From NCBI RefSeq assembly GCF_964204865.1, contig NC_135264.1, forward strand, positions 7,098,001-7,162,000: a stretch of DNA of 64,000 nucleotides, given 5' to 3'. Made by a program: the position numbers and the translations under genes. Shown here one piece after another: positions 1 to 64,000 of this stretch (its first letter is position 1; the number at the start of each line of letters is the position of its first letter). The notes beneath the pieces are model-generated. The model ran no database searches, was not told the origin of the DNA, and saw nothing but the letters and a program-made list of their open reading frames with translations. This stretch comes from Styela clava (taxonomy: Eukaryota; Chordata; Ascidiacea; Stolidobranchia; Styelidae).

Positions 1-633
1 AAGTGTTGACTGATATACTTTGAGATAAGTATATCTGTAGTATTTCTATGGTATTGCACGAACACTGAATTACGCCACAGTCTACACCGAGTGGTAACGC
101 CAAATATTTATTTAGGCGAGTACTATTCAATAATACGAATCCACTGGTTCAAAAATTTCTCTAGGGTGTCCGGTGTAAAAAAGTTCGACAATAATATATC
201 ATCAATTACTGAAAATATGCGATCAGTCAGAAGTGAATAGTATATGGGTGAAAATACTAAAAGTAGCAATAAAGATCGTTTTTCTGGCACAGTATCATAA
301 AAATAGTCTCATAGTTATTGTTTCAACATGAAAAAAAAATTTTTGACACTCAGAAAGATATGATAAAACAAATGAAACTCCAAAATTAGCAATAGCCTGC
401 AAGCTTGATATCACTATGTATATTGGATAAAGATAGCTATAGAAATAGAATTGACACTTCTTGTATAGTTTTACAGTGACAAATAGGCTTTTAAATAAAC
501 AACATTTTTAATATTTAGCAATCCCTCTTTTTATTGAATTAGGAATGCTGTGCTAACATAGGCCAGGTTAGTTAAACAGTATTTTCGATTAACGCCAGTT
601 TACTACAGAAAACATAATCCTATCTCCTTTTTT
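1..633. other. 3' flank of CUB receptor copy 1, no gene seen
   Basis: AT-rich sequence downstream of the copy 1 stop codon. The part around 380-490 matches 13555-13660 downstream of copy 3, which shows that both flanks descend from one duplicated unit. I see no coding exon here. Confidence 0.5.
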
Positions 634-1093
634 CTATAACGCATTATATAATTCATTATCTACAACTAATTTCTCGTCTGAAACACTACGTTTATTTTTC
701 TTTTGTTTGTTGACTTCGCTGTATATAGGAATATCGTTGACTTCTTCTACTGGAGAATCGTTATTTGATATGTCGTTCAAATCAATGGTTTTGCTTTTCT
801 TCAACTTCTGATGTGTTGTATGGAGCCTAAATTGAAAGTATCAGTACAATGAATTATGAAGTACATACATTTTAAAGTACAGCAATATAGGTGTCAAACT
901 ATCCACAGCCATAAATTGACATTTTTACATTTTTGTTTTCATTGAATGTAACTTCGGGTTTTTATCAAGCAAAAATTTAGACGTCCTTTTGAAAAAATAT
1001 TGAGTTTAACAGTTTTATTCATCTTACACTTATGAAAAGTAAACCTGTTCGCGATATGAACAATTACTTTCCTCATAATGTCTTGATGCAATT

Positions 1094-1120
1094 CATCACT
1101 ATATATATATATATATATAC
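1094..1120. repeat. (TA)n microsatellite
   Basis: Short run of alternating T and A in the intron between the tail and membrane exons of copy 1. Similar runs lie near 8815, 12774, 44000, 44610, 46670, 51978 and 62510. Confidence 0.9.
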
Positions 1121-2644
1121 AGAAGTTGATTTCAAATATTTTTATAGTGAAGAAAGCGAAGAATACCTTATCATCTGTTAAATATTCTTAGTTTATTTAT
1201 TTCACTCATACCTTACAGCCGATAGTATCAATGCAATCGCTAAGATTCCACATAGGATCCCAAGAATAATGACAACGAGGCTTTCAGTTGTTTGTCCTTT
1301 ACTGTTTTCGTAAACGACATGGTTCACCCCTGCTCAAAATAATACATTTTCTTAATATTTTGTTTGATATGATTATAGCTTTAATGTCTATTCTTACACT
1401 TTGTTTAATGTCTATTCTTACACTTACGTCCAAGAGTAACGGTAGCGGCTGCGTTAAGTGAAAATTGAGATGTACCTCTGGTAGCTTGATCGGGTTTCTG
1501 CGTTGAGCTTATAAATGCGGCATCGGTGGTTGATACTGCAAACGATTTATTAAATTCATTCACATTTGGAGTTATAATGCAGGAGTGAATATTATCTGGA
1601 TTGGAGATTAATTTTGCGAGCATGAAATTCGTATCTTTCCGTAATTAAGCTATCAGGTTCATCTCATTATTAACCAAAAGTGACCAATAGTCTTCGAGTA
1701 GATAGGCACATTGTTGGGAATACAACACCCTCGGTTGGGTAATAAATTGCTAATATGCTCCCAGTACAGAGAAGCATGTGTGGTGTTTGTTAGGAATAAA
1801 AATATTAGCGTTGCTGCATGCTTTTTCTGTAGTTATGTATACCCATGCACCACAATCAGTTTTGGGTATCCACATCCACAATTCTACATTGAAATTACCA
1901 CTTTTAAAGACTTTTTAGCCCATTGTAGGTATTTTTGGGGAGTAAAATATTTTCAGCTTAAAATTTGCTTAGAGATAGATGAGTGAATAGGGAGAGCAAG
2001 ACCTCATTGGAATTTTCGGCAATAGTGACTACCACTACCAGAGCACTTTTGCAGTGTATTTGTGTCAAAATATACCAGAGTCCAAATTAATTTGCACAAT
2101 AGGAAATATGTCTGTACGTAAATTATCTGAAGATAACAAGTTTGTGCGTCATTTTGTTGTCGATAGCTTTTTTACCTCACTCTCTTTTATCGCAACCTAA
2201 CCTCTAGATTACGTTAGAATAATTTAATGATCACCTGAGTCATTATTATAAGCAACGTAGCTGTATTTTATTTTGAATATGTGCCAATCTTTGTAATCAT
2301 GATTGTCGCTTTCGAACAAAACTTTTGGAGGATATGCGTCTTTTCCGGTGAACCAAATCTTGTGTGTACATGTGGTAGTAGCATTGTGAAGGATTTCACA
2401 ATCAATTTTGTCAGGTTTAAATATAAAGCAAACACCTGGTTGGAAGTCACATATGTTCTGACCTGTTTCGAAAAAAAATTTGTAAGATCACATACATTAT
2501 TCAAAAAAATAAGGTAAAATTTTTGCTAGTTTCATAATATGTTGATTATGCCATAACTTACTTGTCGAGAAATGTAGCGTGGATGCAATTTGGATGCCAT
2601 TGACTTCTTTATTATAAATTACAGACAGCTTCATAGGTGACCCA

Positions 2645-4217
2645 TAGGGCTGGGCATTTTAATCGAAACGAAATTTTGCTTTCGAAACGAAATCGAAACG
2701 AAACACACGTTTGTCACAGACAGTGAAACATGTCACCAATATTACCCAACGAATTTATTGTACCGTATATATACTGGCCACGGTACATATTTTCCAGAAT
2801 TAAAACTACAAAAAGGAAGCACTGGTGGCTAATTCGTAAGCATGAACCGATAATGATAATTCCACAAACGTTTCTGCTTAATGACAAAGCAGTGACCAAA
2901 TGGCACCAGAATAATACGAATTACGTCATTGTTAGAGATGGGGCTCACAAGCAGCATAGCATATGGGGCTCTTAACGTATCAATGCTCATTTTCTATTTT
3001 ATCCGACGCCACAGATCCTCTTGATCCAGTACATTGTAAAAAATATTTTTTAATCTGAATTCCGAATACATTCTAAACTCCAGGAACATAGGAAATGGGC
3101 TTTCATGATATTATCGGTGAGTGAAATTAGTTATTTTTGCTCTAGGGAAATGGACTTAATTAATAAACATTACAGTAGTTATGAATTGTGGCCTATCTTG
3201 ACCAGCACAGAAAAAAGAACAACTAGGCGCCCAGAGAAATGTTTTAAATTATACGGTAAAATTAACATTAACTCATTGACTGTTTATCGTCAACGTGACA
3301 TCGACCTCGTTCAACTAAATTTCGCCACAATTATCCCTTCCCACAAATATTGACTATTGTGCTACTGGGGGGAATTGATTTTTATTTTGCTTATAACGCG
3401 ATCATCGTCGTAATGAAATGAGTGGACCCGATTCACAAATTTCCATCCGCCAATGACGGAGAATTAAGACTGAAAATCGTGTTTTATTTTTCTTCAAGGC
3501 AGCTCTGTGATTTAAATATTTCATGTCGACTGTTGTGGTTTTAGTATTGTTTTTAAGTTAATACCACAAACTTGAACTGAACGATATTATTATTAACGAC
3601 GGCAGTCTAACAATAAAATCTGCGATATATACTAAATAATATTTAAGAGCTATTTCCTATGAGGTAAATGCAAGAAATGCTCGGTCATTATCAAAACTAA
3701 GGATGAAAAAGAATAATTACGACAAAATTTGATTTTATATTTATTGCCGCGCTAACACAGACTATCTCGACAATGTTGAAATATACGATAATAATTGTAA
3801 AATATTTTCAATCAAAAACTTCCCCGATAAGTTATACTGCAAGTCGGCGCTGACTTGAATCATTTCATGTCGACAGTCATTTATTGCGCGTCGCAAAGAG
3901 TGTCTTCGATTACGATAAAACATAAAAAATGAAATAATTGTGAAATGTTTTCAATCAAACCGCGGACGGCGGCGCTAGGACTTGTGTGCGATATTCAATA
4001 TTCTTATAAACACTAAAAACGATATTTGAGAGTCGCAATATTCGAATGAATTCGGATATTAATTTCGAATTGGACATCGCTGAATAATACCTTGACTGAT
4101 TTCTGGTTGCATTTGCTATGACGTCATAATATCCGTTTCGGAAGTCGAATGAGCGCCGTTTCGACATATCAGTGTTTCGAAACGTATCGAAACAGTGTTT
4201 CGAAACGCCCAGCCCTA
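2645..4217. mobile_element. Non-autonomous hAT element, 1573 bp, perfect 8-bp target duplication
   Basis: The ends are inverted repeats starting TAGGGCTGGGC. The flanks are an exact 8-bp duplication, GTGACCCA, at 2637-2644 and 4218-4225. The subterminal parts are rich in the word CGAAAC in both orientations. No intact transposase is visible. Copy 3 of the receptor family has the unoccupied site (GTGGCCCA) near 15133, so the insertion followed the duplication that made copies 1 and 3. Internal pieces resemble 59330-59520 and, inverted, 63170-63310. Confidence 0.88.
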
Positions 4218-5032
4218 GTGACCCATTGGTTTAGCAGTACATCAAATAGCCTGAAAAACCTAGAGGTCGAGACAACATCAACGGCGATTTCTTAGTATTT
4301 GTTTCATCTGTTCTGGGAATAATTGACAATACTAAATGAATGACAGCTCACAGCTATCTGGGTATGTCGACTGACATTTATTTTCTTTGGGACAAGCTGC
4401 GAAGCTCAGAAAAAGAAAGTTTGTTAATGTAACTGTACAAGTACAACAAAGAAAAATTTTGTTGGTGAAAAACACTCGAAGCCAATTGTGAGCCAATTCT
4501 ATTTGATATTGGTCTAACAGAAAGAGGATGCCTACCTACAGGAGTGCCAAAGTAAAATCTTGCGAGATAATTTGATTCCCCTTTTCTTCAACGAAAATCT
4601 TTATGTGAAATATGGTATATAACTGTGGAATAAAGTAGGCCAACGGAAATATATCAAACAAACCATTTAAGCTCAGTCGTACGCTATACCACCATTATTC
4701 ATCTCTGTGTTTTGCAACTAATTTCATTTTATCTATTTTCAAGATGATTGCTTCTCCCTTGGATGTCGACGCGTCGGAAAATTTCCACGAGCAATTTTCG
4801 TTCTTACTTTTTTGATAAGGTGGTGTTGATATATATCCTTCAGTATTGTTTAGATACAAATTTTCAAGACTGCAATATCCTCTGGAACAATTTGTCAAAT
4901 AGGCTAAATACAACAAAAATATTTGTTTAATATACCCGAATTTCGATTAGAAGTGTATAGTATTGTACGCGTTTACTTACCTAGGATAATATTCGCGTAC
5001 AAAACGTACTGGGAATACGACATTGCTTTCAT

Positions 5033-6998
5033 TACTGAATACATTAATGATCAAGCTATAGTGCAGTAAAATAAGAATAGTTGTTTTCAATTTTTTTTTG
5101 TATGTGGAACCACCGTAGTAAAAATTAGTCTGTTAGATCTATAACGTTCACGACCCCTTTTTCTATCCCTGAAATAATGATATACAAAAATTACGCAGCA
5201 AAGTAAGTTTCGGCATCTTTTATCAAGTTGTCTACAATTTCTTCCTACCTTCTATCCTAATATATAAGCTTTCATTTCAAATTTGAATGTAAATGATGCG
5301 TGAGATATTTATATCTGTCCCCCATGGATCATCGACATGACTATGTTGTTTAGTAATATATTAACCTTGCTCAGTTTGGATGATTCATCAGTTTTCATGA
5401 AGTGACTTCCTCTGCATCAATTTCATTTAAGTTCCGTTCAAGACTTTTTTACAATGTACTGATACCGTTTATACTAGGAAGTTTCATTTTTTACCTCTAA
5501 CTATATTTCTACTTAGACTGCTACATAACTTGTATTTTCTGGATACAAAATGAAGATGCGTTTAACATTTAATCGACTAGTAGTTTGGACTAGTCATTCC
5601 ATTCGTTTGCACTAATTTTGATCGTGAAATGACGCTTGATGAAGTATCCTGTCTGAGTATGGTCAGTATTGAGTAAACAGTATTGTAACTGGTAACCCTT
5701 TGTGCGTATAACCTTTTTCACCAACATTTCAACTAATGCATAGGCTGGATTTTGCTCATTTTTTATATGTTAATATTATCTGGGGATCGTGTACGAACTA
5801 CGAAGTCATGCTGAGTCGTGGTTTCGGCCGATATATTTTCACTGGGGGAGATTTAACCATCCAAGCTCTGTTCAGTATATAGTCATGTCTTGAAATGAGA
5901 TGACACTTGTTAAACAGACTGGACACCTAGTTTTATCAAACCCAAACTCAAACCTTAAAACATCAAATGTATGTTTCTGGTGTCCAATCCTGTTTTTGCT
6001 TTTGACACTATCATGGGCACTATTTCAGTGCTTAACAGTTAACATGCCACTCGAAACATGACAGAAATGCTCAAATATATGGATACAAAAGTCAAATGAT
6101 TGCATCATAAAGTTCTCCCAATATGAAATAACCCTATTTTCAACGATTAATTGACCATTTATTATGAACGTCGATTTTACTGAATAAGATATTTATTAGG
6201 ACTATGCGACTCTAAAATTTCGTAGTAAGACTTGTGGTTTTCCTTGGTACTTAATTAACAAAAGCAACTCACCGGGTTTTACAGTATTCAGTAACCTGAA
6301 TAAAATTTGCTTATATCTTATATTACAAAAAACCTTTCAGAGCGACTGATTAATAAACATGATATATGTTTTTGCATACTTGTCTGCACAATGCTCACGC
6401 TCACTATGTAATGATAATAGCCCACACACCATAGGTTAACAGGAAATAGTGGATGCCTAGTTAAATATTCTGCATCCTTTTAATCCAGGTACGGTATATT
6501 GGAACAATTGTTATACCTAACTCTAAAAAGCAAAAACACTTTTATAAAACAGCTCATCATTGCAATATTTATCAATGCATATAGTGGACTATACATAACT
6601 TAATTCTAAAATGACATAAGTTTATGAATCGCTTGTGGAGAGACAGTAGATGAGTGGTGTGTTGTTACACTGATAATAATTTTGCTCAACTTGGGAATCA
6701 TGTTTTTACCGTTTTAATTTCTATTTCATTAGTAAGAGACAAAAGTCTAGAATTCGCTTCACAACTGCAAATTTAGAAACTGACCACGTCTATAACAGTC
6801 GTGTATGGAGTATCCATATTCATTCATACCACTAGGAGTGCCATTGAGCATTTCCTTTTCAGCTGGTTTGTCAAACTGCCGTCAATGTGGGATTCGCTTA
6901 TGTGCAAAGTCATTATTATAGTGTTGTTGTCGTGAGTTAGTGTTTTCGTAACTAGTCAACACTTGCAGTTAATTTTCTGTGTGATTACCACATTTCCG
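5033..6998. other. Spacer between receptor copies 1 and 2
   Basis: AT-rich intergenic DNA. The block 5090-5700 is repeated upstream of copy 3 (about 16550-16800 and 17699-17950, there split by a hAT insertion), so it belongs to the duplicated A-B unit. I see no coding exon. Confidence 0.55.
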
Positions 6999-7236
6999 GT
7001 AACTCCCGTAGTATGTGCAACTAGATGGCGGGTACCGGAACGTAGTATGTGTATCAGGGAAAGGTTAGGCCATAATTTCAGGTACAAATACTACGGGAGT
7101 CACTTGGCTAGTCCCCGAACTCGTAATAGAACTAAAATAGGGAAAATTTGAATGAAATTATGGCCTAAACCTAACCTGGTACACATACTATGTTCAGGTG
7201 TCCGCCATTATGTTGTGTACATACTACGGGAGCGCC
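6999..7236. mobile_element. Foldback MITE, 238 bp
   Basis: Two long imperfect inverted arms (core CTCCCGTAGTATGTG, continuing for about 90 bases) face each other with a short centre. The flanking 8 bases CATTTCCG are repeated exactly at 6991-6998 and 7237-7244. There is no coding capacity. A smaller relative lies at 47467-47578. Confidence 0.8.
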
Positions 7237-7708
7237 CATTTCCGTGCCTTTTTAGATGTCACAGCATTCGATCTGTATTGTACTGATAGTGTCACACTAA
7301 TTTTTTTTATTCATTTCTACGTATGTTTTTCCAGGTTTTCACACATCCGATTACGAGTCATTTCTTTGGGATTGTGACGTCGTAGACTATTTGCGTATCT
7401 TGTGTTTTATGGTATTTGTACTATATTTTCATGTTTTACTGTCGATTCATCCCAATATTCGTTTGTATTGAGCTCTTACATTTGTCAAATTATTATAGGT
7501 TCACTTGGTTGGAACCGCAAGAAGATAGTTTGCATCATTAGCAATTTAGTATCCAGGAAAATGGCAAAAGAAGCCGGAGTGGTGATACTTATCTACGCCC
7601 AATAAAGGTACGCCATGCACTTCAAGCACTATTGGGAGAGATTGGCGACAATTTTATTTAGCATTCAAACAAGAAATTTACATGAAAATATATCTGCTAT
7701 TTAATACG

Positions 7709-8000
7709 CAGGGCCGGATTTAGACGATGAGTGGCCCCTAGGCTATGCCATTTGATTAATTCAATTATTTGACCCTTTTAATTTTTCAACTTTTCATACG
7801 GTAAATATTCGGAACAAAAAATATTGAGACGATTAAAAAGAATTAAACAAATATCAATTTCATGAATTTTCCAACTGTTTTTTATTCTGGAACAAGTCTT
7901 CACGATTAAAAATTTAATGAAAAACAGTCTAATAGTTCAAAATTAAATGTCTAGACCCCGAGGCTGGAGGCTTCAGGCTATATTGGTAAATCCAGCACTG
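7709..8000. mobile_element. hAT-like MITE, 292 bp
   Basis: Begins CAGGGCCGGATTTA and ends TAAATCCAGCACTG, an imperfect inverted repeat of the kind seen on hAT MITEs. The flanking octamers (TTAATACG and CTTATACA) match at only five of eight positions, so the insertion is old. A sister copy, split by a younger hAT, starts at 19544. Confidence 0.65.
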
Positions 8001-8574
8001 CTTATACATATTACGTAATACCAAATTAGTCCATTGTTACTTTATAGTTTGATATCTAATAGACCTTTAATATCTCTTGAATTAAACAAGCTTAATATTT
8101 TTTGAAACATTCCAATGTAGAAAAATGTATACAAGGTCACGTAAATAATGTTTGTAAACAAACCAAATACATTAAAACTATGTTTAAAAATATTTAAGAT
8201 TGAATACCACATAAAATGGTTGTGAAAAGGATTAAATTCTTGAAATATTCATCTATTGTTAATCTGAAAATAATATATATATATAAATACACTTCATTTT
8301 TGTTTAGTTCAAAAACATAATATCTGACAAATGCACACTCTACTTAACCCTAAAATTCAATCAACCTAAAATACAATATTTCACAGATTATATCGATAAC
8401 GCTGGAGGACTGAAGAAGTGTATCTTCTATCTAGCCGGCTTAAAGTATATTAAATTAGTCGAGATTCGTACCTAGAACGACATAACAGGAAGATGATTCA
8501 ATGAATCTAAATTCAACAACCAATTGACTTGCCGTAAAGTTTCGAAGAGCTCCAAGCATTTTCAAAAAGCTTAT

Positions 8575-10080
8575 TTATAAAGAAGAATATAGTTGGTTGT
8601 CTACCATTATCCTTTCGTCGTGATTTATTGATTGAATTGAAGTTGTGTTAACCGTGCTGTACACTGGCATCTCTTGCAGATCTTCAGTTGCCCCAGCAAC
8701 TTCATTCTCGTTGATAGAGGTATCCTCATTTGCACCAGAAGCTGATCGATATTTAATTAATCTGAAAAAAGAATTTAAAACTGAAATTCAGTCATTGCGA
8801 GAAAGTGATATAGCTTTATATATATATATATATTGTAGTTTAACCATACCTTACTGTTGTATACATCAGCAACACTGTCAAAATGACACAAAAACCGCCT
8901 AGAACGATTACTAATGTAATGTAGTTGGCTTCTTTTGCTTCGTTAAATCGGTCTTTAGTGCCAACGGGAATGGTCGTTTCCAATTTCGGACCATCAGTGC
9001 TGTTGTTAAAATAGCCTGTCTCAGAAGTTGCGTTGTCAGCTGCCGTCGTTGTTGCAGCTAAACTGGCCGTTGTTGAAACCGGTGTCCTGGTGGGGACTAA
9101 AATGAATTCGTAAAATTCAAATTCAAATTACATTATGCATTGAAAATTTAATATAAATCATAATACTTACTGATGTAATTGTTACAGTCCACATAGGTGT
9201 ATTTTATTCGAAAATTGTGTTTACTCTCGTAATAATTTCTTTTGTTTTTGAATGTAAGCTTGGGTGGATATGTAGCGTTCCCCAAAACCCAAATTTTTTG
9301 ACTGCAAGTTGAAGTTACATTCGATAAACGTTCACAGGTTTTGTATATTCGTGAAAATATGAAACAAACACCTTGAATGAAATCACAAATATTTTGCCCT
9401 AAAAGTAAGATAGTTCAACATTAATAAAAATAACGTTACGTAAGATTTTAGGATGTTTGCAATTTAAACAGATATACCTTGTAAATCCAGTTCTCCAGTA
9501 CACCACCAAGTTGAATAGTATGAGTATATTAATTCCATTCGTTCAATTTGTAAAACAATCATATCGTTATTTTTTTCAATATTTTCGGGGAATGTCCACA
9601 CGCAGTTTTGAACGTTTGACCCGCTTGCTTGTGGCGAGTTGATATATCCAACTTTCTTTCCAAGATCATTTGTCTCCCGACAGTCACCTCTCGTTGATGT
9701 CGGAAAATATATATCTGAAATGAGAATCGTTGAATTATGCTTAGTTTTTTATATTCTGCATCATGTTGCCCCCGACAAAAAAATTTTGTTTTAATGATTT
9801 GTCTGATTTGTGAAACCATTTAAAGAAAACCACAATGGAGTTGGACCAAGTTGGAAACCGATCCAATTTGTATCATTTCGCGGCTTAGACATTACAGTTG
9901 TTCTATTGATTTGTTGCATGTATTCAACTCGTTTCATATATGACTTTGTGTTTAACGTTTTAGGGCAGATTATTATTACAGCCAATTTAATTCTAAATAA
10001 CCTCGCTTGAATGAGACAAGTTTAATAAGATTCTTACCTGCAATTAATCCGAGCAAGATCCAATAACTTGTAGACTTCAT
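8575..10080 (-). CDS. CUB-domain type I membrane receptor, copy 2 (type B), intact
   Basis: Five minus-strand exons: 10038-10080, 9478-9714, 9171-9398, 8850-9096 and 8575-8761. They total 942 bases, giving 313 residues with no stop or frameshift and phase-compatible GT/AG junctions. Residues 1-14 form the core of a hydrophobic signal peptide. About 15-169 form one CUB-like domain split by an intron (G-Y-I-N-S-P, N-C-V-W-T-F, W-W-C-T-G-E-L, final F-R-I-K-Y-T-Y) with more cysteines than a standard CUB. About 170-225 are a Thr/Ser/Asn-rich stalk, followed by a membrane helix starting Y-I-T-L-V-I-V-L. The 62-residue tail holds M-P-V-Y-S-T-V and ends Q-L-Y-S-S-L, both Y-x-x-hydrophobic motifs of the sort used in endocytosis or in tyrosine signalling. 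It should be a single-pass surface protein. Ligand and function are unknown. Confidence 0.82.
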
Positions 10081-11300
10081 TTCTATTCTGCCTGCTCTCT
10101 ATAATGTCAAATTTAGCTTCTGTTCTTATTATTCTGTTGTTCATTGCTTCAAAAAACAAAGAGCAAAAGCTGGTTGTGTTCAACATTAAATGCGTGCGTT
10201 ATCATAACATAGCATTTACCTTTATCATCCCAACACTCCCCACCATTATTACTTCCGCGGAGTGTTAAGAACATGATTCATTATATTATATCATAAATGA
10301 GAATCATTTTACTAACATTAGTAGTCAAAATTTGAATGTTTATGATATAAAGCAATTTTGAATTCTTCCGGCTTGAAGTTCTGCCTATTTCGAAATCAAA
10401 TTGGCACATATAAACTTGGGTAGAGTTGCTACGAATATATATGACGTTGAATTGACTTTTTGTTTAAGAATATAAGTTAATAATTCCAAGTCAAGAAGTC
10501 ATATTGAGGCTGGCTGGTGCCCCTGTTTCTGTTTTAAGCTTGTTAGACTCATATCATAGAATAAGTATGAGATGTATAAGATTCAGATATACTATAATTC
10601 CATGGCAGGTCTTTTTTACTAGTGTATAATGTGCTGATTTCAAATGACAGTATACTGTATCATAAAATAATATGAATGTTTAGTTATTTCTAGAAACTTT
10701 GAAATTTGAGCAATTTTTTAAAAAATAACCTCTTTGGCAAATTTTGTTTGTAAGCGTTGTATTAATTTGATCTCATTTGAGATACATTTGCATGCTTTAA
10801 CCGATCTGATGCTGTCTGACTTAAAGCTTGGTTTAGAGAACGGGTCGATGGTTTTCTAATTTTTTTTGTATTTTATCTTTGCTTTGTTTTTGCGTCCGAT
10901 ACATTCTGCATCAGCCTGACATTCGTCTGAGCGTCACTGTTCTGTTATGAAACATGTCTACTTAAGTTCTCAATTTGAATGATTTTCTATCTTGCAACTC
11001 GACTTGTACAATCATCTAAATTGACTGTAGACAACAACTTACCAAGCTCACGATAAATGAGACATTAATATATTCCCGATTCGCTAACACACATTTAATT
11101 ATTCGACTTCCTTGTTGCTATCATACATAGACAGCCCAATGTGATTGATTCATCTTCGTAACGAAGCCGCTTTTTACAGATAGATATATAGATAGATACC
11201 ACTACACTCACGCTTCGTTTTGAAACTTTGTATGTCTAATGCAGGCTGTCCATCACGAGCCCTAACAAGGTGGAAATATGGTCGTGTTTCTCATGTAAGG
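10081..11300. other. 5' flank of copy 2, duplicated at copy 5
   Basis: Upstream sequence of copy 2. It is closely repeated at 31840-32945 upstream of copy 5, including a block near 11130-11270 and 32780-32930 that contains AGACAGCCC and its complement. Any promoter of copy 2 should lie just above 10080, but I recognise no specific element. Confidence 0.5.
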
Positions 11301-11429
11301 GATGGGATTTATGTGGAACTCATAATGGGTATGATAATCCAATTTTGGGGGTGCAAATGGATGTTATTTTGAACCTATGGATCGTTTTGTTATTAAATTG
11401 TACTTTTTCTTTATTATAGAATTTTATTC

Positions 11430-11620
11430 CCTATCGTTATGAAAAAAATCGCTTTTCTCGTTGATTACTGGACCAATTGTTTTAAAATTAAAGGTGGTTA
11501 AAGCTTGTATTTTCGCTAGAAGGCTATTACTTTTATTTTTATTAAATGTTTCTGTTAGCTCTATGGGATTCGTTTTTTTGTTTTGTTTGTTATGACGTCA
11601 TCAAAATTTGCGTACCTCGT
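11430..11620. repeat. Interspersed repeat shared with 19115-19285
   Basis: Begins around AATCGCTTTTCTC and runs through GACCAATTGT and CGCTAGAAGGCT to a GTGGCG word. The same string of words in the same order occurs at 19115-19285, upstream of copy 4. It may be part of the duplicated A-B unit or the 3' end of a retroposon. I cannot tell which. Confidence 0.5.
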
Positions 11621-11699
11621 GGCGATTCCGCGAACGTATATCAGCGGATTTCGTGCTTGGCGAAAGTGTGAAGTTTTTTATGAATAAGATAGGATTTAC

Positions 11700-11790
11700 A
11701 TTTTTATCCCGGGGGAGAGGAAAGCCGATAAGACGGCTTAACCATATGATAAACCATGGTCTCTCGCCCGGTTACCATTCCATGTCGAGT
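11700..11790. other. GC-richer block with a small hairpin
   Basis: Contains AAGCCGATAAGACGGCTT, a perfect 6-bp stem with a six-base loop, followed by ACCATGGT-type words. It stands out in base composition from its AT-rich surroundings. It could be part of a SINE. No gene is claimed. Confidence 0.3.
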
Positions 11791-11889
11791 ATGGATTTCG
11801 TTTTATTTTTCTATCGGAAGCATGGGCTTGATGGCGGAGAAAGCGTGACCAGAAAAATCATTAAATCTGAAGACAGCCTCTAAAACCCG

Positions 11890-13642
11890 GTACATTCCAT
11901 CTAGCCACTGATCATCTTACTTACTAGCATTAAAATATCTAAACAAATCCTAATCTAATAGTCATAAAATAAGAACTTGGTAACCTTTATTAGAGGACTT
12001 ATCATACTTTAACGGTATTTAGCAATATATATTGAGATAAACTTTATTAGACGGATTTCTAAAATGGTATAAGTTTATGGATCACGTGTAGAGTGACAAT
12101 AGTGGCGTTGTATATTTTTGTCTTCACATGGGTAGCAATTTTGATCAATTTCGTGTATAATGTTGATATCATTTTCTTAACCGGACATAGCAAAGTTAAA
12201 AGCTTGAATTACATTTTTATTTTTTCAATAGAAGACAAAATTCTAGAAGTCGCTTCCCTAAAAATGGGTAAAAAATCAAGTCCAAACGATAATTCCATTC
12301 CATGTATCGCTCAAAAGACAGTATATAACAGATAATATCAACAACGTAATGAAAAGAAGTGTGTCTTCGGGTTAATGGTATCATATTGGGCATTCCACTT
12401 TCTTTTTAAAATATATCATGACGACATATATATACTATAGATATAATTTTTTTTAATCGCGTGATATAGTCTACAAAAGTTTATTAACAGGAAAGACATG
12501 TACACTAAACTCCCAATGAAAATGATTGCGAGTTGATTAATTTGAAAACAATTTTACAAATTCAAGACGGTAATAAAACTTCACACCATCAGAAAACCTG
12601 AGGTCAGAATACTTGTTTCTAGCCGCGAGAGATAGGGGAGCATGGCCTACTAGTTGCTGACGAATCAAATTGTCATTCCATATTTTGAAAAAACGGGTAA
12701 ACGATAAAACAGATTCGACCGTAAAAATTTATTAATTCTTAGATTCGTTATTGCGCAGATAAAATAACATAGCTATATATATATATATATTTATTTTTGT
12801 TTTCAAAAAAGAAAGGCTATATTACGTTAAGGACTGTTCAATTCATCAAAATTAGCATATTTTGTTTTAGTGTTAAAGAAGCATAGTTTTTCGAAGTCGA
12901 AAAAATTCACTTATTTGGTCGTATTTAATTTTTTAATTTGTTACCAATACCCAACCAATTAATCAAATAGGAATAGGCCATAGTATATATCAATAGCTTG
13001 ATAAAAAGTGTATCTTTGGCTTACAGTACATTTAATTAGCTGAGCTTCGACTGTGTCACTCAAAAATCTCTGTGAGTTTTAGGGATTCGTTTTTTTTTTT
13101 GGGCGATTTTGTCTACTGTGACAGATTGAACACCCATTCTACTTAGTTTTGGCCTTATTGTCCGTCCATATATTTGAACATCGCTCTCGTGTTTAATTTC
13201 ATATGGTTTTGTTTAGGTGGGTATGTTTTCTCGGTAAGATATGTCGAGGATTCGAGAATCGAAAATTTAAGAATCGGATAAGAATCGAATATTTGTAAGT
13301 AGCCATACTTTGCATCCTTATTCATGAGTACACGTTGTGGTAAAATACCAAAAGCAGCGTTGAAGATCGTTTTTTTTCTGCTGACAACGGATTCAAAAAA
13401 TAGTTTCATATAGCTATTGTTTCAACAAAACTTGTTTCAAATAGTATTTTGTTGTATTTTTTAATAAGGCATGTAAAGATTGCTTTCACTTTCTACAGCA
13501 TTGAAATATTTTGAGATCACTCAGAAAAATATAATAAAACAATGAAACGTTAAAATTAGTGAAAATTACTAATAGCCCACATGCCTGATATTCAATATAT
13601 AAGACAGCATATACAAATATAATTGTCACTACTTGTATAGTT
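11890..13642. other. Spacer between receptor copies 2 and 3
   Basis: AT-rich, with a (TA)n run near 12774. The part 12370-12900 is repeated at 21300-21800 (for example the CGCGAGAGATAGGGGAGCAT block), so it belongs to the flank below each A-B pair. I see no coding exon. Confidence 0.5.
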
Positions 13643-16461
13643 TTACATTGACATATTGTCTTTGTGATCAATCGTTAAGATTCCACATAAGATTCCAAAA
13701 ATAATAACGATAGTGCATGCAGCTGTTTGTCCTTGACTGTTTTCGTAAACGCCAGTTTCTATTGCTTCATCGCTATTCGTTGTTGAAGATGCGACATGCT
13801 TAACCCCTGGTCAAAATAATACTATATATTTTAACGACATCTTAAACTTAATATTATGTTTTATATGATTATAGTGTTTAATGTCTATTCTTACGCTTTG
13901 TAGTACGTCCATGAGTACCGGTAAATGCTGTTTTACGTGAAAATCGAGATGTACCTCTGGTAGCTTGGTCGGGTTTCTGCGTTGAGCTTATAAATGTGGC
14001 ATCGGTGGTTGATACTGCAAATAATTTATTAAATTCATTCACATTTGGGGTTGTCATCTAGGGGTGAATATGACCTGGCTTGATGAATAATTTTACAAGC
14101 AAGGAATTTATACTAAGTCATAATTAAGCTATATATCAGTTTCATCTTATTAATGACCAAAAGTGAACATAGCAGATAGCAACGTTGGTGGGATTACAAT
14201 ACCCTCCGATGCGCAATAAAGTGATATTATGCTCCCTGTGCAGAGAATCCTGTGTGGCTGTGGGAATAAAAATATCAGCATTGCAGCATGTTTTTGCTGA
14301 AGTTAAGATTTCCCATGCAACGCAATCAGTTTTGGGTATCCACGTCCACAATTCTACATAGAAATTTATACTTCTAAAGACTTTTCAGCTCAATTGGTCA
14401 TTATTGTTATCTGTGGAAGGAAAACATTTACAGGGTAAAATTTGCATAGAGGTAGATGAGTTATAATAAAGGTGCATAATACAAGACCTAATTGTATTTT
14501 CGGCAAAAGTGACTACCTCTACCAGAGTACTTTTGCAGCATACTTGTATGAAAATATACCAGTGGTCAAATTAATTTGCACAATAGAGATAATATGTACG
14601 TAAATTATCAGAAGAGCACAAGTTTGTGTATTATTTTGTTGTCGATAGCTCTTTTCATGTTATATACTATTGATTAATTATGACTCTTTTACCTTAACTT
14701 ATACATTTCGTTAGAAGAATTTACTGCTTACCTGGGTCGTTATTACAAGCAACGTAGCTGTATTTTATTTTGAATTTGTGACTCGTTTCGTAATGTTTAA
14801 TTTGGCTTTCAAACAAAACTTTTGGAGGATACGCGTCTTTTTCGGTGAACCAAATCTTGTGTGTACATGTGGCTGTGGCATTTTGAAGTATATCACAATC
14901 AATTTTGCCAGGTTTAAATATGAAGCAAACACCTGGCTGGAAATCACATATATTTTGGCCTGTTTCAAAAAAAATATGTAAGATCACATACTTTATCAGA
15001 AAAATAAGGTGAATTTCGGCTAGTCTCAATCATAATGTTTCGTTTCATATGTTTAATATGCCATAATTGTCGAGAAATGTAGCGTGGATGCCATTTGTGA
15101 CTGTTTTATTATAAGTTACAGACAGCATCACAGGTGGCCCATCGGTTCACCACAGAGGTCGAGACAACATCAACGGCCTTTAGTATTTATTTCGTCTTTT
15201 CTGAGAAAATTGACAATAATAAATGAATGATAGCGCACAGCTATATAAGTATGTTGACTGACATTTCTTGTCTTTGGAACAAGCTGCAAAGCTCAGAAAA
15301 AAACAAGAGAGCTATGCTCAAATATATGACACGTTTACCGATTCTCAGAAATTCACCAACATTTACAGACATCAGTTATAACAGTGACTGCAAGCCCCGC
15401 TTTTACGAGACAGTTACGAGTTAGTTCAGTGTCACCGCGCTGTGTTAGGGTACCGGAACTGCCCTACCTTTAGAAGTTCTCGTGACAGCGTGAATTAAAA
15501 TTGCGAGATGGTCCGACTCACAACTGTAGTAACACCAACGATCCGAGTCACGACTGTAATACAACACCACTTGCTTCCCCATTCCTCAAATCTTAGCAAA
15601 GCAAGGATTTCGTTACGAACCACCGACGTTCGATGGCACGTGATCGAAAGAACATGAAGAGGAGTGCCAGCATTAGTGTCCGCTGAACGTTCGGTGAAGT
15701 CATAGCAAACAGAAACAAATCTCACAGAGCTAACAGAAATATTTGAAATAAATAAAAGTAATATCCTAAAAATGTCATTTTTAACCACTAAAAATTTATA
15801 AAGCGATTGGTCCAGTAATCAAAGAGAAAAGCGACTTTTTCGGTTTTCCACTAGGTGTCCAAAAAGTAAACGATCGTTAATTTTGTTGGCGGAAAACGCT
15901 TGAAGCCAATTTCATTTGATATCGGTCTAACAGGAAAAGGGTGCTTTATAACAGTGTGCCAAAGAGTGCCAAAGTAAAATCTTGCAAGATAATTTGATTC
16001 ACTTTTTGTTCAATGAAAATTTTTATGTGAAATATGATATATAACTGTGGAATGAAGTAGGCTAACGAGAATATATCAATCCAAACAAACCATTTAATCT
16101 CAGTCGGACAGTATACCACCAGTATTCATCGCTGTATATGTAACTAATTTCATTTCATCTATTTTCAAGATGATGATTGCATCTCCCCTGGATGTCGACG
16201 CGTCGGAAAATTTCCACAAGCAATTTTCGTTCCTAATATTTTGATAAGGTGGTGTTGTTATATATCCTTCGGTATTGTTTAGATACAGATTTTCAAGACT
16301 GCAATATCCTCTGGAACAATTTGTCAAATAGGCTAAAAAAAACAAAAATATTTGTTTACCATAACCAAATTTCGATTAGAAATGTATAGTATTGAAGGCG
16401 TTTACTTACCTAGGATAATATTCGCGTACAAAACGTACTGAGAATACGACATTGCTTTCAT
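13643..16461 (-). pseudogene. CUB-domain receptor, copy 3 (type A), frameshifted and tail-less
   Basis: Exons parallel to copy 1: 16410-16461 (start), 16091-16332 (CUB first half), 14732-14959 (CUB second half, all cysteines kept), 13907-14014 (stalk) and 13643-13806 (membrane segment). The first CUB exon is 242 bases against 240 in copy 1. A net -1 shift near 16125-16160 takes the reading frame off the conserved W-W-Y-x-V-R-L end. The stalk donor is GTACTA instead of GTAAGT. After the membrane core G-I-L-C-G-I-L-T-I the sequence runs directly into what is 3' flank in copy 1, giving a nine-residue tail and a stop at 13643. The deletion removed the end of the helix, an intron and the whole tail exon. 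Copy 3 is therefore most likely dead. Confidence 0.72.
15300..15870. other. Insertion in the copy 3 intron, absent from copy 1
   Basis: The flanks align with 4405-4460 in copy 1, but about 570 bases are present only here. The insert is richer in GC and contains repeated words such as CCGACTCACAACTGTA and CCGAGTCACGACTGTA. I find no clear inverted ends or coding region. Confidence 0.45.
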
Positions 16462-16815
16462 TACTGAATATATTAATGATAAAGCTATAGTGCAATAAAA
16501 TGAAAAAAGTTAATTTCAATTTTTTTGTATGTGGAACCACCGTAATAAAAATTAGTCTGTTAGATCTATAACGTTTACGGACCCTTTTATCTAGCCCTGA
16601 AAAAATGATATACACAAATTACGCAGCAAAGTAAGTTTCTGCATCTTTTATTAAGTTGTCTACAATTTCTTTCTACCTTCTATCCTATTCCTAATATATA
16701 AGATTTCATTTCAAATTTGAATGTGAATGCTGCGTGAGATATTTATATCTGTCACCCATGGATCATTGACAGAACTATGTTTTTTAGTAATATATTGACC
16801 TTGCTTAGTTTAGAT

Positions 16816-17698
16816 CAGTGCTCTTCAACCTTTTTGTTATTGTGGAAGCCCTGATAAAATTTTTATGGAACCCCAATTAACAGAATTAAAAAAAAAACAC
16901 GAAATACTCGTAACACGAAAAGCTGAACAACAACTCTATTTTGTAGTATATACTTTCTCTAGTCTCGAGCAATATCTACAGATCCTGAGTAATTCAATAA
17001 ATAGTCTTGCTGCACACTAACAAAAATATATTTCTGTAACGTTTCGTCTGACCAAGGTCAAACTTTCTCAGACATACATATATATTTCAACTAAAGCAAG
17101 AATGTTAAATTATATTCCCAAATTGCTATTCTTGCTTTAGTTGAAATATGTATGTCTGAGGAAGTTTGACCTTGGTCAGACGAAACGTTACAGAAATATA
17201 TTTGTGTTAGTATGCAGCAAGACTATTTATTGAATTACTCAGGATAGTTATCTTCACTCTTGCTGCAGCATCCTTGCATTATATGCATACAGATCCACCG
17301 ACGCAAACGCATAGAAAACGAAAAAGTAGTTGGTCTTGTAGAAACCCAATCAATATCTACATTCTTTGAACATCATGTAACTATGGTGCAACAATAGCGT
17401 TCTTGTAAGTTGCATAACAATGACTAAAGTAACGAAACAACCGAAAATATTTCTGTTTTGTCTATTAACTGCACTGTGACTAAACCTCCTGTTTAACGAA
17501 TTGGCCTACTTGGAGTTTGCATGAGATTGAGATGGTCTAAAAATATTTATAATGACGCATCAACATGCTGAAGCAAGAAATGATTTTCCCTGAAAAAGAA
17601 AAACGCGGAACCCCTGAGGAACCCTATAAACTCACGGAACCCCACTGCATGTATTGCGGAACCCTAGGGTTCCGCGGAACCCCTGTTGAAGAGCACTG
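16816..17698. mobile_element. hAT MITE, 883 bp, perfect 8-bp target duplication
   Basis: Ends are CAGTGCTCTTCAACC and its complement GTTGAAGAGCACTG. The octamer GTTTAGAT is repeated exactly at 16808-16815 and 17699-17706. The uninterrupted counterpart of the site is in the copy 1 upstream region near 5375. Internal sequence is non-coding and hosts a nested hairpin element at 16984-17246. Confidence 0.9.
16984..17246. mobile_element. Nested foldback element (near-perfect hairpin), about 263 bp
   Basis: Two arms of about 110-120 bases, each starting CCTGAGTAATTCAATAAATA when read from its own end, are near-perfect inverted copies around a short AT-rich centre near 17100-17135. It lies inside the 883-bp hAT element, so it inserted there or is an internal arm of it. 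The transcript would form a long hairpin. Confidence 0.8.
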
Positions 17699-17706
17699 GT
17701 TTAGAT

Positions 17707-19543
17707 GATTCATCAGTTTCCATGAAGTGACTTCCTGTGTGTCTATTTCTTTTAAGTTTCGTCGAATTCTAACAATAGTTTCACTTTCACCGCCAGCACA
17801 TAACTCCAACAGTTTTCTAGCCTGGGTTCAAAATATTGATGCGTTTAACATTCAATTGTCTGGTGGTTTGGACGAGTCATTCCCATCATGCGCTTGAACT
17901 CGTTTCGATACGGCAATGACGCTGGATCAAGTATCCTGTTTGCGTATGTTCATTGCTATGGCCAAACACCAAAAATATGATGTAAACTAGTAGGAATACT
18001 AATAGTATATATTTAAGTAAGTATAGTATTTATCTGCCTAACTGTTGACTCCAGAGAGCGGTGAAAGATCATCTACAAACATTTTACGTGAGTGAAATTC
18101 AAATACAAAAGATAAAAGTGATCATTTTCACAAAATATCATCTGCTTTTTTACGACCTCGATATGTGAAATTTTTTGTTTTCTGAGCGAATTTCATCACT
18201 TCATCATAAAATAGGCATTTGCCAAAAAATCAGGATGAGATTTGGAAACATTCATAATAAAAAAACAATTACTTCGTATACATTTTTTTTAACTTGATTT
18301 TACATGCAACATTTCAAAGCAACTGATATATTTCTGCGCGTACAATTTCAATTCTTTTGCACAATGCTCATCATGAGATGATAATATACCCAAAACCGTA
18401 GCTCAACAGGAAAGAGTAGGTGTTTAGTTGACTGTATTCTGTAATCCTAATATATTGCACTACTCTTATACCACCTACATAGCAAAACGTTCATAACAGG
18501 ACCTATCTTGGTTTCTAAGTATTCAGTAATATTTAAATGGGCTAGAAATAACTAGACTAATAACTAGACCCAACTAGAAATAATGAACATAACAAAATTA
18601 AAAGTTCGGATTTAATATTTATTTTTCAGTTTGAGTTATTACTTTTATTATTACTTTTCATTACTGCTTATGTATATACCTACCCCTTCAAACAAAATTC
18701 TAAATGGTTGGTGAAAAACGAGTTAGACAATGTTTTCATTTCGCATCATAGAACTATTAATATCCGCACGAATTTTGCACAAAATTTAACCGTACGACGT
18801 AACTGGTTAAATTACCATCTACGATTCATTTTCTCGTGGTCCTAAAATTGACCTGTTTTTGAAAGCCAGTGTATCATCATACCTACAAATATTCTTTCTT
18901 TGGATTTATTTCTTCTTTGTTCATTACTGCTAAGTCATATAAAACAATCACATATGGCATAAGCTGTAACGTATAGCCCTCGACTTTTTCGTAATAGGAA
19001 CCGTCTGTTTATGCTTAAGCAATTCAGTTCTATTAAGATATTGTTATGTTATTGGACAAGAAATGGACATACACATCGTTTTATTATTGTGTTGTTAGGA
19101 TTTCTCGTTGTTATTGTTGTGGAAAAATCGCTTTTCTCTTTAACTACTTGACCAATTGTCTTGAAATTTTAATTGGTTAAAGATTGTATTTTTCGCTAGA
19201 AGGCTGTTACTTTTATTAGTGCTATGATCAAATGGAATCAAAATTAAAAATTGCGCACCTTGTGGCGTTTCCGCGTTAGTGGTCAGGCGATGTCGTGACG
19301 GATTGCATACCCGTACTACTTCGTTTGGGCTTTCGTGTCCATATATTTGAGCATCGCTTTTTTGTTGTAAAAAGGGATCGTTGGTTCAACAAGTTATTGT
19401 TTAGTTGAACTTTGAATTGGAAAATCTTTGAAATCGGTAATTTATACTTGAGTCTCTACAGAAATTTTTGATTGTTCCATATGCTAGCGAACTACTGTAG
19501 CCTACCTATTTTGCTTTATTATGGCAACTAAACCAAGGGAATT
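17707..19543. other. Spacer upstream of copy 3, no gene seen
   Basis: The first part, to about 18450, matches the copy 1 upstream spacer (5400-6480). The part 19115-19400 matches 11430-11640 and 13100-13200. The remainder is AT-rich without recognisable exons. Confidence 0.45.
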
Positions 19544-21280
19544 CAGGACCGGATTTGGACAATGTGAGGCCCTAGTCCAGTGATTCTCAAACTAGGGTTT
19601 GAGAGCCGTATGCGAAAAACGAAAATGGTCAATTTCATCATAATCGCTGACTGTCTTTGTCACCGCGATCGTTTCGGCGGCGATATCCTGAAGTTGATAT
19701 TCCATATTCCCGCCCTTTCTCGTTTTTTTGTAAGAATAAAAGGTCACCGGATATCGAAGTTTCATATTTGTAGTATACCCTTGCGTTCACATCAGCGACA
19801 GCTGTTGAATACATTAAGGGCTGATTTAAAAACCAAATTAATTTTATTTTGAGTTTTATCCTCTGCCTTGGATTTGATCTTCCTTTTCATCGCTTGTAAA
19901 TTAACCGTGCCTGTTTAAAGGGAACGGTAACCGAGATGCAGATATTTAATAAAATGATAATTGAGTTTCTCATGCTTTCATGGTGTTCGTGTTATTTTAG
20001 TATTGGACTATCAAATTTACGATTGTGTGAATCCTGAATGTTGATTTAAAATAGCGATTAAATAAATTGAAAATAAAGGAACTTCTAGGCCTTTGTTCCT
20101 ATTATAGGGTCCAGACGCCAATTATAACTAATTCCTTCAAGTTTTAACGTTTTTTTTAACAAAACAACACCCCGATAGTTATTATAGCTAAAATACTTAC
20201 TGAGTAATGCTCAATTCTTTTTACGGAATTTGCAAATTCAGCACTTCACTTAATGATTTTGATTATGTCATGCCTTAAGGCTCAATTATCACTGCCCAAA
20301 TGCTTCAAAATTTAACGATTGTTATCATTTTCGATGATAATAGACGCAACAATTCTTGAACTAGTCAGTGTGCATTGTTACAACGAAATTCACGATTGAT
20401 TTTACGTTCTTCTGTTGATTCAACGGCCATGCATGGTCGAGTAAAATGTTTACATATTCGAAACATTACTTGGCCAAGGATGGAAGGGATCGCCAAAGAG
20501 CTAATACAAAGTGCTTTAAAGGGAGTAGGACATGACATTTCTTATCTGGTTACAACTCAATGAGTGTTTTTCATACAAGTAACTCATACCAACTTTTGGA
20601 AAAACTTTTGGTCATTTTTAAATCCATGCTATTTATATAACTAGAGTTTTCCAACGACCTAAAATCGCCTTTTTCACAATGAAACACCGAGAAGTCATTT
20701 TAACATTTATTTTAATCAACTTTATGTTCGTTAAGAAGTCCAGAAGTGACTAATGACATGTCACCAAGCATGCGGAGTTTAAAATCTGAGAAATTTATTT
20801 TAAATACCTAATCTGGTTTGACGTTTCTAAATTTCGGTCGGTACGTTTTTTTGCAAAATATGGAATTGAAACGATGCGTTAAGTGCAAAGATAAGCATAT
20901 AACACTATAACGCAAAGACAACGACTTCTCAAATTTGTCGTTTTTTTCTGACAGCGATCACCGTTGGGAAATCTTGCACAATTCAAGATTGAGTTGGAGA
21001 CGCACGAGTTCGGATTCCAAGCAGAGCGGCGCAGGTCACGTGGTACCGGATATTCGAATAGTAAAATGCCATTCGAACACTTTATTATTGGAATGTTACG
21101 CCCAGCCCTAGTTGTTACGTGTGTTGTTGTTACGATGATTTGGTATTTTAAATAAGCGCTTAAGGTTTGTTGCTATTTTACCTTGCGTTGTTTGTGTGCG
21201 GCTCTGGGACTAAAAAAGTTTGAGAACCACTGCCCCAGGCTATAGGCCATTTGTGACGCTCATCTTCAATGGTGACGTCA
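19544..21280. mobile_element. MITE of the CAGGGCCGGATTT type, split by a younger hAT
   Basis: Starts CAGGACCGGATTTGG and continues as GAGGCCCTAG, breaks at 19577, and resumes at 21233 as CCCCAGGCTATAGGCC. The same words are contiguous in the uninterrupted sister copy at 7709-7760. The right end of this element is not clear. Confidence 0.6.
19578..21232. mobile_element. hAT element, 1655 bp, nested in a MITE
   Basis: Ends CAGTGATTCTCAAACT and AGTTTGAGAACCACTG form the widespread hAT-type inverted repeat. Flanking octamers are CCCTAGTC and CCCCAGGC. Each differs by one base from CCCTAGGC, which is what the empty sister MITE at 7709 has at this place. No intact transposase is visible. Near 21105 it contains the word CGCCCAGCCCTA, the end sequence of the family at 2645-4217, possibly a remnant of another insertion. 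Confidence 0.75.
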
Positions 21281-22107
21281 CGTGGAATTTACTATGACAT
21301 CATAATAAGCATTCCACTTTTCTTTTGAAATATATCATGACGACATATAATAATCTTTTAATTCCGTCATATACAAAATTTTATCTACAGGCAAGATACG
21401 TACTCTATTCACCCAAGGAGAATGATTGCGAGTTGATTGATTTAAAAACATTTTAAGAAACTCAACTGTAATAAAACGTCATGACACCAAAAAACCTGAG
21501 GTCAAAATATTTATTTCTAACCGCGAGAGATAGGGGAGCATGGCCTAGTTGCTGACGAATAAAATTATAATTTTATTAATTGAAATAAAGGGGTATACGA
21601 TAAAAAGACACGACAGTAAAAATATAATATTTCTTAGATTCGTTATTGCTCAGATAAATTAGCATGGCTCTAAATAGATATTTTATTTTAAATAAAGGCT
21701 ACATTACATTAAAAACTGTTCAATTTATCTAAATTAGCATATTTCGTTTTGAAGATTGAAGAGGCAGAATGTTTCAAATCCGGAAAAATACAGTTATTCA
21801 ACCGTATTTGATTTTTTACCTGGTAAACTGTATATATTTTGAACACAAATTTTAAACCGAATAAAAAATTGAACAAATATCAAATAACAATATGTCAATG
21901 ATTATATATATCAATAGCTTGATGAAAAAGTGTATCTTTACCTTACAGTGCATTCAGCTTCGACTGTGTCACTTCGGAAAAGTTTATCGACATTACAGAA
22001 ATCTGATTCAAGTTTGATCCAATGGCAACTAAATTTAACAACGGTTTGATACCGCACCAATGTATACTGACTAACCGTCAATATTTCCGCCTTTTTAAAA
22101 ACGTAGT
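21281..22107. other. 3' flank of receptor copy 4
   Basis: Most of this matches 12370-12900 below copy 2, confirming that the whole A-B pair was duplicated. No coding exon is seen. Confidence 0.5.
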
Positions 22108-23568
22108 TTATAAAGAAGAATATAACTGGTTGTCTACCATTATCCTTTCGTCAGACTTTTTTAATTGAGTTAAAGTATTGTTAACCGTGCTGTACACTGG
22201 CATCTCTTGCAGATCTTCAGAGCCAGCAACTTCATTCTCGTTGATGGAGTTACCCTCATTTGCACCCGAAGCAGATCGATATTTAATTAATCTAAAAATT
22301 GAATTTAGAACTGTAGAAATTCATTCCTTGCGATAAAATGATATAGCATTATGTGTGTATATATCGTAGTTTAACAATACCTTACTGTTGTATACATCAA
22401 CAAAACTGTCAAAAACATCCAAGAGCGATCACTAATGTAATGTAGTTAGCTTCTTTTGCTTGGTTAAACCGGTCTTTAGTGCCACCGGGAATGGTCGTTT
22501 CAACATTCGATCCATACCTGCTGTTGTTGAAAGAGCCAGTCTCATAAGTTGGGTTGTCAGCTGCCGTCGTTGTCGCAGCTACACTGACCGTTGTTGAAAC
22601 CGGTGTCCTGGTGGTGGCTAAAATGAAATCGATACTTCGATTTAAACTACATTATGCATTGAAAATTAAATATACATCATAATACTTACTGATGTAATTG
22701 TTACAGTCCACATAGGTGTACTTTATTCGAAAATTGTGTTTACTCTCGTAATACTCTTCTTTGTTTTTGAATGTAAGCTTGGGTGGATATGTAGCGTTCC
22801 CCAACACCCAAATTTTTTGACTGCAAGTTGAAGTTACATTCGATAAAAGTTCACAGGTTTTGTATATTCGTGAAAATATGAAACAAACACCTTGAGTAAA
22901 ATCGCAAATGTTTTGCCCTAAAAATGAGACAGTTCAATATTAATCAACATAACGTTAGGTAAGTTTTTAGGATGTTTGCAGTTGAAACAGATATATATAC
23001 CTTGTAAATCTAGCTCCCCAGTACACCACCAAGTAGTTGACTCATACAAGTATATTAATTCCATTTGTAAAACAATCATATATATCGTTATTTTTGTCAA
23101 TATTTTCGGAGAATGTCCACGCGCAGTTTTTAACTTGGTTTTCCGTTTGCTAATCGTGAGTTGATATATCCAACTTTTTTACTTAGATCATTTGTCACCC
23201 GGCAGTCACCTCGTGTTGGTGAGGAAATATATATATCTGAATGAGGAATCGTTGAATTAATGCTAATTTTTTATATTCTTCATCATATTTCCCCCCGACA
23301 TAAAAGTTTGGTTTTGATCATTTACCTGACCTGTGAACTCCTGAATATCTAATGCTGTACTGTACGAGTATCCCCTAATAGAAACAATGCCTACAGACAA
23401 AACGCCTTCAATTTGAAAGATTGCTACAAGATGTGATTGGGAACTTCTTGCATAGATCAGATTTAAAAACAAACTGTGTTAAACATCCCAATGAACTTGG
23501 GAATTCCATGCGATACAGGCAAGATCCCGTGTTGCCCAGTCGCCTGGTTTAATTTTCTATAAAGTTTC

Positions 23569-24262
23569 GGGTGTCTCCAAAATGTCGTGTCCTACGTGTC
23601 TCACTTTTCCCACGTGTCCTACTTGTTCGACGTGTCCCACTTGTATCACGTGTCCCATTTGTCTCACTAGTTCCACGTGTCCTACGTGTCCCGCTTGTAG
23701 CACGTGTCCCACTCGTTTATTATATATGCACATAACACACGAGATAAACTGCCTGGTTATATTTAGTTTTGATAGATATGTTTGCAATCTTGCTAATTCA
23801 TTGTCGCCGTTAGGAATCCGTATTTTTGACATTTCGCGGAATAGAGAAATCTGTACTCGTAACACCGATCCGCTTTATCGCAATGCTGCCACTCAGCTTA
23901 TTTTTAAGATATACCCGTTATCATCTCACGAAGTAAAATTTATTTTAGTACTATAAAACCTAATTGGATTAATTAATTTATTATCACAATCCGCGTTGCG
24001 TTTACAACTTTGTATAATGTTTCAGTGATTCGATTCGATTTTAGTCATGGTATGGTTTCCAACGCTAACCAACCATAATGTGTGCCTGAGGCGAAACAAT
24101 TGACGATTTTAGCAAAATACACGCGGTATTAGCGACTAGTGGGACACGTGGGAGAAGTGGGACACGGGACAAGTGGGACACCAGGTACTAGTGAAACACG
24201 TGGGACACGGGGAACAAGTGGGACACGTGACACAAGTGGGACACGACATTTTGGAGACACCG
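23569..24262. mobile_element. Inverted-repeat element with repeat-array ends, 694 bp
   Basis: Bounded by a 9-bp direct repeat TAAAGTTTC (23560-23568 and 24263-24271). Terminal inverted repeats start GGTGTCTCCAAAATGTCG. Just inside each end lies an array of degenerate units built on CACGTGTCCCACTTGT (about 23582-23720), facing an inverted array (about 24140-24245). The centre is unrelated AT-rich DNA. The other receptor copies have the empty site, TATAAAGTTTCCTAGATTTG in copy 5 near 31505. I cannot assign a superfamily. The 8 or 9 base duplication would fit hAT or Mutator-like transposition. Confidence 0.82.
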
Positions 24263-24271
24263 TAAAGTTTC

Positions 24272-24440
24272 CTATATTTGACGTCTTATACCAGCTAGAC
24301 CAGAATAGGCAGTACAGTAGTTTTGATAGCTCAGTATTTTGTTCAGATCTTACTAATGCGAAGCTCATAGACTCCCGAGATATTTCCGTGAACCTCAAGT
24401 CCACCGCCCATCGGTTGGAAACCCATTCAGTTTGTCGGCA
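24272..24440. other. Resumed intron 1 of copy 4
   Basis: Matches 31505-31620 in copy 5 and 36035-36140 in copy 6, which shows that the 694-bp element interrupted an ordinary intron. The similarity stops near 24440, where other inserted sequence begins. Confidence 0.6.
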
Positions 24441-25189
24441 TGCGCCGGCAACGCTTTCAATTCCTTACTGTATGTATCCGCTGAACAGCGTTTATGAAGG
24501 TTTCCCATCAGTTTCCTTGTTTATTTCCGTAACTATAACCAATCAGCAAGGAGTCAATAATGACGCAACACGTAACAATTGCAATTTCTGCACCCTGCCG
24601 CACAGACACTTCTGTCGCTAAAACAGATATTCAAGCATGGTTGCAAACATTGCCTCGTTTTTGTAGTTTTGAATGATTTTTGTCAGTTTTCAGTTGTATT
24701 TCAAGAAATTTATTGTGAATTAATTAACCTAATTGTCATTATGTTTTCCGCAGAGCTTTACTTTAGTTGCAGTAATCGAAATTGAATCTCGCAAATGCTG
24801 CGATGGACAAAGCTAAACTTAGCTATATGTAGGGTGCTATCGATATGAACCCAAAAATAAAGACATCAGGGAAACATAATAATAGAATAACAAAGAACGA
24901 AATGTAATAAACAAAATGTATTCATGCAGTGGCGTATCTAGGTAAAATGTCGCCCATGGCAAAGGTTTAAAAATGCGCCCCCTACTTCGCTTGTTTCCTT
25001 TTTTCGTTTACATGAAATTGGTTGCTCTCAACTACGCAACATAACAAGCAAATTAATAACTACACAATAAACAATAAGCAGTAGGCGATCGGCAATAACA
25101 AGTTCTTAGAATACTATATATATTTCGTGACGCAAATTTGCCAATGATTTCATCAAAATTTGTTTTTCTTGTTTCACCCCTCTTTATAC

Positions 25190-26160
25190 TTAATATAGCC
25201 AGATCACAAAGGTTTCCTGGCTAATTGAAGATCGAAGGTATGACAGAATTAATTTTAGTTTACTAAACGACCGATCGCAATTTTCTATGGATACTGCCAA
25301 TGTCAGCAAAATTTGCAAAGCTATCCGGAGATTGGGGAGATCCAGAAAAGACTCTTTGACACACACTGTTTTCTCGTCATAGTCTATATCTTACATGGGC
25401 AAACTACGGCCCGCTGGCCAAATCCGGCCCGTTGGCTATTTAAAACTGGCCAGCCTGATGCTTCCACAACCAAACTAAAACCAAATTTTGATGTTTTAGC
25501 TGAAAAATAGCTCGAGGAATTTGTTTAGATTGCGATTAAATTTAGTTTCTGCACGAGGCTAATTGTTTTGCACTTTTGCTTTTGTAATACTGTAAATATT
25601 GTCCATAATATGTAACTTTTTACGTCACACTTACATTTCCCGTCACTATAGGCGGGCAAAATGGTTGGCCCGTGAACCGAAGACCTTGCCCCCCTGGTCT
25701 ATATTAACAGACCTCACAACTTCTGAAACCTGATCTCGATGCGCCTGGTCATGAGTTGAGTCAAATATAAGACCATATGACTTTGCTTTTTTAATTTTTC
25801 CTGTCAAGTTTTTGCGAACATGAGATGCCATAATGTGAATAAATTCGTTTTGAACACCTGGGGAAATGTAAGAGGTTGAATGTGGATGGCTTCCAATGAA
25901 ACCGAGATGCTCTCGCAGCACAGGATCAAAGACGGCAAGGAATTTTATTAAGCCAAGAAAATGACCAACATTTGAATTACTATCTGCTTGAAGTGACTCC
26001 CTGTGCCCTAACAAAGCGAGATTTTGTTCCGCCAGACACTTTATTCCATGCGATATTCATTTAAGAACCCCACTACATTTTTGCCTTTCCTTTTTAATTT
26101 GTACATGGAAATCGGCGTCAATAATTCTTGTTTATTGCTCAAATTTCTTTACACGCTGTA
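25190..26160 (-). pseudogene. hAT transposase remnant (DUF4371 / ZMYM1-like)
   Basis: Read on the minus strand from about 26160. Family words seen in order: K-E-R-Q-K, N-L-A-L-L-G-H-R-E, N-V-G-H-F-L-G-L-I, D-P-V-L-R-E-H-L, S-P-G-V-Q-N-E-F-I, I-K-K-A-K-S-Y, I-F-D-S-T-H-D and D-Q-V-S-E-V-V-R. After the inserted MITE come V-K-E-S-F-L-D and then directly the C-terminal dimerisation stretch (C-D-R-S-F-S-K-L-K-L-I, Y-L-R-S-S-I-S-Q-E). The catalytic middle between these two parts is missing. There is a TGA in the N-terminal part near 26060 and a stop at 25190. It belongs to the surrounding 2062-bp element and cannot encode an active enzyme. Confidence 0.82.
25391..25697. mobile_element. hAT MITE inserted in the transposase remnant, 307 bp
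   Basis: Near-duplicate octamers TCTATATC (25383-25390) and TCTATATT (25698-25705) flank it. The left part reads GGGCAAACTACGGCCCG and the right part CAAGGTCTTCGG when complemented. It splits the transposase codons for V-N-I-D from V-K-E-S-F-L, so removal of the insert restores continuity of the family similarity. Confidence 0.78.
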
Positions 26161-26185
26161 AAACATTCTCTCTCATTGTAAGAAT

Positions 26186-26654
26186 CAGTGGCGTAGCAAG
26201 ACTCTCGTGACCCCCCTAAAAACTCTCGGACATAAGCTGAAACAACGCTTTTTTTATTTCGTCAAAAAGCATAACATGTCGGCAATGGTAACCTAAAATT
26301 TGCCGTTTATCTTGGTTACTTTAATTTTTTCATACGTTCATCCTCTTCTGCCCTTTTTCTGCGTTTCTGTGCGCCACTGAGAGGTTTTGCTTTTGACATC
26401 ATTCTGACAGCCTTTGTAATTTTGCCGGTGCGATCAAACCACAAGACGCCGAAAATCGACGACTCCATGGCATTGTTACGTAACAAAACGATTTGTGCAG
26501 AACTAACATCATCGTTATAAGATGTGCATTACTTGTTTTGCACTGCAGCTTTTGGTTTGCGGCTTAAATTTCTAAATTCTAACCGCTTTGGCCCCTTTGC
26601 GCTGTGGGCCCTCCCGCGACCGCGGGGGTTGCGGGGGTGGATGCTACGCCACTG
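26186..26654. mobile_element. hAT-like MITE, 469 bp, nested
   Basis: Ends CAGTGGCGTAGC and GCTACGCCACTG. Flanks GTAAGAAT and GTACGAAT match at seven of eight positions. Internal sequence is non-coding, with a GC-rich patch near 26590-26640. Confidence 0.85.
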
Positions 26655-26996
26655 GTACGAATATTCATAAATTTTCACTCCAGTACGATATCAGAGCTAA
26701 TATGAGGTGCAGTAAGTCCAGTACCGTATCAGTTTCGGCTTATTGATGTTGAATTATGACATCACCGTCAATTGCGCTAAGTGACTGAACAAACTGCTTG
26801 ATCGTTGGAAACTGCAAACTGCATTGACTTTTGTTAAATTTGTTCTGATTTAATTAGAAATACGAGTTTCATTCATTTTCATGTTTTATTGAAAATTATA
26901 CAATTAGAACTTTTCGCGTTTTTTGCGCCCCCGTCCGAACGGCGCTCATGGCACGAGCCATGGCTGCCATACCCTAGATACGCCACTGTATTCATG

Positions 26997-27840
26997 CTAG
27001 TGCGACCCGTGTCTGATCATACTTTGCAAAAGATTTGCTCCAGCAGTTCTTTATTCTTAGAAACAATCTGTTCCATCTCACTTTTAAGTTGTATTTTGAT
27101 TTAGGTTACACGCAGTGATTTTGGTCGGTAGGCTATTGTTTTGTCACTGTGTCAATTAATTTGCTGTTATTACGTAATGAATGCACGTAGCAATCAATGA
27201 TGTAGTAAAATATCATTTCTAGCAAATCAACCATTCGATTTGACCAATTTAAATGTCTGATATTTGAACCTCTACCCATAAAATAAGGACACATGTTGAA
27301 AAAAGGACGTTTTTTAGAAATAAGGGCAAAATTATTTTCGAAGACAAATACCATCGGAATAAGGACAAATCTTAGAAATGAGGACGTTATGGCAGCCCTG
27401 GCTTTATAGTACCTGCAAGCGGCACATGGTTGATTAATTTTAATGAAAATGATGGTTTCAAACACGTAAACCATTTTACATGCGCCAACGCATCGAAATA
27501 CTTCCAGAATAAGCATGAAGTTTACAATTGTAAAGTATAGGGGTAATTTTCCCGCAGTCAATGGTCGGGGAAACGTCCATACCGCTGGTGCGCTATCAGT
27601 CCTTGTCTCTAGAGATCGCCCTCGCCCGCTATTTCCCACCTCGAATGAAGCGATATGGGCATGTTTTTGTCCGTTTTGCGTGTTACGCCACAAAGAATGT
27701 AGTGCCACATTATAAAATACTCCCATAGCACGTTTCTTGTGTCTTTTTCCTCACGCTAAAAAAGAGCTTTGTCGGTGGTTCGCGGCCATAGTAAAAAACA
27801 GTAAAATGGTACGCGGTCAGTGAAAGGTTGAAAACCACTG
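26997..27840. other. Repeat-derived filler in intron 1 of copy 4
   Basis: Contains hAT-like end words: CCAGGGCTGCCATAACG (complement) near 27395 and GGTTGAAAACCACTG near 27825-27836, directly before intron sequence shared with the other copies resumes at 27840. I cannot pair these ends into complete elements. Confidence 0.45.
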
Positions 27841-27977
27841 AAACGTTTTAAAACAGATTATTACAGCCAATTTAATTCTAAATAAACTCGCTTGAATAAA
27901 ATAGCGTCATTTACAAGTTCGATAAGATTCTTACCTGCAATTAATCCGAGCAAGAGCCAATAACTTTTATTCCACAT

Positions 27978-29160
27978 TTTTATTCTCCCCGATTTCTTTC
28001 ACCTCTAAATTATCATCAACATAGCTTACGTCTCAACACTTCGCACCATTTATACGAGTGAGCTTTTATGATTGTTGATACTTCTGCGTAGCAATTAGTT
28101 CATAAATTCCAAGTGATATTAATTATTAACATGATTTATCATATAATAAAACAAGGAGAAGCTTTTTGTTAACGTTTTCGCGTTGGTGGCAAAATGTGAA
28201 TGTTTATGATACGAGGCAATTTGGATAACTTTTGGCTTTGTTCTGCCAATATCGAACTAAAACAAATTACCTTAAGAAAATTGCTTACGAATACACGATG
28301 TTGGGATGACTTTTAGTTCAGCAATATAAGTCAATAATTTGAAATCACGCGGTCACATTAGGGCTGGTGTCTCTGTTCTAAGCTTGTTGGACTCAACTCA
28401 TAGAATAATTATTCTTGTCCTGCCATATTACTGTCCATGCAAGATTTATGTGTACCGTACAATCAATGCGGGTCATTTTTACCAATGTATAATCTAAGTA
28501 AATTTTAAATGGCGGTATTTTGAATGAACATATCGTAAAATAACATGCCCGTTTAGTTGTTTCCATGGAACGTTCTATTTGACCATTTTTTCAAAAAAAA
28601 AAAAATAACCTCTTTGATAAATCTTGTTTGTGCTTTATATTGAAATAATCTGAAACCGGTTTGACGCTGTTTTGTCGAAAAGCCCATACCACGAGTAAAC
28701 AATAAGCTAAAAGTAAAATGTCCCGCTGAGGACATTCAAATCAGTGACGTACAATTATGAGCTAAATTATTCAAATATATATATATACAAAGTTTTATCA
28801 GACCAAGAATATGTGTAGTGCTGGAGGCCTTCCACATTAGACTAAATATTTTCGAGTTGAATATAATTATATACCTATATATTTTTTGTAAAAATTGAGA
28901 ACAAAAAACGCCTTCATTGAATAATTACGGATTCAAGACACTTTTATTTAAAAAAATAGTATTTAGAAAAATATCATATGTAGCTAGATGTACATTATTA
29001 TTATACAGTATGCACAACGTCCGATACTGCCAATTAACAGTATACAATATTCGTAAAGCTAGAGACCATACATCTAATATTATAAATATTATCCCTCGCG
29101 CGATGATAACAAATGACAGATTCTATTCAATCTGATTTTTGCGAAGTACATTAGTTCTTT
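27978..29160. repeat. 5' flank of copy 4, duplicated at 36358-37570
   Basis: Close copy of the sequence upstream of copy 6, including the CTTCCCACC-GAGTGGGC block, the GACGTACAATTATGAGC block and the TCAGACCAAGAATATGTG block. This supports a shared 5' half for copies 4 and 6. I see no coding exon inside. Confidence 0.75.
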
Positions 29161-29482
29161 TTGATGATGAGTTGTTGTACGGGAGTATCTCTTAACATGC
29201 ATTAATTTGATATTTCGCCAAAGCGCCTTCGTAATATTATATGAATAACGCAATGAAAAGAATTGTATCTTTGGATTAAAGTAGCCTACTTTAAATATTT
29301 AGTTGGATTCGATTGTTGCACTCCGGGAAAGGTATATCTGGAACGACACAAAAATATTTTGATCGATGTTGTTTTAATGAAAATATTATACGTTATTTCA
29401 ACAACCGCTTGATTCCACATTAGGCTACTACGTATTGGCCAATATCCGATCGTAGAAATTCAAGCGTTTTCGAAGAGTTGAT

Positions 29483-31839
29483 TTATGAAGAATATAGATG
29501 GTCCTCTACAACAATCCTTTCGCTTGAATTTTCATATTGATATGAAGTTTCGTATATCGTGCTGTATACTGGCATCACTTGCGGTTCTCCAGTTGCAGCA
29601 GCAACAACTTCGTTCTTTCTGATGATGTGACTTTCAATTGCTTCAGATGCAGATCGATACTTGATTATTCTAAATAAAAATGGAATTTTTTGCTGCCCTG
29701 TTTTTTGTTGGCGTGGTAGTGGTATAACTATATATATATCGTGGTTCAACAATACCTTACTGCTGCATATATCAGAGATACTGATAGAATGACGCAAAAA
29801 CATCCAAGAACAATCACTGATGTAATATAGTTGGCTTCACTTGTCCCGTAACAGTGGTCTTTGGAACCACCCAACGCTGTCGTTTCTAGTTTCGGTTCAT
29901 TAGTTCTGTTGTTGAAAGAATCAGTCCCAGAAATTACGCTGTCCTTTGCCGTCGTTGTCGAAATCGTTGCCCTGGAAGTGTCTGAAAAGAAATGAGTAAA
30001 ATTACGCTACTTCGTTTAAGTTTTTAGCAAATATTGAAGTTTTTTTTTCACAATTTCGAATATGAAAGACGCATTTTTAGTCTTATAGTACAATTGAAAT
30101 TGTTTACAATTAACCTGATTGTTAGAAACGAGAGTAATTTTCCACATAATTTTGCTCAAAGCCCCACTAGTAAACAAAGTTAAATAACAGACACTGACAA
30201 TAGAACTCCAAGCGACCTCAGACATGGTAATTTTTATTTGTATGTTTATCCTTTCGACAGTGATGTCAGTGAATTATCAGAATTTAGAAAGAATTCAATT
30301 TCACACAAGGAAAACAGAAAAGTGGATGGGCAGTCGACGACATTGGATTACTTTTATTAAAAAAGGTTAGCATAGAAACTTTCTTGGCAAATGAACATTG
30401 AGTTTAATTAATAAAAACTTTCATGCGGAAACGACCAAAGAAAGTTCAGATCTTATTTTAGCATTCCGTGAGCGCGAAACAGCGCGCGATATTAACCAAT
30501 GGAGAGCATCTGGAAAGGAACCTACTACAAAAATCATTCAAGAAATAAAACAATCTATACTAGAGTAAAATGTATATTGATATTGAACATACAGTACAAA
30601 TAATATACTTACTATTATAATTATTGCAATCCACATAGGTGTATTTTATTCGAAAATTGTGTTTACTCTCGTAATACTTTCCTTTGTTTTTGAACGTAAG
30701 CTTGGGTGGATATGTAGCGTTTCCCAACACCCAAATTTTTTGAGTGCAAGTTGAAGTTACATTCGATAAAAGTTCACAGGTTTTGTATATTCGTGAAAAT
30801 ATGAAACAAACATCTTGAATGAAATCACAAATGTTTTGCCCTAAAAGTAAGATAGTTTAACATTAATTAGAATACCGTAACGTAAGATTTTAGAATCTTT
30901 GCCATTTAAACAGATATACCTTGTAAATCCAGCTCTCCGGTACACCACCAAGTTGAATAGTATAAGTATATTAATTCCATTCGTTTAATTTGTAAAACAA
31001 TCATATCATTATTCTTGTTAATATTTTCGGGGAATGTCCACACGCACTTTTGAAAGTTTGACCCGCTTGCTGGTGGTGGCGAGTTGATATATCCAACTTT
31101 CTTACTTAAATCATTTGTCACCCGACAGTCACCTCTCGTTGGTGTCGGAATATATATATCTGAATTAGGAATCGTTAAATTAATGTTTATATTTTATATT
31201 CTGCCTCAAGTTGCCCTCACAAAGAAGTTTGATTTTGATGATTTGCCTGATTTGTGAACGCCTTCGAAGAAAACCAGTCAATACTGTACTGCACGAGTGG
31301 CCTTTAATATAGATACAATGCCCACAAACGGAAAATGACTTCAGTTTGTAAGATCTGCCGGAACCTTATTGCATAGATGAGATTCAAGAAGAAACTGTGT
31401 TAAACATTCCCTTGAACTTGATAAACTTGCAAAGTTTAAAGAAAGAAAACCATGCGATACGAGCAAGATCCCGTGTTGCAAAGTGTCCCGGTTTATTTTT
31501 TGTTATAAAGTTTCCTAGATTTGACGTCTGATGGTAGCTAGCAAAGGTCACAGACTCACAGAATATTTCTGTGAACCTCTTGGAGTCCACGTCCATCGGT
31601 AGAAAGCCGACTCAGTTTGTATCGTTTTGCGACTTAAAGAGTACGGTTGTTTTGTCGCGTTGTTAGATGTATCCAACTCGTTTCATAAGCGCCTTTGCGT
31701 TTAAAAATTTCATGGCAGATTATTACAGCCAATTTAATTGTAAATAACCTCGCTTGAATAAAATAGCTCCATTTACAAGTTAGATAAGAAACTTACCTGC
31801 GATTAATCCGAGCAAGAGCCAATAACTTTTATTCTTCAT
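29483..31839 (-). CDS. CUB-domain type I membrane receptor, copy 5 (type B), intact
   Basis: Five exons: 31797-31839, 30920-31159, 30613-30840, 29756-29981 and 29483-29669. They total 924 bases, giving 307 residues with all phases matching. Layout: signal peptide core 1-14 (S-Y-W-L-L-L-G-L-I-A), CUB-like domain about 15-168 with G-Y-I-N-S-P, C-V-W-T-F, W-W-C-T-G-E-L and the final F-R-I-K-Y, Thr/Asn-rich stalk to about 221, membrane helix about 222-245, and a 62-residue tail. The tail holds Y281-S-T-I followed closely by Tyr285, Tyr289 and Tyr291, and ends L-Y305-S-S. The final leucine of copies 2 and 4 is lost by a 3-base difference. The intron between exons 3 and 4 is 631 bases, against 74 in copy 2. 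5' half like copy 2, 3' half like copy 6. A single-pass receptor role is inferred. Confidence 0.83.
30018..30570. other. Insertion in the exon 3-4 intron of copies 5 and 6
   Basis: About 550 bases are absent from the same intron of copies 2 and 4 and shared with 34637-35190 in copy 6. It holds two coding-like stretches. On the minus strand, 30016-30225 is an ORF starting M-S-E-V-A-W-S-S-I-V with a hydrophobic start. On the plus strand, 30425-30568 is an open frame containing L-I-L-A-F-R-E-R-E-T-A-R-D and W-R-A-S-G-K-E-P, ending TAA. Both frames are broken in copy 6. I recognise neither. They may be captured exon fragments. Confidence 0.45.
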
Positions 31840-32950
31840 TTCTATCTAGTTCTATTTTAGCTCCTGTTCTTATCACTCTGTTATTCATTGCTTCAAAAAA
31901 CAAAGAGCAAAGTCCGTTGTGTTCAGCACTAAATGCGTTCGATATAATGATCATAGCATTTATCCTTATCATCTTAACACTTCCCACCATCTTACGAGTG
32001 GGCATCTAAGAATGTTGATACTTCCGCATAGTTATTAATTCATAAGTTCCAAGTGATATAAACTTGATTCATCATGTAAATAGATGAGAAGCATTTTGCC
32101 AACGTTGTCGCGTTCGTGAGTAAATTTGAATGTTTATGATATGAAACAATTGGGATTACTTTTGGCTTAAAGTTTTTTTTTGCCAATTTCGAATCTGCAC
32201 TGACAAAAATTAACTTGAGAGAAATGCTTACGAATACACGACCTCTAAGGGACTTTTAGTTCGGTAATAGAATTCAATAATTTAAAATCACGCAGTCACA
32301 TTGAGGATGGTGTCTCTGTCTAAGCTTGTTAGACTCAATTCCTAGAATAATTATGCCTAAACTGTCGATAAAAGATTTATGTTTACCGTACAAACAATTG
32401 TACTGATGTATAATGTGAATAAATTCTGAATGACGGTATAGTGTATCCTCAAATATCATGTATGTTTATTGTTTAGTTACTCCAAGAAACTTTCAAATTT
32501 GAGTGATTTTCAAACAAAACCTCTTCAGCAAATCTGGTTCATGAGCGTTGTATGTTACCGATGCATTCTGCATCAACCTGACATTCGTCAGAGCGTCACC
32601 GTTCTACCTTAGGTTCTCAATTTGAATGATTTTTTATGTTGTAACTCGACTTGTACAATTATTGACTGTGGGCAACAACTTACCAAGCTAACGATAGAAC
32701 GATAGATGAGGCATTAATATATTCCCGATTTCCTAACACACACTTAACCATACGACTTAATTGTTGCTATCACACATAGACAGCCCAATGTGATTGGAAT
32801 GATTCAGCGCCTTGACGGAGTCGCTTTTCAATGATAAATAGATAGATACCACTGACACATCTACACTCACGCTTTGTCTTGAAACTGTGTATGTCTAATG
32901 CAGACTGTCTATCACGAGCCCTAACATGGTGAAAATATATTGATCGAGCT
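31840..32950. repeat. 5' flank of copy 5, duplicated at 10081-11300
   Basis: Matches the upstream sequence of copy 2 over most of its length, supporting a shared 5' half for copies 2 and 5. No coding exon is seen. Confidence 0.7.
31970..32015 (-). promoter_or_regulatory. Conserved upstream block of type B genes
   Basis: About 140-180 bases above the copy 5 ATG, the words AACACTTCCCACC and ACGAGTGGGC form an interrupted inverted pair, kept at 28032-28065 (copy 4) and 36423-36455 (copy 6) and shortened at copy 2 (about 10229-10265). Position and conservation suggest a promoter-proximal element, but it may simply be duplicated sequence. Confidence 0.25.
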
Positions 32951-33839
32951 TATCACGATTCACGGGTGCAAATTGTTGTTATTGTGGAACTATGGATCCA
33001 TTTGTTATTAAGTTGTTCTTGTTCTTAATTATAAAAATTTTCTTCCTATCGCTGTAGTAATATGAAGCAAACTCCAATGGTGAAATTGCAAATGTTTTTT
33101 ATCTGAATTTGTAAGAAAATTCCGAAAAAAGTCATATTTCTAGTTGTATTTAATTTGTAATGTATATTCGAGCTAAGGCAATATTAATATTAGGCTTAAT
33201 GCATTTTGTATATATTATTTCAATTAAACTATTTAGAGCAGCTGATTATACATTCTGTAATGCATTTGTTTTGAGACACTTCCTAAATTTCAAATGTAGG
33301 CTATTCGAAATGATGAATTATTCAGTATTGACCATCCCTGTGCTCATGCTTATCATCAAATAATAATAATAAAACATAGATCGATAGGAAAGCGTAGGTG
33401 TCTACTCAAATACATCCTCTAATCCAAGTGTATCGAGATAATTCTTTATCCGTCTGCATAGCAAAATCACGTTTATTAGAAGACTTATTATAGTTTGACA
33501 GTATTTAGCAATCCATATTGAAGTAAACTATATTAAACGGATTTCCAATTTGGAATAAGTTCATGGATCGCGTGTCGAGTGACAATATTCGCGTTGTATA
33601 TTTTTTCTTCACATTGGGAGCAATTATTGGTCAATTTTGTTTATTAGGTTGATACAATTTTCTTAACCGCACATCGAAAATTCAAATGCTTGAATTAGAG
33701 ATCTATTTTGTCAATGCAAAACGAAATCCTTGAAGTCGCTTTCCCGTTGCATATGTACATACTTAGAAAAATTTGTAAAAATGGGCAGAAATTTAAAACA
33801 ATAATTCCATTTCAGAAGCATCGTTCAAAAGTCAATATA

Positions 33840-35222
33840 TCACAGATTATATGAATAACGCAATTAAAAGAATTGTATCTTTGGATTAAAGTAGCCTACT
33901 CTAAATATTTAGTTGGATTCGATTGTTGCACTTCGGAAAGGCATATCTGGAACGACACAAAAATATTTTGATCGATGTTGATTTAATGAAAATATTTTAC
34001 ATTATTTCAACAAGTGCTTGATTCCACATTAGGCTACTACGTATTGGCCAATATCCGATCGTAGAAATTCAAGCGTTTTCAAAGAGTTGATTTATGAAGA
34101 ATATAGATGGTCCTCTACAACAATTCTTTCGCTTGAATTTTCATATTGATATGAAGTTTCGTATATCGTGCTGTATACTGGCATCACTTGCGGTTCTCCA
34201 GTTGCAGCAGCAACAACTTCGGTCTTTCTGATGATGTGACTTTCAATTGCTTCAGATGCAGATCGATACTTGATTATTCTAAATAGAAATGGGATTTATT
34301 GCTGTGCTGTTTTTTGTTGAGTGGTAGTGGTATAACTATATGTATATATCGTAGATTAACAATACCTTACTACTGCATATATCAGAGATACTGACAGAAT
34401 GACGCAAAAACATCCAAGAACAATCACTGATGTAATATAGTTGACTTCACTTGTCCCGTTACATTGTTCTTTGGAACCACCCAACGCTGTCGTTACTAGT
34501 TTCGGTTCATTAGTTCTGTTGTTGAAAGAATCTGTCCCAGAAATTACGTTGTCCTTTGGCGTCGTTGTCGAAATCGTTGCCCTGGCAGTGTCTGAAAAGA
34601 AATGAGTAAAATTACGCTACTTCGTTTAAGTTTTTAGCAAATATTGAAGTTTTTTTTTCACAATTTCGAATATGAAAGACGCATTTTTAGTCTTATAGTA
34701 CAACTGAAATTGTTTACAATTAACCTGCTTGTTAGAAACGAGAGTAATTTTCTCACATAATTTTGCTCAAAGAAAATCTCGAGCCTCACTAGTAAAACTA
34801 AGTTAAATAACAGAAACTGACAATAGAACTCCAAGCGACCTCAGACATGGTAATTTCTATTTGTATGTTTATCCTTTCGACAGTGATGTCAGTAGGTTAT
34901 CACAATCTAGAAAGAATTCAATTTCACACAAGGAAAACAGGAAAGTGGATGGTGAGTCGACATTGGATTACATTTAATAAAAAAAGTTTAGCATAGAAAC
35001 TTTCTTGGCAAATGGACTTTGGGTTTAATTAATAAAAACTTTAATGCGGAAACGACCAAAAAAAGTTCAGAACTTATTTTTAGCATTCTGTAAGCGCGAA
35101 ACAGCGCGCGAAATTAACCCATGGAGAGCATCTGGAAAGGAACCTACTACAAAAATCATTCAAGAAATAAAACAATCTATACTAGAGTAAAATGTATATT
35201 GATATTGAACATACAGTACAAA
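33840..35222. repeat. Segmental duplication, 3' half of copies 5 and 6
   Basis: Nearly identical to 29225-30602: 3' flank, tail exon, membrane exon and the long intron. Few substitutions separate them, so this is the youngest duplication in the array. Confidence 0.85.
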
Positions 35223-36357
35223 TCATAAACTTACTGGTATAATTGTTGCAATTCGCATAGGTGTATTTTATTCGAAAATTGTGTTTACTCTCGTAATACT
35301 TTCCTTTGTTTTTGAATGTAAGCTTGGGTGGATATGTAGCGTTCCCCAACACCCAAATTTTTTGACTGCAAGTTGAAGTTACATTCGATAAAAGTTCACA
35401 GGTTTTGTATATTCGTGAAAATATGAAACAAACACCTTGAGTAAAATCGCAAATGTTTTGCCCTAAAAATGAGACGGTTCAATATTAGTCAACATAACGT
35501 TAGGTAAGTTTTTAGGATGTTTGCAGTAGAAACAGATATACCTTGTAAATCTAGCTCCCCAGTACACCACCAAGTAGTTGACTCATACAAGTATATTAAT
35601 CCCATTTTTTTAACTTGTAAAACAATCATATCGTTATTTTTGTCAATATTTCCGGGAAACGTCCACACGCAGTTTTGAACGTGTTTTCCGCTTGCTTGTG
35701 GCGAGTTGATATATCCTACTTTCTTACTTAAATCATTTGTCACCTGACAGTTGCCTTGTGCTGAAGTCGGAATATATATATCTGAATTAAAAATCGTTGA
35801 ATTATTGTTCATTTCATTCGCTTCAAACCTACAGAAAACTCCCTCAGTTTGAGCGATGCTATAAGATGTGATTTGTCGGAAACTATTTGCTTAGATTACA
35901 TTCAGGAACGAACAGTGTAAAACATCACATTGAACTTGATAAACTGACATCTTGCAAATTTATAAGGAATACAACCATGGGATGCGAGCAAAATCCCGTG
36001 TTGCTCAGTCACCTGGTTTAATCTTCTATAAGTTTTCTAGATTTGACGTCTTATAGCTAACCAAGCTCACAGACTCACAGAATATTTCTGTGAACCTTAT
36101 AAAGTTCATAGCCATCGGATGGAAACCTATTCAGTTTGTATCGTTTCGCGGCTTAGACAGTACGGTTGTTCTGTTGCCTTGTTTTATGTATTTAACTCGT
36201 TTCATATTTGCCATTGCGTTTAACGTTTCAAAACAGATTAATACAGCCAATTTATTTCTAAATAACCTCACTTGAATAAAATAGCGTTATTTACAAGTTC
36301 GATAAGATTCTTACCTGCGATTAAGCCGAGCAAAAGCCAATAAATTTTATTCTTCAT
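34092..36357 (-). CDS. CUB-domain type I membrane receptor, copy 6 (type B), intact, recombinant
   Basis: Five exons: 36315-36357, 35542-35781, 35235-35462, 34366-34591 and 34092-34278. They total 924 bases, giving 307 residues, no stops, all phases matching. Same layout as copy 5: signal peptide (I-Y-W-L-L-L-G-L-I-A), split CUB-like domain, stalk, one membrane helix and a tail with V-Y-S-T-I and terminal L-Y-S-S. Exons 4 and 5 and their introns match copy 5 almost base for base. Exons 1 and 2, their introns and the 5' flank match the dead copy 4. The switch lies inside exon 3, around 35301-35316. Copy 6 thus preserves, in working order, the 5' half that is broken in copy 4. Function is inferred from the architecture only. 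Confidence 0.83.
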
Positions 36358-37724
36358 TTTTATTCTGCCCGATTTCTTTAGCCTCCGAATTATCATCAAC
36401 ATAGCATTTACCCATACGTCTCAACGCTTCCCACCATTTATACGAGTGGGCTTTTATGAATGTTGATACTTCCGCATAGCAATTAGTTCATAAATTCCGA
36501 GTGATATTAACATGATTCATCATATAATAAAACAAGGAGAAGCTTTTTAATAACGTTTTCGCGTTGGTGGCAAAATTTGAATGTTTATGATACGAGGCAA
36601 TTTGGATAACTTTTTGCTTTGTTCTGCCAATATCGAACTAAAACAAATTACCTTAAGAAAATTGCTTACGAATACACGATGTTAAGATGACTTTTGGTTC
36701 AGTAATATAAGTAAATAATTCGAAATCGCGCAGTCACATTAGGGCTGATGTCTCTGTTCTAAGCTTGTTGGACTCAACCCATAGAATAATTATTCTTGTC
36801 CTGCCATATTACTGTCGATGCAAGATTTATGTGTACCGTACAATCAATGCGGGTCATTTTTACCAATGTATAATCTGAGTAATTTTTAAATGGCGGTACT
36901 TTGAATAAACATACCGTAAAATAGCATTCCCGTTTAGTTATTTCCATTAAACGTTCAAATTTGAGCAATTTTTCAAATAAAATAACTTTTTTGATAAATC
37001 TTGTTTGTGCTTTATATTGAAGTGATCTGAGGTTGATTTGCATTCTCAAACCGGTTTGACGCTGTTTTGTCGAAAAGCCCATACCACGAGTAAACAATGA
37101 GCTAAAAGTAAAATGTCCCGATGAGGACATTCAAATCAGTGACGTACAATTATGAGCTAAATTATTCAAATAAATATATACAAAGTTTTATCAGACCAAG
37201 AATATGTGCAGTGCTGGAGGCCTTCCACATTAGACTAAATATTTTCGAGTTGAATATAATTATATACCTATATATTTTTTGTAAAAATTGAGAACAAAAA
37301 ACGCCTTCATTGAATAATTACGGATTCAAGACAATTTTATTTAAAACAATAGTATTTGAAAAAATATCATATGTAGCTAGATGTACATTATTATTATACA
37401 GTATGCACAACGTCCGATACTGCCAATTAACAGTATACATTATTCGTAAAGCTAGAGACCATACATAAATATCTATGATATTATAAATATCACCCCTCGC
37501 GCGATGATAACAAATAACAGATTCTATTTAATCTGATTTTTGCAAAGTACATTAGATCTTTTTGATGTTGCAATCGTTGTACGGGAGTATCTCTTAACGT
37601 TTGATAAATGCTATGCCGTATCATATTTCGATTGTTTCTCAATTTATTTTTTATTGCAACCTAACTTAATGCATTAATTTGATATTTCGTCAAAGCGCCT
37701 CCGTAATATATATACATATATATT

Positions 37725-39800
37725 TCTATTTTATCGATTTGGTCGACAACACGGGTTTATTTTTGCTGTATTTGGGCGACGGGAATTTTGGGGCGACATA
37801 ATGCTGTAGCCCAAATAGTTTGGGCTTTATTTTCTCCAAGAATCCCTCAAGATAAAGGTCTGAAACTGTTCGTCATTTTCAACATTGCCCTCAACCATCA
37901 CCACATAATGTTGGATAAGAAATTCGAGCAAAAAAACTCTGTTTTTTTGCCGACAGTTTCTAGGCATAGCTATAACCCGTGTTGCTAGTTTTGCTAAATT
38001 GTGGCTACAAAAATAAATCATGATTTTCTCTTTTCTAACCCGGTTATCTTTTGGCCAGAATTAGAGGATTAACAGAAAAAATTTTTCGCTATCGTATTGT
38101 ATTCCAATAATTCACCGGAAACTTATCTGGAACTTGGTACACTGTTATGGTAAATTTCACCTTAATAAAATTGCAAACTTGCAGACGGGACTTATTACGT
38201 CATATATAGTCTGAGTCCGCTTTGTCAGATACGATGGAGGGTTGATTTTATCCATCAAATTAATAATGAATTCAGTTTGTAGAAAGAATCGTGCTCGCTT
38301 TACCGTGCATAACATAGGTTTTCCATTTGTATTGGAAAAGAGGTCGATGGTTTGGTTTGCAGAAATGGAACACATGTCGCTTTGTAGTACAAACGCTCTA
38401 AAATACGGTATACAAAGACATAGTTTTGGATATAACCTTGGGTAGACCTACCATACGTCCCGATTTGGCCGGGACAGTCCCGGTTTAAACGCCTTTCCCG
38501 GTGTCCCGTCCCGGTTAGCAAAATGTCCCGGAATTTTACTTTAGTGAAATTTTCAAAATTAACTCTAACCTGACGCAAAATTATGAAATAATTCCGTCCC
38601 AAAAGGCATAACTTTGCTTTAAGTCGAGTCTTATTTTAATATCTTATTTTTTTAGCTTATTAGGTTGAGTGAAATATCACACATAGCCTGAGAAATCTTT
38701 TAGTTAGGGAATAATGAGTGACGTTTATTGCGTCATTATTCTATTGACTTCAATGAAACTACAGCAACTGCTGCATTAGAACAAATGTCTGATTTGTGAC
38801 TTAGTGTTGCTTAAATTTACGTGCATTTTCCTTTAAATAAAGTAATAAAATTTTTTATTCAATCTAAGTAGAATACTTTATTATGCAATATTAAAGCTTA
38901 TAAATATAAATATGGAATAAAAATTTGCCAAGATCAGGCATTCGGCCTTTCGTCCAGTTATTTCATTCATAGTTTTGAGTTTGTCCCGGATTATGCCCAA
39001 GAAATTATGGTAAGTCTAACCTTGGGTATCTCACTACCTCACTATGGGAGCTTCAGGAATATAAGCAGCATTCGAGGCAGTACCTTCCGAGGCGGCATAA
39101 CAGGTTTCGCATTAGCGATAGTTTCTTCGTAATAGTGAATTCAATATTCTGGGATAGTATATATGGGCACTGTTTTGAATAGCCAGCTGGTTGCGTTCCC
39201 TAAATTCTCATTGGCAGGTCGGTGGAAAATAACCGGATTTTATGACAATTACTTATATATAATAACTTTATCATGTTGCTCTGTTGTGCGAGGTAATAAA
39301 TATAGTGAGTAGCATAATAATAGTTTTATTTAAACAACTAGACAATATATATATATATATATTCCTAGTTCCTTTATTTGGTCGACAACGCGGGGTTATT
39401 TTGCTGTATTTGGGCATCGAAAATATTTGGGCAACATTTTTCTGTCGCCCAAATAGTTTGTGCTTTACTTTCTTTATGAATCCCTTCAGCAAAGAGTCCG
39501 AAATTCAACTTTACTCTCAACAATCTACGACGTAATGTATGCTATGAAATTCGAGCAAAAAAGCTCAACTGGACAATACTGTATATATATATTTTTAGTT
39601 TCTTTATTTGGTCGGCAACGCGAAGTTATTTTGCTGTATTTGGGCGTTGAAAATATTTGGGCAACATTTTTCATTTTTCCCACATAGTTTTGTGTTTCAC
39701 TTTCTTTATAAATCCTTTCAGCAAAGAGTACAAATTTCAACTTTATTCTCAACAATCTACCACATAATAAAGTTTTATTTGATATTCGAGCAAAGAAGCC
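37725..39800. repeat. Three dispersed copies of a ~200-280 bp repeat
   Basis: Copies at about 37735-38010, 39365-39560 and 39595-39850 share GGTCGACAACGCGG-like starts, TTTTGCTGTATTTGGGC, a CCCAAATAGTTTG word, TTTCTTTATGAATCCCTTCA and AAATTCGAGCAAAAAA. The last two are adjacent. Frames overlap but no protein is conserved. This is probably a transposon terminal or subterminal repeat. Confidence 0.6.
38443..39018. mobile_element. hAT MITE, 576 bp, perfect 8-bp target duplication
   Basis: Ends TAGACCTACCATA and TATGGTAAGTCTA. The octamer ACCTTGGG is repeated exactly at 38435-38442 and 39019-39026. The left part is rich in GTCCCGG/CCGGGAC words. It is non-coding. Confidence 0.88.
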
Positions 39801-40041
39801 GAAAGTATTTAAGCCTAGGTATCTTTCCTGTAGTTGTTTTTGCTACATTGTGGCGACAAATATACATCATTATAAAATTGTTAAAATAGACCACATAAAT
39901 TCTACAGTCTTGAAAAGTGCACTAATATATGAAACTACGTATAAAAGCTAAATAGTGTAAATAGTTTGATGTTGGGGCTAAATTTAAAAACTTAAACATG
40001 TCGAAAATCATTTAATGAGTGTGTCATTTATTTGGTTTCAG

Positions 40042-40450
40042 ATATGCCAAGTACTTCAACTAAGCGCAGAAAACGACAATATGTTAGATGGTCAAGCAGT
40101 GACACTGCAGCTTTGTTAACTCATTTCAAGTCTTGTATTGAAGACACTTCTGGTGAAAATAATACCGGTAGCTTACCAGGTAAAGTTTACTTTTTGTCTG
40201 TTAATATTAGTCAGAAAATAGAAAGTTTGTTGGATGACGAGGACTTGAGCAGTTTACATTATTCTCAGACTAATGCGTTCTAAATTGCTATGCAGGTTAC
40301 AAAGACATTGAAGAATTTCTCCAAAAGGAGAATATACTGTCAGGCGTTAAAGACAGGAAAAGTAAATTGAGAATAATTCATGCAAAGCTATTTAATGAGA
40401 GAAAGAAATTCAGAAAGGACTTTGGGAAAAGGCTTGCAAATTTAAATTAG
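40042..40450 (+). CDS. 3' exons of a Lys/Arg-rich protein, possibly Myb/MADF-like DNA-binding
   Basis: Two plus-strand exons joined by an intron with good borders: 40042-40179 (acceptor TTTGGTTTCAG, donor CCAG|GTAAAG) and 40296-40450 (acceptor CTATGCAG, stop TAG at 40448). The phase is kept across the junction, L-P-G then Y-K-D-I-E-E-F-L. The first exon holds K-R-R-K-R-Q-Y-V-R-W and L-L-T-H-F-K-S. The second holds L-R-I-I-H-A-K-L-F-N-E-R-K-K-F. Such a basic W-x(n)-F helical fragment recalls SANT/MADF-type domains of transposon-derived genes, but I do not recognise the family firmly. An AATAAAA signal follows near 40713. The 5' part of the gene is not found, and it could be a transposon-encoded protein. 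Confidence 0.45.
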
Positions 40451-40786
40451 ACATCAGTGGCAGCAAATTTATCAGAAAAACAGCTGACAGCATTAGATTG
40501 CATCAAAAACAGATTTCTTTGCTCAAAATACAATATTGAGCAAATACATTTATTCTAATTAAAATACTGACAGCATTAACTTAATTAAAATGCTAACATA
40601 ATTTTGGATTTGCCAGTAGAATTACAGAATGGATTATTCGAGGGGGAGGTTTATGTATTTAATTTCATAAATATACATTCATCATAATTTTTGTTGAACT
40701 TAGCTTTCTGTGAATAAAACCCTCTTCGATAGTTGTGAAAAACAAGTATCATGACTGAAAACAAAAAAGCGTTTTACACTCCATGA

Positions 40787-41059
40787 TAGTGGTTCTCAAA
40801 ATTTTTAAGATGAGCCCCCTTTTTAGAATTTTCAAGTTTTGCAACCCACCTTAAAAATAATTGTAGCTAAAATAAGCTATGAATAACAGATAGTAAGGCG
40901 TATGTATGTTTTATTCACAGCATGTGTGGATGGAACATATATATTCAAAATAAGGCGGGCAAATTCAAATCTCACATATTTATTCAATTAAGCTTTATAC
41001 CCCCCTCAAAAATTGTCAAAGACCGCCAATTCCCCACCCGCATCGTTTGAAAACCACTT
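40787..41059. mobile_element. hAT-like MITE, about 273 bp
   Basis: Left end TAGTGGTTCTCAAAA, right end TTTGAAAACCACTT. Flanking octamers CTCCATGA and CTCTATTA match at six of eight positions. The end sequence is of the same broad type as 19578-21232. Confidence 0.6.
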
Positions 41060-41114
41060 CTCTATTATATCATGTTCCGGTGGAATACTTAAATTATATC
41101 GATTATGTAACATT

Positions 41115-41720
41115 TTTTTAATTTAGTTTTATAATATTTTTGTAAAATCATGTCCAAACATCGGACCTGTGTCAGTAATTTTTTTTCATATCTTTGTATG
41201 CGAATTTCGTTGACGAATTAACTTATGTGTGACGAGTTCTACTCGCTTACTTATTTTTATTAATAAATTTGTAATTTCATTTTATAGTATTTCTGTAAAA
41301 TCATTTCCAAACATCGGACCTGTGTCACTAATTTTTTTCCATATCTTTGTATGCGAATTTTGTTGACGAGTTCTACTCGCTTACTTATTTTTATTAATAA
41401 ATTTGTAATTTCATTTTATAGTATTTCTGTAAAATCATGTCCAAATATTGGACCTGTGTCAATAATTTTTTTCCATATCTTTGTATGCGAATTTCGTTGA
41501 CGAATTAACTTATGTGTGACGAGTTCTACTCGCTTACTTATTTTTATTAATAAATTTGTAATTTCATTTTATAGTATTTCTGTAAAATAATGTCCAAACA
41601 TCGGACCTGTGTCAATATTTTTTCCATCTCTCTGTATGCGAATTCCGTTGACAAGTTAAATTGTTTGACGAGGTCTACTCGCTTACTTGAATTTTTTAAT
41701 AAATTTGCTTACTGTCCGTT
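41115..41720. repeat. Tandem repeat, four units of about 135-155 bp
   Basis: The word GTCCAAACATCGGACCTGTG (with small changes) recurs at about 41152, 41304, 41439 and 41592. Each unit also has TTTGTATGCGAATTTCGTTG and GACGAGTTCTACTCGCTTAC. The second unit lacks an internal stretch of about 19 bases, which explains its shorter period. Confidence 0.88.
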
Positions 41721-41799
41721 TCGTTTCGGCAATAAAATGCTTACAATGAAAAAATTGGTTGCATTGGAATCGAGGGTCGTTAGACATAACAGTCACTAA

Positions 41800-44604
41800 G
41801 TCGCAAGGTGCACCACAAACAACATGTGTCCTTTTGCCGTTATGGGTTGAGAAGTGAATGATCTTGCGGAACGATGTTCAAACATGCAAATTTACAGTGA
41901 CAGCTAGGGCATACATTGTAAACCGATTGATTTTTTCTCGTTTATTACCTTTGAATCATGGCTGGTATAATCCCAAAGGGTATCGGAGAATGTGGAGGTA
42001 AGGGCAATGATGGAGATTCTCGTTGCCTGAATAGAATTCTATGGAATGTTACATTCAGCATCTTTATGCGTATGCGCGGAAAATGGCATTGTGGTGTCAC
42101 ATGCATTTGCTCATTTTAAATAATCCTCTGGACTGCTCAAACGATACTTTACCTGCAATATCATACATAAGCGATTTTACAATTAATACTAACCTATTGT
42201 CGAGCAAGCCAATGCCAAAAACCTCTTTAGGTAACTTGCAGTCACAATTGTGGTGAAAACATTATGCCAAAAAAGAAGACAGTTTCAGTGATTATTTCAG
42301 TGATAACAACTGAGATACAACTTGTTACTGAACTTGCATAAGACGCAAAAAATATGACATGTATATGTCGTCGATGCTGATATCGTGTTACAGGGGAGTA
42401 TTCAGAAATTTTCGAGGGGGGTTCTGAAATTGCTATTTGCCATGTTAATCGACCAGACGCCGGAAAACGTGTGTTCTCATGGAGTCTCTGGGATATAAAA
42501 AGCTTTTCGACCTATGATAAATTGTTATGTATAATACAAAAAAAAAAAAAACACCACCTGGCTACGTCCCCGTTGTATTACTTCGTTTTTACATTCTGTT
42601 TTTTTTTCGTATATTTTTTTAGATATCTTTATCGTGGTAACTCACAATTGAAAAAATATGGAATAATAGGTGAGCGAGCGCGTAATACCCTTTTAACAAT
42701 ACCTTTCCATCGGAAATCTGTGCGCTTTTAACCTCACTTGTGATTTTGTTAGCTCACCCGATTCTATGTTTCATCTCATTTATTTTGTTTTCATCAATTA
42801 TCTTAACGTCCATTATGCGGATTATGGGCCAGTTTATACACCGTAGGTCAATTAACCCATACAGATGCCAAGTTATTTCTTTTTCCACGTTCATTCCCTT
42901 TGCTCTCCAGTTTTAATTACATAATTATGCAAACTCACGGTCATCACAACAAGAAATATTGCATTAAATAGGAAAAGTTTATTGCCTTACTAGGCCGGTC
43001 TATTGGACTTAATTCTGCGGGAATTTGAGTTTTCATACGTCACCAATTCCTCTTATCGTTCCCGATATGTTAACTATATTTTTTTAAGGAAGGGGTAATA
43101 ATTCAGGTGATGGTTTGATTTAATAGTATGAAGTACCAAAATACTAGGTATAGGTATATCCTGCTCATGTAAATACTTTCAATTGCTAATACAATAAATT
43201 ATCGCAAGACAACTTAATAATTATGGCGAAAATTGCGTTTGCGAGACCTCACCATCATAAATCGATATTTTCTAGTTCCTTTGCTTAGAAGTGGTGTAAA
43301 GCACGTGTAATGCACTCATTATAGTCAAATGTATTTGAATGCAACAAAAAAAACGATATTGAAAGCATAAAATTGTGATAATCGATGAAACCCTAGTACC
43401 TTCAATACGCGTAACTAGTTTTCTAACCCCATTTATTTGCAAATTTCTAAATTATCAATTTCTTTTCTAGAAATCCAATCTTATCGAGTGAAGTATCGTT
43501 GAATGCGTCTCTGAAATACCAATTGAATGGTATTAACATTTTTCGTTTTCATTGTTTATATCAAAAGTTATGACCAAAAAACGATGAAAAAAAATAAATT
43601 TCAAATTCAAATTTTTCAAAAACTATTCAACAAATTTTAATGATAATGACATTTTTAGCTTTCTTATGTCGAAATCTATCCGAATATACCAAATTTTCTA
43701 TTTTGAGGTCAAAGGTCAAATAGTTAATTGGAACCACTCCCTTAAAATATAAATACAAAATTCCCACATCGACTGATGCAAAAATTTTTAAGTTTGACTG
43801 AGAATTCCCTGATTTATATGTGTTTTAAGCTTAACTCACGACTTCCTAACTTTCAGCAATAAGTCATATATCAGACAATCCAATTTATGAAATTATGGAA
43901 GTTTTGTCATCTGTTATCTAGAATCCACTAAGAACAACTTCAAATATCGCTATTGAAGCTATTTTCAGGTTACACTTTGGCCTACGTACATACACAATAT
44001 ATATATATATATATATATATACAGTATATACGCAAATACTTTTTATACTTTCGTGTGAGGGCATCGAGAATTGAAGATACAGGCAATCAAAATCAGCGGC
44101 GGATGAATATCACATCGCTCAGGGAGCGATCAACTGTGACGCCAAAATAACAACATATCATGCTGTAAATATTGTCAGACGCCAAGCCTCAGCCACGCCC
44201 TACAACATGCAAACCACTATTCTTGGCTCTTTCAGCGTACAAATTGTAACCGGGGTTTAATTTACCTTACAAGAAAAGCATTTAGCGGTAGCTGTGAAAG
44301 ATTTTAATGAGGGACAATGAGTAAATATTCAATGACTATATCTATTCCTTGCGGTGACGACCATATCCAATAATGTTCCTCATTCCCGCAAATAGGCTAA
44401 AAAAAATAGTCTCTCGGAATTGGGCGACGACGATTGGGCCCCAACTCGACTATATTTTAAACAAACTGTATTACTGGCGTGAAATTTTGTCAAAACATTT
44501 CCCACTGAAAACCACCCAAATTAACGCTGTGAGTAGCTCACTATATGCCACAGAAAACGAGTGGCCCAAAATGCAGCAAAAAATAATATGTAACCTCAAT
44601 GCAG

Positions 44605-44659
<55 letters not shown>

Positions 44660-44840
44660 AATTTGAGCAATGCGACAACTCAAATTGAGACTAAATTATA
44701 GAAGTGTCCCACTTGTTTTTGCTGATTTTAATGAAAAACATGACTCTTTAAGTTAATATTAAATTACTTCCAATCCGTTATTAGTCAAAACCATTTTTGT
44801 GTAACTAGTATTAAATTCTAATCAACCAATGCTAACATAC
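41800..44840. other. Stretch without recognised genes
   Basis: AT-rich with short poly-A and (TA)n runs. Short open frames here (for example 42041-42256) show no family signal or splice context I can support. Near 42390 and 42565 there are words resembling hAT ends, but no pair with a target duplication. Confidence 0.4.
44605..44656. repeat. Long (TA)n microsatellite
   Basis: About 25 uninterrupted TA units. Open frames running through it give only alternating Ile-Tyr and are artefacts. Confidence 0.95.
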
Positions 44841-45326
44841 ACCGTGTTTCCCAAATATAAGACAGGGTCTTATTTTAATTTTCTTTCGAAAAATAACACT
44901 AGGGCTTATATGGGAGGATGCCATTTATCAAAAACAAAATTACGAAGTAGAAAATTACGAGATTTTCAAATATACAAAATATGAAACCCGATATCCATTT
45001 ACTTAAAAATAACACGTTTTTATTAAACAAAAAACTGCCATTATTCAAAATTGACCATATCATCATCCTCTGGAATGTCATGCCAGTCACTAGATTCATA
45101 AATTCCAATGAAGATTTTACTCATTGAACCTTTTCCTTTCTCACGCGTTTTAGTTTAACCATTTGAAACGTGTAAGAGAGATTTCTTGCCTTCGATTAGG
45201 TCAAAACAAATTTCACGCTATCGGCTAGATCTTATTTTAAGGGTAGGGCTTGGATTAAAATCATTTTTAAATTTGGGCTAGGTCCTATTTTCAGGCTATA
45301 AGGACTTATTTTCGGGGAAACACCGT
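44841..45326. mobile_element. MITE with CGGTGTTTCCC-type ends, about 486 bp
   Basis: Left end ACCGTGTTTCCCAAATATAAG and right end (complemented) ACGGTGTTTCCCCGAAAATA. The TCTTATTTT words at both sides are typical of a MITE family widespread in animal genomes. I could not find a convincing target duplication. Confidence 0.6.
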
Positions 45327-45450
45327 AATTAAGGTTTTTCCCATTTTGTAGTTATCAAAAACTACGTGGTATTCTGGACTGATGAAATAACGTCTATGGT
45401 CTCTTGTGCCAGATTCACTAATATCACGTCTACAGAAACTTGATTCCAAG

Positions 45451-46533
45451 CTGTTTCAAAGGAAAATGGGTCCAGGTAAATATATGAAAACGAAAAGCAT
45501 AATCTACAGAGTATAAATGTGTTACAATAAGTAAAATATTGTTGAAAATAGCTAAAATTAAAAATAAATTATTTACCTATTATTTACTCGTCCAAGAGTT
45601 ACGAGTCTATTGCCTCGGATCTGATAGCATACTAATTAATAATGCTTTCCAATAAATTCTCGAAAACACAATTATAAAATTAGATAACAGGTTGCATAGA
45701 AGAACAATTTTTGTAACACCGTTTTATTTGCCAGATATGTTGAATTTGAATTTCATGTTGACTATGAAGGAGATGGAACTTATCATATTAGGAAATCAGA
45801 CGATGGTATGTTGTGTACACAAAATGTATCCCAATTGAATGCTTTCAAAACGTCGTGGAAAGTTATTGATTAGCATAACAATGAAAAGTACTAGTAAACT
45901 CTTTTATTATTTTCCTTCTAATTTAAGACCTTTGTTAATTTTTTGACACAAATTGAACGTTTGCAGAATTTATTCACCTCGAGCACGTAGAGGAAATGAA
46001 CGGACTTGCGAATGAAGCGGTGTCAAATATGGGTAAAATTACTAATACATGTACATATATAATATAATATTCGATATATAGATAAATTAATAAATGTTTT
46101 GTTGGTCTGCAGTTAAACTCATTTAATTCTATTTGTTTTAATCAGACAACCTTTTAGACAATGCAGCTATAGTTTTTCTTTCTGACTATGAAAATTATTT
46201 TGCGGCTTTGTTATGTCCACTCGACAAAGGTATGAAAACTTATATCAAACTTTTTAAGTACTGGAAGATATTGTAAATTAAATTACCAAGTCGAAGTATT
46301 TGTTGTTGCATCATGAACTAGTACAAATACCGGAATATAAATACTCCTTCCATTGAGTTCAAACGTTTGTTCTCTACCCATTGTGGACATGAACAGCAGT
46401 CTCGTTTTGCCTTAGCTATATATATATGCAAGTTCTGGTGATATCCGAATCTTATCGAAAAAACTTTGCTTTACTTTGTTCAGATCATCAGGTGATTCGT
46501 GGATTTTTTCCAAGTCCAAATCCAACTTTGTGA
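45451..46533 (+). CDS. Unrecognised gene of small exons, acidic protein fragment
   Basis: A chain of plus-strand exons with AG/GT borders and continuous phase: 45451-45475 (tentative), 45735-45805 (acceptor TTTGCCAG, donor GATG|GTATGT), 45967-46032 (TTTGCAG, GTAAAA), 46146-46229 (AATCAG, GTATGA) and 46484-46533 (TTTGTTCAG, TGA at 46531). Readable pieces include V-E-F-E-F-H-V-D-Y-E, H-L-E-H-V-E-E-M-N and V-F-L-S-D-Y-E-N-Y-F. The product is acidic with aromatic residues. I recognise no family, and no membrane segment or signal peptide is seen. The true 5' end is not located and the first listed exon rests on a weak acceptor. Four phase-compatible junctions in a row make a chance arrangement unlikely but not impossible. 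Confidence 0.45.
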
Positions 46534-46669
46534 CAGGTTGCAGCCTTCATTAACGTCTTTCATGATGTCGCAATATCTGCAAAATTTTCTCCTTCAACAT
46601 GTCCAGAAACTGACTGAAGTCATTATTTGAGCTAACCAACTATTATTTATCAATGTTAGTTACATATCT

Positions 46670-46690
46670 ATATATATATATATATATACT
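46670..46690. repeat. (TA)n microsatellite
   Basis: Short run of TA units downstream of the small-exon gene. Confidence 0.85.
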
Positions 46691-47466
46691 AATTTCATCA
46701 ACAGTCCTCGATGTTTGCTATTATTCAGAATATTGTATTTTAAAAAATAACGCTGATTACGTTGTTTTATAATTATCTAAATATATTTTATCACACCAGT
46801 ATATGAATGAAAATAATGACTAACTGGTAACCTGTGAGATAATATCACTATTTGACAAGTTAGCCATTGATAAAAAAAAATGCTAAAAAATACGTTAAAT
46901 ATAATTACTATGACCAAATTTATTGTTAATTAGGTTTTGATTTGGGTATTTTGAGAATTTCGAAAAGCGTAAAGCGAATTCGCCACGAATTAGCTTGGCT
47001 TGGGACAAGATTGTGTTGTCAGTTTAGTTCATGCGATGTGACTGCTATACGTTTCTTAATATAGACGCCGTCGGTAAAAAGTAATGGTCAGAAGGATTGG
47101 CAAGATTTACACACAAGCCATTCACAGATTCTCACTTCTCTTTTTATTCACGTTTCTATTGCAAAATATACTAATAGTTTTAAAAATTCGAAATCTTCTT
47201 TACGGTCGATAGAGTATAGTCAATGATTCGAGAAAATTCATTCCAGTATATATACATGCTCTTATCCTCTACGTTCATAATGGTCTCCCGGCAGCTTATG
47301 CATATACGTACGGTTTCACAAAACATTTTCATGCTTCCGAGACTTATTCCTCTGTTTTAAATCATTCCTATTTTTACATGTCAATTTGTCGTACTATTTT
47401 CAACTTGACAAGCTGGATATTCATCAAGTACATCCGCTTGCTGTTGCCAACCTCCGTTTTTTTTTC

Positions 47467-47578
47467 AGAGCTCCAGAAGTATATGCACCAAGATAGCGCA
47501 CATCCTGAACATAGTATTTGTACCAGGTTATGGTTCAGGTTGTGCGCCATCTTGGTGCACATACTTCGGGAGCGGCGT
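47467..47578. mobile_element. Small foldback MITE, about 112 bp
   Basis: Inverted arms with GCTCCAGAAGTATATGCACC facing GGTGCACATACTTCGGGAGC, a relative of the 238-bp element at 6999-7236. Both flanks are poly-T, so a target duplication cannot be told from a homopolymer. Confidence 0.65.
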
Positions 47579-47984
47579 TTTTTTGATCCTGCTTAAATAT
47601 AATTTTATCAAAATATTAAACCACATTACAAAATATCATTTTGTTTTAAATTTTAGCATGAATATCAATCGAAAACAAATTTAGCACTTTGCCTTAGCCA
47701 TGATCCATCACAATTATATATACCAGCTTGTCAACAGAATTTCGCAAGTAAAACCAGAGCCAACCTATTTTTAGAATGAGAGCTAAAAAATGACAAAGTT
47801 ATTAGTAGATTATCAGTAGCATTGTGCATTTCTTTATGTTTATATATTTATTGGTATTCGTTATTCACCATATACTTTCTTTTCTTATAGTGGGTAAATT
47901 ATTATTTACTGATAGCCTAATAAACAAATAGTGATATATAATTATCTATGATTTACCCTATGTGGGATACCTTGTGACATCAAG

Positions 47985-49320
47985 ATGCCAAAGATCAGAT
48001 GCCCAATCAACGAATGTGAATTTGAAACAGAGGATGAGGCTTCTATTGTTGCTGCATTGCTGAATTTACACGCTACCACACACAGCGCACAAAAAACTCA
48101 ACAACCCAAGTTGAGAAAGTAAAACGTCCAACCATCACATCTGCTAGCTCAACTGAAGAATGGACATATTTTGAATCAAGATGGACAGACTACAAAGCTG
48201 CCACAAAAATATTTGGCCAAGACACAATTTTCCAACTATTGGAAGGCTGTGACGATCCACTGCGCAAAGATCTAACTCGCACCTCACCTAATCTTACAGG
48301 AAAATCAGAACAAGACATACTGAACGCTATCAAAGGAAAATGCCATGATCGCCAGAGTCAAGCTCGCCAACATGAAACAAGACAGAGACGAACCAGTAAG
48401 AAACTTTGGCGCCCGCATTTGTGGCCAAGCGACGGTCTGCCAAGCGACAGATTCCCAGTCCACAGACGCCATCAGCTCATATCGAAAGGGGCGCATTCAA
48501 GTCAAGCCCACATCCGATAAGATGCAAGCCACATGTACTTTCTGCGGAGAAACAATCAGACTTGCTACCACTGCTTGAAACTACATCATTTTGAATCAGT
48601 TTGTAGAGGCAAAACATCGTCAAAAATGGTCAAACCATCACAGGAACCTGATGACATGGAGAACTCTATGTCCAATTCATTACGCTCAGTTTACAAGAAT
48701 TCATCCAACGGAATGGCTCTGGACCACCACCAATATGTGCCAAAGATGGGAAAAACGCAAGTCAGATCCACAGCTATTTTTTGATATTATGATCGACATA
48801 CTGCCATCTGACTTTGCTAAATTGGGGTTTAAAAAAAAATTTCAAACCCCAACAACAATGACTGCGGCCAATAACAAATGGATACATATCCTTGGCGCCC
48901 TAGTTACCGACAGCTCGGACAAGCTGTTCTTGGGCAGGAAAGCATGCATAGAACTTGTTTAATTTTTCAAAGATTGGCGGAGTCAACAGTGAAATGACAT
49001 CAATTAACATGACGGACAAAACTTTGACAGGGACTAAAAATGGTGACATATAAATATGCACATGTTCCCGCCGCCAATCCCAACGTCGTTACCATACTCG
49101 CCGAATGGGGAAAACCGACAGAAGATACAGGAGTATCTAATCGAATAATACAAATCTAGCACTTTCAACACCTGCGAACACCAACCGCTCCCTATATGAT
49201 GGACGGGCCGCCAAAAAAACTTATGTTGACCCTGAAGCAAAGCCTGTCGTTCATCACACACCAGTACCAGTACCCCTCCACTGGAAAGAAGAGGTAAAAG
49301 CCGGTCTAGACAGGGACACT
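47985..49320 (+). mobile_element. Decayed Ty3/gypsy retrotransposon fragment
   Basis: Starts at an ATG at 47985 with a cysteine-containing N-terminal Gag segment (I-R-C-P-I-N-E-C). Gag words follow in changing frames (W-T-Y-F-E-S-R-W, Q-L-L-E-G-C-D-D-P-L-R-K, M-K-Q-D-R-D-E-P-V-R). Next come a zinc-knuckle remnant near 48525-48610, an aspartic-protease tail around 48780-48960 (T-M-T-A-A-N-N, V-T-D-S-S-D-K-L-F-L) and the start of the reverse-transcriptase region near 49200-49310 (V-P-L-H-W-K-E-E-V-K-A-G-L-D). It is broken by several frameshifts and stops and has internal deletions, including the protease active-site region. Reverse transcriptase core, RNase H and integrase are absent. I find no LTRs. 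It cannot be active. Confidence 0.82.
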
Positions 49321-49449
49321 TATAGGACTATACGATATTGGGTAAACTATCTGCTTTTGGTTAATAGATTACGTGTTTAAACTTAGTCACTCTAATCTTA
49401 AAATTAGAAGTAATATCTTAGTCATAAAATACGTAAGAATTAGACGTTC

Positions 49450-49570
49450 TGTAGGGCAGGGGTCCGCAACTACGGGGTTGCGACCCAAATTTGGGACGCG
49501 AAACCCCCCGCTCTGGATCGCGAAACAATTTAAATTTTCCATAAATTTGAGCATTGCGTCTGTGTAGCGT
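49450..49570. mobile_element. hAT terminal remnant
   Basis: Begins CAGGGGTCCGCAACTACGGG followed by TTGCGACCC and GGATCGCGAA, the usual left end of a common hAT type. No matching right end was identified. Confidence 0.45.
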
Positions 49571-49839
49571 ATTTATGTATAACAACTTTATAAATCACTG
49601 ATTATAATTATGAATGTTTCCCCGAGTATACACTTCCTTATTTGATGTCGTAACATTTTCCAATCAGCATAATTGCAAAAATGAAGTAACAATAAACGTT
49701 TCAGAAGCGCTCAGATACTTTTTCCATTCAGACAGTCTTTCGTGGTTGTGGATATTATCTCGTTTTGGCAATTTTCGCGTGTTGTTTGTTAGTTTTTAGT
49801 TGTGTTTTGGTAAATATACGTCCTAATCAAATAACCGAG

Positions 49840-50220
49840 AATACCGGTTGGAAACCGAAGACTTATCGATCGATAGTTAGGGGATCCCCCAAAACAGAAA
49901 CTGCAGTTTCGATTCATCCGCTCTTGTAACTTGCGCACTGCGCATCGCACACACACACTCGGCGGGTTTCAAAATTCTCTCGCTTTACAAAAATCTAGAT
50001 CACTATATCAATAATTGATTGATAACTCGCTAATTATACGACATAATTCGCCCAAAATCAAAAGTCTTCTGGTCCGAGATAAGATGAATGCACATGCAAA
50101 ATCTGGAGCAGATTCAATCTCGCTTTCGTGAGATATCGCGTGCATCTAACAGACACACACACAGACAGACAAATACCTATCAACATACTTACCGATCTTC
50201 AGATCGATAAGTAATAAGTC
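49840..50220. mobile_element. Probable 3' end of a non-LTR retrotransposon
   Basis: GC-richer block with a (CA)n/(CAGA)n run near 50150-50170 and words such as TTTCGTGAGATATCGCGTG, ending with a small hairpin (ATCTTCAGAT) and GATCGATAAG, which is repeated inverted near 49863. Layout resembles LINE 3' tails. Class not assigned. Confidence 0.35.
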
Positions 50221-50845
50221 CTAATTCTTGAAATAAGAACAAATAATTTTGCAATGGTAGAGTGTAGATCCAAGAGGAAGAATTCAAGAGATCAAAAGTC
50301 GAGGAAACATTCGTTACTTAGTTGTTCGCATTGTTACATCCTACTACGTAGACTTTAGGTTTTCAAAATGCTTTATCTTGTTAAAACGTGTAAAAACAAT
50401 AAAAAACCGTCAAAAAGCACTAGAAACCTTGCTAAAAAGTGCAAAAATGTATCAGAAGTTCGCTCAACTTCATTTGTCTCTTGTAACTTTGCTCAGAGAT
50501 CATTGTTCTATATTTTTGAGTGATGCGCGTAACTTTGCTTTCAGTGAATTTGCTTATACAAACACACACACTTTGCTCTGATTGCATATAGAAGGAATGC
50601 ACAAACTTCATGTGCGGCGAGCACCCTAATCATCATACACATGAGGGTAGGGTAAAAACATACTACATAGAATGTGGATTCATCGAACACTGCCTCGATG
50701 TAATACACTCAGATGTGTTACTCATATTCGAAAACAATCTACATCACCAAAAAGGTAGGAAATACATATTTAAATCAACCCAAACTACTTTTTTTTACAA
50801 ATAAAAAACAGAGTTAGTTTATTGTTTACCTTTTCATGCCCACAG

Positions 50846-51815
50846 TGTTGCATCTACAAATCATGCTCAGATATGTCGACAGCAGGACATCTCGATGAAA
50901 GGAAGAAGTTTGCTTTCACTAGCAGACTATACTAGAGAAGATCTTCTTCATTTATTGAGCAGTGCTGCTGACCTAAAGTTAAGGATGAAGCAACTGAACG
51001 AAAGGTATTACAAATCTTTCCCAATGTCTTCCTTTGTCGTGGAAGATTGAGAAGGGTAGGAATAGGGTAGGGTTTCTGTGTTTATCCTGGGAATCGAAAA
51101 GATGATCAGACAGCTCAGTCATATATATATGATGAACTCTTTGAATGAAGCTTTTTTGAATCCCTCTCGATCATACTCTAGGTCGATTTCATTGTAGCAT
51201 ATAGTTCTAGAATCTAGATGATGAAGGAAGCAATAACCGACCAGCTGTTACGTGATCCAGGAAAACTTTCATAAGTACACTTAAGCATCGACATCGCCTT
51301 CATAAATGTTATAAATAGCGGGGCCACAATTTATGCATGGTTTTTATAAATCTATTCAATTTGGTATACGCTAAATTTATTCAAAGTGCAATAAATCGCC
51401 ATTAATAATACAATTTGTCTGTTAATTCATAAGTTACGCTTCAAAATAGTTGAGGAAATTGTTTTAAATCAGTTTGTAAGCTATGGTGTAATGATGGAGA
51501 CGTACCATCAAATTTAAATATCCTTCTAATGATCATTGCGCCGATAAGTGGATGTTAATGATCATTTTAGGTTAAGATCAATTGTTTGTTTTATCCTACT
51601 GCATTCGAATGATGATCATTTTAGGTTAAGATCAATTGTTTGTTTTATCCTACTGCATTCGATTCCGCAAGCTGGAAGGAAAATCACTTGGAATGATCTT
51701 TGAGAAAACCAGCACACGCACTAAAATATCAACAGAAATTGGAATGAATTTGTTAGGAGGACATTCTTGCGTCATACCATATGAAGACGTTCAGAGCAAC
51801 GCTAATGGAGGGTCG
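50846..51815 (+). CDS. OTC: Ornithine carbamoyltransferase, two N-terminal exons (partial)
   Basis: Exon 50846-51004 encodes the start of the mature enzyme: [13 protein letters not shown] then A-D-L-K-L-R-M-K-Q, matching the family's first helix. Exon 51672-51815 encodes [12 protein letters not shown] and then the carbamoyl-phosphate loop S-T-R-T with I-S-T-E and L-G-G-H, and ends at a donor TCG|GTAATT. The family enzyme condenses carbamoyl phosphate and ornithine to citrulline in mitochondria. The intermediate junction is odd: the first exon ends in phase 2 at GAAAG|GTATTA, but the only nearby acceptor (CCGCAAG) would need phase 0. The transit-peptide exon and all later exons (including the ornithine-binding S-M-G loop and H-C-L-P) are not found in the remaining 12 kb. 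It may be a gene with large introns or a fragment. Confidence 0.72.
51549..51664. repeat. Tandem duplication of 54 bp at the OTC acceptor
   Basis: The stretch from ATGATCATTTTAGG through TTTATCCTACTGCATTCGA occurs twice in direct succession, immediately upstream of the OTC exon at 51672. It duplicates the pyrimidine-rich part of the intron end. Confidence 0.9.
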
Positions 51816-53050
51816 GTAATTAATTAGAAGCAAGCTTTGGGATCTTCCGGGAACTCGTTTATGAATATTGATAAATCAATGAATTAAGACAATCGTTAAT
51901 GTATCTGCTAACACTCTCGCTATAGTTCATATATATACAATGGAAATGAGCAGTGAAAAAAATACTTTACTCTGTCGATATATATATATATATTCTATAA
52001 TCTATATGGTAACAGTTCAGTTGGAATAGTGGGAATTTGGTAAATGTGAGACAAATGCCCTAAAATGGCACAAATTAGAAAACGGCATTTGTAGACACCG
52101 TAAGCTACGGGTACAGTGTCATTGTTAGTCATTGTACATTCGTACCCATCTTCGGACATTGCTCTCTTAAAATGGAATAAATAATAAATACTTTTTTAAA
52201 ATAAAAACGAAGACTTCTGCATATTTCAGAGAAAAAAGTTGTTTTTCATTCTCGTTCAATCTGACCAATTTGTTTCTCTGTGGAACTAGAGATGAGTGGA
52301 ATTCTATCAAACAAAAGTGGAACGCTGAGACACGAGACCTGTGGCAAATAAATTTATTAAAACCGTTTTTCCTGCTTTTACTAGCTATGATACACCAGGG
52401 ACTCTATTGAGCCCACTTGCCTTTGAGTCACCAATCGTTTTACACAGTGCATAATATACTTTCTTTATTTTCTATCAGCTCTCTCTATCTGTATTTTTGT
52501 CTATTTAAACGGTAAAGAAAAATTAACATTTACATAAAATCGGCTTAGTTTTCATGGCATTATTTATAGGGTTTGAATCAGCAGAAATTGATTACAGCCA
52601 CTTCAATGAACCGAGCTGACCTTAGATGAGGCTGGAAGCAGAGTCCGATTTCAAACTTTGATTCAAGTTATATATATGTCGTTGTAAGGTACCATTATTT
52701 TCTATATTTGATTGAAGCTTCTCTTCGCGTAGGTAGGTGGAGAGAAAAGAGAGAAAGTAATTCACGTAAGGACGCATATTACAATATATATATCATAGAT
52801 GTGAAGTACGTTTTGGTAGGAGAGTGGGTTCTGAAATGCTGATTGTGTAATTAGTTTGGGGTTTCTTTTCGGCTTGTAAGCTGTGTACATAGTAAAGTTA
52901 CTTCCAACGTAAATGTACCGCCCTTGGAGATTGCATCGTGCGCTGCCTACATGCTCACATCATATTCAGTGTGATGCGAGATTGTAAGATGTTCAGAATG
53001 CCAGAAGTTATTGCATGAAGACTTTTATTTGGGGGTCCAAATGACAGGAC
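51816..53050. other. Presumed OTC intron or intergenic DNA
   Basis: AT-rich, with a (TA)n run near 51978. I see no further OTC exon and no other gene. Confidence 0.4.
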
Positions 53051-54170
53051 GTTTAGAATAGCCTACTTTCCATATTTCAAAGAATTTGATTCTATTCAAT
53101 TATCTAGGAATTTTGGTTTACATAAAGTCGATCAAGTTTCCAAGTAATGCCATTTCAAGGAACACTGAAGGAAAAGTGTGCGAAATGAACTAGAAAGTGC
53201 CTTGCTATATTTAAACAGCAATGGTCGAGGTCTAGGTGAAGTATAGGGTCCCATAGTAATCGGGGAAAAAATGAATAAATTCAATAAAGCTGCTCTGGCT
53301 GCTGCTGTTGACCATCTATGTTAGAGTCGTCAAACCCGTGGCACGCGGGCCACATGTGGCCCGCAGAAGATTTCCGAGTGGCCCGCGTGGTATTATTCGA
53401 ATCGCAATGTCTTTCACAAATCTGAGCCTTTATTGAAACTTCTAACAAAAAATGTCGTTCAAACGCACGAGAAGCACCACCTAGCTATCGAAAGCTTCTT
53501 TTATGTCCATTTATGGTCGTTATTGCTAGTGAGACATGTTTGAATTTATTTTTATCGTCTGCCATGTATTTCAATCTGTTTTCCTGTATTTTTTTCTGTG
53601 AAGCTAGAAGAGGCAGTTTCATGACCTCAATATTTGACAGCATTCACTTCTCGAGCAATTTTTTTTTCAAGGATGAACCAAGTAAAATCCCCCGTGAGAC
53701 TAATTTCTGACAGCCACGTGAAAAATCCGTTCCGCATTTGTACATCGTCCATTGCACCTATGATTGACAAACTTGTCGGATAAACGCAGTGCCATACTTC
53801 CCATAAATATTTATGTGTGGTTAAAACTTTTGACTTTACTGTATCTTCGTATTTTCGTTGTTCTAATAATTTAGGTGCTTTGTTTGTTTTTTCTTTGATC
53901 TGTAGTCGGTGAAACTAGAATATAACTACCATGTCAATTGGACCGCTCAATCATTCGTAAACTAAATGTGGCCCTTCGTCCAAAATGGTTGGACAACCCT
54001 GATCTATGTTATGAGCTTATGAGGCCACACTTCAATGGTAAAAAAGATGATGCACCCCGAAACAAGTTTGAGACCAATCATATTAATAACTCATTTGATA
54101 TTGGTCATGAAGGTTAATAACAGTACAGGGAGCACCAGCACAAATGTGGCAACAATACTCCATAATAGAC
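53050..54170. repeat. Duplicated block, partner at 56090-56550
   Basis: 53060-53321 matches 56095-56390, and 54002-54170 matches 56390-56545, so the two sites are old duplicates. The copy here is split by a 680-bp hAT insertion. No coding exon is evident. Confidence 0.7.
53322..54001. mobile_element. hAT MITE, 680 bp, perfect 8-bp target duplication
   Basis: Left end TAGAGTCGTCAAACC, right end (complemented) CAGGGTTGTCCAACC. The octamer ATCTATGT is repeated exactly at 53314-53321 and 54002-54009. GGCCCGC words lie inside the left end. The duplicated region at 56090-56550 lacks the element. Confidence 0.88.
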
Positions 54171-54299
54171 TCCATCTTCAGATTGGTATCTTTCGTTCAA
54201 ATCATCAAATGAAGTATTTTCGAAAGTTGTCAGGTGATAAAAATTATCACAAAATGACCTCGAAGGCAGTGCAAAATTTTAAGAATTATTATTATTATG

Positions 54300-54545
54300 G
54301 GTGAGTTACTAATCGTCCTAAGCGTTAGGAATACGCTCGCCAACGCATCTCTAATTACTCTGTATGGGTTCGCAGGTTCGAATACCATGCGGGGATAGTT
54401 ATGTGCGAAAGGATTGCTGGACTCCTCGCCACCGTAGGGTGATTCACGTAACCGCTGATCGGATACGCCTTCCTCCACCAGCAAGTCCATGGTACCGAAG
54501 ACATATAACTAACTAATCACATACCCGACATGGAATGGAAACCGG
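54300..54545 (+). mobile_element. Probable tRNA-derived SINE
   Basis: Carries a polymerase III B-box-like GGTTCGAATACC at about 54373-54384 and, some 60 bases upstream, an A-box-like CCTAAGCGTTAGG. The head looks like a degenerate tRNA and the body after it is GC-richer and non-coding. No complete tRNA fold is present, so I do not call a tRNA gene. Confidence 0.5.
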
Positions 54546-55113
54546 ACGAGAGGCCGTGGTTCGCCATATGGTACCCTTTATATACGTTGGTCCCAATCGA
54601 CTTTTTATACCCCTTTTATAATATGACATAAATAGGTAATCAAACACGCTAGTACATTTCCCAATATATCTTTAAAAAGCTTATTTTCGTCGCTTTCCAC
54701 TAAAATGCGCCCGAATTACGTAGCGCAAATGCGTTCGACCATATGCCGGTAAGAAGAGAGAAATTTCAAAAAATCTCGAGATAAAGTTTCTCACTTTTAA
54801 CGCTTGGTCAACACGTGATTGATATGCTAGAGAAAGAGCTTTCTTTTGGACGAGCTTTACGTCACCTTCAAAATAAAACAAGAGTGGGATTTTGAAGTGA
54901 AGTGATATTCGTTTTATCGAAGAGCATTTGATCGCGTACTGTCTGGTATCTTTGTTTGTTTATTTATTATGAGCCGGAGAACGTTGCTCGCGCGTTCAAA
55001 TTACTTCGTTTTCAACTAACAACAGATTCTTTGTTTATTTTTAAGCTTTGAAATATTCATACAAATAAAATTGATCTTGTATCAAAATAAAAATTATACA
55101 TTAAAAAAAATAT

Positions 55114-55438
55114 GATGACGTCACCGTAATTAAGAACACTCGGATCAAGCATGGATGATTTAAACTCAAACATTTTGAGTTTTGAAATTGGTTTTGTTCA
55201 CATGCAGACCACTATGAATACTATTGACCCCCCAAAATACATTTAATTTAGCCATAATCCCAAATTATGACACAGGTACGTCACCGTAATTGAGAACACT
55301 CGGATCAAGCATGGATAATTTAAACTCAAACATTTTGAGTTTTGAAATTGGTTTTGTTCACATGCAGACCACTATGAAATATTATTGACCCCCCAAAATA
55401 CATTTAATTTAGCCATAATCCCAAATTATGACACAGGG
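55114..55438. repeat. Tandem duplication, two units of about 163 bp
   Basis: Unit starts ACGTCACCGTAATTAAGAAC and ends CAAATTATGACACAGG. The two units are nearly identical, so the duplication is recent. It is non-coding. Confidence 0.92.
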
Positions 55439-56790
55439 CACCACTTTATTACCAGGCCGATCCTATAGCTTATTTGAAAATACAATGTTAATAATGACAT
55501 AGTCAACATCTCGCAGGGATTCAGTGGATCGAAGTGTACACACCAACACCATATCCATCGGCAAAATACCTTTATGACATTTGGAATACTTTAATTGATT
55601 TGAACGTGACATCACGTCTAAATAATTCTCAATGCTCAGATGTTATGAGTGCTTCCGACTTCTCAACGAAATAATGCAACGACGCAAATATTACATTATC
55701 TGACGGTTCTGATGACTTATATTTATCTACTCATTTTATTATAGAACAATGTAGCAAATAAATATTCAGACATAGGCTATGATAGAATGTTTCTTTTAGA
55801 ATAGTAACGTAGATTTCGGCAGGCCTGGAACGCATTATTTTTAACTTTTGTATGGTCTTATGCGATCGCTTCATTGTGGAAGTGGGAATAAGTTGAAAGC
55901 GATTAAATGAAAGTCGAGCCCTCGGACGAAGTAACACAATTTGTCGCAATGCCGCAGGAACGCTTATTAATGCTTTACATATTATCAGTGATTCGTTATG
56001 TCACAATCCGAAACATACCTACCGTAAATACTTTTGGGTCATTGATTTTATTGTTCGTTTGATAAACTTTGTTTAGAATACTTTCCATATTTACTATCTA
56101 TTTTGAAGGTAGGTTACCACGGAGAATTTATTTTCGAGAATTTGATTCTATTTAATTATCCAGGACTTTTGGTTTACGAAAGGTCGGCTAAGTTTTCAAG
56201 AAATGAGGGATTTTTGAGGAACACTGAGTAAAAGTGTGCAAAATGAACTAGAAAGTGTCTTACTATAAGTAAACAGCAAAGTTCTAGGTTAAATATCGAG
56301 TCCTGTAAGAATCAGGAACAAATTGAAGAAATGGATTTATCCAAAAAACGTTGCCTTAACTGCTGCTGCTGTTAACCATCGAAGTTTTAAGCCAATGTGA
56401 CTCAACACGTCATTGGTGAAAAAAATGACGCATCCCGAAACAAGTTTGAGACCAGTCATATTTACAACTCTAGATATTGGTCATGAAGCTTAATAACAGT
56501 ACTGGGAACGCCAACGCAAATGTTGTAACGATACTCGATACAGCGGCAATTAATTGAATAGTTCAAGTAATGCTCTAATTTACAATCATTGTTCTTGGCT
56601 TAAAAAAGACTCTTCACCCCTTTGATTATAATCTGAACCAGACCTTGTAATATCTTTCATCAAATTATGCGAGGAATTGTTTTTACGACCCATATATAAA
56701 TATACAACTTTTAATGATATGTCAACAATATATTTTATATAAAAAGATGTCTGACATGAAACGTTACTAAACTTGAGATATATGAACATT

Positions 56791-57450
56791 GACAGCTTTT
56801 ATCTCGAAAGTTATTGACATCGTTATGAATTAATTTAGTCCGAGGAAATGAGTAAACTCTTATATTATGGTTAAAATAAAATTAGCTTCAGGAATGAAAC
56901 AAAATTTTTCACGGCGTGACTGAGTTTTCCTTTAAATTATATCCGTGCCAATTGTATACCGTCATAATATCAAAAACTTGATGCGCATGTTATCGTTGTT
57001 TTTGTTTGATTTTATGAGCATTACGCTTTTTTTTATTTATACAAAGCATATTGAAATATCTAAAATAATATTCTTTCAGTTGAGATTTTGGAACCTAGTT
57101 TTGTAAAGTGGGACCTGCTGACAGCTTTTATCTCGAAAGTTATTGACATCGTTATGAATTAATTTAGTCCGAAGAAATGAGTAAACTCATATATTATGAT
57201 TAAAATAAAATTAGCTTCAGGAGTGAAACAAAATTTTTCACGGCGTGACTGAGTTTTCCTTTAAATTATATCCGTGCCAATTGTATACCGTCATAATATC
57301 AAAAACTTGATGCGCATGTTATCGTTGTTTTTGTTTGATTTTATGAGCATTAAGCTTTTTTTTATTTATACAAAGCATATTGAAATATCTAAAATAATAT
57401 TCTTTCAGTTGTGATTTTGGAACCGAGTTTTGTAAAGTGGGACCTCGAAG
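56791..57450. repeat. Tandem duplication, two units of 329 bp
   Basis: Unit starts GACAGCTTTTATCTCGAAAG. Second copy starts at 57120. The units are almost identical, with a handful of substitutions. Each ends near GTAAAGTGGGACCT. No coding content. Confidence 0.92.
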
Positions 57451-59036
57451 CAATATATCTTGTGGAAACCCGAAAACATAATTGCAATTAAAATTTGTGA
57501 TACGATTCAGCGGGTTCGTGCGAACCCGTTATTGGAATGAACGCGTTCTTGTTTTAGACGTTAAACAAATGCAACACCGTAGTTAACGATTACGATTATA
57601 TTTGGCGTTCCGTAGAACCTGTTGTTGGAGGTCGATACAAGAGAAAATCCATTTTTAAATAATAAAAATTTTACAATTGATCCAATAGGTGCTGTGAAGT
57701 TTCATTTTACAAATTACTATTATTCGGGGTGAGTCACCGTGAAAATAAGATTTTTTAGTTTGAAGGACATTTAATCATCCCATTTCCGTGGCCGGAACAT
57801 GCTTTTGCCTAGTTCCAGAAACAGATCAAATGTGCTAATAAATAAATTTGAGTGTGAATATAACCAATATTGCAGGGGAAGATGGGGCACGTTGGGACAT
57901 GGGACACAGTGGAAAATCAGCTCTCGCACTGATACTATATCCGCAATCCTGTCCGCGGTTCGATGTTTCAATCCGCACATCGGTGAGTTACAACGTCCCC
58001 GCGAACGGACAACGGACGGGTAGAGCGGCGCAAGCTATGAGGTGAAATTGGATTTGGGAGGTTGAAACTAAAATTTCACCGTTCCAGTTTTTTTTTTCTA
58101 CCTTAGCTTTTCCAACATGACAAACCACCGTCTGATATTTTTCATTTTTTCAATAATATTTTCAGATTTAGATTCGAGGAAGGAAATATTCAAATTTGTT
58201 TGCGAATTTTTTTGTCAAAATATTTGAACTATTTCAGTTGAACATTGATTTCAAAAATATTAAATCTTCAAATTTGAAGTCTCCCTGTTCGTTAGACGAT
58301 TGTGCTGATTAATTGCTTATTTTTAAGGGCTCACTTCGTTGAATTTCGACAGACTGACCCACTGTGCCCCAGGGTCTGTCCGAATGTGCCCCACAAGTGG
58401 GGTACAGTGGGACACTTAACAGACGTTTTTCAAAGCATTTTGGTAGTAAGATGTGTGTCGCAAGAGAATTTCTTAGTCGCTGAATAAAATCTACATTTAC
58501 CCCACTATGCATTAGTCCCGCCAACTTAACTTTTTATCACCAGGTGTACCCAAACGAAACGTTGTAGCTCATGATTAACTTTAATATCAAGTCTCTCATC
58601 ATTAAGTTCCAGTCAGTCATTTGCCTAATTTGTACTACAAAATATCGAGTGAAAATAAACTCAAAATGGACCAAGACCAAGAAAAGCCGCAACTCGGGCA
58701 CAATGGAGAGTAAATAGCCTTTCCCCTCAACTTGTCGTTATTCAGTGATAATGCATGTATTGATCCAAACTTTTCAACTAGTATTGCATTGTATTTTGCA
58801 AATTCGAGTCCGTATACAGTCACCTAATCAGTGGGCGCTTTGTCTATGTTTCATGTTCTTTTGAAGAGAAATTATAACAGTTCGATGATTGAAATCTATC
58901 CATCTTGATTTTTCTCAAATACCGATGGTCCGATTATAGAGTGGCTTTTATTTATTTTCAAAAATAGCACATTGCTCGCTTGTACGTATGGTGCTATAAA
59001 ATCTAATCTATTACCTAATCGATTCCTCTACCAGTT
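57450..59036. other. Stretch with GTGGGACA-type repeats, no gene seen
   Basis: Around 57878-57915 and 58360-58415 there are G-rich words (GGGGAAGATGGGGCAC, GTGGGGTACAGTGGGACAC) and their complements, which suggests the two ends of an old inverted-repeat element of about 650 bp. I could not define exact ends. Confidence 0.35.
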
Positions 59037-59934
59037 TAGAGTCGATGTATCGGTATCGGGTATCGGTATCGGCAATATCGGCTATTTTTTCGGTATCGGT
59101 CATGTATCGGTATCGGCTGAATTAATACCGATATTTCCGATATATTTACCTTTTAGATATGATCCAGAATGTTTTAAAAGGTAAGTTAAAATATTACTTT
59201 TTAATTTATTTTTTTGTCCAGACTGCAGAACCAGCTCATCTAATCTGACTTTTTTTTGCTGCCAACTTTTTATATTGACATTTTTAATACATATTACATA
59301 TTAATTAGGAAGAAATATATCAACACGGCACAGAAAAGAGAGCAACTAGGCGCTCAGTTTTAAATCATACAGTGGAATCGAAGTCCTTTTTACAGGACAT
59401 GCACTGTTTGGCACAGTTATAAATTCTGTTTATCGTCAAGCGCGAGTGTCATTCAGTCCATGGACATCGTTAGGCTAAATTCCGACGCAATTATCTCTCT
59501 ACACAGGTATTAAATATTGTGATTATAGTAATTTTAATTTTGTTCAAATACACAATTTCTTTATAGATTTATTGATGTGGCCGCCTAGTATCATACGTGG
59601 TATAGGTATTTCTAGTCGGCACTGATTGATATCCTTTAATTTTGGCTGTAATTGTCGCGACGATCACGATTAAACACAAAATAAAATATTTGCATATATT
59701 CGATATTCTTTTAAACACGAAAAACGATATTCGAAGGTCGCGATATTAATAATAAATTGGAATTGGACATCCCGGCATATGAGTTTTCTAATTGGACACC
59801 GAGATTACTAGCGTCAGTGTACAATGCATCCGAATCAGTTAATGCATTCCGATACCAAACATCAGTTTCTTATGTGATATATCTTTTTTTCAATCTGAAA
59901 TATCGGTGACAAAAGTGGTATCGGTACATCTCTA
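59037..59934. mobile_element. hAT-like element, about 898 bp
   Basis: Left TAGAGTCGATGTATCGGTAT and right (complemented) TAGAGATGTACCGATACC form an imperfect inverted repeat, followed inside by many TATCGG words. Internal sequence 59330-59520 is related to 3200-3355 of the hAT at 2645-4217. No clear octamer duplication remains. Confidence 0.6.
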
Positions 59935-62922
59935 GCTTAGACCCGTTTTATGGTGGCCATCCGTTATTACCCGTTGCATATTCATTTATATATAGGTGAG
60001 GTTTAGAATATCAATATTTTCTTAGATATTTGTACCAGTGTATGAACAATTGTAACATTGATGACAAAATAATTTTAATGACGACACTAGGGATGATAAT
60101 CTGTAATATCTTTCGAATCTTGAACAAACATACTTATTCATACTAGACTTAAACCAGGAAAAATTTTAGGCGTTTTTGGATATTGAGATGTGACGTTAAA
60201 ACAAAGTAAGGCCAGATATATTCGAATAAGAGAAAATTGTTTGCGAAACATCTAACATTCCAGGGCCATATAATTCCGTTTGGTATCCATGTCTTTCAGT
60301 TGCGTTTCGTTCTTTATATATAGCAGAAAGAATGAAAAGTTTTGACTTTCGGATTCCGGTTCTTCTTTGAACGACATTTTCTGTCTTTGAAGTCGTCTTT
60401 TTCTAAAGCTTCCGGTTTTCGAATGTATACTACCATCACGATTGGAGACCACATGGGTGGTTTGTTGTTGTATAGATGTTATAGATTCCATTTTAACATA
60501 TTATAGTAATTAGACGTATTGATGTACAGCCTAATTCTAAACTGCTCTCTGTGTCCTAAAGTACCACTAATAACGGGTATATAAATGAACATCTTCCATC
60601 ACTCAATGCTGTATGCATCAGATAAATGCTTGATCAAATTTAACTTTCGACCGATATATCTCGAAACAATATGAGCTGAGAGGTCACTGATGACACACTT
60701 TTTTATACAACCACGAATTTCTCTATAATTTGCATTTACGTGGTTTTTAAATTATAGGTGAATTTCAATAATCAAAATATATAAAGTTACAACACATTTT
60801 ATCTTCTAAAACAATATTATTTTCTTTTATTCGCGAACTTTTCAAAGTGCTATTATACTGTATATATACTACGTTGTCGAGTTTAAGGAAATGTTAGGTA
60901 TAGTCATAACATAAGGTGATTATTATTCACTACTCAGCTACATTCAAAAGGCGGTAGACATAAACCGTAAAGTGTTGAAGGTACCGACTAGGTATTTTTC
61001 ATATGTGAGTACTCTAGATATAAACTCTGCATAAGTAACAATTTAATTAGTATATATGTATATGTCAAAACATATTTAAACTTCACCTGCTGTGTACCAG
61101 TATATCATAATCCTAATTATTCATTAAAACACATAAAGACACAAATCTTTGAAAAGGTTTGGCTTTTAATAGACTAATACTCAAAAATCTGAATTCGGGT
61201 AAATTGAAAATGGTTTGAAAATAAAAATTAAACTCCGATTCCGAAGCGAACAATAAAATTATTTGTAATAAGCATTAAGGTGGACAAAATGATTTAAATA
61301 ACAAATTCACTCGAACAATGTGTATTTGGCAGCAGAGCCTTCTATCTCTAACTTAAAATCATTTATAAACCCATATGTTTGTCTGTTTATTCACAATATT
61401 CTTTAAAGATAAACTCAATCTACGCCCTGACCCGGAATACCTTGTGCGACTTATAACTTCGTACCTGTTCTCACTTCCTTATGCACTTTAAAATAATTTC
61501 TTTGGATTATCTTATAATTTCGATGAATTTCTGCAACAACAAACGTTTCATTTCGACATTCTGGCACGGCTTATTTTATATTTACTTAATTAAGACTCGC
61601 AACAATTCTTTAATCACTCGATTTCTACCTTTTCATATGGTTTCGACCTCGCAACCAAATGGCTTTACATTCCATAACTCAAACCTATAGACAGTGTTTT
61701 GATATGTAAGGTCGATGAAAATTCTTTTTTTAAAATAAAATAAGACATCGTCAAATACACCAAGTCAGACTACGTTGGTTTTCGGGACCTAGCTAAAAAA
61801 AACTGGATTACGCGGCGTTAAGTCGGCCCTGCGTTTCGTCACTACTGTCACATGGCCGACGCGAGTGTTTTTACTAAAATAAAGGCACAAAGCGTTAGAA
61901 AAGGGGTTGGAATTTCGGGATACCAACCCCATCTAAAAAAAAACTCAAAAACGTTACTCCATTAGATACAAATATATGCTAAAAATGTTCTGTGAGCCGC
62001 ACGGAATGTATCAGCATGACAGAGTTTGGACCACCCTGGTCTACCTTATCAAGAAACTCCCGACTTTGCTGACCAATATATCGTTGAAATGCGATCGTGG
62101 AACCGCCACATAGTGTAAATAGTTCATTGGTCCAATTGTTGAAGAAAATAAAAAAATTTTCAAAATAAAAATGCGGCAACAAGGTGCAGCAACAAGGTAA
62201 ATACTAGAAAGCAAAAACCACAACATTTTGAGAAAACGACTCATAGGCTCATTTCGTGTCCAATAAATAAGTTTCAGTGTTTCTTTTTAGTAAAGAAGGT
62301 TAATATGATACTTGAAGACAAAAAATAAGCGAACATTTTGAAGTTTGAGTCGTCTGTTGAACTTGTAATATTTTAATAAATACCGATAAACTATATAAAA
62401 TTCTGCTCTAAAATTTCTGTGATGCCCCTCCTTGCTTGGTACCCTAAGCACGTGCTTATATTGTTTAATGGTTAATCCGGCGCTGTCAGTACCTGTCATG
62501 TTTGTTCAATGTATATATATATATATATATATATTTTATACAATATGAATTTTTTCTTTTATTTTTTCAAATTTGGTATACTGTTCCTTGAACTGACACA
62601 TATTAAATTTGTATTGCAAAAACTATGCAAGTTTTACGAAAAATCAACATTAAACCGTGCATACAGAAACTGTAGCCTACTCATTTAGAAACTGGCTATA
62701 CACTATCAGCAGTACTCGACCTGTTGTGAAATCAGATTTTCCGCAAACATGAAAATTTATAAACAAATATATTGTTACTAAGAACTGTTCTATATCAAAA
62801 GTTATCAACTAGAAATCAAGCTAAAAATATTTACCGTCTTTATTACCGCAGACAAAAAATCAACATTGAACCATGCATATACAGAAACTGTATTAATTTA
62901 GAAACTGATTATACACTTATAC
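59935..62922. other. Stretch without recognised genes
   Basis: AT-rich with a (TA)n run near 62510 and a diverged direct repeat (62640-62700 against 62850-62920). One minus-strand open frame at 60252-60491 (79 codons, containing S-F-R-K-R-R-L-Q-R-Q-K and E-E-P-E-S-E-S) could be a first exon, but I see no supporting donor or partner exon. Confidence 0.35.
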
Positions 62923-62988
62923 CAGGGGTGTGCAACCTTTATTACAGGAGAGCCAGGTACAAGTAACTGGGTGAAGCCGCGGGCCGCA
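62923..62988. mobile_element. hAT left-end remnant
   Basis: Starts CAGGGGTGTGCAACC and runs to GCGGGCCGCACC, a common hAT end. It is interrupted at 62989 by another element. Confidence 0.45.
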
Positions 62989-63768
62989 CCTAGAAACTCT
63001 ACCTACGAAAGGCTCTGGATACGAAAAGTCCGAATTACGAAAATTTTTATCGTAAAAATATTGCTACGGCTATCGTAAGATTTTCTACATACGAAAGGCC
63101 GAAAACTTAAAAATATGTGCAGTGATATTTGTTTATCTTAGAAAAATTTAATGCAGTGCTTGAATAAGCAATGTCCAATTCGAATTTAAAAATCGAATAT
63201 CGCGACCTTCGAATATCGTTTTTCGTGTTTATAAGAATATCGAATATGGCGCACATATCCTAGCGCCGTCGTCCACGTTTTGATTTGAAATATTTTACAA
63301 TTATTGACCCGTTTTTTCCCCGCGGGCATAGCGAAATTTAGTGAGAAGACGATGATACAATAAAAAAATTTGAATTGCATGTGTGCGTGCTCATTATCGA
63401 AAATTACGTTCTCTCTCAGCGGTCAGCTTTTGCCGCCTCCTCCCACTCTCTGCGGTCTTCGTTTAGCGTAGCCTAGTCTACCCAACGCCAAAGATAAACA
63501 AACATACCGTTCGTAGTGTTTTTATTCGGTATTTCTCTGTTCTTTCTTTTTTCCATATGTACCTTCTTTATTTATGATGCAGTAATTTAAGTCTAACATG
63601 TATTTGTTGCGGGTTCTAACCATTATTATGATTTATACAAATGTTATGTCCATTTTGTAGGGGCTTAGACCGTTAGGGCATTTACAGGTGAAATGTATCC
63701 CTACTTACGGAATTTTCTACCTACGAAGGAATTTACGAAACGAATAAATTATGTAGATAGAGTTTATA
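62989..63768. mobile_element. Element with TAGAAACTCTACCTAC-type ends, about 780 bp
   Basis: Left end TAGAAACTCTACCTACGAAA and right end (complemented) TATAAACTCTATCTACATAA are imperfect inverted repeats. CCTACGAAAGG-type words lie inside both ends. The part 63170-63310 is related in inverted orientation to 3955-4100 of the hAT at 2645. Target duplication not established. Confidence 0.5.
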
Positions 63769-64000
63769 CTGTAGTTGCAAGCACAACTTTTTTATTGATC
63801 TTATGGCATTGTTAGGGGTTCTAGCAGAAATGTTGAGTTAAAATGCATAGATTTCTAATGAAAACAGCTATTCAAATTTATTATCACACCGACTTTAAAC
63901 GAATACAGTATAAAAAACCTGTTTTTATAACATTTTTTTGTTTGTTTTTGGAACAGGATTTTGCTAACTAGTTTTGCTAATATGACAGTAGCAGTCAAGT

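What the first reader, a model, noticed from the sequence alone, without database searches (positions are those of the whole stretch)
634..36357. Six-copy tandem array of CUB-type single-pass receptors with tyrosine tails
Seen in sequence: six minus-strand gene copies with the same exon plan (signal peptide, split CUB-like domain, stalk, one membrane helix, short tail), three open throughout and three broken. Known: clustered, rapidly duplicating single-pass receptors with live and dead members are typical of immune, self/non-self or gamete recognition loci. Inference: this may be an undescribed recognition receptor family. I do not recognise the family by name.
Basis: partly seen in the sequence, partly recalled or inferred. 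Interest (0 to 1): 0.85.

Follow-up and report, generated by a model that had tools for sequence, protein, structure and literature searches.

The report
Array of mosaic CUB-derived surface receptors
In an unidentified animal genome, six neighbouring gene copies, three of them intact, look like small cell-surface receptors whose outer and inner halves have been swapped between copies; they have relatives elsewhere in the genome, the Pfam library does not recognise them, and what they sense is unknown.

Summary
Six minus-strand copies lie at 634-36357. Three (8575-10080, 29483-31839, 34092-36357) are open with proper splice sites: signal peptide, ectodomain on two exons, Ser/Thr stalk, membrane helix, tyrosine tail. 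One copy has a single in-frame stop; two are frameshifted. Exon 2 is distantly CUB-related by profile comparison; Cys-rich exon 3 is not recognisable as CUB; Pfam finds no family. New here: (1) a seventh copy lies 1.4 Mb away, and a relative on contig C6 has the same plan for exons 1-3, among nine mostly weak matches there; (2) four copies form a 2x2 mosaic of two ectodomain types by two stalk/tail types, with opposite tree topologies for the two gene halves (AU p<1e-5 and <1e-34); (3) the ectodomain is on average under purifying selection (dN/dS 0.26-0.30). This speaks against a hypervariable self/non-self locus and for exchange between receptors with similar ectodomains and different tails, as in vertebrate paired receptors. 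Tails hold Yxx-hydrophobic motifs but no ITIM, ITSM or ITAM. Ligand, expression and species were not determined.

The parts
634..5032 (-). Copy A: exons 5032-4981 (candidate), 4903-4664, 2462-2235, 1535-1428 (stalk), 1329-1212 (membrane helix), 826-634 (tail); in frame over all exons except one TAA in exon 2
   Evidence: exon borders and frame counted by hand from the sequences printed
8575..10080 (-). Copy C (intact, 313 aa): exons 10080-10038, 9714-9478, 9398-9171, 9096-8850, 8761-8575; ectodomain type alpha, tail type II
   Evidence: mosaic class
13670..16461 (-). Copy B (dead): exon 1 candidate from 16461, exon 2 from 16333 with a frameshift, exon 3 14960-14739 open, exon 4 remnant about 13750-13670, no tail exon found
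22111..27977 (-). Copy D (dead): exon 1 about 27977-27935, exon 2 about 23237-22999 (frameshifted), exon 3 22918-22694 open, exon 4 from 22597 (frameshifted), exon 5 22293-22111; ectodomain type beta, tail type II
   Evidence: exon 1 assigned by inference
23569..27841 (.). Insertion in intron 1 of copy D, with a DUF4371-like fragment on - at 25646-26056 (30.9 bits, just under Pfam's cut-off of 32.1)
   Evidence: (similarity to copy F stops at 23568 and resumes at 27842)
29483..31839 (-). Copy E (intact, 307 aa): exons 31839-31797, 31159-30920, 30840-30613, 29981-29756, 29669-29483; ectodomain type alpha, tail type I
34092..36357 (-). Copy F (intact, 307 aa): exons 36357-36315, 35781-35542, 35462-35235, 34591-34366, 34278-34092; ectodomain type beta, tail type I
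32558..33099 (-). Old remnant with short exon-3-like (33099-33055) and exon-4-like (32794-32759) stretches; similar DNA at 10896-11436
   Evidence: iE 0.006 and 0.05, weak

Best explanation
The array encodes type I single-pass surface receptors: short signal peptide, an ectodomain of about 150 residues whose first half is CUB-derived and whose second half is a family-specific Cys-rich segment, a Ser/Thr-rich stalk, one helix and a tail of about 62 residues with tyrosines. The genes evolve by tandem duplication, gene death and exchange between copies; the exchange has joined two ectodomain types (alpha: C, E; beta: D, F) to two stalk/tail types (I: E, F; II: C, D) in all four combinations. Most likely working: the conserved ectodomain binds a ligand, and the tail's Yxx-hydrophobic tyrosines are phosphorylated and bind SH2 proteins, or drive endocytosis, so that similar ectodomains are wired to two different outputs, as in vertebrate paired receptors. 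Shown: gene structure in the DNA, mosaic, purifying selection on average, relatives elsewhere in the genome. Inferred: expression, surface location, ligand, phosphorylation, immune-type role.
For: Three intact spliced models with matching borders. dN/dS of the ectodomain 0.28, 0.30, 0.26 for C-E, C-F, E-F; exon 3 dN/dS 0.14-0.32 for the six pairs among C, D, E, F and 0.27 for A-B. Opposite topologies: exon 2 to start of exon 3 groups (C,E)(D,F), 24:1:1 informative sites, alternatives AU 5.9e-7 and 1.1e-6; exon 4 to exon 5 groups (C,D)(E,F), 88:0:1, alternatives 2.9e-36 and 3.7e-35. Exon 2 (7 rows) against 18 CUB domains of the same genome: prob 93%, score 41; the whole 7-row ectodomain profile scores 40.6, while 60 column-permuted CUB profiles give at most 21.1 against it; reversed CUB 0.1%. 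Seventh copy and a relative with the same plan for exons 1-3 on C6. Hydrophobic segment at about 224-256 in C and 218-250 in F, and N-glycosylation sequons.
Against: No transcript or protein evidence. No Pfam CUB hit for any of the members scanned (C, E, F and five relatives). Exon 3 alone shows no similarity to CUB (prob 0.75%). No ITIM, ITSM or ITAM by the consensus in PMC2832619. The intron between exons 2 and 3 (phase 1, after LDLQG) does not match the split that I read by eye in two canonical CUBs of the C3 cluster (phase 0, after DYxE). Intron 1 supports neither topology firmly (1:5:2). One of the four mosaic types (D) is dead. Opposing outputs of the two tails are a guess.
Confidence: 0.55

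Rival explanations
1. A hypervariable self/non-self or gamete recognition locus: copies diversify to recognise many allelic ligands.
For: Tandem array with live and dead copies and exchange between them; further relatives on other contigs.
Against: Ectodomain dN/dS 0.26-0.30; exon 3 of C, D and E is 92-95% identical in protein to that of F. Pairwise averages can hide a few diversified sites, exchange distorts them, and no population data were available.
Confidence: 0.2
2. Auxiliary or adhesion proteins (for example neuronal single-CUB membrane proteins) with a housekeeping role, duplicated by chance.
For: Single-pass proteins with CUB domains are known in synapses (recalled; PMC9083331 seen only in the search listing). 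Purifying selection on the ectodomain.
Against: Six copies of which three are broken would be unusual for such genes (recalled); no Pfam domain above cut-off in the proteins scanned.
Confidence: 0.15
3. Endocytic or scavenger receptors: the Yxx-hydrophobic motifs are sorting signals and not phosphotyrosine docking sites. This overlaps with the best explanation, which leaves uptake open.
For: Two tyrosines each in A, C and D and one each in E and F fit Yxx(L/M/V/I/F); none fits ITIM, ITSM or ITAM.
Against: Types I and II differ in number and place of tyrosines while the ectodomains are alike, which suggests different outputs; the motif alone cannot separate the two readings.
Confidence: 0.25

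Closest known systems
CUB domain (Pfam PF00431)
   Same: Exon 2 matches the N-terminal half by profile comparison (G-x-I-x-SP, C-x-W-x-F, hydrophobic strand).
   Different: Below Pfam detection; second half is a Cys-rich segment without detectable CUB similarity; intron at another place and phase than in the two canonical CUBs read.
Vertebrate paired receptors, for example CEACAM (PMC2832619, passages seen) and Siglec-11/16 (PMC5701461, start of abstract)
   Same: Similar ectodomains joined to different tails, with exchange between paralogues.
   Different: CUB-derived, not Ig; both tail types carry tyrosines; no ITIM, ITSM or ITAM; opposite signalling not shown.
Invertebrate allorecognition clusters, for example Hydractinia Alr and Botryllus fuhc (recalled; PMC11067881 and PMC12065747 seen only in search listings)
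   Same: Clustered single-pass receptors with live and dead members (recalled).
   Different: Those have other ectodomains and high polymorphism (recalled; for fuhc also the abstract start); here the ectodomain is conserved among copies.
Canonical CUB genes of the same genome (150 scored matches of 350 candidates)
   Same: Share the CUB N-half pattern.
   Different: None of the 150 scored matches lies in the window; all 150 reach Pfam's cut-off, some complete on one exon, many split.

Membership tests
CUB domain PF00431 | Reaches Pfam gathering score | tested here: not met
   hmmscan of copies C, E, F and of five relatives (L018, L021, L022, L023, L061): no CUB match
CUB domain PF00431 | N-terminal half homologous by profile-profile comparison | tested here: met
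   exon 2: prob 93%, score 41; yardsticks made with the 7-row ectodomain profile: 60 column permutations, maximum 21.1, reversed CUB 0.1%
CUB domain PF00431 | C-terminal half homologous | tested here: not met
   exon 3 alone prob 0.75%
CUB domain PF00431 | CUB beta-sandwich fold | tested here: inconclusive
Paired receptors | Similar ectodomains on different tails, with exchange between genes | tested here: met
   2x2 mosaic, opposite topologies
Paired receptors | One activating and one inhibitory tail | not testable with these tools
   tails differ in tyrosines; signalling unknown
ITIM/ITSM/ITAM receptors | (I/L/V/S)xYxx(L/V), TxYxx(V/I) or the ITAM pattern in the tail (consensus from PMC2832619; the first class of the ITIM is partly cut off there and filled from recall) | tested here: not met
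   0 of 5 tails (A, C, D, E, F; B has none) have any
Hypervariable allorecognition receptors | High polymorphism and diversifying selection in the ectodomain | tested here: inconclusive
   paralogue dN/dS 0.26-0.30 speaks against; no population data

The most novel reading that the evidence does not exclude
A large receptor family, unknown to Pfam and spread over several chromosomes of this animal, uses a CUB-derived ectodomain in place of Ig domains and rewires it by exchanging ectodomain and tail exons between neighbours, giving a counterpart of vertebrate paired immune receptors built from other parts.
Probability: 0.25. Interest if true: 0.8.

Novelty: new variant of a known kind. Interest (0 to 1): 0.5.

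Why it matters
Paired receptors with similar ectodomains and different tails are best known from vertebrate Ig and lectin families (recalled, and PMC2832619 for CEACAM). A CUB-derived counterpart would suggest that the arrangement arises repeatedly, and this array gives a small, fully described system in which ectodomain and tail exchange can be dated and tested.

Tried and rejected
Rejected: canonical CUB gene (no Pfam CUB hit). The weak Pfam matches that did appear are below their cut-offs and taken as chance: TMEM132_C E 0.06-0.21 in C, E and F, COX14 and I-HmuI_NUMOD-like in C, BLTP1_M in L018, SNAD1 E 0.026 in L061. Rejected: intron position as support for CUB. Rejected: ITIM/ITSM/ITAM tails. 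Rejected: orphan exon 1 at 27.9 kb as a further copy; it fits copy D, which has no other exon 1. Led nowhere: PDB sequence search with copy E (0 hits at E up to 10); tRNA and Rfam scans (0 hits); attempts to name the organism (paper search; the COX1 search did not complete); AlphaFold2 of exon 3 alone; Pfam scan of ten other window ORFs (DUF4371-like in one; other matches E 0.017-0.096 below cut-off). No paper describing this family was among the rows listed in the searches (20 of 82 listed; 15 of 42; 15 of 136; 12 of 17; 12 of 64; 10 of 24); I saw titles and abstract starts only, and the library holds open-access papers only.
Full report
Observation. Self-comparison and exon-level searches find six copies on the minus strand between 634 and 36357. 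Copies C (8575-10080), E (29483-31839) and F (34092-36357) splice into open 313, 307 and 307 aa proteins with GT-AG borders. Copy A is in frame over six exons except for one TAA in exon 2 (its total of 939 bases is my own sum). Copy B has a frameshift in exon 2, a degenerate membrane-helix exon and no tail exon found; copy D has frameshifts in exons 2 and 4. D's exon 1 lies beyond a roughly 4.3 kb insertion in its intron 1. With the copy F exon 3 as a plain tblastn query, the other five copies score E 3.5e-24 to 1.1e-49, far beyond chance.

Protein. Short signal peptide, exons 2 and 3 (about 156 residues together), stalk with about 30% Ser/Thr (C and F measured), one hydrophobic segment, tail of 61-63 residues; C and F each have five extracellular N-glycosylation sequons, two of them overlapping in C, and one more in the tail, where it would not be used. 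Tails: A, C and D have two Yxx-hydrophobic sites; E and F have one, plus three extra tyrosines, and their last tyrosine lacks the hydrophobic residue. None of the five tails fits ITIM, ITSM or ITAM as given in PMC2832619 (passages; test).

Is it a CUB domain? Pfam finds none, and phmmer with copy E finds nothing in the PDB. I compared profiles of the family with 18 CUB domains of the same genome, several of them near-identical neighbours: five rows prob 85%, seven rows 89%, eight rows 91%; reversed CUB 0.1%. The seven-row profile scores 40.6 against a maximum of 21.1 for 60 column-permuted CUB profiles. Split by exon, exon 2 gives 93% and exon 3 only 0.75%. The seven- and eight-row profiles include loci that were themselves fetched for exon-2 or exon-3 likeness, so the five-row value is the cleaner one. 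A relative on C16 (L022) has the motif RHGNITSPGYPGNF in the exon-2 place, which I recall as typical of CUB. Against: the intron between exons 2 and 3 does not match the split that I read by eye in two canonical CUBs of the C3 cluster. So: first half CUB-derived, second half unproved.

Mosaic. Sliding identity and four-taxon tests show two histories in one gene. From exon 2 to the start of exon 3, C groups with E and D with F (24:1:1 informative sites, alternatives AU 5.9e-7 and 1.1e-6); exon 2 alone 12:1:1 and intron 2 alone 9:0:0 agree. In exons 4-5, C groups with D and E with F (88:0:1, alternatives AU 2.9e-36 and 3.7e-35). Exon 3 alone cannot decide between these two (3:3:0) and is alike in all four; intron 1 is not firm (1:5:2). 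Hence four combinations of two ectodomain and two tail types; one of them (D) is dead.

Selection. Nei-Gojobori dN/dS over the ectodomain is 0.28, 0.30 and 0.26 for the pairs C-E, C-F and E-F; the tail gives 0.65, 0.61 and 0.28; the stalk 0.56, 0.70 and 2.61, the last on one synonymous and eight nonsynonymous changes and so not meaningful alone. Exchange between copies distorts such values.

Relatives. Exon 2 finds 12 places in the genome, eight of them in the window; exon 3 finds 22. Of the 22, six are in the window, one is the seventh copy on C19 at 8.50 Mb (exon 1 candidate and exons 2, 3 and membrane helix readable, tail exon not found), ten are on C6 (nine of them between 18.21 and 18.60 Mb), and five on other contigs. 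Ten of the 22 have E below 1e-3, including two of the ten on C6; the other 12 are weak (0.018 to 4.2). I read two of the 15 places that are neither in the window nor the seventh copy: C6 at 18.259 Mb shows the same plan for exons 1-3 with donors, C10 at 15.605 Mb shows exon 3. Of three loci fetched for weak exon-2 hits, two have a weak exon-3-like stretch downstream in the right order (L021 iE 0.94, L022 iE 0.095) and one does not (L023). That the C6 places form a working array is an inference.

Origin. The window is part of contig C19 (18.7 Mb) of a 376.6 Mb genome in 379 contigs. C20 is 0.45 Mb and the contigs C1, C3, C6, C10, C14, C16 and C19 whose lengths I saw are 18.7-32.7 Mb, so I infer about 19 chromosome-sized contigs. 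The species was not identified; 'animal' rests on the gene content (for example at least 150 CUB matches).

Interpretation. The conserved ectodomain, the two tail types and the exchange between copies fit receptors that share a ligand but differ in output. Ligand, expression and signalling are unknown.

Noticed in passing
L050 (G000:C25:1-3000; contig of 44,494 bases): GC 31%; a 750 aa frame that needs TGA read as Trp (looks like a B-family DNA polymerase by eye, no Pfam hit) followed by a PD-(D/E)XK nuclease (PF12705, E 3.6e-6): perhaps a phage-like or mollicute-associated element rather than a host chromosome.
   Followed up: partly
G000 contigs C20-C28, C30 and C374-C379 (up to the first 3 kb of each, 16 loci): In about 13 of the 16 the longest reading is a tandem satellite of the VIGVFWRFFTVFKRFSS kind or its reverse strand (by eye).
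   Followed up: no
G000:C3:8.18-8.22 Mb, C3:15.70-15.81 Mb, C2:23.99-24.11 Mb, C19:9.36-9.39 Mb: Dense clusters of canonical CUB matches, some with stops; part of C3:8.21 Mb looks cubilin-like by eye.
   Followed up: partly
48038-48962 +: Retroelement-like gag/protease fragments (by eye; no Pfam support).
   Followed up: no
56790-57445, 41230-41503, 51558-51662: Tandem duplications with 329, 134 and 54 base units, 96-100% matching.
   Followed up: no
23561-24270: Imperfect inverted repeat, reading in part as a Cys/Pro/Thr-rich low-complexity peptide, at the edge of the insertion in copy D.
   Followed up: no
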